From positions 597,501 through 661,500 of the forward strand of contig CP060759.1 of NCBI GenBank assembly GCA_023205875.1: a stretch of DNA of 64,000 nucleotides, read 5' to 3'. Of the stretch, positions 1 to 64,000 are shown in pieces; the first letter of the stretch is position 1; every line of letters begins with the position of its first letter. The notes beneath the pieces are model-generated. The model made no database searches and was not told the origin of the DNA. It was given only the letters and a program-made list of their open reading frames with translations. Source of the DNA: Chloropicon primus. Its lineage: Eukaryota; Chlorophyta; Chloropicophyceae; Chloropicales; Chloropicaceae. Position numbers and translations under genes: made by a program.

Positions 1-3000
1 AATCTTCGAGGGAGAAGAAAGTAGTGACCAGATTTAGTGTCTTCATGGCATAGCCCGCATAGGATGTCAACAGCTGCGTCAGCCTTTCCTGACCGTCCGC
101 AGTGATGAGATTCCCCAGCTCCGTCTGAATCAACATGCTGATGTTCTCGTGCACGCCCTTGTTCACTAGCTCGGTAAGCCTGTCAATGGATTGCCTTGGA
201 ATGTTGTATTCCCCTCCCACTTGCATCAGTTCGCTTTCACAGCTGCTAGCCTTTGAAGTGAGCGAATCAACGAGCCTGATCTGGAAAGCAATGATTTCTA
301 CTTTGCACTGCAATGCATCAAGCAAGGAATTGCTGAAGCCCTCGCTGTCAGGAGACTGCAACCCCTGGTGCTGACTTCTGCTTTTCGCGAGGCGCATCGC
401 ATCCAAAAGATGTTGCTGCCGCTTCTCCAGGGACACGAAGGATGGATCGCCCTCAGAAACGTTAAGCCGTTCACCCAAAAGGAGTTGCAAGTAAGCCGCA
501 TGGGAAAACATGTGGCGGTGCACGTAGAGGCGTCCCAGGACCTCAAGCGCGTCAACAGCCTTAGGCATGAGCGCCGGGAGCTTCTTCACTATCGTGTGGA
601 TCGGAGCCGGTCCTGCAGAGAGACCCGCTTGCTCGCGAAGGAATTCCTCCAAATAAGCTGGATTCTGCTGGATCAGGTCATTCTGTGCCTCCGGGCCCAT
701 GGACATGAGCTGGTTGTAGAGATATTTGTGGAAGCATATGTCATTGCTTGACATGCAGTGAGACAAGATTTTCGTGTACGTCTTCATTGCTTGGTGGGAC
801 TCGCTCTCAGCCTTACTGGCTGAGAGTGGGCTGCTCGTCAGTGCAACTTCTGTCATTGAAGAGGTTTTCAGCTGAGTCAAAACCTCAATAACCAGCACGT
901 AACACTCCTCGCGGACCCTCTGGTAGTCCTCCTTCCTTGCGTCGTTCTGCAGAGCAATATTCCGAGGATCTCTCATGGCAGCTGCCTGAATGACCAAGTC
1001 CACCGCCCCTTGGTAAGCTTTCAGATCAATCAACTCGCTGAAGACTGCGTAGATATTGACAACAAGTGGGACTTGAAGCAACATCTTCAGAGCGTTTTGA
1101 ATCAGCTCGTTTCTCTCCGCGCCACTAGCTTTCCTGGCGCTGCGGAGGCTCATTCTGGCGTCGTAGAAAATCCTGTCTTCAGACTGGAACAGAGTTGGAC
1201 AAGTGGCTTCAAGCTCACTGCTGATTTCCTTCAAGTGAATGGCGCCACTTGACACGTCCATCTTGTAGCTCATCAGCGCCGAGACGAGGGATCGCATCAA
1301 ATTGTCCCCCTCGTCCATCACCACGAGCTCGTGCAGAGTACCCTTCCTGCCGGATGATTTACCTGAAAGTGAGAAGAAATCTCTTGGGGGGCCTTCCAGT
1401 CTATTGACCAGCAAGGCGAGGTTGCCATTGGTCTTTTCTTGCAACATCCGAAGCATCTTGAGGGTCTCATAGCACCTCTGCAACAAAGAGCACAGGGAAG
1501 TGATGCAACTTTGCTCCTTTGCCATTGCAATTTCAACCTTTTGCCTCGTCCGCCTGCCATTCTCGGATATGTAACCCCGGGAGTCCTCGCTCAAGATGTA
1601 CTCCTGGTGGTGGGTGAACTCGATCATGTATTGTACGAGTGACGAGATGCGTTCCTCTAAAAGCCTCATGGACTTGGTGTTCATTGCTAAGCCGTATTCG
1701 ACTTTGCTGCCCCTGGCATCAATACTGAACACACCAATGTCCCACACCGGGCGCAGGAGCCTCGCGGCAAGAAGAGCAAAGCCGTCAAGTCTCGCTGAGA
1801 ATTTGATTTTCGGCTCGCGAGGGCCACCCATGTCAAAAGTGCTGGCGACTGGGGTTGAAATCTCTCCCAAGGAATCGTCCTCCTGGACAGGTCTCCCCGT
1901 GAAGTCGGGGTCCGAGAATACTTTCCTGGCTTCCTCAATGACAAAGGGTGACTTGGCAATGACTTGCATCACTGCTGCAGCTTCGTCCGCCTCCAAACCG
2001 AAGGAAGACTTGAGCTCGTCCAGCCAAAAATCAGCGTCTGCACTGTTTGACCTCACGACAGACGCCGCAAATATGAGGCACATGCACGCGGACTCCGCCA
2101 AGCCGTAGTTCTGGAAGAAGTTCCTGATGTGATCCCTGTTTCCGCTCTCCACCAAGTTCTGCAACAAATCGACTGGCCTGAGCTTTTCCACGATGAGCGT
2201 TCCCGAGGTACTGACGAGCGAGAACCTCTTTGCCGGCAGCATCGCCGAGTGCAAAACCTCAGACAAATCACCGTAAAGGTCCCCCTTGACCTGTACTGTT
2301 TGCTTCAACACCTCCGGAGGCTCCATCTCAGCGATTGCACACACGTGCCCCCGAATCAACTCCATCGTGACAGACTCCACGATGTCGTTTGTGCCCTCGG
2401 CGTTCGCTCCCAGGGTGAAGTCCTTGGAGGTGAGCAACAGCTGGGTGTGCGAATGGTCGTCAGCCTCGCAGGAGAAGAGGTACAGCCCCTCCTTGCAGAA
2501 CGCGTACTCCACGACGAGGGACTCGGAGTGTGACCTGTGAGGCGATCCCACGCCAAACACGCCCTTGTGGCTACCAAATGGGGGCCTGTCAGGCGCCCTC
2601 ATAACATATTTGACCCTAAGCTCCGATGGCCTTGGCGTCGTCCTTCCGTTGTAGTACCCGTAGGAGAAAGTCGACAAAAACAGCCTCCTTCCGTCCCCCA
2701 TGATTCCAACAAGATGCAGGTTCTGCGAAGCGGATTTGTCTAGGATGGCTATGTGCACAAGGTCTGTTGGCTTGGTGGTGCTCGTTCGGGAATACGAGTT
2801 CCCGCTCTCTCTGGCAAACAGCTGCCTTCCCAAGCCGTTGGGCCCACCGCGCCTCGCAGCATCGATAATGTCGCTGATTTCAGCAACCTTCTTTGGATTG
2901 GCTCTTCTATCCTCACCCAGGTCAAATACCTGGATGGTTGAGGCCCTGGTCCTTGCGTACATGATTCCCCTCTCCTCATCAATGATGAGCTGCTCGACTG

Positions 3001-4018
3001 GACTGGGAGCCCCTCTGAGAAACGTGGGAATCACCATATTCAGCAAGTTCTTCGAATGACAGACCAGGGAGCACCTCTTGTTCCTCCAGTTGTCCCCTAC
3101 ACTGTACGAAAGCTCGTAGATGTGCCCGTTCTCCCCTCCCAAGAATATTCTGCCCTCAGAAGTGGCACAGATGCTCGACATCATGACAGTGTCCGTAGAG
3201 ACGCTGTACAAGGGCAGGGGCTGGAGGTTCATGGACTCGTAGGAAGACTCCAAGCTCCCGTACCCGCCCCTTCCGCCTTTCGACTGCATCACGATGCCCA
3301 CAAGAGTCACCTCAACGGATGTGCATATGACCAAAACGTGCTGGATGGCCTCCCAAAAGACGCCGGGCTTCACTGGCGCCAAGGCGACGGCGCTGATCGC
3401 TTGCTCCTGGCCCTCGTACTGCACGACGTTTGGATCCGTCTCGCTGTCAAACTTCCAGATGAAAACAGCGTTGTCTACCGTCGCCCAGGCTCTCCTGATG
3501 CTCGGGAAGAGCCCCGTGAGGCACACAACAGGCTGGTGGGCGTCCCCCGCGTTGCTGCCGGAAATCTCCCCGCTCCCCGCCGCGAGGCTCACGTTGTACT
3601 TTTCGCGGATGACGTCCGGAAGAGCCGTGATCCCGAGCTGCGCGGACGCCGTGTTGTTCACAATGCGAACCGTCTGAGGCCACCCCGGCTGCTGGAAGCT
3701 GCATTTGGTCGAGGAGTTCTGCACTCGGAACGCTTTCTCGAGATCGTCCATGTGCAGGTTCCGCCCCGCGTCCTCCTTGATGACTTTGGACAGGATATCC
3801 GAGCCTTCCCTCACCCTCGAGGAGTCCACCGCTCCCAGAAACCTCGTCTTCTCGCCAGACCGTCCAGCGCTCTTCTTCCACAACGGGCTCGAGGCATCCG
3901 GTCCATTATTGACCACCGGCCTGTCCGTCCAACCCGTCCCCGGCCTCGGAGTCCGCTGCTCCTCCACATACTCCGTCCCCGCTTGCGCCCGCCACGCTGA
4001 TGGCGGAGGTCCCGACAT
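1..4018 (-). CDS. NUP155: Nucleoporin Nup155/Nup170-type, C-terminus off the left edge
   Basis: One uninterrupted minus-strand frame opens at the ATG at 4018 and is still open at base 2, giving 1,339 visible residues of a family usually near 1,400, so only a short C-terminal part is missing. The N-terminal third reads as the Nup155 beta-propeller, with the family-like stretches GLFPSIRRAWATVDNAVFIW, PGVFWEAIQHVLVICTSVEV and FLGGENGHIYELSY. The remainder is alpha-helical, as in the inner-ring scaffold. Nup155 is a structural inner-ring component of the nuclear pore and is needed for pore assembly. I checked frame continuity at several points along the 4 kb and found no intron. It lies head-to-head with RanBP1, another nuclear-transport gene, across 566 bp. 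Confidence 0.9.
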   Translation of the reverse strand, partial: MSGPPPSAWRAQAGTEYVEEQRTPRPGTGWTDRPVVNNGPDASSPLWKKSAGRSGEKTRFLGAVDSSRVREGSDILSKVIKEDAGRNLHMDDLEKAFRVQNSSTKCSFQQPGWPQTVRIVNNTASAQLGITALPDVIREKYNVSLAAGSGEISGSNAGDAHQPVVCLTGLFPSIRRAWATVDNAVFIWKFDSETDPNVVQYEGQEQAISAVALAPVKPGVFWEAIQHVLVICTSVEVTLVGIVMQSKGGRGGYGSLESSYESMNLQPLPLYSVSTDTVMMSSICATSEGRIFLGGENGHIYELSYSVGDNWRNKRCSLVCHSKNLLNMVIPTFLRGAPSPVEQLIIDEERGIMYARTRASTIQVFDLGEDRRANPKKVAEISDIIDAARRGGPNGLGRQLFARESGNSYSRTSTTKPTDLVHIAILDKSASQNLHLVGIMGDGRRLFLSTFSYGYYNGRTTPRPSELRVKYVMRAPDRPPFGSHKGVFGVGSPHRSHSESLVVEYAFCKEGLYLFSCEADDHSHTQLLLTSKDFTLGANAEGTNDIVESVTMELIRGHVCAIAEMEPPEVLKQTVQVKGDLYGDLSEVLHSAMLPAKRFSLVSTSGTLIVEKLRPVDLLQNLVESGNRDHIRNFFQNYGLAESACMCLIFAASVVRSNSADADFWLDELKSSFGLEADEAAAVMQVIAKSPFVIEEARKVFSDPDFTGRPVQEDDSLGEISTPVASTFDMGGPREPKIKFSARLDGFALLAARLLRPVWDIGVFSIDARGSKVEYGLAMNTKSMRLLEERISSLVQYMIEFTHHQEYILSEDSRGYISENGRRTRQKVEIAMAKEQSCITSLCSLLQRCYETLKMLRMLQEKTNGNLALLVNRLEGPPRDFFSLSGKSSGRKGTLHELVVMDEGDNLMRSLVSALMSYKMDVSSGAIHLKEISSELEATCPTLFQSEDRIFYDARMSLRSARKASGAERNELIQNALKMLLQVPLVVNIYAVFSELIDLKAYQGAVDLVIQAAAMRDPRNIALQNDARKEDYQRVREECYVLVIEVLTQLKTSSMTEVALTSSPLSASKAESESHQAMKTYTKILSHCMSSNDICFHKYLYNQLMSMGPEAQNDLIQQNPAYLEEFLREQAGLSAGPAPIHTIVKKLPALMPKAVDALEVLGRLYVHRHMFSHAAYLQLLLGERLNVSEGDPSFVSLEKRQQHLLDAMRLAKSRSQHQGLQSPDSEGFSNSLLDALQCKVEIIAFQIRLVDSLTSKASSCESELMQVGGEYNIPRQSIDRLTELVNKGVHENISMLIQTELGNLITADGQERLTQLLTSYAGYAMKTLNLVTTFFSLED

Positions 4019-4337
4019 TGCCCCTCTCTGCCTCGCACCGCCGACACAAACTCCTCTCCCTCAAAGCACTCCGAGAGACAAAACGAAACCGAAGCCTTCA
4101 CGATTCCAAGCCCCTCCTCCGCTGTCGTAACGTAACGCGTCAAAGAGACGCTGGCGTCGAAGAGAGCGATCCTAAGACCGTGCGCGTGTCCCTCGACCCC
4201 AGCAATGCCACCAAAGCCTCTGCGACGCTCCACCAGTGCCCTCTCCCTCTCTCCCTCTCTCTCTCTCTCTCTCTCGTGCCTCCTGATCTCTTTCCTCTCG
4301 CCAAGACCTTGACAAGAAGAATCCGAGAACGCCAAGC

Positions 4338-4370
4338 GTCGAGTGAGATATCAATGGAAAGCTCGTGAGC
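4338..4370 (+). promoter_or_regulatory. Recurrent upstream motif, copy a
   Basis: The core reads GAGATATCAATGGAAAGCTC followed by GTGAG. It aligns without gaps to copies at 24568-24600, 28763-28796, 54065-54097 and 56670-56703. It lies 215 bp upstream of the RanBP1 start, in the same orientation. Confidence 0.5.
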
Positions 4371-4546
4371 AGGCCCTTGTCACGGTGACCTCCTCGTCCT
4401 CCTCGTCAACCGCCTTCCGTCCGAACCCTTGGCCCAAAGGTCCTTCGCTCTCCGTTTCCAGATCGATCGATCGTGCGGCGGAAGAACACCCGATCAAAGT
4501 GAGAGCCGAGGAGCAGAAAAAAATTTCGCAGACGGCGGCGACGAGA

Positions 4547-4550
<4 letters not shown>

Positions 4551-4576
<26 letters not shown>
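4551..4576 (+). repeat. (AG)n microsatellite in the RanBP1 5' leader
   Basis: A perfect AG tract of about 13 units ends 8 bp before the RanBP1 start codon. Similar GA/CT tracts lie upstream of, or in introns of, many other genes in this window. Confidence 0.9.
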
Positions 4577-4577
<1 letters not shown>

Positions 4578-4584
4578 AGTGATC

Positions 4585-5650
4585 ATGGCGGAGGAACCAA
4601 CGACGAAGGGGGAGAAGGAGGAGGAGACCAAGGTGAGTTCGACCGCAAAGGAACGTGCCGTCAGTCGAAATGGTTTCGTCGTCTTCTTTTACCGTTTCAC
4701 AGAGAGAGAGAGAGAGAGAGAGACGGTTTGGTTTGGTTTGGTTTGGTTTGTGGCATGGAGAGTGGAGTGTCTCGATCGTGGTGGTGTCTTGGCGAGGGAG
4801 AGGGAGCGAGTGGACTGGACTCAGAGGATTTCGAGGCTGAGGTGTTGTTCGCTTCGTGGAGGGGTTGGTATTGACTCTGCTGTGTTTGTGTTTGTGGTTT
4901 TTTTTTTTGGTTTGGGTGGTGGACCTCCTGCAGGTTGCGCCTACTCCTATCTTTGGACAGGGCTCGACTTTCGCTGGGACGGGATTCAGTGGCTTTAGCA
5001 TGAACTCGGGAGGCTTCGCCTCGAGCGGGACGAGCGAGGCGTCCGGTGGAACCGCCGCGGCTGCGAACCCGGAGGAGGAGTGCCAGGCGGAGTTCAAGCC
5101 GGTGGTTCAGCTCGAGAAGGCGGAGGTGACAACCGGGGAGGAGTCCGAGGAAGTGAAGTTGGAGTACAAAGCCAAGCTGTACCGGTACGACTTTGAGAAG
5201 CAGGAGTGGAAGGAGAGGGGCGTTGGACCTTGCAGGATTCTAGAAGACAAGAAAACCAAGAAGACCAGGGTCCTCATGAGACGTGACAAGCTCCATAAGA
5301 TTTGCGCAAACTTCCTCATCATGCCTGGAACGGCCCTGCAGAACCACCAGGGCAACGACAAGACTTGGGTCTGGTCGACGCCAGACTTCTCGGAGGAGGA
5401 GATGAAGACCGAGCTTTTCACGATCAGGTTCGGGACCGTCGAGAAGGCCAACGAGTTCAAGGAGGCCTTTGAGGCGGGCATGAAAGCGAACGAGGAGCTT
5501 GGAATTCTGGACGAGTCGAAGGAGGCTGAGTCGAAGGAGGAGGGCGAGGAGAAGAAGAAGGAGGACGGGGCGGACGAACTGGCAAAGGGCCTTGCCGACG
5601 TGAAGGTAGAGGGGGAGGAGAAGAAGGAGGAAGAGGAGAGCAAAGAATAA
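4585..5650 (+). CDS. RANBP1: Ran-binding protein 1 (RanBD) with an FG-bearing N-terminus
   Basis: Two exons are called, 4585-4632 and 4934-5650, with a 301-bp phase-0 GT-AG intron. They encode 254 aa. The RanBD follows an acidic segment and contains the conserved WKERGVGPCRIL, RVLMRRDKLHKICAN and TWVWSTPDFSEE stretches, which match RanBP1 better than other RanBD proteins. RanBP1 binds Ran-GTP and helps RanGAP dissociate and hydrolyse export complexes on the cytoplasmic side. The N-terminus, encoded from the start of exon 2, has a nucleoporin-like PIFGQ and further Phe/Gly-rich sequence, which is unusual for RanBP1 and recalls Nup50/Nup2-type proteins. The C-terminal tail is Glu/Lys-rich. The start is the first ATG after the AG tract, and exon 1 supplies only 16 residues. 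Confidence 0.88.
4699..4750 (+). repeat. (GA)n followed by (GTTTG)5 in the RanBP1 intron
   Basis: An AG/GA tract at about 4701-4723 is followed by five GTTTG pentamers (about 4725-4750). Both lie inside the RanBP1 intron. Confidence 0.85.
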
Positions 5651-5805
5651 GTGAGCAGGATGGAATGCCTTTGAAAAACACCTCGGCTTCTTTAATATAC
5701 AATCACAAAAGAAACTTTTTGCCACCCCTGGAGTACTCTCCTGTTTCTTGCATGGGACGCCTTTACCGCGCACGAGGGGCTGCCTTCGAAAAACGCCTCG
5801 AGACT

Positions 5806-5847
<42 letters not shown>

Positions 5848-6166
5848 TTGTGTGTGTATGTGTGCACCTTTCCCACTCCGTTCGAAGAAGGACCCCATAC
5901 GCCGACAGGTCGGATTCGATCGTAGGATCAAAAGGACAGGTTCCAAGGGAGGCCGACCATCTTTTGGCATTCAAGTCCCTTGCGAACACGCCCACCCACA
6001 CCCACACCCACGAACACACGCTCCTCCTTCCCCCCTCCTTCCCCTCCTTCCCAAGGCGAAATTTGTTCCTAGTTTGGAGAGTAGTTTAAATCAATCGTAC
6101 AGGTGAGAGAGAGAGAGAGAAGGAGACAGCGTCGGGAGGGAGAGGAGCGTCGCAGTGCGAGGCAAG
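5651..6166. other. Intergenic region RanBP1 3' end to CLUAP1 5' end
   Basis: These 516 bp contain a CT tract running into a TG tract (about 5808-5864), an ACCCAC-type tract (about 5991-6012) and a GA tract (6104-6122) close to the CLUAP1 start. Two similar short blocks, TTTGAAAAACACCTCGGCTT near 5669 and a relative near 5784, look like a diverged direct repeat. No gene was recognised. Confidence 0.6.
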
Positions 6167-7542
6167 ATGTCTTTCCGGGAGTTGAGGAACTTCACGGAGA
6201 CCATGAGGTGCCTTGGGTATCCTCGGTTGATCAGCATGGAAAACTTCCGGACGCCAAACTTTGAACTCGTGGCAGACCTGTTGTACTGGCTCTTGAAGAG
6301 GTGAGTGAGAGAGGAGAGAGGGAGCGGAGGGTGGAGACCAAAGGTGAGAGCTTTGTGGACTGACGATGGCCTTGCTTCTTGTCACCGCTCAGGTACGACC
6401 CGGAGATATCCATATCGGACGAGATCAGCACGGAAAGCGACCGCGTCTTGTTCCTCAAGTCGACGGCAAAGATTATGTTGTCCAAAGCGAGGGTGAAGCT
6501 GAACTTGAAGCGGTTGTACGCAGCGGACGGACACGCGGTGAGGGAGCTCCTGAAGATAGCAAACATGCTCCGGGATGCGACGACGAAGGCCGAAGCGCAG
6601 AACGAAGCGGAAGCGGTGGAGGTCCTCGACCTGGACAGGAAGAGCTTAGACCCCAAGCAGGTGAGGGAGCACGCCACGGACATCACGCGGTGTGGTGCTT
6701 TCCTTTACGACGTGCTGCAGAACGAGATTCAGAGCAGGGACATGCGGTACAGGGCGGTGAACAGCAACATCGATTTGGAAGAAATCGAGAGGGCGGTGCA
6801 GAACTCCATTCAGTCTGTGCGGGAGAACATCACCAACCTCGACATCCAGCTGGACGAGCTGGAGAAGGACAAGTCAAACTTGGAGTCCAAGATAGAAAAG
6901 AGGAGGGCAGAGCTCGAGAGGAGCGAGAAGCGCCTGAGTACTCTGCAGAGCGTGCGGCCGGCTTACATGGACGAGTACGAGCAGCTGCAGGCCAAGATGC
7001 AAGACCTTTACACAAAGTACTTGGAGAGACACAGGAACCTGGAGTACCTCGAGAGTCAGCTCGAGCTGTACAGGTCCAAGGAGCAGAAGGAGATTGACGA
7101 GGCGAGCAAGAAGATCCGAAAGATGCAGAGGCGTCTTCAGGACGAGGAGATGAGGATTCTCAGGGGCGAAGTCGCCATCGAGGACAATGAGCTTGACGAC
7201 GACGACATCACAGACATTACAGAAGACAGTGGCTTCCTCAGCCCCGGGGCTCAGTCCACGCTGCAGTCCACGAGGAGGAGGTCCATCGTGGAAACGCAGC
7301 TTCCGGGGGATTTGGTGAGCTCTGCGGAGAAGACTGTCCAAGGGAGCCTTGCGATTAACGACGATGATTCGGACGAGGACGCCTTTTCCGATCTCACCGA
7401 AGCCTCTGAGGACAGCGACACGCACCTCTCTGTCAACGACGAGGACGGCCTTGACGAGGACGACTTGATTGAGGAAGAGGACGATGCGGACATTCTGAGC
7501 GGGGATGACTTCACGACGGAAGGAAGCGATAACGAGTTTTGA
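6167..7542 (+). CDS. CLUAP1: Clusterin-associated protein 1 / IFT38, intraflagellar transport subunit
   Basis: Exons 6167-6300 and 6393-7542 (a 92-bp intron splitting an Arg codon) give 427 aa, close to the animal protein (about 413). The N-terminus [20 protein letters not shown], then [20 protein letters not shown], is diagnostic of the CLUAP1/DYF-3/IFT38 calponin-like N-terminal domain. Residues of about 180-310 form a long coiled coil, and the C-terminus is Asp/Glu-rich and disordered. IFT38 is a peripheral IFT-B subunit required to build cilia. Its presence means the lineage retains, or recently retained, a flagellated stage. The gene ends 39 bp from the stop of the convergent kinesin gene. 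A TGTAA polyadenylation-type signal lies at 7552-7556. Confidence 0.95.
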
Positions 7543-7551
7543 TTGTCTCTT

Positions 7552-7556
7552 TGTAA
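7552..7556 (+). terminator. TGTAA polyadenylation-type signal of CLUAP1
   Basis: TGTAA, the usual chlorophyte poly(A) signal, begins 9 bp after the CLUAP1 stop. Similar signals follow the glycine-rich gene (34231 and 34240), TGD1 (60265), ITPase and PiT. Confidence 0.4.
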
Positions 7557-7581
7557 TGAATTTACCAAAATATTAAATTCT

Positions 7582-9975
7582 TTAGCTCCACTTTGGCTTC
7601 TCCGGACTGGACGACTTGAAGTTTGCCGCCGACAATGGCCGGCGAGTTGGGACTGCTGCCGCTGACTTTCTGGCCACTGCGCTTGCAGGCCTCTTCTCCA
7701 CGGAGAGTCTCTTGTTCTCGTCGGACTGCTTCCTGACGCGGGACCGCAGCCTCTCGATCTCCGCGTCTTTGGCGCTTGTGTTCGTTTGATTCTTCTTCGC
7801 CTGCCCGAGCTCGCACGTCGCTACCCGAGTTGCAAACCTGAGCGTGCTCACGGTTTCACTGGCATTGTCCTTCTCAGGCGCAATGTGGCTCAGCATCAAA
7901 ACCTTGCTACTTCCGCTCATCGATTCGGCCAAGAGATGGGTGAGCTTGCTGTTTCTAAATGGAACGTGCTTCTTCTTCTTCGATGCAAGCGCTTGGATGA
8001 CATCCCCAAGGGCGCTCAGACTCTTGTTAATGCTCTGAGCTTCCTTCAACCTTTCTCCGGTGGCTTGCGACCTTCCCACTCGCTCGCTTCCGGCGAGATC
8101 GATGAGGTTGACCTTCGCATGAGTCTCCACCCCGTTCAGACGATTGCTCGAGGTGACATTGATGGTGAAGACGCTGTGACTTCGGCTTGATCTCTCGTTC
8201 ATCTTTGTCGCCCCAATCGATCTGTTTTCGTGGCCCTTCTCCATCAACGCCATGACCTCTGGGATGTCGGAGACGCTCATGACTGTGAGACCAGGCACGT
8301 CCACCCCACTTCCTCCTGCGTCGGCGCTACTGCCCCTGATTTCCAGCTTCTTGTCCTTCTTCTGGTCGTCCAGAAGGTCCCTTAGCTGCTCGTTGTAGAT
8401 CTCCAGCATCTGAATCGACACGTCGAAGTCGTGCGTGGCCGAACTCCTTTCGATGTTTCTGAAAAGGTCTTCCACGACCCTCGTGTTGACTCCCCTTTCA
8501 GCGCCTTGGTTGCCGGTCATCGTGTGCGTCTTTCCACTGCCGGTCTGACCGTACGCGAAAAGGCAGACGTTGTAGCCATCAAGAGCGCTCTGAACAAATG
8601 GGGAGATCTCGTTCCAGACCTTTTCCTGCGTCGAGGATTCGTCGAAAACTTTCTCAAAAGCAAAGTTGGTGTTGCTTCCTTCGGACAACCAAATTTTGTC
8701 CTTGCCGAAATCCGAGGTGCAGTCCACGTTCACGATGGACGCCTCGGTGCTCCCTGTCGCGCCAGGCGGTCTGACGCGCGTGTACACCCTGATGTTGCCC
8801 TTGAGGTCAAGGATCTCGTTGTTCAGCCTCGCGTTCTCCGCCTGGATAGTACTGTAGTCCTTCACAACGGCATACATGGGCTCAATGTGGTGTTGGAGCT
8901 GCGACAACTCGATCTGAAAGGCCGTGAACGCGAGGCTGGCGTCCATTTTGATCGATTTGCATATTTTCTTTGCTTCGCTTGCCTCCCCCTTCAATGCTTT
9001 CACTTTCGCCAAGACTCTCGCGTTGGTTTCCTGCCTGTCCTTCCTCACGTCCTCCAATTCGGCCTCAGCCTTTGCCCTTTCAGTTTCAGCGGCAGCTTTC
9101 TCCTCCGCGTCCCTTTTCATCTCGGCGACCCGTTCGCCATTCTCCAGGCTTTCCGCGGCAGCCTTCTTTGACTGCTCGAGGGATGCCCTCAGCCTCTTCA
9201 GCTCTGTCTCCTTCTTCAGAAGACGCCTTTCGTATTCTGAGGTCAAGCTGCTCAGCACGGACTCGATCACGGGACCCAAAGTCTCGACTGTCCTTTCAGG
9301 CGATACGCTGCCGGCAGATGCTGGCGAGATGGAGAGGGGGCTGCTCCCCATTGTCGCGTTCAGCAAATTCGTGCACTGCTGCATGAGCCTAGTCACAGAG
9401 ACTGCTGCCTGCACGCCGCGGCCTTTGGCGTTCTTTATGGCTGAAGCACGGGCCAAGGGTAGAGACTCCGGGAGCCCCGGCGTCTGGAACCCCGGAGTCT
9501 TCACGTCGCCGCAGTCGTCACCACTGACCTCGCTCCTCAAGGGAGTCATGTTGAGGCTCGACTTGCTGCTTCCCGAGGTGCCAACCTCTCCAGGTTTCCT
9601 CTCGGCGTTCCACAGGGACCTGAGACGCAAAATTGTGTTCACCACGGGATGACCCCTCGCCGCATCCAGGTCCGCTAGGTGGAAGAGGTCGTCCCTCTCG
9701 AGGCCGACACTTAGGCAACCGTCAAAGAAGTTGTCAAAGTTGTACGTCTTGGGGAGCGCCTCCGCGGGCTGCGCCGTCTGTCTATACACCTGCACGTTCA
9801 AAAGCCGGCACAGCACCTCGCCACTCCTCAAGCTCTCGCAGAATGCCGCGTCATCCTCCGCGGGCACCTCTACCCCGATCGCCTCCCGAACAAACTCCGC
9901 TGCCTCCTTCCTCCTCATCCGGCTCTCCTGCGCGGTGGTCTCCCTCATTCCCTCCACCGAGAGACTGTAGAGCAT
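7582..9975 (-). CDS. Kinesin-14 with N-terminal CH domain (KCH-like)
   Basis: This is a single-exon gene of 797 aa from the ATG at 9975; the frame stays open further upstream only with non-ATG codons. A calponin-homology domain occupies about residues 20-125 (FCESLRSGEVLCRLLN, KTYNFDNFFDGCLSVGL), a coiled coil follows to about 375, and the kinesin motor starts at NIRVYTRVRPP. The motor has the P-loop GQTGSGKTHT, switch I NERSSRSHS and switch II DLAGSE. The neck upstream of the motor (ENARLNNEILDLKGNIRVY) marks it as kinesin-14, the minus-end-directed class. A CH domain plus central motor is the plant KCH architecture, which links actin and microtubules. A short basic tail follows the motor. 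The gene is convergent with CLUAP1 and divergent from SKI2. Confidence 0.9.
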   Translation of the reverse strand: MLYSLSVEGMRETTAQESRMRRKEAAEFVREAIGVEVPAEDDAAFCESLRSGEVLCRLLNVQVYRQTAQPAEALPKTYNFDNFFDGCLSVGLERDDLFHLADLDAARGHPVVNTILRLRSLWNAERKPGEVGTSGSSKSSLNMTPLRSEVSGDDCGDVKTPGFQTPGLPESLPLARASAIKNAKGRGVQAAVSVTRLMQQCTNLLNATMGSSPLSISPASAGSVSPERTVETLGPVIESVLSSLTSEYERRLLKKETELKRLRASLEQSKKAAAESLENGERVAEMKRDAEEKAAAETERAKAEAELEDVRKDRQETNARVLAKVKALKGEASEAKKICKSIKMDASLAFTAFQIELSQLQHHIEPMYAVVKDYSTIQAENARLNNEILDLKGNIRVYTRVRPPGATGSTEASIVNVDCTSDFGKDKIWLSEGSNTNFAFEKVFDESSTQEKVWNEISPFVQSALDGYNVCLFAYGQTGSGKTHTMTGNQGAERGVNTRVVEDLFRNIERSSATHDFDVSIQMLEIYNEQLRDLLDDQKKDKKLEIRGSSADAGGSGVDVPGLTVMSVSDIPEVMALMEKGHENRSIGATKMNERSSRSHSVFTINVTSSNRLNGVETHAKVNLIDLAGSERVGRSQATGERLKEAQSINKSLSALGDVIQALASKKKKHVPFRNSKLTHLLAESMSGSSKVLMLSHIAPEKDNASETVSTLRFATRVATCELGQAKKNQTNTSAKDAEIERLRSRVRKQSDENKRLSVEKRPASAVARKSAAAVPTRRPLSAANFKSSSPEKPKWS

Positions 9976-10389
9976 TCTCTTCTCCGTCCTGTTGTCCTGT
10001 CGTGCCCGAACTGCGCACACCACTCCCACTCGCCTCGCTCAAAGGAAGGTCTCCTTGACGACCAGCTGTCGTTTTTCGAGTTTGGGTTCCCCTCCCCAAC
10101 CCCAACGGCCACCCACGACCCCAGTGGAGGGATGAGGATGGAGAAGGGAACGAGGGCACAAGGGGGAAGGTGATGGAGGCGAAGAAAGCAAGGTTTGGCA
10201 GTATTGGAATCCTCGTCGCTTGCTCTTTCGATCGGTGTGCGTTACGATAGGTTTTGCGCCGGCTTCGACGACGAGGTGTCAGGCATCAACACACTGGCAA
10301 TTGGGCGAGAGAGGGGAGGGAGAGAGGTGCAGGTTGGGTGAGAGAGGGAGGGGAGCGTTCGTTGAGGGTCTTCGATCCGGAGCACCATC
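9976..10389. promoter_or_regulatory. Divergent kinesin/SKI2 promoter region
   Basis: These 414 bp lie between two start codons. On the minus strand at 10213-10245, CCGATCGAAAGAGC lies about 235 bp upstream of the kinesin ATG and has AAAACCT about 19 bp before the GAAAG. It may be a weak copy of the recurrent upstream motif. GA-rich sequence precedes the SKI2 start. No other gene was seen. Confidence 0.4.
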
Positions 10390-13300
10390 ATGGGATTTGC
10401 TGGCGGCGAAGGAAAACTCCTGATGGACGAGTACGAGGCCAAGTACGTGACGCTTCGCTCGAGCAGGGAGGTTGTGGAGGGTCTCGTTGCCGTGCCCAGG
10501 GGGCGGGAGACTGGAAGCGACGAGGGGTTGGGTTGGAGAGCGGGGAGCGGGGAGTACAACGAGACGTTGTGGTGCTTTCCTTCGGCCCCGACGACGAGCG
10601 TGGAGGCCGTGTACGACCTGAGGACGAGGAAATTGACGTCGTCCGAGACGACTTCGTACTCTGGGAACGGAGGCCAAGGCGGTGCGGGCGCGGGATCTGG
10701 GCTCAACGCCGCGCTCGACCTGGCGGTGAGAGAGGAGGAGGGGACGACGAGGCACGGGAGGACGAATGCAGTGTCGACTTCCCGCCGAACCTTCGCTTCT
10801 GCGACATCGACAAGCGTGGGAGATACGAGTCGGTGGGTCGACGATCTGAAGCGGGCCGTGGCCAAGGCGGACGTTCAGCTCTTCGCCCAGGCCCCTGGCC
10901 TCAGGAGGAGCGTCTGGTGCACCGATGCGGCCGAGGTGGAGGATTTCGAGGCAGTCGAAGCGGTGCTGGAGGCGGAGAAGAGCGCCGCCGCAGTGGGAAC
11001 GGACGACGAGGCGGGGGGCGACGAGGCGAGGGAGAACGCCGCGGTGGCATCCTTTGGCGACGTGTTCACGAACAAGAATTTCTCCACGGCTCTGGAGGAC
11101 TTCCTTGGGGCCAACGACGAGGCAGAGGAGGACGAGGGAGAATACGACGACGATGCGGCCTCGTCCGAGGCGAGCAGGCGGAAGCAAGTTGCTTACAACG
11201 TGCAAAGCGATCCCACCCTTCTGGGCGACGATTCTGAATTCGAGAAGCTCATGGACCACCTGGACAAGCATGATGACTTTTGGTACCAAGCAAAGCAGGC
11301 GGGCAAGAGCAAAGACAAGAAGCGTTGGGCCGTGTCCGAGAGGATTGAGAACCTGGACGAGGCGTACAAAAAAGCGGTGACTGACCCTGCCATGACCTTT
11401 CCGTTCGAGTTGGATGGATTCCAGAAGGAGGCGATTATCCACTTGGAAAGGAACGAGAGCGTCTTTGTTGCGGCGCACACCTCGGCAGGAAAGACGGTGG
11501 TGGCTGAGTACGCGTTTGCTTTGGCGAGCAAGCATTGCAGCAGGGCCGTGTACACGTCGCCGATCAAAACGATTTCCAATCAGAAATTCAGGGACTTCAC
11601 GGACAATGGGTTTGATGTCGGCCTGCTCACCGGGGACGTCAGCATCAAGCCTGAGGCGTCCTCCCTGATTATGACGACCGAAATTCTGCGAAGCATGCTT
11701 TACAGGGGCGCAAACATGATTCGCGACATCGAGTGGGTCATCTTCGATGAGGTCCATTACGTCAATGACATCGAACGCGGAGTGGTCTGGGAGGAGGTGA
11801 TCATCATGCTGCCGGAGACAGTTTCGATCGTGTGTCTGTCTGCAACCGTGCCAAATGTTGTTGAGTTTGCCGACTGGATTGGGCGCACGAAGAGGCAAAA
11901 CATATACATCACGGGCACCATGAAAAGGCCCGTACCACTGGAGCACAGTGTCTACTACAAGGAGGAGCTTTACAAGGTCTGCGAAGGGCCTTCATTCAAT
12001 CCGGCTGGGTACAAGAAGCTCTCCAGTGCTCACAAGGAGGCGACTGCGCCGAAACCGATTGGCGCGTCATCCAAGAGCAAAACCCAGCAGGGAGGGTCAA
12101 ACAAGCAGCAGAACAACAGCCAGCACAACCAGAACAAACGAGGGCAGCAACACCCGGGCCCGAGGTCAAGTAGCAGACGGGGGCCGAACAGCCAGCACAG
12201 GCCCCCCCAGAGGAGTCAGCAGCAGAGATTTTCGAAGGGTCATAGCTTGAATACGGAGCGCACCCAGCTCGGCAAGCTTCTCGCCATCCTCAAGAAGGAG
12301 GACCTCCTGCCCACGATTATTTTTGCGTTCTCAAAGAAGAGGTGCGATCTCCTGGCAGAGTACATTAGGTCGAGGGACATGACGACGGCGGAGGAAAAAG
12401 GCGAAATTCACAACTTTTGCAGCAGGTCTTTCAGCCGGCTCACCGGCACGGACAGAAGCTTGCCGCAGATTAACCGCGTGCAGGACCTCTTGAAGAAGGG
12501 GATTGGGGTTCATCACTCGGGCCTGCTTCCCATTGTGAGGGAGGTGGTCGAGATGCTTTTCTGCAAGGGCCTGGTGAAAATTCTCTTCTCTACAGAGACG
12601 TTTGCAATGGGTGTGAACGCCCCCGCCCGCGCAGTTGTTTTCCATTCCCTGAGGAAGCATGACGGCCAGAGCTTTAGAACTTTGTTGTCCGGGGAGTATA
12701 CTCAGATGGCGGGAAGGGCGGGAAGGAGGGGCCTGGATGACTTTGGGACCGTTATCATCGCTTGCTGGGACGGGATTCCGGGAGAGCTGGAGCTGAAGAA
12801 ATTGATCACGGGCTCCGCCACGAGGCTGCAAAGCCAGTTTCGGTTGACGTACAACATGATTTTGAACCTGCTGAGAGTGGACGAGATGAAGATTGAGGAC
12901 ATGATCAGGAGATCCTTTGGGGAGTTCCACGCCCAGGCTGCCCTTCCGAACACCAAAGCTCTGCTCAAGAAGGCCAGCAAGGCTTGCACAAGCTTGGACA
13001 TGGTCGAATGGCCTGTCGACAACGACTCGTTCAAGGAGACAGAGGTTCACGAGTATACCGCTTGTGTGAACGAGGCCAGCAAGATTGGGAGGTACATCAT
13101 GGGCAAGGTCCAGGAAAGTCACTCGGTTTCGACAGTGCTGTCGGTGGGCAGGCCAGTCCTTTACTATCAAAATTCTGCAGGAGATGTCCCTCAGATCGCC
13201 ATCATCTGCGACATGAAGAACGCTCCTCAAAAGTTTGGTGCGCTGGGGAAAGCGAAGAAGAAACTCGTTCTCTTCGTGCTTCACAACAAGTCTATGCCAA

Positions 13301-14460
13301 TGGATGAAGTGGTGGGCAGACTGGAGGAGACAACCCAAAAGCTTTCCGAGCTGAAGGTGAAGGGCGATGCCTCCTCTGACGGGGTGGCGATGTACTCCAA
13401 GAGGGGGGGTGGCAAAGTGTACAACACCCAGGTGTTTGGGCAACACCTGCCAGTCACGATGGAGAGCAAAGGGTGCGTGTGGAGCGTTCGCGAAGTTTCG
13501 GCAGGTGATATTTTGTGCGTACTGAGGGGGGACATGGGCGGCTTTGATGGAAGGGCGGTGCTCGCGAATGATGACGAAACGATTGGCGCGACTGTCGAGT
13601 TCCTGGCAAAGGTCTGGGAAACCTTCCTGAACGGAAAAGAGATGCTCCTTTCCGCAAAGGGCGATTTGAAGCTCCAAGACATAGACGACATCCAGTCCTA
13701 CTTGAAGCTTTCCGAGCTGATTGCCAGGGTCCAGAACTTCAGGTGCAACGTATCGAACAAACTCTTCGAGCAATTCCGCATCGTACAGGCCAAAATGAGG
13801 GTGGAGCAGCGCGTCTCAGAGCTTCGACATAAATTGTCGGATGCCTCCCTTCAACAAATGCCAGAGTTCCACCAAAGAATCGCTGTCCTTCAGCAGTTCG
13901 GGTACCTGGACCACATGCAACTTGTGCAGATGAAAGGTCGAGTGGCTTGCGAGATACAGTCCTGCGATGAGCTCCTGGCGACGGAGATGATCTTCAGGGG
14001 GGTCCTGACTTCCCTCAAGCCGGAGGAAGCCATATCTCTCATCTCCTCCTTGGTGTTCCAAGGCGGCAGGAGTGACGAGGAGGGGGAGATGGACGTGGAC
14101 ACGAGCCTCAGGCAGAAATGCGAGGAGCTCACTGCACTCGCTCTGGAGATTGGAGAGATGCAGCAAGTGTGCCAGATGCTTATCCCCCCGGAGGACTACC
14201 TCAGATCCTGCCTCAACTTCGGCCTCGTGAAGGTGGTCTACGAGTGGGCTTGCGGGAGGGAGTTCAAGGAAATCTGCGACTACACCGATGTCATGGAGGG
14301 GACCATCGTGCGCACGATCATCCGTCTGGAGGAGACCTGCAGGGAATTCAAGGACGCCGCCAGGGTGATGGGCGACCCTCACCTCCTGAAGCTCATGGAG
14401 GAGGCCTCCTTCATGATCAAGAGGGACGTCATCTTCGCCGCCTCTTTGTATGTTCAATAG
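10390..14460 (+). CDS. SKI2: SKI2 DExH RNA helicase of the Ski (exosome cofactor) complex
   Basis: A single-exon gene of 1,356 aa, matching the size of plant SKI2 (about 1,350). It has Walker A AHTSAGKT near residue 365, DEVH at 453-456 and SAT (LSATVPN). The HHSGLLP and MAGRAGRRG helicase motifs follow, then the rRNA-processing arch and DSHCT-type C-terminal domain. FDEVHYVNDIERGVVWEE and ETFAMGVNAPARAVVFHS are typical of Ski2/Mtr4. The long N-terminal extension (about 340 residues) separates it from MTR4 and fits SKI2. It unwinds mRNA and feeds it to the cytoplasmic exosome for 3'-5' decay. A Gln/Asn/Arg-rich low-complexity insertion (about residues 555-615) lies between the two RecA domains. 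No introns are seen. Confidence 0.93.
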   Translation: MGFAGGEGKLLMDEYEAKYVTLRSSREVVEGLVAVPRGRETGSDEGLGWRAGSGEYNETLWCFPSAPTTSVEAVYDLRTRKLTSSETTSYSGNGGQGGAGAGSGLNAALDLAVREEEGTTRHGRTNAVSTSRRTFASATSTSVGDTSRWVDDLKRAVAKADVQLFAQAPGLRRSVWCTDAAEVEDFEAVEAVLEAEKSAAAVGTDDEAGGDEARENAAVASFGDVFTNKNFSTALEDFLGANDEAEEDEGEYDDDAASSEASRRKQVAYNVQSDPTLLGDDSEFEKLMDHLDKHDDFWYQAKQAGKSKDKKRWAVSERIENLDEAYKKAVTDPAMTFPFELDGFQKEAIIHLERNESVFVAAHTSAGKTVVAEYAFALASKHCSRAVYTSPIKTISNQKFRDFTDNGFDVGLLTGDVSIKPEASSLIMTTEILRSMLYRGANMIRDIEWVIFDEVHYVNDIERGVVWEEVIIMLPETVSIVCLSATVPNVVEFADWIGRTKRQNIYITGTMKRPVPLEHSVYYKEELYKVCEGPSFNPAGYKKLSSAHKEATAPKPIGASSKSKTQQGGSNKQQNNSQHNQNKRGQQHPGPRSSSRRGPNSQHRPPQRSQQQRFSKGHSLNTERTQLGKLLAILKKEDLLPTIIFAFSKKRCDLLAEYIRSRDMTTAEEKGEIHNFCSRSFSRLTGTDRSLPQINRVQDLLKKGIGVHHSGLLPIVREVVEMLFCKGLVKILFSTETFAMGVNAPARAVVFHSLRKHDGQSFRTLLSGEYTQMAGRAGRRGLDDFGTVIIACWDGIPGELELKKLITGSATRLQSQFRLTYNMILNLLRVDEMKIEDMIRRSFGEFHAQAALPNTKALLKKASKACTSLDMVEWPVDNDSFKETEVHEYTACVNEASKIGRYIMGKVQESHSVSTVLSVGRPVLYYQNSAGDVPQIAIICDMKNAPQKFGALGKAKKKLVLFVLHNKSMPMDEVVGRLEETTQKLSELKVKGDASSDGVAMYSKRGGGKVYNTQVFGQHLPVTMESKGCVWSVREVSAGDILCVLRGDMGGFDGRAVLANDDETIGATVEFLAKVWETFLNGKEMLLSAKGDLKLQDIDDIQSYLKLSELIARVQNFRCNVSNKLFEQFRIVQAKMRVEQRVSELRHKLSDASLQQMPEFHQRIAVLQQFGYLDHMQLVQMKGRVACEIQSCDELLATEMIFRGVLTSLKPEEAISLISSLVFQGGRSDEEGEMDVDTSLRQKCEELTALALEIGEMQQVCQMLIPPEDYLRSCLNFGLVKVVYEWACGREFKEICDYTDVMEGTIVRTIIRLEETCREFKDAARVMGDPHLLKLMEEASFMIKRDVIFAASLYVQ

Positions 14461-14586
14461 TAATTTATGACAACCCTCCCCCTTGTGATCCACTGCCCCT
14501 CGTTAGGCAACTCGGTCGGTGCCAAATCAAATGCTGGAGCGACAGCTCTCTCTCTCCTCTCTCTGGAAAAGGAAAACGAGGTCGAG

Positions 14587-15666
14587 ATGATGACGACGAC
14601 GACGACGCCCTTCGCGCTGACCCTCGCCAGAAGGGTTGCGGGCTTGAGGCTCTTCGGCGCCGACGCCTCCTCCGTCGCAGGCCTCGCGTACCGACAGCAT
14701 GGCGAGCCGAAGGACGTCTTGTCCCTGGAGCATCTGGAGCGAAAGCCTTTGGTGGAGGAGAGAAGCGTGAGAGTTGAGGTGATGGCGAGTAGTGTGAACC
14801 CGGCTGACTTGAACACGATTGAGGGGAAGTACCCGCTCAAACCTCCTTTGGCCGAGGACGGCATCGCCGTGGGAGGAAGCGAAGGGGTGGGGAAGGTCGT
14901 CGAAGCGGGCAGCGGCGTGGGATCCCTGAACGTCGGTGACATCGTCGTCCCAGTGAAAGCGAACTGTGGACTTTGGGCAACAGAAGTCACCGGGAGAGAG
15001 GAGGACTTTCAGATCGCGATCGGGAGGGATCAGGCGCAAGCCCTGCAGAAAGAGGCCATCACAAGGCTGGGCAGCTTGAGCGTGTGCTACAGCACGGCGT
15101 TCCAGCTTCTTGCTCCAGCTCAGCCAGGCGACGTGGTCATCCAGAACGGTGCCAGCGGTGCAGTTGGTCAAGCCGTCATACAGATTGCCAAGGAGCGGCA
15201 AGTGAGGACGATCAACGTGGTTCGAGATCCCCACAAGGAGGACTACTTAAGGGAACTGGGCGGAGACATCGTGACCTCTGACCTTGCGAAACTGAAAACG
15301 ATTTGCGCCGAGCTGCCAGCTCCCAAGCTGGCTCTCAACTGCGTTGGTGGGGAGTCCTCCGCAGCAATTGCCAAGCGCTTGGCGTCCAAAGGCCACCTCG
15401 TGACGTATGGCGGCATGGCTAGGGAGCCCGTCGTCCTCCCGACGCCCCTGCTCATCTTCAAAGGCATCACTTCGAGTGGGTTCTGGCTGAGCGGCCAGTT
15501 TTACCCCGAGAGCGACCACCGGCAAAGGCAGGAGATGATCGATTACCTCGTCGGCCTGGTTCTAGCAGGCAAACTGGGCGTGAGGACCAAGACCTTGGAC
15601 TTCCGCGGCGAGGCGCTGGAAGCTTTTCGACGGGAACACCAAGGAAAAGTCGTTTTCACCATGTGA
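14587..15666 (+). CDS. MECR: Mitochondrial trans-2-enoyl-CoA/ACP reductase (MECR/ETR1)
   Basis: 359 aa from the tandem ATG-ATG at 14587-14592. An in-frame ATG at 14467 would start 6 bp after the SKI2 stop and adds a non-conserved 40 residues, so I prefer 14587. The N-terminus (basic, Thr/Ala-rich) looks like a mitochondrial presequence. The body is a medium-chain dehydrogenase fold lacking the zinc ligands, with SSVNPADLNTIEGKYP, the dinucleotide-binding QNGASGAVGQAVIQIA and NCVGGESS. This matches MECR, which catalyses the last reduction of mitochondrial type II fatty acid synthesis and so supports lipoate production. It lies 126 bp behind SKI2 on the same strand, so its promoter is either very short or lies within SKI2. 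Confidence 0.92.
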   Translation: MMTTTTTPFALTLARRVAGLRLFGADASSVAGLAYRQHGEPKDVLSLEHLERKPLVEERSVRVEVMASSVNPADLNTIEGKYPLKPPLAEDGIAVGGSEGVGKVVEAGSGVGSLNVGDIVVPVKANCGLWATEVTGREEDFQIAIGRDQAQALQKEAITRLGSLSVCYSTAFQLLAPAQPGDVVIQNGASGAVGQAVIQIAKERQVRTINVVRDPHKEDYLRELGGDIVTSDLAKLKTICAELPAPKLALNCVGGESSAAIAKRLASKGHLVTYGGMAREPVVLPTPLLIFKGITSSGFWLSGQFYPESDHRQRQEMIDYLVGLVLAGKLGVRTKTLDFRGEALEAFRREHQGKVVFTM

Positions 15667-15678
15667 AAAGGTGAGGCA

Positions 15679-15696
15679 TCATATATATATATATAT
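15679..15696. repeat. (AT)n tract between MECR and the WD40 gene
   Basis: A short ATATAT tract in the 73-bp gap between two convergent stops. Confidence 0.85.
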
Positions 15697-15739
15697 CTTA
15701 TAAAGCTTCACACAAAGTCAATGACGCGTGGAGCTCGTT

Positions 15740-16729
15740 TTAGATTATGTTTCCATCGGGAAAGCTTCGACGGCTGGTCTGGTCGACGTCGTACGACTGC
15801 AGAGAGTCCCCAATCGCCAGGTAAACCTTGCTACCGTTGGGTGTGAAGCACAAGCCAGAGATATCCCTATCTGCACCTCCCGCGTTCACCACTTGCTCGT
15901 AGGCGAACGTCCTCGCATCGACCACGTGGAACTTCGAGTAGTGCTCCGAGAACGCCATGAGATCCGTCAAGCCGCTGCTGAACTTGACCACCCTACAGGC
16001 AGTCTTATCCTGAGTTTGGAGCTTGGCCAACACCTTTGTGGACCTCAGGTCCCACACGCACACGCTCCCGTCTTGGCTCGCCGAGGCGAAGCACATCCCA
16101 GAAGAGTTCCAGGCGCAGCACATGCCGCTATCGCTGGCCTCCGAGAACGTCCTGATCCGCTGGTAGCCCGAGCTCTGACCCGCGCTGTACAAGTAGGTCT
16201 GGTTGCTGTCCCCCACCGCGACAAGGAAGTTCCCATCAGGGCTCAAGCTCGCGTAGTTGATGGCCACCGGAAAGGTCAGGGTGGCGATGACCGTCATGGA
16301 CGGAAGGCTAAACACCTTGACGGTCTTGTCGTTGTTGCTCAGGAACAGCCTAAGCTCCCCAGAGCTGTCTTTCCCGATGTGTAGCGCGTTGTTCACGTTC
16401 CCGCCCACGTAATTTTTGCATATCGTCGTCCCTTCCGTCAGGGAGAAGACGTCCAGCTCGCTTTTCGTGCCCCCCGTGGCCAGAAACCCGTGAGCCACCG
16501 TCATGGATGTCGGCTGGTAATTCAGCTGCTGCACCACCCTCGAGTGAGACGTCGCCGTGTCATACAGCACCACCTTCTCGCCATTCACGCAATACACCTC
16601 AGAAGACGAGTTCTCCGAGCTCGAAACCAAGTCCCGGAGCTGCCAGTGCTGGATGGTCGTCGGCTGGATGTACGACCCAGCCGGCCGTATGAACTCCGCC
16701 TCCTCCGTCTGCGTATAAGGACTAGGCAT
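15740..16729 (-). CDS. WD40 repeat protein with DUF2415-like segment
   Basis: A single-exon gene of 329 aa. It shows several beta-propeller blades, including ASASQDGSVCVWDLRS and SLSPDGNFLVAVGDSNQTYLY. A later segment, SGLTDLMAFSEHYSKFHVVD, resembles the DUF2415 signature found in fungal and plant WD40 proteins of unassigned function (the S. pombe C2A9.03 type). No other domain is present. The molecular role is not known; a scaffold function is likely for any WD40 protein. It ends tail-to-tail with MECR 73 bp away and starts 275 bp from the divergent membrane-protein gene. Confidence 0.75.
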   Translation of the reverse strand: MPSPYTQTEEAEFIRPAGSYIQPTTIQHWQLRDLVSSSENSSSEVYCVNGEKVVLYDTATSHSRVVQQLNYQPTSMTVAHGFLATGGTKSELDVFSLTEGTTICKNYVGGNVNNALHIGKDSSGELRLFLSNNDKTVKVFSLPSMTVIATLTFPVAINYASLSPDGNFLVAVGDSNQTYLYSAGQSSGYQRIRTFSEASDSGMCCAWNSSGMCFASASQDGSVCVWDLRSTKVLAKLQTQDKTACRVVKFSSGLTDLMAFSEHYSKFHVVDARTFAYEQVVNAGGADRDISGLCFTPNGSKVYLAIGDSLQSYDVDQTSRRSFPDGNII

Positions 16730-16918
16730 CGTGCTCCCCTCTCAACCTCTCAACCTCTTCCTCCAACTCTCTCGGCTTCTTTCTCCAAAATGGAAACTCA
16801 AAATTTTTGGACTTTTGCATAACGCCCGAGCACAGAGGCTGAGCGCACAAACTTCGGCCACGACTGACTTGACCTCAGGGACGCTTGCTGGCGGTACGGG
16901 GTTGGTTGTTGGTTGCTG

Positions 16919-16986
16919 GTTGTCCCGGCGACGTTGCTTGGTCGTCCCGGTGACGTTTGCTTGGTCGTCCCGGTGACGTTTGCTTG
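16919..16986. repeat. 23-bp tandem repeat with TGACGT cores in a divergent promoter
   Basis: Two perfect 23-bp units (16941-16963 and 16964-16986), beginning GTCGTCCCGGTGACGTTTGC, follow a shorter diverged unit. The two perfect units carry TGACGT, a bZIP half-site. The array ends 18 bp before the start codon of the membrane-protein gene. Confidence 0.75.
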
Positions 16987-17004
16987 AGACACGGGAAGGG
17001 GGTG

Positions 17005-18048
17005 ATGGAGGAAGGGGGTAGCAGAGTGGAGAGGAAGAAGGGGTGGAGGGAGAAGGTGGGCAAGGTGGCCCTCGTCGTGGTGTCCTTCTTGCCCCTGGTA
17101 GTCGCATTCGCGGTGCCAGACTTCAGGATCGCCACGACGTGTGCGTTTGGAGCTTCGGTGTTCGACTTCGCACTGGACTTTTACCGCCTGAAAACGGGTC
17201 GGACAAAAGTCTTCCCGAAGGTCCTGAACGCGGTGTTCCTGAGTCTATTTGGTATTTTGACGGTGCTGATGTGGGCAGACACCAAGAGGGACACCGTTTA
17301 CATTGTTTGGGACGGTAAGCGCGTCCGAATTCCGCGACCGTGCGCCAGTGCGCTGACTTTCCTTTCCCGTCTGCCTCCTCAGGTTTCATCATCATGGGCA
17401 CCGTGACCTTTTGCATTACCGTAATGACCCTCGCGGGGCACCCCTTTGTGAAGGTAGGTGGTGGATGGAATGGCCCTCACCTTCCTCCCTTGTCGCTCGT
17501 CCGACTCCAGCGCACAGTGCCACTGACTCTGCTCCCTTTCGCTAGGACTTCATGGTCGATTCGTTCGACGACGCCTGCCAGCTCGAGAGTCCACTGGTAC
17601 TTCACTCGATGAGATTCATGAACTGGGCGTGGACTTTGATGTTCTTCATGATGGCTGCAGTGTACTTGGTTGGCGCGGTCACCTTGACTGTGGGCTCGCC
17701 TGGCGAGCAGTTCCAGTTGGCTTTCTGTAACCCTGCGTATCTCACCTTCGTTTTCCTCATCGCTGGATTTGGTCTGAACGCATATTACCCGAAGAGGTTC
17801 AAAGGTGAGCCGCTCCTTGTGTCGCACCAACGAGCGTCGGAGTCCGACACTGACGCCTTCTCATCCCCCGGCTTGACTCCTACCGCGATGCAGACCCAGC
17901 ATTCAGGTCGAAGCTCCTGCGTAAATACGACAAAGAGATGGAGGCCTGGTGTACCAAGTACCCAGAGCAGGAGTGGAGCAAGCTGTATTTTGAGGGAAAG
18001 GCTCAGGCGAACGAAGAGAGGGGAGATGATGATGATGCATTACATTGA
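17005..18048 (+). CDS. Multi-pass membrane protein of unknown function
   Basis: Four exons (17005-17314, 17383-17453, 17546-17804, 17894-18048) with introns of 68, 92 and 89 bp give 264 aa; all splice sites are GT-AG and keep frame. I see about six hydrophobic segments, including VALVVVSFLPLVVAFAV, AVFLSLFGILTVLMW, MGTVTFCITVMTLAG, TLMFFMMAAVYLVGAVTL and TFVFLIAGFGLNAYYP. The C-terminal tail is hydrophilic and ends in an acidic stretch. I do not recognise the family. An in-frame ATG at 16957 lies inside the tandem repeat, so 17005 is preferred. Its stop is only 3 bp from the stop of the convergent coiled-coil gene. It is the most intron-dense gene of its length here. Confidence 0.7.
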
Positions 18049-18051
18049 ACT

Positions 18052-26610: not shown

Positions 26611-28434
26611 TCACTTAGTCATGTCATCAGACGAGGACGACGTAAAGGTGCAGCCGAGAAGCTTGCACCGCTCGTTCGACTGAATGCAACGCTGGAGCGC
26701 CTCGTACCACCGGTCGTCTTCCAGCCGTAAAGACCAGTGGCCGTGGCTTCTTGTCTGCATGCTGATGGAGCACCCAGACCCCTCCCCTTTCTCGTGCCTC
26801 ACCTCGGAGATGTCCCTCACTTGGATGGTCCACGACGGACGCTCCTGGACCAGCTCCGTGTGTGAGTAAAGGGCCAGAGCGTGCGGGGTCAGGACGCCCC
26901 AGCACCTCCGCTCGCCCCACTGCAGCATGCCCCAAGCCTGGATGCCCCCTTCGAACATCGCGTCCAAGCTCGTGATCTGCTCGCCGCTCTCCTTTGCCAC
27001 CCCGGTCGCCAGGCCCTTCGCCAGCCCCCTCGCGCCCCTCGCAACGCTCGCCGCGGAGCCGACGTTCATCGCCGCGAGCGTGGCCTTCCCCGTGGCCTCG
27101 GCCGCGTCCGCTCCGTACTTGTGGTCCACGAGGTCGATGGCCGTGTCCTTCAAGTCCGTGAGCAGGCACCAAGCAGACTTCTGCACGGTGAGCTGCAGGT
27201 CCACGGCCGAGGTGATCATGGCGTCCAAGATGGTGCCCATGGTCTGGAAGAAGCCGTTCTGCTCCGACCCCGCGCCCTCCAAGCTCGTCCAGTACTTGCT
27301 GAAGTTCGACTGAAGGATCTTGTCGCTGACCACTTTTCCCGTGTATTGGACCGCCTTGGACGTCGTGCTCACCACGAACTCTGAGGCGTTCACGGCCTTC
27401 TGCCCAATCCACTCCGCGCTCTCGATGTTCCTCATCGTGGCCTCGCTCACCTTGGTGTCCTGGGGCCCCGCCGGGAGAACCTCCCTCAGGGCCTTGCCGA
27501 ACACCTTCACCCCCGTGCCGGCCACGCTGGAAGTCGTCAGCAAGGTCTTGCACAACACGTTCCCGGTGGCTTTTATCGAGGTGGCCAAGACGGGCGCCAC
27601 CCCTTGCTTCGTGGAGGTGTTCACGAGCAAGTGGTCGCACTCTGCGAACACGCTGTTGGCGAATTTGATCAGGTGGTTCTGATCTATCTCCCTCAAAGCA
27701 GTTCCCTGGATCTCCCCCTCCTCCGAGTACGACGACGAGGGTCTCTCCGAGCCGTCCTCGGACTTTTCCCTCTTGGCGGGCTCGTCCATGGCGACCAGGT
27801 TGACGAACTCCTTGAGGCAGTCCTCGAAGCTCTCGATCGCGGGGTGGGTCCCGGATCCGCCCTCCTCCTCGCCGGTGGACTCTATCAGGACGTACTGGTC
27901 GTCCTCGCCCCCCAGGCCCTCCACCATGCGCGGCCTCTTGGGCGGTATCTCCAGCACCACCACGATCGCCCTGGCGCCGGCCTGGGGCAGCAGGTAGCAC
28001 CCCGAGCGGACCCTCATGATGCACTCGAAGGAGCTTATGTCCACCCGCAGCGATCCGATCATCAGGATGCTCCTCTTTCCCCTCTCGCCGCAGGTCTCGT
28101 CCTCCTCGCTCGCCTTTGCCGGCACGGACAGCTTGGACAGAGAGTACTCGTCGTCCATCACCACGGAGTCGTGCAGCGCGCTCGCCGAGAGGAGGGCGCT
28201 CGCGCCTCCCGCTGCCTGGCTGGGCTCGAGCATCTCCACCCCCATGAAATCGACGGGGCCCCTCCCTATCAGGCGCTTCTTGGGCCTCGGTATGGCGGAC
28301 ACGAACTTGTCCTCGTCACCCCCTTGGCCCCCCAACGCGACCTGGGGACCGTTTCGCAGCGAGCTCGCCGCGGGGGCCGCGTCCAATACGACTGCCGCCC
28401 CCTTGAGGTAAGACAACGGGTACTGCGTCCCCAT
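26611..28434 (-). CDS. Senescence/spartin-domain protein (ERD7-like)
   Basis: Single exon, 607 aa from the ATG at 28434. The central region, about residues 250-450, matches the plant senescence domain shared with spartin: IKFANSVFAECDHLLV, ATGNVLCKTLLTTSSVAGTG and later SEFVVSTTSKAVQYTGKVVS, rich in small residues. ERD7-type proteins bind membrane lipids and are induced by dehydration or cold in plants. The C-terminal 110 residues (ERRCWGVLTPHALALYSH, HWSLRLEDDRWYEALQRCI) look like a PH-type fold, which is additional to the standard plant architecture and would fit membrane association. The N-terminal 200 residues include a possible C2-like strand region (RVDISSFECIMRVRSGCYLL). It lies 199 bp upstream of the Sel1-repeat gene. 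Confidence 0.75.
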   Translation of the reverse strand: MGTQYPLSYLKGAAVVLDAAPAASSLRNGPQVALGGQGGDEDKFVSAIPRPKKRLIGRGPVDFMGVEMLEPSQAAGGASALLSASALHDSVVMDDEYSLSKLSVPAKASEEDETCGERGKRSILMIGSLRVDISSFECIMRVRSGCYLLPQAGARAIVVVLEIPPKRPRMVEGLGGEDDQYVLIESTGEEEGGSGTHPAIESFEDCLKEFVNLVAMDEPAKREKSEDGSERPSSSYSEEGEIQGTALREIDQNHLIKFANSVFAECDHLLVNTSTKQGVAPVLATSIKATGNVLCKTLLTTSSVAGTGVKVFGKALREVLPAGPQDTKVSEATMRNIESAEWIGQKAVNASEFVVSTTSKAVQYTGKVVSDKILQSNFSKYWTSLEGAGSEQNGFFQTMGTILDAMITSAVDLQLTVQKSAWCLLTDLKDTAIDLVDHKYGADAAEATGKATLAAMNVGSAASVARGARGLAKGLATGVAKESGEQITSLDAMFEGGIQAWGMLQWGERRCWGVLTPHALALYSHTELVQERPSWTIQVRDISEVRHEKGEGSGCSISMQTRSHGHWSLRLEDDRWYEALQRCIQSNERCKLLGCTFTSSSSDDMTK

Positions 28435-29721
28435 GGCGGTTCCCTCGACCGGTTCGGTTCTCTCGAGCGGCAAACGCGCCGCTTCACTTAGAGGACGAGA
28501 CGACCAGCAACCGTTTCAATAACAAACCGAAAAAAAAGAAAGAAAAAAAGGCTCACTCCTCTTCAAGACTCGAGCGACCGGAAGAGCAGTCCCATGCTCG
28601 CCGCGAGGACCGACGTCTCTCGAGGCCCGATAGGCGCGCAACCCCCCCCTCCCTCCCCGCCGCGTCGTGGACCCGTCCCGTCCCACGCGGACACAAGACA
28701 AAGGACCCGACGTTTGCCACCCGACGTTTGCCTCGTTCCTCGACCGTCCGGGCTCGAAACCGGTCGAGCGAGGTATCGGTGGAAAGCCCGCGAGACGCGC
28801 TTTCCCGTGGTCAGGTCGGACCAGGTCCCCTCGGACGCCTCTTTCTTCTCTCGCTCTCTCTCCTTCGTTCGCCAATGCCAATCAATCGCTCCCTTCCTCT
28901 CCCTTTTCTAAGAAGAGAAATAGGCCTCGTGTTTTCCCTCGTAAATGTAAATTCTCTTGTCCTCTCAAATCTATTGCGTGAGACGTTAGTCGTCGAAATG
29001 TTCGATCCGAGAGTGCTAATCCCTTTGACGAGATTTGGAAATATCGGTCCTCATGGATCGCAATCCACGGTGGTTTACAAGATTATCCCATGACAAAAGG
29101 ACAAAGGAGAGAAGGAGGTTCCTCTTTTGTCCTCTTGTCTTCGTTCTCTTGCTCTTGTTCGTTTTGAATCCTTCGTCTCGAGGAAAAACGCGCACGTGAC
29201 ACAACTCACTTCAACCTTTTCTTTCTTTCGATGGAGGAGGAGATGATCCCGCGCCAAGCCCAGGACGATTGGATCGATTCGATGATTGATTGGGGTCCGT
29301 TCCGTTTCGTTTCGTTCACATTGAAGCACCCTGGGTGGGAGCGTTGCTTCGAAAGATCCGAGCTTTCGCCACTCCTGCCCCCCGCCCCACCCCCGTCTCT
29401 CTCTCTCTCTCTCCGGTTGCCAAGCCTAGAAACCATCACCACCACTGACGCAGAAAGAGAGAAAGAGAGAAAGAGGGGTCTCCGGAGAAGGAGCTCGGTA
29501 TCCTCGACACCACCGCCACCGCCACCACCACCGCCATCCTCATCCTCTCTTGTGTCAAGTCAGTCGGTCTCTCCGGAACGAGGAGGGGGAAAACCCGCGG
29601 GAAAACGTTTCCCATTCTTCTTTCTTGGACTTTTTTGAAAGCTTTGGATCCACCAAAAAAAGGCGGGGACAGTCTTGGCGCCCTTTGTGACAGCCCTGCC
29701 AAGAGGGAGGGGGACACGAGG
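28435..29721. other. 1.3-kb gene-poor stretch
   Basis: The longest gap in the window. It contains an A-rich run (about 28530-28550), a copy of the recurrent upstream motif (28763-28796, plus), C-rich sequence around 28640 and CT tracts at about 28840-28862 and 29397-29415. Composition becomes more AT-rich between 28860 and 29300. I see no conserved coding frame, tRNA-like TPsiC arm or recognisable snRNA. A non-coding RNA gene, a non-coding first exon of the glycine-rich gene or a rapidly evolving small gene remain possible. Confidence 0.5.
28763..28796 (+). promoter_or_regulatory. Recurrent upstream motif, copy c
   Basis: Core GAGGTATCGGTGGAAAGCCC followed by GCGAGA, preceded by GAAACCGGTCGAGC. 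It is the only copy without a recognised start codon within 250 bp downstream in its orientation; the next is at 29722. Confidence 0.5.
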
Positions 29722-32700
29722 ATGACGCGCGGGGTACGAAAGATGCCGACCTTGGTCACCGCCCTGGTGGTGGCCGTGCTCTTTGTCGGCCACAACTTGG
29801 TGGTGGCGGGAACTCCTATTCCTCCACGAGTGCTAGAAGATAAGTTCACCACAGAGTGCAGGACTTTGGGCGGGACTGGGTCTCTCACGACAGGTAAGTG
29901 GCTGTGTTTGAGGTGAACACACGAACGCGTGCGGCTGACGACGACGACTTTGACGCGCGCTGTCTGCGTCTCTTTCTTCCGTCCGCACGCAACAGAGTGC
30001 GTCGTGAGCGAGTCGAAGCAGTGGGAAAGGTCCGACGTGGTGTCGGTGTCTGGCCCCGGAAACATAACCGTGAAGGAGAACGTGACGCTCACCGTGGACG
30101 GGGAGACCAGCTCGTCCTTCTCCGGCGGGTTCAACATCACCATCGGGGGCATCTTCACCCTGGAGCCTGGAGCGGTGTTGAGGGGGCCGACCATCGTTCT
30201 CACGACCAACGAACTCAACGTGCACCCGCGGGCGGCCGTGAACGCTTCGGGCCTGGGAAGCAGCGCTCAGGGCCTGCCCTTCGACAAGACTTTTGGGGCT
30301 GGGTACGGAGGCACCGGGGCCGCGTGCACGAGTGACGCCAAGGCCAGGGACAAGGGAAAGACGTACGGCTGGAAGTACAACTTCGAGGGGGTCACCTTCC
30401 CGTTCTCGCAGGAGGGAGGCGGGAGCTCGTCCGTCGGCAATGGCGGGGGCCGGATCTACATCCAGACCAAGGGGAACATCACTCTCGCGGGCGCGATCGA
30501 GTCGAACGGGCTGGGCTCGTACCAAAGGCACCACCCGGGAGGGGGCGGGAGCGGGGGGAGCATCACGATAGACTCCGTCGGGATCATAAACAACAGCTCG
30601 GATTACTGTGCCCTGATAAGCGCTTCGGGGGGTCCTGGCACCGAGACGCCGAGCTCTGACCCCGCGGGCGGGGGCGGAGGGGGGAGAATCTCGGTCAAGT
30701 GCCGTCAGTTCGACTCCAGCGTGAGGCTCCAGGCTTCGGGCGGCCTGAGCTCGGAGAACTGCACCATTGGCGGGTCTGTCAACAACGGGGGGGCGGGCAC
30801 CATCTTCTTGTCGGAGAACGACGTGGACCAGCTTCACATCTCGAACAACGGCCGGGGTGTGGAGAGAATCACGACGACTGAGGTCACCTGCCTCGGGGTC
30901 TTCAACGAGCAGCAGACGCTGGACAAATTCATCCTGCAGTACGAGGCCGTCGCGGAGATGTCCTCGAGCCTTACCCTCACCCAGGTCATCGCCAGGCAGG
31001 TGGAGCTGACGAGCTCCTCGAGCCTCATGTTCGGGAGCAGCTCCACCTGCATGTACGGGGACGACATCATCCAGAGGAAGAAGCCTGACGATGGCATGCT
31101 GGTGGGCCTGGTGATCAAGGCAGACAGTTTCTCCATGTCGAACAGTGTCATGGACGTGCACGCCGGGCACCTCCAGTACGGGGGCCTGTACACAACAGCT
31201 GGCAGTTTCAACCTTTCTGACTCGTCCGTGGTCACCATTGTCGCGGACACCAGCAGCAACCAGGCCACGGTGAGCAAGATCCTTGGCTCCGTCTCCATCA
31301 CCTCGGGCTCCTCCTTGATCTCGGACGGAAAGTTGTTCCTCACCCCGTTTTACGAGAGCGAGGCGATCGTCCAGATCGGGAGCGGAATGGACGAGGCGGA
31401 CCAGCAGAACATCATCGCGGGAAGCTACATCACTTTTGTGGGGTACAAGAACGTGTCCGTTGCCCAGAACTCGCAAGTTCTGGCTCCGTGCTCGCCTTCT
31501 GTCTCAAAGGCCTGCGCTGCTTTCAACCCCTGCTCCCAGTTCGGCGCGACCTGCCCGAAACAAGAGAGCCCTTGCCAAGAGAACACAAAGGGCTTCTGGA
31601 CGGTCTCCTTCTGCAAGATCTCGGACATGCTTCATATCGCCGGGGGGCTCGTCACCGGGTCTAACATTTACGTGGTAGACACTCCGGCGGTGAGCGTAAC
31701 GGACGACGGAGCGATCCTTGCCAGCAGTGGCTGTCCTCCGGGAGCTGGACCAGGAAACGGGACCGGGAATTCCATCAACGGTGCTGGAGGCGGAGCAGGG
31801 CATGGAGGTGACGGTGGGAACGGGACTTTTGGGGACCAGACGGCGGCGGGCGGGCTTTCCTACGGGAGCAAAGGGAGGCCGTGCGAAAACGGATCGGGCG
31901 GAGGCTCGGGAGAGCAGCCGGGGGGGAAGGGAGGCGGATCTATCTTGATGGGATCCAAGCAAAACCCGATGGATGAGATCTACCTGGACGGAAAAATCTC
32001 CGCGAATGGGGAAAACGCCGTGTCTTCTAACGCGTATTCCGCGGGAGGCGGTGGGGGAGGCGGCTCCGGCGGCAGCATACTCTTCTACGCGACTTCGTTC
32101 TCCTCGGCAAAGGCGTCAATCATTACTGCTAGGGGTGGTAATGCAACGTACTACGGCGGTGGCGGGGGAGGTGGCGGGGGGAGAGTGCACTTCGATTGGA
32201 CTGTCGATAATGGTGACGTTGGAAATCGCCCGATCAGGCGAATCCCGGCGATCATACCTTGCAACGTGAGCGTGGACGGAGGGGAAGGATCCAAAAATGG
32301 ATCGAGCGGATGGCACGGTACGGAGACCACGATATCCTGTCCCGTGGGCAGAACGGGCGTGTTTTGCGCTTTCTGTCCGCTCGGGACTTACAAGGACTCA
32401 GAGGGCCCCGGCCCCTGCAAGCCCTGCCAGGCGATACCAAGAAAGGCAAACTACTCGGTCGCCATCGGAGGGACCCAGTACCCGTGTGCCTATGGCTGCT
32501 ATACATACAACTTGGAATCGGACTGCGCGCTGCCGAACGCACTCCTCAGTTTCATTGAGAGGGCCTTCGGGGGGGAGCTGCAGTTCATCGGGATCTTTTG
32601 GGGGTGCATCCTGATGACGGCGCTGATTTCGGGCTGGATCAAGTCGGGCCTTCGAGGCCGAGACAGCAAGATCAAGAAGTTCGGAAACAAGTGGCACACG

Positions 32701-34203
32701 CCGATTTACGTCACGGACAACCTGCCCACGGCGTCCCCGCTACTGGAGTCCCTGGACGAGGTCCTCACGAACGATGAGACGGCTTCCCACACGAATTACG
32801 AGGACTTCACGCTGCGGATACACTTTCAGGGATCAGGATCCGTCCACGACCCCTGGAAGCTGAGTGAAATTCCTCCTCCGGAGCTCAAGAAGAACATGAT
32901 CATCGAGAGCGAGTACCTCAACTTCGTGGACAACTGCAACAGGATCACGATGTCCGAGGGAATCGATCAGCTCGGCACGTTCGGAATTCTCAAGTTGCTG
33001 TGCCCTCCCATCGCTTGGAAGTGGAAGAACAGGCACAGGAAAGTTGTTCTCGAGAACTTGCAGTACTTCATCGAGAGCGAGGAGGGGCACAGCTTTCTTC
33101 GCTCGGCGAGGTCCCGCGCCTTGCTGGATGTCCTGACTTTCGGCCACTCCCAAGACTTGACCTTGGCGTACTTCGATCTCCATGTGACCATCCACGAGAT
33201 GCAGAGTTCCATCAAGAACGCCAGGAACATGAAAGGGTCGAACGAAGAGATCCTGCATTCGAAGCTGCCGATGACGATCATGTTTGCGGGCGAGGGAAGC
33301 TTCCTTTCGCCCTACAACGTGCAGCTCCCGGCTTCGGATTTCCTTCAGCAGTTCCTGTGCGAGACCTTGTCGCCTCTCATTTGGGCCAAGCTCGTCGCGA
33401 GCCTCAACATGCAGCTTCAGAACACTCTCAGGAGCACGCTGGAGGACGACGTGGACAGGCTGCAAGCCTTTGTCAGGAAGAAGTTCGAGTCCTACCTGGC
33501 CTCCTTCGACATGAAAGCGAGCTTGTACGTCTCAAACCTGCACCTGGACACCTGCCAGATTGGTCTCATGATCGACAGCCTCGTGAAGGAGCCCGCGAGC
33601 GTGGCCCGCACTGAATTGGACGACACCTCCTTCCTGATTCCCGAGCATCGACAAGCCCCGAAGCTGAGGAGGGCCAAAGCCTTCAGGAGGGTGAAGCTCG
33701 TTTCCGCGGTGAAGAAGATACTGTTTTGCGCCCACGTGTCGTTCCGCGGGCCCAGGATGCAAGCCACGCTTGGGCTGGTCATCTTCCTGCTGGTGTCTCT
33801 CGACGGCTGCATCACGATCTACATGTTGATCGAAATCTTCGCCCTGCAGGAGATCTTTATCTTCTCCCTGCTGATCCCCCCGCTCGCGATACTTGCCTCC
33901 CCGTTCAACGGCATGTTTGAGCTCCTTCTCGGCAGGAGGAAGAACATGGCACTGACCGTGAGGCTGCACAACACCTGGAACATGTGCTCCATGATCAGCG
34001 TGTTGGTTGTTCTGTTCGGCGAAAGCATCCGAACCGTCTTGTACGCTGACAATTTTGATCACATCTCGTGGTATCACTCGCAGTCGACCTACTTCTTCAT
34101 GGTGCCGCTCTTTCTCCTCATCGAGAAAGTCTTGCAGATCCTCTTGGTCAACGTGTTCGCTGCGAGCATTGCTTCGGCCACCAGTGTGCTGAACAACAAC
34201 TGA
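29722..34203 (+). CDS. Large glycine-rich cell-surface membrane protein (plant family)
   Basis: Exons 29722-29893 and 29996-34203, with a 102-bp phase-1 intron, give 1,459 aa. The N-terminus has a signal peptide (TLVTALVVAVLFVGHNLVVAG). Residues of about 80-830 form a repetitive beta-rich ectodomain with many Gly loops (AGGGGGGRISVKC, GGAGHGGDGGNGTFG) and N-glycosylation sites. A Cys-rich segment follows (CPVGRTGVFCAFCPLGTYKD, resembling GCC2/GCC3 or TNFR-type repeats). A membrane span (IFWGCILMTALISGWI), a cytosolic domain and a C-terminal cluster of spans complete it. The length and layout match a plant glycine-rich membrane protein family (Arabidopsis At5g11700-like) of unknown function. 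The start is the ATG 33 bp upstream of a second in-frame ATG-like context and gives a good signal peptide. TGTAA signals follow at 34231 and 34240. Confidence 0.78.
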
Positions 34204-34550
34204 ACCGGCACACACACCACTATTATTCTTTGTAACTCCTGTAAATAATCATCCTAACTCACCAGTCTTATTGTCGTTCTCCACTCTCATCGTGATCGGA
34301 CCACAGAGAGAGAGAGAGAGGAAGGGCGAGAGCGAGAGTGTGTGAGAAGCATTGTCTTGACGAAACCCAACCACGCAACAAGACAATGATAATGCACCCC
34401 GCCCACACACCCTTCTCTCTCCTCCCAATTCAATCCTCTCTCTCGGTCCTGACATTTCCACACGGGAACGGTTGCGAGGGCATCACAAGGAGGAGAGGGC
34501 GGCGACCGAGAGAGAGAGCAGAGCTTTACGGAAGGGAACGGAACGAAGCA
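34204..34550. other. Intergenic region before the COX7A-like gene
   Basis: 347 bp holding two TGTAA poly(A)-type signals of the glycine-rich gene (34231-34235 and 34240-34244), then GA tracts near 34306-34322 and 34508-34520 that precede the COX7A-like start. No further gene was seen. Confidence 0.6.
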
Positions 34551-34991
34551 ATGACTATGGACAAGATTAAGGTAAGGGAGGAGCGACACCGGCTTCGGCG
34601 GACGACGACGCGGAAGAGAATTCCGTCAAGAAAGGTTCGACGGAGATGCGTTTGCCACGGTGAAGGTCGTGCTGACCCAATTCCTTTTTTTTTTTTTTTT
34701 TGCTGCAAACGCAGACTGTTCAAGCCTTCGTGCAGAAGTGCAAGGCCGAGGGATTGTACACCCACATGATTCCAAGGTGAGTGGATGGTGCCGGCCGGCC
34801 CTCGTGGACTTTCTTTGCCCCCTCGCGCCCCCGAACCATGTCGCTGAACTCTTTTTTTCTTCCCTCTTTCCCTTCCCAGGAACGCCATGGTCACGAGCGT
34901 TGCCATTCCCATCGCTCTTGGCATCACGGGCAGCCTGATACTCACGAAGGGCATCTACAACACCACCACGGGAACGGGAAAGCTCGATTAA
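34551..34991 (+). CDS. Cytochrome c oxidase subunit VIIa-like (plant type)
   Basis: Three small exons (34551-34571, 34715-34776, 34880-34991) give 64 aa; exon 1 encodes only 7 residues. The single transmembrane helix and its flanks, VTSVAIPIALGITGSLILTK then GIYNTTTGTGK, closely match plant COX VIIa-like proteins, which carry TSVAIPIAL and GTGIYN-type motifs. It would be a small inner-membrane accessory subunit of mitochondrial complex IV. The intron-exon joins restore a single frame (phase 0, then phase 2), and a T18 run precedes the first acceptor. Without the neighbouring exons the gene is easily missed. It ends 86 bp from the convergent beta-adaptin stop. Confidence 0.8.
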
Positions 34992-35077
34992 GCATTCTAA
35001 GTCGTTTTGGGACTTCGTTTTAGCAAGGAGGACCGAACTTTTTATATCAAAACGAAAAAAAAACTTTTTGTAAGCCC

Positions 35078-37261
35078 CTAGTCGAAGAAAGGGTTGTTGG
35101 ACTGGCTTGGCTGCGGAGGGAAAGCCTGCTGGGGCTGGCCGAACCCTTGCGTGAAGCCCTGTGTGGGCGACTGGAACGCCGGATCGGGGAAACCCTGCGC
35201 GAGCGGGGAGGGGAAGCCAGCCTTTGTTGGCTCCGGCACCGGAGAGAAGCTGCTCGGGAACACTTGGGCGGCCATAGGGACCTGGGTGGGCTGAGGCTGC
35301 CCGGGGACAGGCACGTCCAAGCTTAGCAAGTCCCCTAGGAGGTCCACTGGTGCCGGGTCTTGTTTCGGGGCCTCCCCTTGGGCTTCCACCCCGTTCCCGG
35401 TTTCCGCCGCGGCGCTCTCCACCCCCCCATCCGCACCGAGCTCGGCCTCCAGCTCCCCTGTGTCGACGAATTCCTTGCCGCAGGCGTACAAGTTCCTGTA
35501 GGTCACAAAGTCGCTCGGCCTCTTCAGCAAAACGGAAGAGACGAAGGGAATCCTCTTGGAGAGGATGTGCTCCACTTGCTTGTCCAGGCCTTCTATGATG
35601 TCGCCGCTCTCTATGGGCGGCTTCGGGGCCAGAACCACCTCTCTCGCCACGCTCAGATCGCCAGCCAGAAGCCTCCAGTAGAAGAGGGCCCGCTCCCTCA
35701 CGTCCGGATCGTCGACAGAGTCGTTCGTCTGCCCTAGCAACTCCTGGAGCATGTCCACGCTCCTGTCGCTCTCGATGTTCAAGTACAACTTGGAGAGCGC
35801 AGTCAAAAGTGCCAGCTGCACTTGCGACTCTTCCTCCTTGTATGTCTCGAAGAAAATTTCTAGGATCTCCTCCGCGGCCTCGATCCTGTCCGAGTACTCC
35901 CCAATAATCCAAATGATGGCAGCCTTCGCTCCTGGCTCGTCCACCTCCTCCAGGCTGGAGCAGACCTCAGAAATGATCGATTCGTACCTGTTGGGGTACT
36001 TGCGGAAGATGGTCTGCACGGTCACGACTGCTTCCTGCAAGACGATAGGGACCTTGTCCTCGATCACGCCGAGGACGATCTTGATGCAGAACTCGACCGA
36101 GCTTTCGAAGTTGATGGCGCATAGGGCCACCGCCTGCATAGCTTTCCTCGCAATTTCCCCATCCACGTCGTGGCAATACTCCTTGAACTCCGACAGGATC
36201 TGGTGGACGTTCTCCGAGTTGGCCATCGCGATCATGATGTCCACCTTTTCGGATTTCACGAAGGTGGGGTCGTTGTACTTGCAGAAGAAGGTCTTGACGT
36301 CCGCGGTCGCCAGAACGTCAGGGTACTTCTGCAGGATGATCTTCAGATTCCTCAGGCAGGTCCACTGGATGTCCGATGGGAGGCTCATCAGCGTGCACAG
36401 CGGCTGGGCCATCTTCAACGCAAAGCTCTTCTTGGTGTCCTCCGACCGCAGGAACGACAAGTTGTACAGCATGAGCTTGACAGCGGACATGACCACCGAG
36501 GCGTTCGAGTGGTTGAGCCTCGGCACGACACGCTCCAGCAGGGTGACCGCCTCCTTCTCCGAGCGGGGGGAGAACAGGATCAGCGTGTCCAAGAGGGCGA
36601 CCTGGTTCCACTGGGTGCACTCGTTGAGCGCTGCCAAGATCTTCGTCGCCGCGGCCATGTCCAGCTTCAAAACGGAGAAGGGGGCCCTCTGCCTGATCTC
36701 GTTCAGGGCCGTCGCGGCGTTTGCCACCACGTGGGGGTTGGCGTCCCCGAGCAGCTCGGTGAGCTCGGAGATCAAGTTCCCAGACTCCACGACCTCTGGG
36801 CTCACGTCGAAAACCTTGGCCACGGACAGGGCCGCAGTCTTTCGCACGAAAGGGTCCGCGTCGTGCAAGCCGACCCGGACGGGCTCCACCATCTCGCCCG
36901 CCATGTGCTCCACCCTCGTGCTGGTCAGGGTTCTCAGCGCGATGGCTCGCACGAGAGGGTTCGGGCTCGAAACGTCGCGGACCATCCTGTTGAAGGCCAT
37001 GGTCACCGCGTCGGCGTTATGGGCGGCAAGCGCAGAGAGGAACATGTACACCGCCTTCTTCATCTCCACGTCAGGGCTCTCAAGACAGTGCATCACATCG
37101 GGAAGCAGGACGCTCACATTCGGTGCGCCGAGGGGCGTCCCCGCCAGGCTCGCGTGCGCCACCATCCTCTTCAACGCGCTCTTCGTGCGCTTCTCATCGT
37201 ACAGGTCGGCCTTGAGCTCCTGCAGCTCCCCCTTGTGCTCCCTGTCCACTGTCGGCGCCAT
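35078..37261 (-). CDS. AP-1/AP-2 beta-adaptin lacking the appendage (ear) domain
   Basis: Single exon, 727 aa from the ATG at 37261. The frame opens further upstream only from a non-ATG codon. The armadillo trunk is clear: DVEMKKAVYMFLSALAAHNA, NPLVRAIALRTLTSTRVEHM, PFVRKTAALSVAKVFD and AAIIWIIGEYSDRIEAAEEI. This is the large subunit that, with gamma or alpha adaptin, forms clathrin adaptors recognising dileucine cargo. Typical beta1/2 subunits are about 900 aa and end in a two-part ear. Here the trunk is followed by a Gly/Pro/Gln/Phe-rich tail (GFPSPLAQGFPDPAFQSP) ending in NNPFFD, which contains an NPF motif of the kind bound by EH domains. A hinge clathrin box is not obvious. Confidence 0.85.
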   Translation of the reverse strand: MAPTVDREHKGELQELKADLYDEKRTKSALKRMVAHASLAGTPLGAPNVSVLLPDVMHCLESPDVEMKKAVYMFLSALAAHNADAVTMAFNRMVRDVSSPNPLVRAIALRTLTSTRVEHMAGEMVEPVRVGLHDADPFVRKTAALSVAKVFDVSPEVVESGNLISELTELLGDANPHVVANAATALNEIRQRAPFSVLKLDMAAATKILAALNECTQWNQVALLDTLILFSPRSEKEAVTLLERVVPRLNHSNASVVMSAVKLMLYNLSFLRSEDTKKSFALKMAQPLCTLMSLPSDIQWTCLRNLKIILQKYPDVLATADVKTFFCKYNDPTFVKSEKVDIMIAMANSENVHQILSEFKEYCHDVDGEIARKAMQAVALCAINFESSVEFCIKIVLGVIEDKVPIVLQEAVVTVQTIFRKYPNRYESIISEVCSSLEEVDEPGAKAAIIWIIGEYSDRIEAAEEILEIFFETYKEEESQVQLALLTALSKLYLNIESDRSVDMLQELLGQTNDSVDDPDVRERALFYWRLLAGDLSVAREVVLAPKPPIESGDIIEGLDKQVEHILSKRIPFVSSVLLKRPSDFVTYRNLYACGKEFVDTGELEAELGADGGVESAAAETGNGVEAQGEAPKQDPAPVDLLGDLLSLDVPVPGQPQPTQVPMAAQVFPSSFSPVPEPTKAGFPSPLAQGFPDPAFQSPTQGFTQGFGQPQQAFPPQPSQSNNPFFD

Positions 37262-37598
37262 GGCTTCGACCCCACGCTCACCTCGTCGTCGTCGTCGTCG
37301 CTTGATCTCCGTAATAACGCTCCGCTTTCCGTTTAAACCCCAACATCGAGGGAACTCCAAAAAGGGGATGAGATGGGGGTGAGGGTGAAGCGCCAAGGAC
37401 TTTTGATAGTCAAGGTGGATGACGACGGGTGAGCGGTCAAGCGAAAGCACTTTTGAAAGCTGCTCAAGCATTAATGAAGCCCCAGCGGAGGACGGGGCAA
37501 AAGATCATTTTTTACTCTATATTTATATTCGCCAGCTTTTTAGCTATACAGCTTTTCGATTGATTGGTGAACCATCGTCAATCGAAAGAAGCTCCCCC
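37262..37598. other. Intergenic region between the adaptin and CHL1 genes
   Basis: 337 bp holding the adaptin promoter and the CHL1 3' end. It has a GTC/GTCGTC run just upstream of the adaptin start and an AT-rich patch (about 37500-37560). No gene was seen. Confidence 0.55.
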
Positions 37599-40097
37599 TC
37601 ACTTGCGGAAGAACCCGACAAGGTTCCGAAACAGCTTGCCAAAGCTCTCGCAGTGCGCGACCTCGGCCTCCTTGATCCAGTCGGGCAGCTTTCTGAAGGG
37701 GCCGCCGGACTCGGAACAGTACCGGCGGTCGGCCAGAATGATGCACGCGTAATCGCCCCTGTGCCGGATGGCCCTCCCTATGGTCTGGTTCACGGCCTTC
37801 ATGCAGATGTTCTCCATGTGCTCCCTCGTGGCGCTGCCTCCGCCCCCGCTGCCCCCCGCCGGGTTCACCTTGCGGGATATCTCGTCCAAGTACCTGAGCC
37901 TCTCGCTGAGCTCCTGGTCGTAGATGTTGGGGTAAGGCAGGCCCGCGAGGATCACGCACCGGCCGAGCCTGTCGCTGAAGTTGATGCCTTCCGACATCTT
38001 GCCCCCCACCACGCAGAAGAGGATCGCCCCCGCAGCGTCGTCCTCGCTCTCGATCTGGGACTTGTACTTGCTCAGGACCCCTTCCACCTCGTCCGCGGCC
38101 TTGGGCTCCCCGAAGACTCTCTTCTTCTGCCCGATTTGGTCCATGATCCCGCGGCTGGACCACAGGGCGGTCACCTCCTCGGAGTACTTGTAGGACGGAA
38201 AGAAGCACACGACGCCGTCGGGGACGACCTTGCAAGCGTTCACGACCAGGCGCCCGAGGTCCATCATCATGTCCTCAGAGCTCCGCTTGGAATGCACGAA
38301 GTCGAAGTCCTTGCCCGTGGGGCCCTTGGGTATCGTCAGGGTGAGGAGATTCTTCCTGTTGATCACGTGGCCGCAGCTCAGAGTCCTGACCTCCTCCCTG
38401 TTCACCGTCGGCATGACCTGCAGGAAGAGGTCGTCCAGTGGCGCGAGCGTGCCCCCCACGAGCAGCACCGCGTGAGCTTCTTGGACGAGGTTCTCGAAGT
38501 GCGTCGCCGCATTGAGCATGACGAACTTCACCTGTTCCGCACCCTTGTCCACGATGACCCTGCCATCCTCCTCGTTGTTGGTGAGGGCAAACAGAAGGTC
38601 CATGACGGAGTTGAGTGCACCCAACTTCTCCACGTCCCCCGTGTCGCCCCCCTCATTCTGACTCGCGAGCACCTCAGAGTACCCGCTCACCTTGAAGAAG
38701 AGCTTGCTTTCCCTGACAAACTCGGACAGCTTGAAGATGTTGATGTTGTCTATTCCAGTTTCCGAGAGAAACTCGTTCACCGTCACGATTCTGGAGCTCT
38801 GGCCCTCTCTCGACGCAGCTTCAAAGCACTTGGACAACGCGTCCGCCAGGCGGAGGATCATTTGCACGTTGCGCCCGTTCGTTGGGCTGAACATGTTTTT
38901 GAACCGATTGTAGTACACCAGGACCTGCCTCTTCGCGGTTTTCACCTGCACCAAGCTCAAGACGACCGAGTGCATGTTGTTCACGGCGTCCGCGACGTTG
39001 TGGGCCTCGTCGATGATGACCACGCTGTCCTTGACTCGCACGCCACTGGTTTCCCTCACAGACTTGCTGAGGACGGTGTTGTACGGGAGGAACACAATAT
39101 CCGCATCGAGGGCCGCTTTTCGAGCAGCATAATACCCACAAGCCTCGATCTTCTTCGCGGCCACTCCAATGTCCTCGATGTCCATGGGGCTGGACAAGAT
39201 CCTTCTCACCAATTTAGCCTGCTTCCCTTTCTTCTGGAAGTACGGGCAGCCCTTGCTGCATCCGCCCTTGGCACCCTTGGCCTTCTTGCCGCTCCGCTTC
39301 TGCTGCAACTGGATGCACTGCTCGTTGATCCTGGAGATGGTCTTCAGGCGAGCAACCTTTTCGTTGACGCAAAGGCCTTTCCTCGATCCCAGGATGGAAG
39401 CCGAGACCTGGCTGGCGAGACTCGTGCCCCTCAGCTCCTTCACCACTTGTGAGAGCTGGGAATGCGTCCTGCTGCAGTAGAATATCTGGCGGTGGAGGCG
39501 CTCCGGCTCGGTGTCAGAGCTCTCCGACTCGGACTCGTCGTCAAGGTCCACGGGGAACTTCCGCTTCCCAGCCTCGCCCTTCTCGCCACCCCCGTCCTCG
39601 ATGAGGAACTCTTCCTCCAAATCAACGAGGTCCTCCTCCCCCCCCTCCGACGCTTGCGCCGCCCCCGGCCTCGCCCCGTTGCTGGCCTTGCCACCCCAGT
39701 GCGCCGAGACCGAGCTCTGCTTTCCCGCCAAGAGCCTCTCCCTGTCCCGCACTGCCGTGGCCCTCGGAGCGGGCACCCGCTTCACCAGCCTCGAGTTCCG
39801 CTTCTCCTCCTCGAAGTCCTTGATCCAATCAGGGTTCTCGCTTTCCGAGCTCTCGCCCTCTGCCACCAAGTCCCCTCGATCTCCCTCCTCCTCCTCCTCC
39901 TCCCTCCGGTCCACGAGCCACTGCAAGGATGAACAAAGCAAGCTCAGCGTTTTTCCTGTCCCCGTGGGCGACTCCAGGACCCCCACGCCACCGTGTTCCA
40001 GCGTCCGGTACACCGCGCGCATGAGGTCCTTCTGCACGTCGTACGGCTCGAAAGGGAACGCGGGGAACGTCTCCCTCTCCCTCTCGAGCGGCGCCAT
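37599..40097 (-). CDS. CHL1: CHL1/DDX11 Fe-S superfamily 2 DNA helicase
   Basis: Single exon, 832 aa. The N-terminus FPFEPYDVQKDLMRAVYRTL and Walker A ESPTGTGKTLSLL are typical of CHL1/DDX11, as is the Fe-S segment with LCVNEKVARLKTISRINEQC and a CSKGCPYF cluster. DEAH box IIDEAHNVADAVNN, EGINFSDRLGRCVILAGLPYPN and QTIGRAIRHRGDYACIILAD complete the XPD/FANCJ-family helicase. CHL1 is a 5'-3' helicase acting in sister-chromatid cohesion and replication-fork processing. An acidic, Ser-rich insertion lies between motif I and the Fe-S domain (about residues 65-205), as in other CHL1 proteins. XPD is excluded by this insertion and FANCJ by the N-terminal pattern. Confidence 0.9.
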   Translation of the reverse strand: MAPLERERETFPAFPFEPYDVQKDLMRAVYRTLEHGGVGVLESPTGTGKTLSLLCSSLQWLVDRREEEEEEGDRGDLVAEGESSESENPDWIKDFEEEKRNSRLVKRVPAPRATAVRDRERLLAGKQSSVSAHWGGKASNGARPGAAQASEGGEEDLVDLEEEFLIEDGGGEKGEAGKRKFPVDLDDESESESSDTEPERLHRQIFYCSRTHSQLSQVVKELRGTSLASQVSASILGSRKGLCVNEKVARLKTISRINEQCIQLQQKRSGKKAKGAKGGCSKGCPYFQKKGKQAKLVRRILSSPMDIEDIGVAAKKIEACGYYAARKAALDADIVFLPYNTVLSKSVRETSGVRVKDSVVIIDEAHNVADAVNNMHSVVLSLVQVKTAKRQVLVYYNRFKNMFSPTNGRNVQMILRLADALSKCFEAASREGQSSRIVTVNEFLSETGIDNINIFKLSEFVRESKLFFKVSGYSEVLASQNEGGDTGDVEKLGALNSVMDLLFALTNNEEDGRVIVDKGAEQVKFVMLNAATHFENLVQEAHAVLLVGGTLAPLDDLFLQVMPTVNREEVRTLSCGHVINRKNLLTLTIPKGPTGKDFDFVHSKRSSEDMMMDLGRLVVNACKVVPDGVVCFFPSYKYSEEVTALWSSRGIMDQIGQKKRVFGEPKAADEVEGVLSKYKSQIESEDDAAGAILFCVVGGKMSEGINFSDRLGRCVILAGLPYPNIYDQELSERLRYLDEISRKVNPAGGSGGGGSATREHMENICMKAVNQTIGRAIRHRGDYACIILADRRYCSESGGPFRKLPDWIKEAEVAHCESFGKLFRNLVGFFRK

Positions 40098-40499
40098 CGT
40101 CGCTGCCTCGTCTGTCGAGAGCTCCCTTCAAAATTGGCAAGACAGAGGAGAGAAGAGGAGAGGAGATGATGGTGGTGGTGGTGGTGGAGGTGGAGGTGGA
40201 GCCAATGGGGTGATGCAGGGGTGGCAGGTGGGCACCGTGGTCTCTTCCTCTTCGTGATCTTTACTAGGAGCCCTCACTTGGCGCCGGTGGGGGGAGGGAG
40301 AGGAAAGGAAGGTGATTGATGATGACGGGCGACAAGGGGTCAGGGGGTGGTAAGAGCGTGGAATCGACCGCGGGATCCGCGAGCCAGTGGTCTTGCCGCC
40401 CAATCTCTGATCAGCCTCGTGGTGGCTTTCCGTGACTTTCGATGATTACACAAGCGAAAACTCTGAGAACTCAAAGCTCTTTTCGAAGAAGTGCAGCCT
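40098..40499. other. Intergenic region ITPase 3' end to CHL1 5' end
   Basis: 402 bp with a GGTGGT-type triplet run (about 40170-40200) and a TGTAA signal on the minus strand about 50 bp past the ITPase stop (TTACA near 40445). No gene was recognised. Confidence 0.55.
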
Positions 40500-41171
40500 T
40501 TACTCCTTGGCGGCCAGATACTGCCGCAGGGCCTCCACAGCCTTGTACCTGTGCGAAATCTTATTCTTTGTGTCCTTGTCGAGCTCGGCATACGTCTTGT
40601 CGTAGCCCGTGGGCTCGAAAATGGGATCCCAACCAAAGTCGTTCGGCCCCCTCGCTGGAACAATGGTGCCGTCCGTCATCCCCTTAAATATTTTGGGCTC
40701 GCTGCCCGGGCCCGAGGAGAAGCCAAAGGTGCAAAGGGCGTAGCCAGTCTTGTCCTCGTACGGCTCCACGAGCTTGTTCAGACCCTCGTGGCCCAACTTT
40801 TTCAGAAACCACTTGATGTATGGGCCCGGGAGACCCTTCAAAGCGTTGAAACACAGACAAGTGTCCTCGACTATGACAGGGCCGCCGACCTCCTTCGCGG
40901 CAAGCCTGCACTTTTCCGCCGCAATGTCGTCCGGCTCGCCCTGGAGCTCCGGCAGGTCCACACTCAATGCCTCGATCTCATACGGAAAGTCGCTCTCCGC
41001 GGCCAGGATCTGTCTCACTTCCTTGAGTTTGTTCTGGTTTCCAGTGCAGAACACCAGCCTCTTCTTCCCCATCCCTTCCCCACTCGTCGCCATCTTGCGC
41101 ACGTCCCTTCTCCTCGCACCAACGTTCCCGTAAGCACAACACCTTCGTAGGCTCGTTACCCTCCGTAACAT
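40500..41171 (-). CDS. ITPA: Inosine/xanthosine triphosphate pyrophosphatase (ITPase)
   Basis: 223 aa if the ATG at 41171 is used, or 197 aa from 41093. The longer form adds an Arg-rich N-terminus ([16 protein letters not shown]) that could be an organelle presequence; the shorter starts just before the conserved fold. Single exon. The HAM1/ITPase family motifs are present: the nucleotide-binding [30 protein letters not shown] and the C-terminal [19 protein letters not shown] with HRYKAVEAL. The enzyme hydrolyses ITP, dITP and XTP to the monophosphate, keeping deaminated purines out of DNA and RNA. It is divergent from LSM2 with 384 bp between the starts. Confidence 0.93.
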
Positions 41172-41555
41172 CCACCTCAACTCACTCCCCCACACAAAGG
41201 CAAGAAGACGATGCTCTTCCCTGCTCCTCTGCAAACAAAAAACTAGAGCAACAGGAGGAAGACAAACAATCCTTGTTCGGAGTGAGCAATGTCTCCGACG
41301 ATTGAATGAATGAATGAATGAATGAATGAATGAATGCCTTGTGGTGAGTTCCCTGGTTCCTTCTCAATCCGTCGCGTTGCGTCGCGTCGTGGTCTCCGTC
41401 CTCGTCGCTCGCTCTCCAGCCGTTTTGATCCATCAGCTGCAGTTCACTCGAGGGTTTCGCTTCGGCGCCACGAGAGAGAGAGAGAGAGAGAGAGAGAGGA
41501 AGAGGAGGAGGGTTAAGGGAGGGACGCTCGACAGGGATTGGGTTGGATCATCATC
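41172..41555. promoter_or_regulatory. Divergent ITPase/LSM2 promoter region with tetranucleotide repeat
   Basis: 384 bp with a TGAA tetranucleotide tract of about eight units (41302-41336) and a GA tract (41472-41498) about 58 bp before the LSM2 start. No other gene was seen. Confidence 0.55.
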
Positions 41556-42057
41556 ATGCTGTTTTACTCCTTTTTCAAGACGCTTACGGGAAAGGAGGTG
41601 ACCGTGGAACTCAAAAACGACTTGTCGATCACGGGGATACTCCACTCGGTCGACCAGTACTTGAACATCAAACTGAACGAGATTAAGGTGGTCGATGAGG
41701 AGAAGCACCCTCACTTGGTAGGTCAAGGGATCGAGACTTGCTCGGGGCCTCGAGCGCGTTTCTGACTCGCTCGCTCTTCGGTTTTTGACTCGGACTTTCT
41801 CTCTCGCAGATGGCCGTGCAGAACTGTTTCATTAGAGGCTCGGTTGTACGATATATTCAGGTGAGTTTCGGTTGTCTCGTGGGTCGTGGGACCGGTGGCA
41901 GACGCCAAGGTAGCGAAGGGCGAGGCACGCAGACCAGCTGACTCGGGCTTCCTCCTCCGCATCTTTCTTTCCCGCCCGCCTTCCTCAGTTGCCACAGGAC
42001 GCCATAGACACAGATCTGCTCCACGATGCCACGCGAAGAGAAGCGAGGAACTCGTAG
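41556..42057 (+). CDS. LSM2: LSM2, U6 snRNP Sm-like core protein
   Basis: Three exons (41556-41717, 41810-41860, 41989-42057), all phase 0, give 93 aa, the family's usual size (about 95). MLFYSFFKTLTGKEVTVELK, GILHSVDQYLNIKLNEIKVV and NCFIRGSVVRYIQLPQDAID cover the Sm1 and Sm2 motifs and are nearly identical to LSM2 of plants and animals. LSM2 is part of the LSM2-8 ring on U6 snRNA in splicing and of the LSM1-7 ring in mRNA decay. The exon boundaries fall at the ends of the two Sm motifs. Confidence 0.95.
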
Positions 42058-42220
42058 GCCTGGAGGAGCCAAAGGGGGTCATCACACTGCTCGGGACATG
42101 CCGGTTTATGCCACACGCGATTTCAAAATGGTGCATAGGTTATATACGTTATTATAATTTCAAGTTACTGTTTACTCTATTGCTACACCTTCCGCGCGGC
42201 GAAGGAATACTGTACAAGGG

Positions 42221-43255
42221 CTACGAGTGGATCAAGGTGCATCGAAGGGCAGGGAAACGAGAAAATAAATAATCCCTGTCCTTGATCTTCACGTTCCCGC
42301 AGCCGTTCACGTCAAAAGAGTGGAGTGCCTTGCAGTTTCCTGCAAGAGCGTCGACGCTCCTGTCCGTGACGCCCAAAATCCCGTGAAGGGAGAGCAGCTC
42401 AAGTTCCCTGCAATGGCTTGCAATGGCTTCGACCCCAACGTCAGTGACCTTGATGCACCAGGTTAGATTCAGGTAAGTGAGGGCAGAGCATCCGCTCACC
42501 CCCGCCAAGCCTTGGTCAGTCAGGTGGTGGCTGCCACAGAGGTCGAGGAAAGTCAAATGCCGCAGGCTTCCGATCGAACTTAGACTGCTGTCGGTGAAGG
42601 CCGATATGGCGTACAAGTTCAGGTACGTCAGAGAGGCCAAATGCTTCGTGACATGGAAGAGACCATCGTCAGAGAGCTTTATGCACCTCGTGATGTCCAG
42701 CCTTTTCAGGTTTTTGCAGCCCTCTGCGACAAACTGAAGGCTCTTGTCCGTTATCGACTTGCATCCGCTGACGTTGAGATAGACGAGATCCTTCAGAGCG
42801 GAGGCCACGGACTTGATTCCTTCGTCATTGATCTTCAGATTCCAATACACCTGGAGATGCGTGATTGCCTTGGCGTGCTTGGCCACGGCCTCCAGCGCTG
42901 CGTTTGATACTTTTTGGCAGCCGTTCAAGTTCAGTTTCTTCAAGTTGTTCATCCGAACGAGGAAGGCCTCCACGTGGGGGTCCATGACATTCGACACGAA
43001 CTCCAGGTTGAAATCCTCGACGCCGGCGACCAGACTCTCGCAGGCAAGAACATCGTCCACCAGAAGATCAATGATAACGTTGCGATAGGCGCGAACGTCG
43101 ACCTTGGACCAGCAGGAAGGAGATCTCACCGCATCCCTGAATGAGCGAGAGACCAATGCGAGTCGACCGCGTTCCTTGAAGTCGACCAGATGGGAAAGGA
43201 TTTTGATCACCAGGTCCTTGTTCCTGAAGAGGATCGCGCTCGCCCCTTCCTCCAT
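42221..43255 (-). CDS. F-box protein with leucine-rich repeats
   Basis: Single exon, 344 aa from the ATG at 43255. The open frame upstream includes a GA-tract-encoded Glu/Arg run and is not likely to be translated. An F-box-like helix set occupies residues of about 10-50 (VIKILSHLVDFKERGRLALV), followed by about eight cysteine-containing leucine-rich repeats such as LTYLNLTWCIKVTDVGVEAI and LVYLNVSGCKSITDKSL. F-box LRR proteins are substrate receptors of SCF ubiquitin ligases. The arrangement resembles the plant RNI-like F-box protein At3g58530. The substrate is unknown. Confidence 0.85.
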   Translation of the reverse strand: MEEGASAILFRNKDLVIKILSHLVDFKERGRLALVSRSFRDAVRSPSCWSKVDVRAYRNVIIDLLVDDVLACESLVAGVEDFNLEFVSNVMDPHVEAFLVRMNNLKKLNLNGCQKVSNAALEAVAKHAKAITHLQVYWNLKINDEGIKSVASALKDLVYLNVSGCKSITDKSLQFVAEGCKNLKRLDITRCIKLSDDGLFHVTKHLASLTYLNLYAISAFTDSSLSSIGSLRHLTFLDLCGSHHLTDQGLAGVSGCSALTYLNLTWCIKVTDVGVEAIASHCRELELLSLHGILGVTDRSVDALAGNCKALHSFDVNGCGNVKIKDRDYLFSRFPALRCTLIHS

Positions 43256-43528
43256 CCTCGACGCTTTGCGACTGCGAAACCCTTTCTCCTCCTCTCTCTC
43301 TCTCTCTCCTGCCGTCGCTTTGCTTTTGCTGGGAAAAAAAACTTCGCGGCAAATGCAGAGGATGGCTGACCTCATGGTGGTGGGGTTGAACCGGGACAAG
43401 GACAAAGGGAGCAATCCACCAGCAGCATCACCAGCAACAACAGCAACACTTTCGAAGCGTAAGGGCTTTAGAGGATAAACCAAAATAGTGCAACAATGTG
43501 ATGCCCAAAAGATGAGTATTAGTAGTTA

Positions 43529-45355
43529 CTACTTCCAAGTCTTCTTCGCAGATATGGATTGCTCTATGATCCTTTTGTACGTGGCGAGCTGAAGCTGGTC
43601 GTCGCCGTCCTCGTCGAAAGCTTTGGAGATCAGCTCCATCTCGGCATCGGAGATGGGCCTCCCGGTGGCCTCGGACATGGCGGACTGGAAGTCCTTCTTG
43701 GACACCTCTCCGGTGGCAGCCATCTTGTAGAAGGTCCTCTCGATGACATCCATGTCGTGCACCAGGTTCTGCAAGGCTACAACTTCCTTGACCCTCGTTT
43801 TGCTCGTTCGAAAGAAGCCGTAGTAGAGGTAGGAGACCGGGATGATGTACATGCACAGGCCAACCGCCCCCATCGCCCTGATCACCGTGGGAAACGCGTT
43901 GACGTCTTCCTCCAGACCCAGCGGGATGTTCATGCCCAAAATGCCAGCAGGAACTGCGATCGCCGTGAGGGACAGGGTCAGGAGACTCGTTTGCAAGTTC
44001 AGGGTGAGAATCCTGTTCCTTTGGGAATCCAAGGAGATGTTCAGCACCTCCCTCGTGTCATCAATCCTCTCGTTGATCTCCGTGAGAATTCTCCCTATCT
44101 GCTGCACCTCCCTCCTGCTTGTCTCCAGGATCGCTTCGACTTCAAGGTGGTCCTGGGCCTCAGGCCTCAGGCCCTGGTTCTCATCGATCCAGGTCAAGCT
44201 CATGTTCGCCATGTCTTCGTCCTGCGCAAGGGTCTCTGTCAGGACAAAGTTCATGGATTCCGTGTCCGTCCTGAGGGCCTCCACTTTCTGCTTCAGCGGC
44301 AAAACTTTCCTCAAGGACTCCACGTCGCTGCCGATGTCCCTCAGCACCAGGTCCACGAGCATACCAATCTGGCCTGCCTGGTGGTTCAGCCTGCTTATGG
44401 AGCTCGTCAAGGCGATCTGCAACGCCTGTTGCTCGAATGAGATGTCGCCCAACGCAACGAGGTTGTTCTTCCTATGGAAACCCAGCTTGATCACGTCCCT
44501 CTTACGCTTCTTCTCGTACACGAACTCTGTCGAGAAGCTCTTGCCCACCTCCTCGGACCCAAGGAAGCCGAACCCGGGGAGGTGGGAGGCGCCCTCTGCG
44601 TCCAACTCGCCCTCGTGATGGTCCTCCGGGTCGACCCCCCGATCGATCTTCTGCTTCTCCTTCTCCTTCTCCTTCTCCCTCTCCACCCTGTCCGCCCTCA
44701 CTTGCCTCTTCAGCAGCTGCCCGGCAAGCTCCACGTGAGGCCTGTTCGCCCCGAAGAACATGCACCACTCGCTCTGGATGATGGCCTGCACCTCAAACAG
44801 CCGTAGGATGATGCTCCGGTCCCTCACCAGCATTTCGGCTTGCCGCCTGACCCCGTCAATGTGCAGCAGCCCGAGGTCCCGAAACTGGAAGGACTTGTCG
44901 CTAACCCTCCGGAGCATGTCCAAGTCCGTGCACGTGTACCTCGTGAGCTTGCCGTACTTGTCCACCTCCACCACCTCGTGCGCCATTCCTCCCCTCGTAA
45001 CCCTCTTCTCGTCCCGCATCAGGTTTCTCACCTGTTGAACCGCCTTGTCGAACCGGGCCGAAACCTCCGACGAGGGCACCGAGGACGAAGCCTCGTCAAG
45101 CCCTTCCTCCCCTCCCTTGGGCCCCGCCCCCCGCCCCGACGACGACGACGAGGAGGAGGAGGAGGACGACGACGACGCTTCTGCCTCTCCTGGCCCGTCC
45201 CTGGACCCAGCAGCAAGCGTTCGCTTCCACTCCCTCGCTCCAGGGAACGCTTCCGCCAAACCACTCACGCCTCGGAGCCTCGTCGCGAGGCACAGGCCGA
45301 GCACGGCGCCCCTCCCCTCCTCGAGCCTCCTCGCTCCCAGGGCCACACGCCACAT
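43529..45355 (-). CDS. CorA/MRS2-family Mg2+ transporter with EF-hand-like C-terminus
   Basis: Single exon, 608 aa from the ATG at 45355. The N-terminus (MWRVALGARRLEEGRGAVLG) is a good mitochondrial presequence candidate, followed by a Ser run encoded by GAC/GAG-type triplets. A long helical domain, LEVEAILETSRREVQQIGRI, leads to the first membrane helix and the signature AGILGMNIP (GMN motif), then a second helix (VGLCMYIIPVSYLYYGFF). MRS2/CorA channels carry Mg2+ down the mitochondrial membrane potential. Unusually, about 80 residues after the second helix form two helix-loop-helix units, one with the EF-hand-like loop DEDGDDQLQLAT. The final loop position is Thr instead of the usual acidic residue, so calcium binding is uncertain. 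Confidence 0.83.
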   Translation of the reverse strand: MWRVALGARRLEEGRGAVLGLCLATRLRGVSGLAEAFPGAREWKRTLAAGSRDGPGEAEASSSSSSSSSSSSSGRGAGPKGGEEGLDEASSSVPSSEVSARFDKAVQQVRNLMRDEKRVTRGGMAHEVVEVDKYGKLTRYTCTDLDMLRRVSDKSFQFRDLGLLHIDGVRRQAEMLVRDRSIILRLFEVQAIIQSEWCMFFGANRPHVELAGQLLKRQVRADRVEREKEKEKEKQKIDRGVDPEDHHEGELDAEGASHLPGFGFLGSEEVGKSFSTEFVYEKKRKRDVIKLGFHRKNNLVALGDISFEQQALQIALTSSISRLNHQAGQIGMLVDLVLRDIGSDVESLRKVLPLKQKVEALRTDTESMNFVLTETLAQDEDMANMSLTWIDENQGLRPEAQDHLEVEAILETSRREVQQIGRILTEINERIDDTREVLNISLDSQRNRILTLNLQTSLLTLSLTAIAVPAGILGMNIPLGLEEDVNAFPTVIRAMGAVGLCMYIIPVSYLYYGFFRTSKTRVKEVVALQNLVHDMDVIERTFYKMAATGEVSKKDFQSAMSEATGRPISDAEMELISKAFDEDGDDQLQLATYKRIIEQSISAKKTWK

Positions 45356-45854
45356 GCTGCAGCAGCCAAGCAAGCAAACAATGAAGGAGAAAGAGTTTTT
45401 CCGTTTCAGTCCTCGTCACTCTGGCATTCCTTTCAAGCGAGGAAGGGCTCTTCGGAAATATCGCGAGGAGAATGATCCGCCGACAAGGCTTGCTCTCGTC
45501 CTTCCCCTCGTCCTCGTCGTCCGAAACTCACCTCGCGCTCTCCTTCTCCTGAGTCCAGTCCTCCTTCGGAGTTTGCAGAGTTTTGCTGCTGCTGGCTGGT
45601 CGGCTCGAGGGAGGACGACTGACCGACACCGACACGCGACGACTTTGGCGACGGGGGCGAGGGGGAGAGGACGGAAGGGGATGGCTGGGCGAAACTACGA
45701 CTCGAGGTCGCTCGCTGGACGCCTCGGTTGTTGGTTTTGACGACCTGGTGAGGATTCTGTCGAGCGAGAGGAAACAAAAACGAGCGCTTCGAGGAGGATG
45801 GAGAGGTAGAGTGACCTGACCTGACCTGACCTGACCTGGTGGGTTGTGTGCGGC
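45356..45854. promoter_or_regulatory. Divergent CorA/HEMK2 promoter region
   Basis: 499 bp. It holds a perfect TGACC pentamer array of five units (45812-45836) that ends 18 bp before the HEMK2 start. No other gene was recognised. Confidence 0.55.
45812..45836 (+). repeat. (TGACC)5 pentamer array
   Basis: Five perfect TGACC units just upstream of the HEMK2 ATG. Confidence 0.9.
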
Positions 45855-46697
45855 ATGGCGTCGATGAGGTTGACATCGTATCCCGACGGGGTGTATCCCC
45901 CGTCGGATGACACGTTCCTCCTCGTGGATGCGCTCGAGCAGGACGTGGTCGCGTCGAAGAGGAACGAGGGAGGGCCACGGACCGAGGGGAAGAAGAGCAA
46001 GCTGGTGGCGGAGGCCGCGCCACTGGACGCGAGCGAGGTCGGGAGCGTCGTGGAGATCGGGAGCGGGAGCGGTTTCGTGATCACCAGCGCTGCGGTGCTG
46101 CTCCCGACGGCTTACGCCGTAGGGACGGACCTCTCGAGCAGGGCCTGCCTGGCGTCGAGGGAGACGCTGAGGTCGCACCCGCCGAGCTGCTCCTCCAGGT
46201 CTGACGTGGTCGCCACCGAGAGCCTGCGGGGCTTCCGACCCGGGGCGGCCTTCGACGTGGTGCTGGTGAACCCGCCGTACGTTCCGACCTCCAGCGAGGA
46301 GCTCGCCGAGTCCCTGCGGGTGCTCCGGGGGCGGAGAGAGGCCTCGGAGGCCGAGACGGAGGGCGCGGCCTTCACCCTGACCTGGGCCGGGGGGGTCGAG
46401 GGCGTGGAGATGACCAAGGAGATGCTGAGGGCGGGACTCGGCCTCCTCAACGCCCGCGGGGGGCGCCTCTACCTCATCGTCGTCCAGGAAAACCGCCCGG
46501 AGGAGATGGCCAAGCACGCGACCCGCGTCTGGCGGGAGCTCTGGGGGCGACCCGAAGGGGACGACCCGGCGCCGGGCCTGTCCTGGAGCATCGCCATCCA
46601 GACGAGGGCGAACAACGAGCTGCTCAGCGTCCTCAGGTTCATCGCGGGCGGGGACCACCGCCATTCGTTACCTTCACTCGAACTCGAACAACCATAA
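45855..46697 (+). CDS. HEMK2: HEMK2/N6AMT1-type protein methyltransferase (eRF1 Gln, MTQ2)
   Basis: Single exon, 280 aa. The start YPDGVYPPSDDTFLLVDALE and the SAM-binding VVEIGSGSGFVITSAA are those of MTQ2/HEMK2. The catalytic motif is NPPY (VLVNPPYVPTSSEEL). These proteins methylate the glutamine of the GGQ loop of eRF1, promoting translation termination, and need the partner TRM112. A region between residues 37 and 58 (SKRNEGGPRTEGKK) is a small insertion compared with typical family members. The ATG at 45855 is preferred to an upstream GTG. AT-rich sequence follows the stop (about 46700-46725). Confidence 0.9.
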   Translation: MASMRLTSYPDGVYPPSDDTFLLVDALEQDVVASKRNEGGPRTEGKKSKLVAEAAPLDASEVGSVVEIGSGSGFVITSAAVLLPTAYAVGTDLSSRACLASRETLRSHPPSCSSRSDVVATESLRGFRPGAAFDVVLVNPPYVPTSSEELAESLRVLRGRREASEAETEGAAFTLTWAGGVEGVEMTKEMLRAGLGLLNARGGRLYLIVVQENRPEEMAKHATRVWRELWGRPEGDDPAPGLSWSIAIQTRANNELLSVLRFIAGGDHRHSLPSLELEQP

Positions 46698-47207
46698 CCC
46701 ATATATATATTATTATTATTATCAGTCGTCGTCGTTGGCCGAGCCTTGGTGGTGTAATAAAACAGTAAGAAGCCAGAGACGAACGAAACAACGAGACAAG
46801 TGGCGGCCAAGGGGGCGGGGTTGTTGGTCAACTGCAGCAAAATGCGCAAACGCGCAAGGCCAAACTCCTTAGAATCACAGCATGAAGAAGTGTAACGCTC
46901 GCTCTTGGGCTGGGCTCTCAACTTTTGGGATTAGGATTAGACCCACATTGCAGTGGGGCACAACACGCATCTTGTCGGTCAACGCGGCGAGGAGGAGGAG
47001 GAGGTCTTGGTCTCCGTCGTCGTGTGTCCGCGCGTGCGAGGGGTGGTTTCGCTTGGGTTTGACGCGTCCGATTCGTTGGCGTGGACGAGAGCTCGGCATC
47101 GGCGGGGTTTCGGCCGGTCCTCATCACGCGCGGGGCCGCACAAGGGAAGGGGAGAAGGGGCGGACAGACCACGCAGAGGATAGGATAGGGTCGTCGTCGT
47201 TGGACCG
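46698..47207. other. Intergenic region before the M13 peptidase
   Basis: 510 bp between two plus-strand genes, with a TATATA/TTATTA patch at about 46700-46723. No gene or motif copy was recognised. Confidence 0.5.
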
Positions 47208-49571
47208 ATGGACTTGTCGAGCTCGTGCGACAGCCAGAGGGAGCTGGTGGTGAGGGGGGAGGCCAGGGCTGAGGGGTCTCGGGCCGCCAAGCCCTCGACC
47301 TCGAGGTACGGTAGCCCGACTGGCCGGCCGGGGGCCGCGCGCCACCTCGTCCTCCTGGTGGGGGCGCTGATCTCGGTGCTCCTGGTGACGCTCGGCATCC
47401 TGAGCTTCGAGATCCACACCCTGAAGAGGCCGAGCTCGGCCGGGGAGTTGCCGGGGGTCTGCGTCGCCAAGGAATGCACGGTTGCCGCGGCCCAGATGCT
47501 CGACAGCATGGACATGGACGCGGACCCCTGCCGGGACTTCTTTCGGTACGCGTGCGGGAACTTCAACGACCGTTACTACCTGCCGGAGGGCCAGAACCAG
47601 GTCTCGCAGTTCACGCTCGCCGGGCAGGTGAACGACATGATGATCTTGCAGGCCCTCGACGGCAACTCCAGCGGCGGGGCCTCGTCGGAGGAGGCGAGCG
47701 ACGCCTTGGCCAAGGCCAGGAAGTACTACGACCAGTGCATGGACTTGAGGGAGATGAACCGCCTTGGCATCTCCCCCGTCCTCGACCTCTTGGCGATTCC
47801 CGACTTCCTATTGAAGTTCGGCGCGGAGGTCGGGCAGACCCACAACTTCACGAGGCGCGAGCTCGTGTTCGGGGCGTTGAGAGAGCTGCAGCAGCGTCAC
47901 GTCCGAATTCTCGTGGACTTTTGGGTCGGGCAGGACCGTTACAACTCCAGCGAGATTCAGGTCCACGTGAGGCAAGGCCTCTTGGGGCTGCCGGACTCTT
48001 CCTATTACGAGACCGGCCGCCACGAGGAAGGAAGCAGGTCGGGCAGCAAGCACGCGCGGATCCTCCAAGCGTACAAGAACTTGCTGTGGGAGGGCCTGAG
48101 GCTGCTGGAGTCGAGAACGGTGAAGAAGTTCGACGAGGAGGGGAGCGCGGACGAGATCGAGAGCCTCGTCGCGTTCGAGTCGAGGATCGCGGGGTGCCAC
48201 ATGCCCAAGGAGAGCCTCAACCAGCCCATCTTGACGCACAATCCCATGGAGGTGGAGGCCGCGGAGATCGTCTTCCCTTTCGGGTGGAGAAAGTTTATCC
48301 AGAACATGTCTGGGCCAGCAAACTACACCGGGAAGATCAACATCGAGACGCCGTCCGCCCTGTCTTGCATGACGAGGGTCATGGACGAGACGCCGATCGA
48401 AGACATGGCTCTTTACATGAAAGTCATGATTCTCTTGCACCGCGGCGAGCTACTGGACAACGCCATTAGGGAGTGGAGGTACAAATTCAACTTGCAGACG
48501 ACGGGGGTCTCCGGGGCTGGCCCAAGGTGGCGCCAGTGCATGGATCTCGTCACGTCCCACCAGAGATACGGGTTCGCCCTCACCAAGCCCTACGTCCAGA
48601 GGGCATTTGGCCGCGAGAGCAAGGAGGAGGTGGAGGACATCTTTGAAAAGGTCGAGGAGGCCTTCCTGGACCAGCTGCCGTCCGTCGAGTGGCTGGGAGA
48701 GAAAACCAGAAAGGTCGCGGCCAAGAAGGCTAGGGCGATGAAGAAGCATTTGGGTTACCCCGATTGGGTGATGGATGACGAAAAGGTCGCCAAGTTCTAC
48801 GAGAACGTGTCGGTTGACGGAACATTCTTTGAGAACACGGTGTCGTTGTTCAAGGCTCACCAGGACAGAGTTTTCGCGAGGTTGTTCCCGAACGCAAGCG
48901 AGCCCATGGTGGACCCAGAGGACCTCTGGATCCTCTCGCCGACGGAGATCAACGCCTACTACTCTGTCTTCTCGAACACGATTGCATTTCCTGCGGGGGT
49001 GCTGCACCCGCCGTTCTTCACACAAGGAGCGCCGATGCCTCTGAATTACGGAAGCCTGGGCACCTTTGTGGCGCACGAGTTCACCCACGCTTTTGACAGC
49101 AACGGCAGAAAGTTCGACGAGAACGGCGAGGGGTTGGACTGGTGGACCGACAAGGACGACGAGCATTTCGAGGAGAGAGCAAAATGCTTCGTGGACCAGT
49201 ACTCAAAGTTCGAGCTCTACGGGCACCGAAACAACGGGAACCTCACACTTCCAGAGAATTTGGCAGACAACGCGGGGATGCAGCTCGCCTTCCGCGCCTT
49301 CACCAAGGAGCTGGAGACGAGCAAAACGAACCGCCTGCCCAGCACGCCGTTCACCCCGCACCAGCTCTTCTTCCTCGGATTTGCCCAGTCCTGGTGCTCC
49401 AACATCAAGGAAGACAAGGCGCTGATGAGCATGAAGGCGGACCCTCACAGCTTGCCTCAGTTCCGGGTCAACGGCGTCGTGAGCAACAGCGTGGAGTTCT
49501 CGAAAGCGTTCCAGTGCAAGCCTTCGAGCCCGCTCAACCCCGCTCGCAAATGCAACCTGTGGTTGGGCTAG
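47208..49571 (+). CDS. M13 (neprilysin-like) type II membrane zinc metallopeptidase
   Basis: Single exon, 787 aa. A short cytosolic head is followed by one membrane anchor (LVLLVGALISVLLVTLGILS, about 48-67), so the catalytic domain faces outward. The domain starts with the Cys-rich PCRDFFRYACGNF. The zinc site is HEFTH (His623-Glu624-His627) with ENLAD at 683-687 giving the third ligand, and the C-terminus has CKPSSPLNPARKC. This covers the whole M13 fold. These enzymes cleave oligopeptides outside the cell or in the lumen. Most M13 members read HEITHGFD; here it reads HEFTHAFD, and NAYYSVFSNTIAFPAGVLHP matches the conserved substrate region. Residues required for catalysis are all present, so it should be active. 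Confidence 0.92.
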   Translation: MDLSSSCDSQRELVVRGEARAEGSRAAKPSTSRYGSPTGRPGAARHLVLLVGALISVLLVTLGILSFEIHTLKRPSSAGELPGVCVAKECTVAAAQMLDSMDMDADPCRDFFRYACGNFNDRYYLPEGQNQVSQFTLAGQVNDMMILQALDGNSSGGASSEEASDALAKARKYYDQCMDLREMNRLGISPVLDLLAIPDFLLKFGAEVGQTHNFTRRELVFGALRELQQRHVRILVDFWVGQDRYNSSEIQVHVRQGLLGLPDSSYYETGRHEEGSRSGSKHARILQAYKNLLWEGLRLLESRTVKKFDEEGSADEIESLVAFESRIAGCHMPKESLNQPILTHNPMEVEAAEIVFPFGWRKFIQNMSGPANYTGKINIETPSALSCMTRVMDETPIEDMALYMKVMILLHRGELLDNAIREWRYKFNLQTTGVSGAGPRWRQCMDLVTSHQRYGFALTKPYVQRAFGRESKEEVEDIFEKVEEAFLDQLPSVEWLGEKTRKVAAKKARAMKKHLGYPDWVMDDEKVAKFYENVSVDGTFFENTVSLFKAHQDRVFARLFPNASEPMVDPEDLWILSPTEINAYYSVFSNTIAFPAGVLHPPFFTQGAPMPLNYGSLGTFVAHEFTHAFDSNGRKFDENGEGLDWWTDKDDEHFEERAKCFVDQYSKFELYGHRNNGNLTLPENLADNAGMQLAFRAFTKELETSKTNRLPSTPFTPHQLFFLGFAQSWCSNIKEDKALMSMKADPHSLPQFRVNGVVSNSVEFSKAFQCKPSSPLNPARKCNLWLG

Positions 49572-50033
49572 GATCGCTCCCGCTCTTTCTTTCTTACTTT
49601 TTTTGCGGAAAATTTTGGCATGCAGTATATCTATTGAATTAAGCTTTCGATCTCCCTCCCCCCCTCCCCGCGGTCCACTCCACCCCCTCTTTGAGCTCCC
49701 ACCAAGGAGGCAGCGATTTCCTCGGACTTTGAAGACGACTCAGATCCTTTCCCCGCGCAAAGTGGGGCACCCCATATCGAATAGAACCGCAACACCATCC
49801 CTCCACCTCCACCCCTCGTGAAGCTCCCACCATTCCTCATGACTCCTCCTCCATCCTTGCTCCATCCTTGCTCCATCCTTCCTAGGAAAGGAAAAAAAAA
49901 ATGAATCTTCCCGCCTTTTTTAGAGGAATACGATCGAGGGACAGGCAGGAGAGAGAGAAAGAGAGAAGAGGAGCGCTCGAGGCCATTGAGAGGTCTTAGC
50001 GCGGAGGAAGCGAAGTGTCTTTCTTGGACAGAA
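49572..50033. other. Intergenic region before the CEP70-like gene
   Basis: 462 bp. It has an A-rich run (about 49888-49901), a repeated CTCCATCCTTG (about 49849-49878) and a GA tract at about 49950-49969. No gene was recognised. Confidence 0.5.
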
Positions 50034-52562
50034 ATGGCGGAGGAAAAGGCCAAGGCGCTTGAGCTAGCAGAAGCGCAAACTCCCGCGATATTTGGGATCG
50101 AGGAGCCGCTCCAAGACTCGCCCATCTACTTGGGAGAGGATGGGACGCCGGTGTCGGGGTCTCTGCTTGAGGTGAGCTCGCCATCCGTGTCCGCTTTGAC
50201 GACGGGGGAGACCGCGCCGCCGACCGAGGAGAGGAAGGACGTTCAAAAAGGCGAGGAAAGCGGCGAGATGCCGACTCTGAAGAACCTGAGAGCTTCCGGG
50301 AAGGACAGCAAAGTCGTTATCGAGGACTTTGACTTCCACTCGGAGCAGCTGAGAGCGGAGCTCAAGACGTTCAAGAGCTCTCTGATGTCCTTTTCCAGCA
50401 GCGCGTCGGCGACCCCGAGCCCCCCGACCGTGGAACGCGTCTACAAGCAGCCTGAAATCAACCCCCTCCACAGCAGGGGCCCCCTTCGCGAGAGCAGCGA
50501 CGAGAACGAGGCGAGCTCGGACTACAGCAGCCGTCCGGAGAGCCCGAAGACCGTGGCATCCTCTGCGGCTCCCTCCCTGGTGAGCTCACCTGCCAGGGGC
50601 AACAAGGACTACTCGCTCGATAGACTGAGCAAGGTGCTGAGGCACAACGGGTTTGGGCTTCACTTTGTTGGGGGAGACAGCTCCGCCAAGGTAAACGGAA
50701 TCCTTTCGGCCTTCTTCCAGGTCATGAACCAGTACGAGAGGAGGGGCAAGCTGATCCAGGAGATGATTGCCAGCAACGAGCTTTCGGCCAAGCAGGAGCA
50801 GAGGCTGGAGTCCAAAGCGAGGAAGATGAAGGTAGAAAGGGACGAGGCGAGAAGGGACCTGAATTTGCTCTCCGAGAAATTCGAGGCCAAGCTGAGCCGC
50901 TCGATGAACGAAAAGCGCAACGCGTCAGAGGGGAAGCTCAAGCTCGGGACGGAGAAAGGAAAGATCCAGAGCAAGCTCACCCACTTGGAGCACATCGTCA
51001 GGGCGAGAGAGACTGAGATAGATCAGCTGAAGAACAAGATGAGGGAGAAAGCCGAGAGGGACGAGAGAAGGCAGAGGAGGGACAGGGAGATTTACGACAA
51101 GCTCAGGCACAAGGTGTCTCGCCACAGCTCGGGCAGCGTTTCCGCCATCGTGAGAGAGCTGAGAGCTGTCGAGATTGTCGGCATCTATGAATCACAGAGA
51201 GAAGTTCTCGAGAGCGAATTGACGGCACTCAGGACGGACCTGCACGCCACCAAAGCTCGATTGGACGAGAAAGAGAAGTACATCCTTAACAAGGACATGG
51301 CTGGGAACTGGAAGACTCCGGCCGAGGGCGAGATACTCAATTCCCTTGCTCAGTCGGAGAAGGTGGCAGCAGACGCTGTCCGCAAACAGGCTGAAGTCGA
51401 GTCGCGAGCCGCTGAAGCTGCCAAGGAGGCGGCCAAGCAGATTGCCGAGGAGCAGCGGAAGAACGAGATCCTCGCGGAGGAGAACGCCAGCTTGATACTG
51501 GAGTTGGAGTCGAGGCCTCAGCTCAAGGACATCCAGGCTGCACAGAGGCAGATCGAAATACTCGAGAGGAAGGTGGCTTCCCTGAATGACAAGGAGAACT
51601 TCCCTCAGGACTTGAAGAGACAAATGTCCAAGGCTGCTTCGGCGAAGATCCGGAAAGACAGGAAGCTCTTCCAGCTCGGACTGCACAAGGTGCAGAATCT
51701 GCCACACAGCGTCCTTGTGGAGATTGTCCAGGACGCTTGCTTGAAGGTGGAGCTGGGTGACCCCACTGCCCTTGCGCAGTCCCTATCGAAGCTACTGAGG
51801 ATCGTTGCCGCGGTTCCAAGGATGGAGAGCTTTGTGGGTGCCGTCTGCGAGATCAGTCTGCAGGACGGAATCAATTACATCCCAAAGGACGTGAAGGATA
51901 CGCCCGAGCCAAAGGACGTGCCCCGGATCTTGCAGCACTGGCTCACGGAGCTCAAGAAGCTGCACGATCTGAATTTGCTGTACAACGGCCTCGTCGGGGA
52001 GCTGCAGCACAGGTCGAGCGCGACCAAGCCCAAGGGCAAGACCACGAACGGCATCATGGCGGCTGTGAAGGACATGATCGTAGCCGAACGGGCATACCAC
52101 AACATGAAAGCTACCTTTGACAATGCCGGGCAGATCATGAAGGACAACCCCGAGGCGCTCCTGTCGAAGATAGTCGCCCACTTCCAGAGATTGTTTGGAT
52201 GCAAAAACCTCGAAGGCACGTTCGCTGCGATCAACCAGACCTACCTGTCCCTGACCGAGAGCAAGAACTTCCTGAAGGCTCTCAGAGATTTGGTGGGCCT
52301 GGACAGAAGCGCCGGAATCAACGCTTGCCTCGCCAGGGTGAGGCAGCTCGTGCTCCTGCAAGCCCAAAAGTACGCCAAGGTTCTGGATGATGATGGAGCT
52401 GAGAAGGAGGAGGAGCAGGCGGAGGCAGAGGATCAGGTGGAGGCAGAGGAAAAGGAGGAAGAAGAGGAGGAAGAAGAGGAAGAGGAAGAGGAAGCGGGTC
52501 CGCAAGAGACGTTTCACACCCCACTGCCGGTACCAGCATCTGGGAAAAAACAGCGAGAGTAA
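50034..52562 (+). CDS. CEP70-like centrosomal/basal-body coiled-coil protein
   Basis: Single exon, 842 aa from the ATG at 50034; the upstream frame begins only at a TTG. After a disordered N-terminus (about 200 residues), LSKVLRHNGFGLHFVGGDSS and YERRGKLIQEMIASNELSAK resemble the first conserved block of CEP70. A long coiled coil follows (about 240-560). A C-terminal helical domain with LPHSVLVEIVQDACLKVELG and LLRIVAAVPRMESFVGAVCE matches the CEP70 C-terminal block. CEP70 is a gamma-tubulin-interacting centrosome protein conserved with cilia. The C-terminal tail has a long Glu-rich run, and the last residues are basic. The assignment rests on motif resemblance, not on a database search. Confidence 0.68.
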   Translation: MAEEKAKALELAEAQTPAIFGIEEPLQDSPIYLGEDGTPVSGSLLEVSSPSVSALTTGETAPPTEERKDVQKGEESGEMPTLKNLRASGKDSKVVIEDFDFHSEQLRAELKTFKSSLMSFSSSASATPSPPTVERVYKQPEINPLHSRGPLRESSDENEASSDYSSRPESPKTVASSAAPSLVSSPARGNKDYSLDRLSKVLRHNGFGLHFVGGDSSAKVNGILSAFFQVMNQYERRGKLIQEMIASNELSAKQEQRLESKARKMKVERDEARRDLNLLSEKFEAKLSRSMNEKRNASEGKLKLGTEKGKIQSKLTHLEHIVRARETEIDQLKNKMREKAERDERRQRRDREIYDKLRHKVSRHSSGSVSAIVRELRAVEIVGIYESQREVLESELTALRTDLHATKARLDEKEKYILNKDMAGNWKTPAEGEILNSLAQSEKVAADAVRKQAEVESRAAEAAKEAAKQIAEEQRKNEILAEENASLILELESRPQLKDIQAAQRQIEILERKVASLNDKENFPQDLKRQMSKAASAKIRKDRKLFQLGLHKVQNLPHSVLVEIVQDACLKVELGDPTALAQSLSKLLRIVAAVPRMESFVGAVCEISLQDGINYIPKDVKDTPEPKDVPRILQHWLTELKKLHDLNLLYNGLVGELQHRSSATKPKGKTTNGIMAAVKDMIVAERAYHNMKATFDNAGQIMKDNPEALLSKIVAHFQRLFGCKNLEGTFAAINQTYLSLTESKNFLKALRDLVGLDRSAGINACLARVRQLVLLQAQKYAKVLDDDGAEKEEEQAEAEDQVEAEEKEEEEEEEEEEEEEAGPQETFHTPLPVPASGKKQRE

Positions 52563-52592
52563 TGAAATGCAAGTACTTATATTTTACCATGT

Positions 52593-53828
52593 TTATTGTA
52601 CACGCCTGAGGTTAGACATCAGATGGGAGGACACGATGGGAGAAGATAGCTTTTCGAACATCCCGATGCCTTCCAAAGTCTCCCAATGGATCGCAAACTT
52701 CATTGGCTGACCGCCTTCGCCCTTGAAACCAATGAGTTCCACAGGGCACGACGTGGGATTCTTCATGCCGAACTCGGCAATCATCCCCTCTCCACGAGCC
52801 CTCAGAAAAACCGTCAGACCATCGTCCTCAGAGACCCCTTCCCGCCACTCAACTCCCTCCGGCATCACGAACTCCTCGTCGACATGGTCTTGCGTCTCCA
52901 GATCGAGCTGAAAAGTGACGGAGCCGGACCAGATGTGAGGGTCCCCAGTTAGCTTGCGCGCGACCAAAAGCTTGCTGTCATCAGAAACGCGCAAAGAAAC
53001 GAATTCAACGCCGTGGCTCGCATAGCTTCCCTTGTAGATGCCCTCCAGAATGTGCTTCTGCCCCCCCGCCTGGGGCTCCAGCCGTTTGAAGTCCGCATGC
53101 TCCTCCGCATGGCTTTTGCCTACCTCGGCGAGCCACAAGTCGAAGGTCAAGCTCTCGTTCAGGTAATGCAAGTAGAAGCTGTGAAGCCTTTCGTCCTGGC
53201 TCTCGCCGTCGCGGTTCGAATCCTGCACGAAGGCGTTCATGATCGAGACTTTCCTATTCCTCCTCTCGAACCGGCCGTGGTCGCAGTCTCCCTTGCAGAC
53301 GAAGCGAAAGCCTGATGAGACCCAGATGAACTTGCACTCGTGGGGACAGTGACTCGTGCTGTCCGGGGATTCATCGAAGGGAATGACCGAGCGGTGGCAA
53401 GACATGGTGGCGTCCCCGCCCCCATCGAAGCTCACCTCGAAGAAAGGCACGCTCTTCAGGACGGGGTCGCTCACCCTGTCAGCCAGAAGGCTCGAGCCAG
53501 AGATTTTGGGTGGCTCAGCTGTCACGTGCACGAGGCTCCCGTACGGCCCTTGGCCTTGCCCGACCCACATCCCGATCAGGGGCCCCCATGGCTCCATCAC
53601 GTTCACCCACAGGTCCTTCCACGTTCTCTGGTTCCACTCCTCGGGCCTGGTTACGTCTTCGCAAAGCATCTGCAGACATCTTTTCCGCCACACGTCGCTT
53701 CCCTCGACCAGAACGAAGAGCCTCTTGGAGCAGGTCGACAGGGAGCAGAGGTCACGCGTGTCCAGATAGCTCAGCACAATCTCCACCACGTCCGACACCA
53801 GATCCTCAAACCCTACCACGCTTTCCAT
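52593..53828 (-). CDS. F-box protein, FBXO31-like
   Basis: Single exon, 411 aa from the ATG at 53828. The F-box occupies residues of about 10-50 (VSDVVEIVLSYLDTRDLCSL, STCSKRLFVLVEGSDVWRKR). A C-terminal beta-rich module carries IGMWVGQGQGPYGSLVHV and VARKLTGDPHIWSGSVTF, which resemble the substrate-binding region of FBXO31 (its KITGDPNVPAGEITF-like segment). As an F-box protein it is likely an SCF ubiquitin-ligase substrate receptor. A Cys/His-containing segment (HCPHECKFIWVSSGFRFVCK, then CDH) lies in the middle and might bind metal. The gene ends 30 bp from the convergent CEP70-like gene. Confidence 0.75.
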   Translation of the reverse strand: MESVVGFEDLVSDVVEIVLSYLDTRDLCSLSTCSKRLFVLVEGSDVWRKRCLQMLCEDVTRPEEWNQRTWKDLWVNVMEPWGPLIGMWVGQGQGPYGSLVHVTAEPPKISGSSLLADRVSDPVLKSVPFFEVSFDGGGDATMSCHRSVIPFDESPDSTSHCPHECKFIWVSSGFRFVCKGDCDHGRFERRNRKVSIMNAFVQDSNRDGESQDERLHSFYLHYLNESLTFDLWLAEVGKSHAEEHADFKRLEPQAGGQKHILEGIYKGSYASHGVEFVSLRVSDDSKLLVARKLTGDPHIWSGSVTFQLDLETQDHVDEEFVMPEGVEWREGVSEDDGLTVFLRARGEGMIAEFGMKNPTSCPVELIGFKGEGGQPMKFAIHWETLEGIGMFEKLSSPIVSSHLMSNLRRVQ

Positions 53829-54236
53829 CACCAAGAACCTTTCCTTCCCATCCACAACATCACGTCCATTCAGCTCCTCCACGACCTCGCCTTGGCGTCA
53901 AAACTTTTCAACAAAAGGGTCGAACGAAAGAGCACGAGATGAAGCTTCCGCCCGTCTCGCCCCCCACCGCCTTCGTCCCCGTTATCTCGACCCGAACTGT
54001 GAGGTGTCCGACGCCGAGCGGCAATCCCTCTCCTCTCCAGTTGGAGCACCAAGGCCAAACCCCCTCAACTGAGGTATCGTTCGAAAGCCCTTGACACGTA
54101 CTATCGATCGAACACCTTTTCCCCTTCCGTCCCTTCCCTCCTTGGTCCTCCGCTCCTTCCGACGCACGCCTCTGCTGTCCGTGGAGGAGCAGAGAGGGGT
54201 GGCTTGCTTTAGCGTTGGCGTGGCCAGGGGGAAGCC
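53829..54236. promoter_or_regulatory. Divergent F-box/SRR1 promoter region
   Basis: 408 bp between two starts. It carries a copy of the recurrent upstream motif at 54065-54097 in plus orientation, 139 bp before the SRR1 ATG, followed by an ATCGATCG element near 54110. No other gene was seen. Confidence 0.6.
54065..54097 (+). promoter_or_regulatory. Recurrent upstream motif, copy d
   Basis: Core GAGGTATCGTTCGAAAGCCC followed by TTGACAC, preceded by AAACCCCC. It is 139 bp upstream of the SRR1 ATG in the same orientation. Confidence 0.5.
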
Positions 54237-55165
54237 ATGGAGGAGGAGGGGTGGGTTGTCGCCGGGGCAGGGAAGAAGTCGTGGAAGAGGAGGAAGGGGA
54301 AGCAAGGTGCGGGTTGCCGTGGAGCGAAGCGGAGGCCGTGTGTTCCCAAACAGGAGGAGATCTCGTGGGATCCTGCCGTTCTCGACGCTCCTGTGGAAGA
54401 AGGGGGTGTCAGGGCGCTGATCAGCAGGACGAAGGATGCCGTGGCCCTGGTGCGCCAGTCCAAGATCTTCGGTCACTTGAAGCGAGAGATCTTCCTCGCG
54501 GAGGACGGCGGCGAGGAGGATACCCTCGTGCGGAACCTGGGGGAGGTGGAGGAGCTGGTTGTGTATGGTCTAGGCTCCCTGGAGAACGGCCCGCCGGCTT
54601 GCAGGTACCAGTTCGCCCTGGCGGTGCTCCTGGCGGAGGAGATCAGGAAAACGTCGAGCAAGTTTGGCCAAGTCCTGTTCTTCGACCCGGCCTTCACCGC
54701 GTACGACAGGAGGGCCATCGAGAGCGAGAGCTCCGAGTTCCGAGTGTTGAGAGAAAACGAGAACTGCGCGAGGAGGACATCGAAGAAGACTCTGTTTTAC
54801 ATGCCACACTGCGAGGCTTGCCTTTACGACTCTCTCCTGAAAGCCAACTGGACCCGGAGCCAGCTGCCAAACCTGGTAAGTCTCCGTGCAAAGCGCTGTC
54901 TGACTTGCGCCCTTCGCTCACTAACCGATTGCCAACTTGCCAACAGGTGATTCTCGGGAATTCTTTCGCCAGCTACAAGTCCATTTGGGGGGTGTCGTCT
55001 GAGCACAAGCCTGATCCCCCGGCCTACGTCGAGCTGGTTGCCGCTGCAGAGTCCTCCCAAGAAGTACCGGTGCCAGACTTCAACTTCACGGAGGTCTCCG
55101 CGTTCAACAACATGAGCTTTCATTTCTTCCCGAGCGCCTCCGTGGCTCACATGATGGTGCGGTGA
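54237..55165 (+). CDS. SRR1: SRR1-like protein (sensitivity to red light reduced)
   Basis: Exons 54237-54875 and 54947-55165 with a 71-bp phase-0 intron give 285 aa. The SRR1 domain is clear: LVVYGLGSLENGPPACRYQF, VLFFDPAFTAYDRRAIESES, FYMPHCEACLYDSLLKANW and VILGNSFASYKS. In plants SRR1 acts in phytochrome B signalling and the circadian clock; animal and fungal relatives affect heme synthesis and circadian regulation. No catalytic activity is established. The N-terminal 60 residues are basic and divergent. The recurrent upstream motif lies 139 bp before the start. The stop is 59 bp from the stop of the convergent JmjC gene. Confidence 0.93.
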
Positions 55166-55224
55166 GGACAGGGGGCCCGGCTTGTACAATATAAAACTAG
55201 GTATTTCGATGAAGGTTTGTCCTT

Positions 55225-56450
55225 TTACTTTTTCGCGGGCCTCAAGTTCGCGAAGAGGTTCACCAACCCCTGGACGTTCGAGAGAGCGTTGTAAAAATTT
55301 CTCATCACGGTGATCGAGGGGGCGAGGGAGACGGCATAGTGCCACCAGCCATCTGGAATCAGGAGGGTCTCCCCTTCCTCCAGAATGGCGTAGTGCATCC
55401 GAGCCTCCTTGAATCTGGGGTACTTCTCGACGCTTTCGGCATCCAGCGGGTCGATCGGCGACTGCGTCGTGGCTTCCCCTTCCAGAGGGTAAAGCAGGCT
55501 GGCGTCGTTCGTCGTGTCTGGGGGAAACAGGAGAAAGAGCTTCCTTCCCTTGATCTGGGCCAACCAGCCGTGGGCGCGATGGGCATCGTAGTGCAGCCTC
55601 GTGATGTTTCCAGCCGGACCCATGAAGACCTTGTTCAGCAGAATGTCCGTGTCGCGAACCCAGTGAGGTGCGGCCCTCACCCCATTCTTGCTGGAGATGG
55701 CCTTGTCGATCTCCTGGCGAAAGCAAGAGACGCGTCAGTCTAAGTGAGAGAGAGAGAGAGAGAAGAGGTCGCAATTCACCCCTAGTGGAGCCAACGTACC
55801 TGCAGGATCATCCTCGTGTGGTCCTCGATCCATGGAGGCGACGCGATGTCGTCCACGAGCTCTGCGTGATCCTTGAAGGCGTGCCAGCCGTTGAGATACA
55901 AAGGAACGCCCTCGCTTTCCTTGTGGCCGAACCTCCTCATGTACTCCACGTACTGCGAGAGAGTGGTCTTCACGCTCGCTTGGGGCCTTCCGCTTTCCCT
56001 GTCTTTCACTCTCGCCGGCGCCCTGTCGTTGGCGATGACCACCTGGCCAGGGTAAGCCTCGGAGAAGAACTCGGGGGTCCACTCCCGGGCCTTCCACCCC
56101 GCCAGTGAGTTCTTCACGATCAGCGGTTTGGACGCCAAGAGGTGCTTCTCGGTCACTTCCTCCATCTTCGGATGATCTTCCCGGCGCTCGATGAGGCAAC
56201 CCTTCCCGAGGCCCAAAAACCTCACGCACTCGCTCTCCTTGAAAGACCACCCGCACCGCTCAGCAAAGCCTAAGAACGCCTTGTACTCGGGCGTCATCGA
56301 CTTGGGCCTCGTTCTCCTCGGCTCCTCTTGGCCGCAGGAGGAGGGTTGTTCCCTCTCTCCCGCCACGACTACCCCATCCCCCTTCTCCTTCACGGACGCC
56401 CCTCGACTCAGCAGCCCGGACAACGTATCGATGCTCACGCGCTCCGCCAT
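55225..56450 (-). CDS. JmjC/cupin_8 dioxygenase
   Basis: Two exons on the minus strand (55800-56450 and 55225-55713), joined by an 86-bp phase-0 intron that carries a GA tract, give 379 aa. The C-terminal half is a JmjC/cupin_8 fold. Iron ligands are His258 and Asp260 (LHYDAHRAHGWLAQIKGRKL) and the distal His342 (DGWWHYAVSL). GRKLFLLFPP and NGWHAF further fit the JMJD5/FIH/TYW5-type branch. These Fe(II)/2-oxoglutarate enzymes hydroxylate protein side chains or RNA; the substrate here is unknown. All three metal ligands are present, so the enzyme should be active. The N-terminal 150 residues have no recognised domain. The recurrent upstream motif (copy e) lies 220 bp before the start. Confidence 0.85.
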
Positions 56451-56745
56451 CCTCCCGCACCAACCGACCTAAGCCCTTCGTTCGTCTCAACCGCAAACCA
56501 ACCGCCGACTCTCTCCTCCTTCGCCTCCGCCGTTACGTTCCTCCTTCGCGCCAAAAAAAAAAAAAAAGCTGTCGCCTCAAGGGGAGGAGCGACGGTTTCA
56601 CCCTTCGGTGTGTGTGTGAGGAGGCGAGGCGAAGGGGAAGAGGTTTTGGGTGGGACAGAACGGTAGAGCATCTCGCGGGCTTTCGAATGACGTGTCGGTC
56701 GACCAGTTGTGAGGTCCGGAAGAGAGTTTTTGTTCGACGACGAGG
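56451..56745. promoter_or_regulatory. Divergent JmjC/UBZ promoter region
   Basis: 295 bp between two starts. It contains a poly(A) run of 15 (about 56553-56567) and the recurrent upstream motif (56670-56703, minus), which is 220 bp from the JmjC ATG and 43 bp from the zinc-finger gene's ATG. No other gene was seen. Confidence 0.6.
56670..56703 (-). promoter_or_regulatory. Recurrent upstream motif, copy e
   Basis: Minus-strand sequence GACACGTCATTCGAAAGCCC followed by GCGAGATGC, preceded by AACTGGTCGACC. It shares AAC(C/T)GGTCGA and GAAAGCCCGCGAGA with copy c. Confidence 0.5.
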
Positions 56746-57342
56746 ATGATGGAGCCGCAGAGGTGTCCTGTGTGCGAGAGGAGTCTGGTGGGACTCACGG
56801 TGTCGGGGAGGGAGCTCCACGTCAACGAGTGCCTCGATGAGAGCGCGCGGAGATCGCAGGTGGAGGACGAGGAGGAGGCGGGCGGGGGACAAGTTGGTTC
56901 GGAGGACGAGGTGAGGCGGAAGGCTTCGTGCTCCGCGCTCGCTTCGAGCTCGAGGCGTCCGGAGACCTTGGAGCCAAAGTCTCGGCTGGCGAGGCTGGTC
57001 GGTCGCGAGGAGAGGGGGAAGGAGATCAACAGAAGCACGGCAGTGTCGCTCAGGGGCGCCCTCAGGGGCGTGCTGAAGGGGGCAGGCGGTGGGGTGAAGA
57101 AGACGGGGAAGCCGAGGCAAAGCAAGGCGACTTCTCTTGTGCAGGACTTTGGCGGGCAGCCGCAGGGGAGGCCCAGGATCCAACACCCGTCACTTCGAGA
57201 GCCTCGCTGTCATCGAGGCCAGAGCTACAACCACTACGGGGACTGCCTGCAGGAGTTCATGATGTCGAGCGAGGACACGGCGAAGGAGGATCCAAGCAGC
57301 TTGCTGATTCACTGCAAGCACGGGGAGGACTTGGATTTCTAG
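56746..57342 (+). CDS. Zinc-finger (UBZ4-like) protein of unknown function
   Basis: Single exon, 198 aa. The N-terminus RCPVCERSLVGLTVSGRELH then VNECLD fits a CCHC-type UBZ4 ubiquitin-binding zinc finger, as found in DNA-repair proteins such as RAD18 or SNM1A. The rest is basic and disordered, with a further Cys/His-containing C-terminal stretch (CHRGQSYNHYGDCLQ). No enzymatic domain follows. An ATG pair at the start gives two equivalent choices. A nuclear, repair-related role is possible from the finger alone. Its stop lies 56 bp from the stop of the convergent sulfotransferase. Confidence 0.6.
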   Translation: MMEPQRCPVCERSLVGLTVSGRELHVNECLDESARRSQVEDEEEAGGGQVGSEDEVRRKASCSALASSSRRPETLEPKSRLARLVGREERGKEINRSTAVSLRGALRGVLKGAGGGVKKTGKPRQSKATSLVQDFGGQPQGRPRIQHPSLREPRCHRGQSYNHYGDCLQEFMMSSEDTAKEDPSSLLIHCKHGEDLDF

Positions 57343-57398
57343 AAGCACGGGGTGTTGAAAAAAAATACATAATTCATTCCACAGGTAGACTCTCATCT

Positions 57399-58540
57399 TC
57401 AATTGCCTTTCTTCTCGAGGGAATGCGCTCTTCTCATGTCCTCGTAGTTCTTCAAGCCCGTTTGCGAGGTCACGACCTCTTCCCATTTCTTGTCCAAAAG
57501 CTCCTGGAGCTCCCTGAGATCAGGTTTGGGTTTCCTCCCCCCGTTCATCACCTTGGACGACTCCAGCCCAGCATCCTGCGGCATATGGCACCTCACGTTA
57601 TTCGCTTCCTTCCAAGTATGCTCGTCAAAATGCCTTTCGTGCTCCTTCATGAAGTTGAAGGTCGAGTTCTCCGTTGCGAGATCGATCAGGTCGGTGTTGC
57701 TTGTGTCGTAGCCCAAAAATTCCGCAACCTGCTTGACGACCTCTCTATGTGACGTCTTCATGTCCTCGTACCATAGCCAGAGGAGGTTCTTGTCGTTCCT
57801 GTGCGGCCACCAGCTCATGAGAAACTCCCAATACGATGGGTTGTTCATCTGCGTCACCGTCGTGTCAAGGCGCGCGCGCGAGAGAGAGAGAGAGACAGAG
57901 AGAGAGAGGCAATCAGGAATCAGTCCAAGACAGTCCAGAGGGGTCGCGTTGCACGAGATCACTTACGATGGTCTGAGGCTTCCCCCTCTCCAGGAACAAA
58001 AACTTCAAGAACGTGACCATAGATATCGAGTCCTTCTTGAAGAACCAGCCGTTGAGAAAGTTGTAGAAGGATATGGCAGAGTCCTCAGGGTTTCTGCACG
58101 ACGGTAGTTTGGGAGATCGATATGGGTCAGCAACGCGTCACGACAGGCACAGCTCAGCTCAGCAGCTCGGAGCCCCACCCTTACCTCGTGATAAGAATAT
58201 ACTTGGCGTCCTCGGAAGTGTTCAGGTGCGGTCTCCATGCGTGGGTCTTGAAAAGCCTCGGGGAGGTAACTTGCTCCCCGTTCACATCGATGCCGATGTC
58301 CTCGCAGGTCTCCAGCCAGGGCACAACGTTCGAGATCTCCTCGAAGCTCATGTCCCCGTTTGTTCGAAGCTGGTGGCATATCTGCTGCATCCACGTCGTC
58401 CCAGCCTTTGGTGAGGTACAGATGAACACGTCGCCCTTACGAGGCGTCACCCCGAGTCCCTTCTTCCTGCCCTCCGTGTAGAAGGAGTGAAGGACCACTT
58501 TGAGCTCCTCCATCGCCCTCTCCTCGTCCCCATCCGCCAT
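57399..58540 (-). CDS. Cytosolic-type PAPS-dependent sulfotransferase
   Basis: Three exons on the minus strand (58185-58540, 57967-58093, 57399-57848), phases 2 and 0, give 310 aa, the usual cytosolic SULT size. The 5'-phosphosulfate loop PKAGTTW is at residues 44-50, the catalytic-His region is RLFKTHAW, the 3'-phosphate site is RNPEDSAISFYNF across the first junction, and LWYEDMKTSHREVVKQVAEF follows. It transfers sulfate from PAPS to a hydroxyl or amine acceptor; the acceptor cannot be told. Intron 2 holds a GA tract and a CGCG run near 57870-57910. The upstream ATG is the first after the poly-C-rich leader. Confidence 0.9.
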
Positions 58541-58918
58541 GGAACCACGATACAAAACCCCAAACTCGCTTCACCAGGACGCCAATTCGCTTCGACCGAC
58601 GGCTGTTTCGAAAGAAGAAGAGACGATCTCGACCTCTAAATCGAACTCCGCCTCGTCACTCCTCGCCCTTCTCGCCAAGCAATCGCGGCAAGCTCACTCT
58701 CTCACTCTCTCTCTCTCGTGGCCCCCAAAAGTGACTGTGAGTGCTTTCCTCCAGGATAAGGTCAGGAGTGCCGTGAGAGGAGTTTTGGAGGACGTGCCGG
58801 CCGCGTCGAGGACGTGGTCGTCGCGAGAGGCAGTCTGCGTGCTAGCGCTTCGCCAGGGCTTCAGATCGACACCTCGCTCCAAGCATTCGGTTCAAGATTG
58901 GTTCGGAGAGGGGGTGTG
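58541..58918. promoter_or_regulatory. Divergent sulfotransferase/TGD1 promoter region
   Basis: 378 bp. A weak relative of the recurrent motif lies near 58594-58625 (plus: CGACCGACGGCTGTTTCGAA then AG), sharing CGACCGAC and TTCGAAAG at the same 17-bp spacing as copy e. A CT tract is at about 58700-58717. No other gene was seen. Confidence 0.45.
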
Positions 58919-60243
58919 ATGGCGAAGGCGATGTTGGCCAGGGTAGGGAGTGGAGGGCGTTGTGGGGGGAGGGGGGAGGGGTCAGGGTCGTCTTCTTGCT
59001 TGGCGAGACGATGCGGTGGAGTTTTGACGCTCTCGCGGCCGAGTGGGAGGAGGACTGCGACGCTGCACCCGAGGAACCGTGGAAACGTTGGGAGGGAGGA
59101 GTACTCCTCGTACCGGAGGAGGAGGGAGTGGGACACTTGTGCGAGGAGCAGGGGAGGCGAGGCGGGGACGGGGGGTGAGATCGAGGTTGCTGGCGTTCCG
59201 AAGTGGCTTCTGAGAAGCTGCTTCGCCCTCGTGACGGTGGGTCAGGTCGTTGTGAAGACCTTCAGGGGTAAAATCCACGTGCGGAACGTGCTCGAGCAGC
59301 TCAGTAACGTTGGGCCAAAGTCGCTCAGCGTGTGTCTCTTGACCTCGTGCTTCGTTGGCATGGTGTTCACGATACAGGTAAGTCGAAGCGGCGGGTGATC
59401 CCCTCCAGCCGTTCGAAAGGCGGGCGTTTCGGTGTGTCTAACTCGGGGCGTTCCAACGTGGTCTGCAGTTCACGAGGGAGTTTGCGAGGTTGGGGCTGAC
59501 CAAGGCGGTGGGCGGTGTCCTCGCTCTCGCGCTCTCGAGAGAGTTGGTCCCGGTCATCACCGCGGTCATCATGGCGGGTCGAATCGGAAGCGCGTACGCG
59601 GCGGAACTTGGCACAATGAGAGTGTCAGAGCAAATAGACTCCCTCAGAATGTTGAGCACGGATCCTGTGGACTACCTGGTGACGCCAAGGGTCATCGCCT
59701 GTGCGATCGCCCTTCCCCTTCTCGCGATCTTGTGCTTCGCCATGGGGATCTCCGCATCCGTGCTCCTGGCAGGTAAGTCGTCCGTTCTTCCCTCCCGTTC
59801 CTCTGGCTGGATGACTCTGGTCCTGACACCAACCACCGCTGCGCGCGCTTTCTCCCTGTGCGAAGACTTGGTCTACGATGTGGGCCCGAACGTCATTTTG
59901 GACTCGGCTTCCAAGGCTCTGCAGAAGTCCGACATCTTCGCCCTGATACTCAAGTCCGTCGTGTTTGGGGCGATCATATCGAGTGTGAGTTGCTCGTGGG
60001 GGATGACAACTCAGGGGGGTGCAAAGGGAGTGGGAGAATCGACAACGTCCGCCGTCGTGATATCTTTAGGTGAGAACGAAGCACGGAGACTTTCTTCTCC
60101 TAGGTGTGAACTGTTACTGATTACATTTTCTTGGTTGTTCGAACTCGATGTTCGCAGTCGCGATCTTCATCGCGGATTTCTTCTTGTCCTTTGCCATCTT
60201 CCAAGGTGCCTCGAGCGAATCGATCAAGGCTTGCATGGTGTGA
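58919..60243 (+). CDS. TGD1: TGD1-type plastid ABC lipid transporter permease (MlaE family)
   Basis: Four exons (58919-59377, 59469-59772, 59866-60069, 60158-60243) give 350 aa; phases are 0, 1 and 1. The first 100 residues are Arg/Gly-rich and resemble a plastid transit peptide. The MlaE/TGD1 permease follows: LTSCFVGMVFTIQ, LSRELVPVITAVIMAGRIGS and AYAAELGTMRVSEQIDSLRM, then SCSWGMTTQGGAKGVGESTT and AVVISLVAIFIADFFLSFAI. In plants TGD1 with TGD2 and TGD3 imports ER-derived lipid precursors across the inner plastid envelope; a bacterial MlaE relative does the same at the outer membrane. Introns are 91, 93 and 88 bp. A TGTAA signal follows at 60265. It is convergent with the DUF1995 gene (45 bp). 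Confidence 0.93.
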
Positions 60244-60288
60244 CGCGATCCGTGGAACCCATTTTGTAATACTATGAGTGACACAACC

Positions 60289-61113
60289 CTAGTCCTTGGA
60301 GAACATTCCCTTGACGGCCTTGAAGCCCTTGATCAGGGGGTTGTTCTCCGCCACGTTGTTGTAGAGGGCCAGCTCAAGCTCGTCCTGGTCCGGCTTGGTC
60401 GCTTGTGAGGCCACCCTCCTGAACGTTGCCCCGTCCTTGACAAAAATATCCCAGTTCGACCCCTCCGGCGAATCGGAGAGGCACTTCAGGAGAGCTCCCT
60501 CCGCATTGAACCCCAGGAAGCCTTGCACCAGCAACGGAAGGAACTGGTACGCCGTATCGAAGGTGCCCCCGAGCTTCCCTTCCGTGAACCCCTTGGGGTT
60601 GATCGCGATGACCGAGCTCCACCTACTGCTCCCCAGCAGAAGCCCCGCTTGCGATTCGTCCACCCCGACCAAAACTAGAGAGCTCGCCTTGAGCTTCTTC
60701 GGGATGCTCTCCTCCACGTGATAGCAGTTCGCCAGATTCAGGGCCTTGGCGGAATCTGAAGCTCCCCGCGTCCCAAAGCACAAGACGGTCTTCTCAGAGG
60801 TCACGCCGTCCAAGAGCTCCGAAGCGAGCTCCGCGACGGTGTCCGGACTCTCCTTCTGGAGCGGAAAGTCCACGATGAGTCGCTTCGTTCCACGAGAAAT
60901 CCTCTTCAACACGCTCTTCTCCGACGACCCCTTGGCGTCGCTCCTCCTTCCCAAGCCGACGTTCAGCGCCGTCCTCGCCTGCCTGACGGCCTCCTCCCTC
61001 GACTCCGGCGGAAGGACGACGGCCCGTGCGATCGTCGCCGACCTGTGCGACACCACCCTCCCCCTCTCTCCGCACACACACCACCCTCGTCCCCTCGCCA
61101 CGCTCGTCGCCAT
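60289..61113 (-). CDS. Plastid DUF1995-domain protein (LPA3-like)
   Basis: Single exon, 274 aa from the ATG at 61113. The N-terminus (MATSVARGRGWCVCGERGRV) is Arg/Ser/Val-rich and looks like a plastid transit peptide. The DUF1995 fold is suggested by ESREEAVRQARTALNVGLGR, TKRLIVDFPLQKESPDTVAE, VGVDESQAGLLLGSSRWSSV and GFTEGKLGGTFDTAYQFLPL. Plant members include LPA3, which helps assemble photosystem II core subunits, and other plastid proteins of unknown role. The ATG is 33 bp from the ATG of the divergent orphan gene, so both promoters must overlap coding or leader sequence. The frame stays open upstream but through non-homologous sequence. Confidence 0.8.
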   Translation of the reverse strand: MATSVARGRGWCVCGERGRVVSHRSATIARAVVLPPESREEAVRQARTALNVGLGRRSDAKGSSEKSVLKRISRGTKRLIVDFPLQKESPDTVAELASELLDGVTSEKTVLCFGTRGASDSAKALNLANCYHVEESIPKKLKASSLVLVGVDESQAGLLLGSSRWSSVIAINPKGFTEGKLGGTFDTAYQFLPLLVQGFLGFNAEGALLKCLSDSPEGSNWDIFVKDGATFRRVASQATKPDQDELELALYNNVAENNPLIKGFKAVKGMFSKD

Positions 61114-61146
61114 CGCGATAAGACAAACTGATCCCGTGATCGTGAG

Positions 61147-61416
61147 ATGGTGACGGAGGAGTACGCCCAAGCCGTGCAGGAGGCCCAGCGCTATGACAGC
61201 AAGTCCCCGGAGAAGAAGAGAGAGATCGCGGACTACAACGAGGCGTTGAGGATCATCTTTGCGGACGCGTCTCTTAAGCTGAGCGACAAGGAACAATGCA
61301 TTGTGAAGAGAGAGTACCTGGAAGAGGTCGGGCTCTGCAAAGCTCCTCGTCGTCCTTCGAAGAGAAGACGAAGCAAGGCGGTTCCTTCCATTGTGAAGGT
61401 CAAGCAGGAAGAGTGA
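61147..61416 (+). CDS. Small basic orphan protein, 89 aa
   Basis: Single exon, 89 aa. I do not recognise the family. The N-terminal half is helical and acidic (MVTEEYAQAVQEAQRYDSKS, then KREIADYNEALRIIFADASL), and the C-terminal third is strongly basic (KAPRRPSKRRRSKAVPS), ending VKVKQEE, which could be a nuclear localisation segment. A diverged copy of the 3' end lies at 24657-24806. The ATG is 33 bp from the divergent DUF1995 start. Because a fragment with the same frame, stop and 3' flank exists elsewhere, the 3' sequence may belong to a dispersed repeat rather than to a conserved protein. Coding status is moderately likely. Confidence 0.55.
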   Translation: MVTEEYAQAVQEAQRYDSKSPEKKREIADYNEALRIIFADASLKLSDKEQCIVKREYLEEVGLCKAPRRPSKRRRSKAVPSIVKVKQEE

Positions 61417-61589
61417 GAATGGAGACCAGTGTAGCGGAGAGGAAAACAAGCCGGTACGGGACTGCATAAACAAAATGTAGATACAAATAACGTCCCCCTG
61501 TGGTCTCTTCTCATTATCATCGATGCCAACGAGACGAGACCGGAGCTTGTGCGTTACAAAAGCTAGTTTGATATTGAATGCACATTGAT

Positions 61590-63374
61590 TTATCGACCAG
61601 AACCGTAGATTGCTGGCCTCAGGGCAGCCGTGAAGGCCGCAGCGAGTCCTCCAGAGAAAGGAAGGGTGAGCACCCACGTCGCAAAGATTCTCCCGAAGAG
61701 GCTCCACTTCACTTGCTTTGGTCCAAAGGCGGAGAGTCCCACCGCCACGACACCTCCGACCTGGCAATGGGTCGTGGAGACCGGCATTGAGATCGTGGTG
61801 GCAATGATGACCGTGAAAGTGGACGCGAACTCCACGCACCACCCGCGGTGGAAGTTGATGTCCACAATGTTGGTTCCGATGGTCTTGATGACGCGGTACC
61901 CAAAGGTGTTCACCCCGAGGAAGACGAAGAAGCCTGCCACGGCCATGACCCACACGGGCGTCTCTGGCTTCTTGCACGCGTCGGTTCCCTCCTGGAAGGT
62001 CTGGATGATGGCGGACATGGCTCCCGTCGCGTTTCCGGTATCGTTCGACCCGTGGGCAAAGGACTCGAGGGCCGCCACGAAGACGAGGAGGTACTTGAAG
62101 TAGTAAATGGCGTCCTTCTCGTCCTCGTTGTACACCTCGCCGGAGTGGGGCGAGTTCAGCTCGTTGATGGCGTCAAAGGTCTCGTGCCTCTGGAGGGAGT
62201 CGACAACGTCCTTGCCGGGCGACTTGAGCTCCTCCGGGGCGTCGCCATCCGCGGCGGGCTTGGCGACCTGCTTCGCCGCGTCGAACTCAACCTGCCCCTC
62301 GGCGTCGACCTGCTTTGGCCTCAACGAAGGCAGCCTGGGCCTGACGTAGTACCAGCAGAAGAGGAACCCCCCGAGGAGGAGGGCCGCGCCGGCCGGGATG
62401 GCGAAGATGGCGAACTCGTTCAGGCTGTACTTCTTCTTCGTCAGGGGCGCCTTCATGAGGATCAGGAAGAGCATGACGTAGGCCTGGGCCCCGTACAAGC
62501 ACGGCACGCCGATCAGGGCGTTCCTCTTGGGGTTCCCCCCGAGCTTCGGCTTGATGATCGTGTAGTACGTGAGGAAGTACGCCGCGGACCCGATCATCCC
62601 GGACAGGAGCGGGGAGGCCACCCAGGAGAGCACGATGCCCCCGAGGCCGCCGTCGAGCTTCCAGTTCAGGCACCTCCACGCGGTCGCCGCCCAGGTGGCG
62701 CCGACGGCGCCACCGATAATGGCGTGCGTGGTGGAGACCGGCATCCAGGTCGTGCTCGCCAGGAGCAGGAAGATGGACGCCGCCAGCAGGGCGGAGAACA
62801 TGGCGACGGCGTACAGGGACATCGCGCTGTTGCACATCCCGCAGGCGAAGCAGCTGGGGTCCCCGATCTTCGCGGTCCCCTTGATGGTCTTGGCCACGCC
62901 GTACCCCACCGCCACCGCGCCGGCCCACTCCATGATGCCGCCCACGAAGCAGCCCCACCTCAGGCTGATCGCCCCGGACCCCACGGAGGTCCCCCAGGAG
63001 TTCGCCGCGTCGTTCGAACCGATGCCGTACGCCATGACCATCGCGACCACGGCCCCGACCCCCACCACCCACTTGAGGGAGCTCGGGTTCACAAAGTGGT
63101 CGTTGTACGGCGCACACGTCGGGTTCGCGGGGTCGTCCTCCTCCACGTAGTCGAAGAACTCCAAGTTCTCGCAATCGTACACCCCGACCTCGCACTCTGT
63201 CACCGTCGCAGTGACAGACCTGTCGCCCACGTTAAACGTCTCCGTAACGCCATTTCCGCTCTCCTGCGCCACCGCAATCGCCGCGACGCTCAGCACCACC
63301 ACAAAGAGCCCCAACGCGACCGCGTAAAGGGAAATCTTCTTCATCTTCATCCTCCTCGTCGTCAGTTGCGCCAT
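61590..63374 (-). CDS. Sodium/phosphate symporter, PiT (PHO4/SLC20, PTB-like)
   Basis: Single exon, 594 aa from the ATG at 63374; an internal ATG at 63350 gives a shorter N-terminus. The two PiT signature repeats are present: AYGIGSNDAANSWGTSVGSG and AHGSNDTGNATGAMSAIIQT. The inverted-repeat second half has SMPVSTTHCQVGGVVAVGLS, matching the first-half VSTTHAIIGGAVGA. A hydrophilic loop (about 370-445) is the usual cytosolic linker. A signal-like hydrophobic segment (SLYAVALGLFVVVLSVAAIA) followed by a Cys-containing segment (TECEVGVYDCENL, PTCAPY) precedes the first transporter helix. PiT proteins move phosphate with Na+ or H+ across the plasma membrane. It is head-to-head with ACR3, with 318 bp between the starts. 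Confidence 0.93.
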   Translation of the reverse strand: MAQLTTRRMKMKKISLYAVALGLFVVVLSVAAIAVAQESGNGVTETFNVGDRSVTATVTECEVGVYDCENLEFFDYVEEDDPANPTCAPYNDHFVNPSSLKWVVGVGAVVAMVMAYGIGSNDAANSWGTSVGSGAISLRWGCFVGGIMEWAGAVAVGYGVAKTIKGTAKIGDPSCFACGMCNSAMSLYAVAMFSALLAASIFLLLASTTWMPVSTTHAIIGGAVGATWAATAWRCLNWKLDGGLGGIVLSWVASPLLSGMIGSAAYFLTYYTIIKPKLGGNPKRNALIGVPCLYGAQAYVMLFLILMKAPLTKKKYSLNEFAIFAIPAGAALLLGGFLFCWYYVRPRLPSLRPKQVDAEGQVEFDAAKQVAKPAADGDAPEELKSPGKDVVDSLQRHETFDAINELNSPHSGEVYNEDEKDAIYYFKYLLVFVAALESFAHGSNDTGNATGAMSAIIQTFQEGTDACKKPETPVWVMAVAGFFVFLGVNTFGYRVIKTIGTNIVDINFHRGWCVEFASTFTVIIATTISMPVSTTHCQVGGVVAVGLSAFGPKQVKWSLFGRIFATWVLTLPFSGGLAAAFTAALRPAIYGSGR

Positions 63375-63692
63375 GACCTCGCCGGTTGCCGCCGCCGTGT
63401 CGTCGATTCTGAGAAAGCGCTGTCGACCCTCCGATCGCCCTCTCAAACGAGCACCTGATGCTTTGATCCCCTTTGTGATCCTTTGATTTCCTTTTTTTCT
63501 TGGACTTTCTACCTTTGGTTTTCTCGGATGAGCTTTTATCCAAATCTCTACAGAAAATGTTACAAAAGTTTCGATTGTGTAACGTCACTGGTTGTGTGAC
63601 GTCACTGGTTGTGTAACGTCTCTGCTCGTGGCGCGAAGGGGAGAAAACGTGTTGGCGGGAGTGGAGGAGAGGAGAGGAGGAAAAACAAAACG
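63375..63692. promoter_or_regulatory. Shared PiT/ACR3 divergent promoter with CRE-like repeats
   Basis: 318 bp between two start codons. Three adjacent repeats lie at 63573-63624; the middle one contains the palindrome GTGACGTCAC. An AT-rich block with TTTGAT repeats lies at about 63460-63500. No other gene was seen. Confidence 0.65.
63573..63624. repeat. Three CRE/bZIP-like 17-bp direct repeats
   Basis: Units GATTGTGTAACGTCACTG (63573-63590), GTTGTGTGACGTCACTG (63591-63607) and GTTGTGTAACGTCTCTG (63608-63624). The middle one holds the full bZIP palindrome TGACGTCA; the outer two differ from it at one and two of those bases. Confidence 0.8.
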
Positions 63693-64000
63693 ATGGTTGC
63701 GATGGAGACGTCTTCGTCTTCTCGGGTCACTGACCCCCCCCAGCAACAACCCTTGTCCGTGGAGGTGTCCTTGCCTCCCTCCTCGGATGACGGCGAGAAG
63801 ACGAAGATGGCGCTGTCGTGGGTGGACAAGTTGCTGACCGTGTGGATTCTGCTGGCGGTGGGCCTGGGGATTGGGCTGTCCCAAATCGACCAAGTCAGGG
63901 AGGGCCTGAAGGGCGCCAAGGTGGGGACGACGAACATCCCCATCGCGATTGGGCTCGTGCTCATGATGTACCCCCCGCTCGCCAAGGTGCACTACGACTG
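63693..64000 (+). CDS. ACR3: ACR3-type arsenite efflux transporter, C-terminus off the right edge
   Basis: 102 residues are visible from the ATG at 63693 to the window edge; family members are about 350-400 aa. After a hydrophilic Ser/Pro/Gln-rich head, [20 protein letters not shown] then [20 protein letters not shown] are the first two helices of ACR3, a plasma or vacuolar membrane antiporter that exports arsenite in algae, fungi and ferns. The second helix motif [13 protein letters not shown] closely matches ACR3 (GLLVMMYP). Its head-to-head neighbour is a phosphate transporter, the usual route of arsenate entry, with three CRE-like repeats between them. The catalytic cysteine of ACR3 lies outside the window. 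Confidence 0.88.

Follow-up and report, generated by a model that had tools for sequence, protein, structure and literature searches.

This part of the genome of Chloropicon primus, a tiny marine green alga, raises the question of whether a short motif recurring upstream of unrelated genes is a core-promoter or transcription-factor element, or a conserved terminus shared by copies of a small dispersed repeat. Both readings were offered by an initial annotation of the 64,000-nucleotide stretch analysed here (the window; contig CP060759.1). The five strong and two weak copies that it claimed are all present in the window sequence, at the same places and on the same strands. With up to three mismatches, the pattern GAGGTATCGNTCGAAAG matches the window six times against 0.55 expected, and none of 100 shuffles reaches six; the copies at 56,670, 10,213 and 58,594 are detected by a longer matrix only. 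One of the six matches, at 20,471 (+), lies inside coding sequence and is probably due to chance.

The element and its copies

Alignment of the copies shows that the GAAAG/GTGAGA block noticed earlier is the core of an element of ~52 bp, with the consensus YCAAACC..TTCRAG.GAGG..TC..TCGAAAG.....GAGACG..CTTCC and a pyrimidine tract just 3′ of it. In the genome of C. primus RCC138 (17,584,162 bp), one pattern for the element has 1,661 matches (12 for the reversed pattern), another 375 (8 in the control), and CGAAAGN5GAGACG 1,349 (285 in the control). A matrix from 19 of 22 non-redundant copies gives 63 matches above 20 bits in the 264 kb examined, and the reversed sequence gives three above 8 bits and none above 10 bits. 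The three copies left out of this first matrix had been presumed to be chance matches; one of them (58,875, −) later reached 28 bits and was entered as a weak part. The element is common to 61 non-redundant sites with mutually unrelated flanks, of which 47 were used for alignment A1 and a covariance model. It has the look of a promoter element of an undescribed type, and its copies number well above one thousand; in neither of the two Chloropicon genome papers does the word “promoter” occur in the main text. A virus sharing the motif with its host was considered and rejected, as the two exact core matches in IMG/VR both lack the rest of the element and were taken as chance.

A refined matrix finds 12 sites above 18 bits in the window, none of them within gene models, which cover 72% of it. 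Five are additional to the earlier seven (45,443 +, 45,725 −, 53,914 +, and the weak 58,875 − and 40,275 −). Of the 12, a covariance model using sequence alone recovers 10 (E < 0.05), eight of which are among its own 47 training sequences. The copy at 4329..4380 (+, GAGG at 4345) precedes RanBP1 in a divergent region. The copy at 10206..10257 (−, GAGG at 10241; covariance E 8.6e-5) has the kinesin ATG 266 bp on, and 148 bp behind it a DSHCT/DEAD helicase gene starts. Upstream of beta-amylase lies 24558..24609 (−, GAGG at 24593), whose flanks partially match a dispersed HARE-HTH block; another copy is at 28754..28805 (+, GAGG at 28770). The weak copy at 40240..40291 (−, GAGG at 40275), missed by the covariance model, has an 832-aa DEAD_2 helicase ORF beginning 178 bp on. 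The copies at 45427..45478 (+, GAGG at 45443; covariance E 0.024) and 45690..45741 (−, GAGG at 45725) form a facing pair, 282 bp apart, between an MRS2-like gene (−) and a methyltransferase gene (+). A tandem pair with 157-bp spacing is formed by 53898..53949 (+, GAGG at 53914) and 54055..54106 (+, GAGG at 54071); its flanks are unrelated (identity 0.27), and the SRR1 ATG is 166 bp on from the second copy. The copy at 56661..56712 (−, GAGG at 56696) has the ATG of a 222-aa ORF 246 bp on, the gene that the initial annotation named JmjC. In a further facing pair, 58582..58633 (+, GAGG at 58598) stands 277 bp from the weak copy 58840..58891 (−, GAGG at 58875), which the covariance model missed. 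Pfam agrees with the gene names RanBP1, beta-amylase (GH14), SRR1 and kinesin given by the initial annotation, but not with JmjC (no family at E ≤ 0.001 in 55,800-56,450).

Placement and spacing

All 81 sites above 18 bits in the 264 kb lie outside gene models trimmed to their ATG, which make up 61% of that sequence. Site L017 6078 overlaps its gene model when the model is left untrimmed. With the regions used to choose loci excluded, the element is found in 7 of 11 divergent intergenic regions, 6 of 41 tandem regions and none of 39 convergent regions (divergent vs. tandem, P = 0.0025; tandem vs. convergent, P = 0.026). At a looser cut, sites occur in 1 of 48 convergent regions, and that one is beside a doubtful gene model. 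Within tandem regions, seven arrays point towards the start and three away from it. The genes adjoining the element are functionally diverse by Pfam, and inspection of Pfam families in motif genes and 10 of 56 motif-less genes, without statistics, gave no obvious functional theme. When 72 upstream regions lacking the motif were searched for another promoter motif, the top words were only simple repeats and codon-like words.

The distance to gene starts was analysed in regions of at most 1,300 bp, using gene models with scores of at least 40 and sites above 18 bits; the starts were set by a home-made gene caller limited to single exons, which misses first exons and to which 5′ UTR introns are invisible. 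Under these settings, the start of the gene ahead falls at 140-270 bp for 8 of 27 arrays over the 264 kb, against 7.6 expected (P = 0.50). The start codon 139-227 bp downstream in the same orientation, as initially described, holds for the nearest ATGs ahead within the window but fails as a general anchor over 264 kb. A fixed distance to the downstream start, initially proposed as a sign of a promoter element, is not seen for the ATG ahead over this sequence. Since the start ahead is not anchored, forward leaders would have to be ~100-990 bp long, and many of them would overlap in antisense. One start ahead of a facing pair, that of CDC45, agrees with the best 5 of 35 relatives, in which the N-terminal match begins at the first methionine. 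The tight distance is to the gene behind, which starts 20-150 bp from 19 of 23 backmost sites (8.1 expected).

Copies often recur at a preferred spacing. Genome-wide, 124 same-strand pairs are 165-195 bp apart (control 4), with only 22 (control 9) at 134-164 bp and 24 (control 6) at 196-226 bp in the adjoining bins; the counts still include some 181-bp pairs that arose simply by duplication (7-copy array in L009, L013, L014). The median tandem spacing is 181 bp (quartiles 177-185; 100 of the 124 pairs listed). In the 264 kb, flank identity is below 0.40 in 15 of the 27 pairs listed at 155-192 bp (sites above 5 bits). A second step, at 348-378 bp, holds 25 pairs (control 6), which is similar to its neighbouring bins and gives no clear enrichment. 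At 259-289 bp there are 43 same-strand pairs (control 9), some visibly produced by facing partners, because their core is palindromic. Facing distances were scanned genome-wide at 264-325 bp and 389-419 bp; the former has 35 pairs (control 0; median 296 bp) and the latter none. At one matching gap range there are two back-to-back pairs. Neither the repetition at 181 bp nor the facing arrangement had been noticed in the initial annotation, and both are new. About 181 bases is the length usually occupied by one nucleosome, a general value from which the alga's own repeat length may differ.

Start codons around the element and the explanations weighed

Raw first-ATG distances are misleading, and ATG counts were normalised for base composition; depletion of ATG served as a proxy for start sites. 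Forward-strand ATG is not depleted in the three 60-bp bins behind the element (37 observed, 31.4 expected), and is rare in the first (1, 7.7 expected) and second (4, 13.9 expected) bins directly ahead. Over the whole region ahead, forward ATG is found 52 times (117.5 expected) and the reverse triplet 109 times (106.2 expected). A simple repeat in L018 holds 28 of these 109 reverse triplets; without L018 the values are 50 (111.8 expected) and 81 (95.5 expected), respectively. The reverse triplet is also somewhat low right ahead (25, 38.2 expected in the first 110 bp), and forward ATG is low as well farther behind, beyond ~196 bp (12, 20.2 expected over six bins). In divergent one-array regions, ATG is scarce in the strip between copies on the strand that carries the gene behind (1, 5.7 expected) but not on the forward strand (6, 3.7 expected; four strips, 499 bp). 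Because forward ATG drops from the element onward and is undepleted just behind it, transcription probably starts there. The composition ahead of the motif gave a first impression of coding sequence, which was rejected; we think that the tracts of facing partners may explain at least part of it.

These results suggest that the element belongs in kind to the core-promoter or transcription-factor class initially proposed: it is intergenic, lies 5′ of unrelated genes, is absent from the 39 convergent regions, and marks the onset of ATG depletion. We consider it probable that it is an asymmetric ~52-bp promoter element set on a nucleosome-length lattice and often serving divergent genes. Counting against this are the unanchored start ahead, the three tandem arrays that point away from the start, the second step with no clear enrichment, and the ATG counts in the strips, in the farther bins and for the reverse triplet right ahead. 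A putative sequence-specific factor would bind the element, and forward transcription would probably start in the pyrimidine tract, ~40-60 bp past GAGG. The opposite-direction gene would often begin 30-150 bp behind the element, so that one copy could serve a divergent pair. Copies are set out at nucleosome-length steps, 181 bp in tandem and ~296 bp when facing; a reference point ~57 bp past GAGG, in the pyrimidine tract, would place both spacings on one lattice (296 − 2 × 57 = ~181). By fixing nucleosome boundaries, the factor might offer an open start region at each step of an array. More tentatively, and with less than even confidence, the patterns may reflect a promoter grammar in which sequence and spacing have co-evolved, each linker carrying one start unit and facing units giving divergent genes antisense-overlapping leaders.

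The proximity of the gene behind permits another reading, in which the element works in its reverse-complement orientation, 30-150 bp before the ATG of that gene, and is the promoter of that gene only, the forward leaders coming from other starts. It would account for the 19 of 23 backmost sites close to the start behind, for the scarcity of ATG on that strand between element and start (6, 21.2 expected in the 19 close cases), and for the HARE-HTH family, which carries the element duplicated together with the gene behind. We nevertheless regard it as rather unlikely, as the forward ATG depletion sets in at the element, with none in the 180 bp behind, and as seven tandem arrays point at the start ahead with no start codon behind, ATG being 22 (38.0 expected) ahead of them and 24 (16.2 expected) behind. 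Nucleosome-length spacing, facing geometry, preference for divergent regions and widely varying distances to the starts ahead are also what might be expected of a chromatin organiser, positioning nucleosomes or insulating divergent genes as yeast general regulatory factors do, and setting no starts. ATG depletion sets in abruptly at the element, however, which suggests that a start site lies there, and we hold such an organiser to be decidedly unlikely.

The reading as a dispersed repeat or transposon end draws on 17 of the 81 sites, which single linkage at a homology of at least 110 bp joins into one cluster, and on a 170-bp tandem array in L009. Several sites of the cluster share 400-1,100 bp of flank because a gene family lies behind those copies, identified as HARE-HTH in the one copy tested; a subset of copies, including that at 24,577, is tied to this duplicated block. 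In most comparisons the block's homology ends 26-160 bp past GAGG (up to 251 bp), with unrelated genes beyond. The repeat end suggested at first describes a clustered minority, and as a general account it is refuted by the 61 sites with mutually unrelated flanks; homology over several hundred bp, named in advance as counting against a promoter element, is reached only by part of the 17-site cluster. Together with the lack of sites in trimmed gene models and in the 39 convergent regions, this makes a repeat origin very improbable. That 5′ leaders might carry a splice site or an element acting in the RNA is brought to mind by GTGAGA and GGTATC, which resemble 5′ splice sites, and by the GAAAG/CTTTC inverted arms within the element. 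The GT of both candidate donors is unconserved, GTGAGA often being GCGAGA or TTGAGA and T at +4 reaching 31% in the refined matrix, and the 47 aligned sites yield no predicted pairs and no consensus fold, so that this explanation is hardly credible.

Comparison with known systems

The rules that govern promoters have been worked out in few eukaryotes, and an element of 52 bp present well over a thousand times would be a direct handle on those of Chloropicon. If the 181-bp spacing reflects nucleosomes, their phasing could be read from bare sequence. The element could also aid the annotation of first exons and the design of expression constructs.

The yeast Reb1, Abf1 and Rap1 sites are short, sequence-specific promoter-region elements that set nucleosome arrays, and such general regulatory factor sites are not known to repeat at one-nucleosome steps; the Chloropicon element, in contrast, is ~52 bp long and often repeats at 181-bp steps. 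The plant Y patch is an orientation-specific pyrimidine tract near start sites, whereas the comparable tract of Chloropicon follows a long specific motif. In Phytophthora infestans, PMC3599244 describes INR+FPR as an oomycete core-promoter block of 16-19 nt with no TATA, the combined motif being present in a minority (~13%) of genes, and pyrimidine-rich start regions in promoters without it. The likeness would lie in a lineage-specific core-promoter block, there an oomycete feature, and in pyrimidine-rich starts, and the Chloropicon element differs by its length of ~52 bp, 181-bp repeats, facing pairs and bias to divergent regions. In an alignment-free comparison, its consensus seems unlike the oomycete INR.

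Nucleosome-length periodicity is also found in the small green algae Micromonas and Ostreococcus, as internucleosomal 5-methylcytosine (PMC12695648); it is a gene-body modification, whereas that of Chloropicon is an intergenic sequence motif. Micromonas introner elements likewise have many dispersed copies and are intronic (PMC4815162), whereas none of the 81 Chloropicon sites falls inside a trimmed gene model, their flanks are for the most part unrelated, and the GT is unconserved.

Definition and distribution of the element

All seven segments named in the initial annotation were found in the window, which spans 597,501-661,500 of contig 6 in a genome of 17,584,162 bases on 20 contigs (contig 1 alone has 1,855,637 bases). 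The two Chloropicon genome papers, PMC12301720 among them, describe C. primus as a very small green alga of the sea whose genome is compact and holds, on average, less than one intron per gene. The block shared by these segments is the core of an intergenic element of about 52 bp. With up to three mismatches, a 17-letter core has six matches in the window (0.55 in shuffles); with up to two mismatches it has 375 in the whole genome (8 when the pattern is read backwards), and a less strict pattern of 24 places occurs there 1,661 times (12 in the control). A first matrix, built from 19 non-redundant copies, gave 63 places above 20 bits over the 264 kb examined, comprising the window and further C. 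primus loci (L009-L028); in the reversed sequence, used as control, three places exceeded 8 bits and no place exceeded 10 bits. The refined element extends from about -16 to +36 around GAGG, our reference point, with strong positions at TTCRAG, GAGG..TC, TCGAAAG, GAGACG and TTCC, and the refined matrix has 84 hits above 11 bits (3 in the control). Individual sites are variants of two flavours, GAGGTATCGATCGAAAGCCC and GAGGGCTCTTTCGAAAGAGC, and the tract that follows is 69-82% pyrimidine in 10-bp bins from +30 to +80. The element is real and widespread. Three identical matches of CGAAAGCTGCAGAGACG on contig C5 of the genome (289757, 290666 and 291575) are spaced by exactly 909 bp and are probably a tandem repeat unrelated to it.

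Placement relative to genes and start codons

For gene calling, a codon model was trained on the same DNA; the resulting gene models are approximate and limited to single exons. None of the 81 sites scoring above 18 bits falls within an ATG-trimmed model, and such models take up 61% of the 264 kb. The same is true of the 12 sites in the window, 72% of which is occupied by models. One site, L017 6078, overlaps a model that has not been trimmed. Since L009-L028 were selected for holding the core, intergenic regions with a seed match were removed from the region counts; the element is then carried by 7 of 11 divergent, 6 of 41 tandem and 0 of 39 convergent regions. The window alone gives 6 of 7, 3 of 16 and 0 of 6, respectively (divergent versus tandem, P = 0.005, Fisher's exact test), and looser cuts with no regions removed give 29 of 40, 10 of 55 and 1 of 48. 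The adjoining genes are diverse. They include RanBP1, GH14 beta-amylase, kinesin, SRR1, MRS2-like, methyltransferase and DEAD_2 helicase genes in the window, and CDC45, BRCT protein, BOP1, P450, VPS9, photolyase, kinase, type III polyketide synthase, JAB, GNAT and other genes elsewhere.

A fixed distance to the start codon towards which the element points, put forward as a test in the initial annotation, did not hold up: an ATG lies 140-270 bp ahead in 8 of 27 arrays of neighbouring copies, and sliding the arrays inside their own intergenic regions predicts 7.6. Behind the element, 19 of 23 arrays have an ATG 20-150 bp from the backmost site (8.1 expected; no count as high as 19 occurred in 5,000 slides). 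We then used ATG counts, observed over composition-expected, as a stand-in for start sites. Forward-strand ATG behind the element numbers 37 (31.4 expected) in the nearest three bins and 12 (20.2) in six further bins; ahead, it falls to 1 (7.7) and 4 (13.9) in the first two bins and stays below 0.6 of expectation later, except for one bin at 1.06. In the complete stretch ahead, ATG occurs 52 times (117.5 expected) and the opposite triplet 109 times (106.2), 28 of the latter from a simple repeat in L018; without this locus the counts are 50 (111.8) and 81 (95.5). In the first 110 bp ahead they are 4 (17.8) and 25 (38.2). Seven arrays pointing at a start in tandem regions, which have no start behind, show 22 ATGs ahead (38.0 expected) and 24 behind (16.2). 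At the centre of five facing regions (715 bp), where opposite-strand copies point at each other, both triplets are low (1 of 5.5 and 2 of 5.4 expected). Between the element and a start behind it, ATG on that gene's strand is seen 6 times (21.2 expected; 19 close cases). Starts were taken as the most upstream in-frame ATG; this choice in itself eliminates some in-frame ATGs and somewhat exaggerates the depletion near starts. This choice does not readily account for the drop right at the element, because the element is far from most starts. The depletion pattern can be read as transcription leaving the element in the forward direction, with a putative second leader behind it and leaders that would overlap in facing pairs. 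Judged from sequence, the element is most likely a promoter element.

The other reading offered initially, the end of a dispersed repeat, is true of a subset. Homology clustering at 110 bp or more places 17 of the 81 sites in one cluster, several sharing flanks of 400 to more than 1,100 bp that lie mainly on the upstream side of GAGG. In L027 this flank is an open frame on the strand opposite to the element with a HARE-HTH match (PF05066, E = 1.9e-10); offsets between clustered copies reveal internal repeats of roughly 267 bp, and the window copy at 24,577 has short stretches in common with the HARE-HTH block. Compared with L024 and L027, homology stops 26-160 bp beyond GAGG; for L017 versus L019 and L010 it reaches as far as 208-251 bp. 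Genes of different families follow. The repeat reading thus holds for the cluster, through gene duplication, but fails for 61 sites whose flanks are mutually unrelated. In L010, L017, L024, L026 and L027, the DNA behind the element belongs to a dispersed gene family and is shared at about 75-98%.

Spacing of tandem and facing copies

What is surprising about the element is its spacing grammar. Same-strand neighbours above 5 bits in the 264 kb are concentrated at 155-192 bp; among the pairs listed there, 15 of 27 have flank identity below 0.40, about the level of unrelated sequence, and the remaining ones are partly or wholly duplications. Genome-wide, pairing CGAAAGN5GAG with CGAAAG gave 124 same-strand pairs at 165-195 bp (control 4), compared with 22 (9) at 134-164 bp and 24 (6) at 196-226 bp, counts that include duplicated arrays. 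The median is 181 bp (quartiles 177-185) among the matches listed, 100 of the 124. Longer ranges have 43 pairs (9) at 259-289 bp and 25 (6) at 348-378 bp; therefore, these genome-wide counts show no clear second step at double distance. Seven copies at L009:4358-5376 (-) form a 170-bp tandem array of mostly near-identical units.

Among opposite-strand pairs within 800 bp (sites above 8 bits, 264 kb), 35 of 36 point at each other, although many of these pairs belong to shared arrays and six, 8-47 bp apart, are sites that overlap. The genome-wide search covered three ranges of GAGG-to-GAGG distance for facing pairs, with 17 at 264-294 bp, 18 at 295-325 bp (control 0 for both) and none at 389-419 bp, and one range of gaps for back-to-back pairs, 215-245, with two. 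The 35 facing pairs have a median distance of 296 bp (quartiles 289-305). If distances are measured from a point 57 bp after GAGG, both kinds of pair, tandem and facing, would be spaced by 181 bp; this is arithmetic on two medians and no test.

Among described elements, lineage-specific core promoter blocks come closest, for example the INR+FPR of oomycetes, present in combination in about 13% of P. infestans genes (PMC3599244); as far as these sources go, the Chloropicon element differs from it in nucleosome-step repetition and facing geometry. We found no counterpart of either feature in the literature searched on algal and oomycete core promoters and nucleosome-length motifs, and "promoter", "nucleosome" and "UTR" are absent from the main text of both Chloropicon genome papers, PMC12301720 included. 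Since the search covered main texts, largely of open-access journals, it does not prove that no such description has been published.

One facing case finds support in L015, where divergent genes for CDC45 and a BRCT-domain protein, plausibly both replication factors, are separated by three + elements (about 4127, 4300 and 4483) and one - element (4808). Copies 4483 and 4808 are, by eye, an inverted repeat, near-identical over roughly 125 bp, and the two genes have this inverted pair (L015:4448-4843) in common. For CDC45, the start at 4949 is consistent with the best 5 of 35 relatives, which align with it at the N-terminus from methionine 1 onwards; the window MRS2-like gene has a variable N-terminus and a less certain start. 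Opposite-strand copies at L028:4055-4137 and L022:4717-4799 overlap with an offset of about 46 bp, which the element's GAAAG/CTTTC arms, spaced by about 20 bp, make possible. Two genes for protein kinases, similar in length (L028:2891-3931 (-) and 4689-5723 (+)), are divergent around an element array and may represent an inverted gene duplication.
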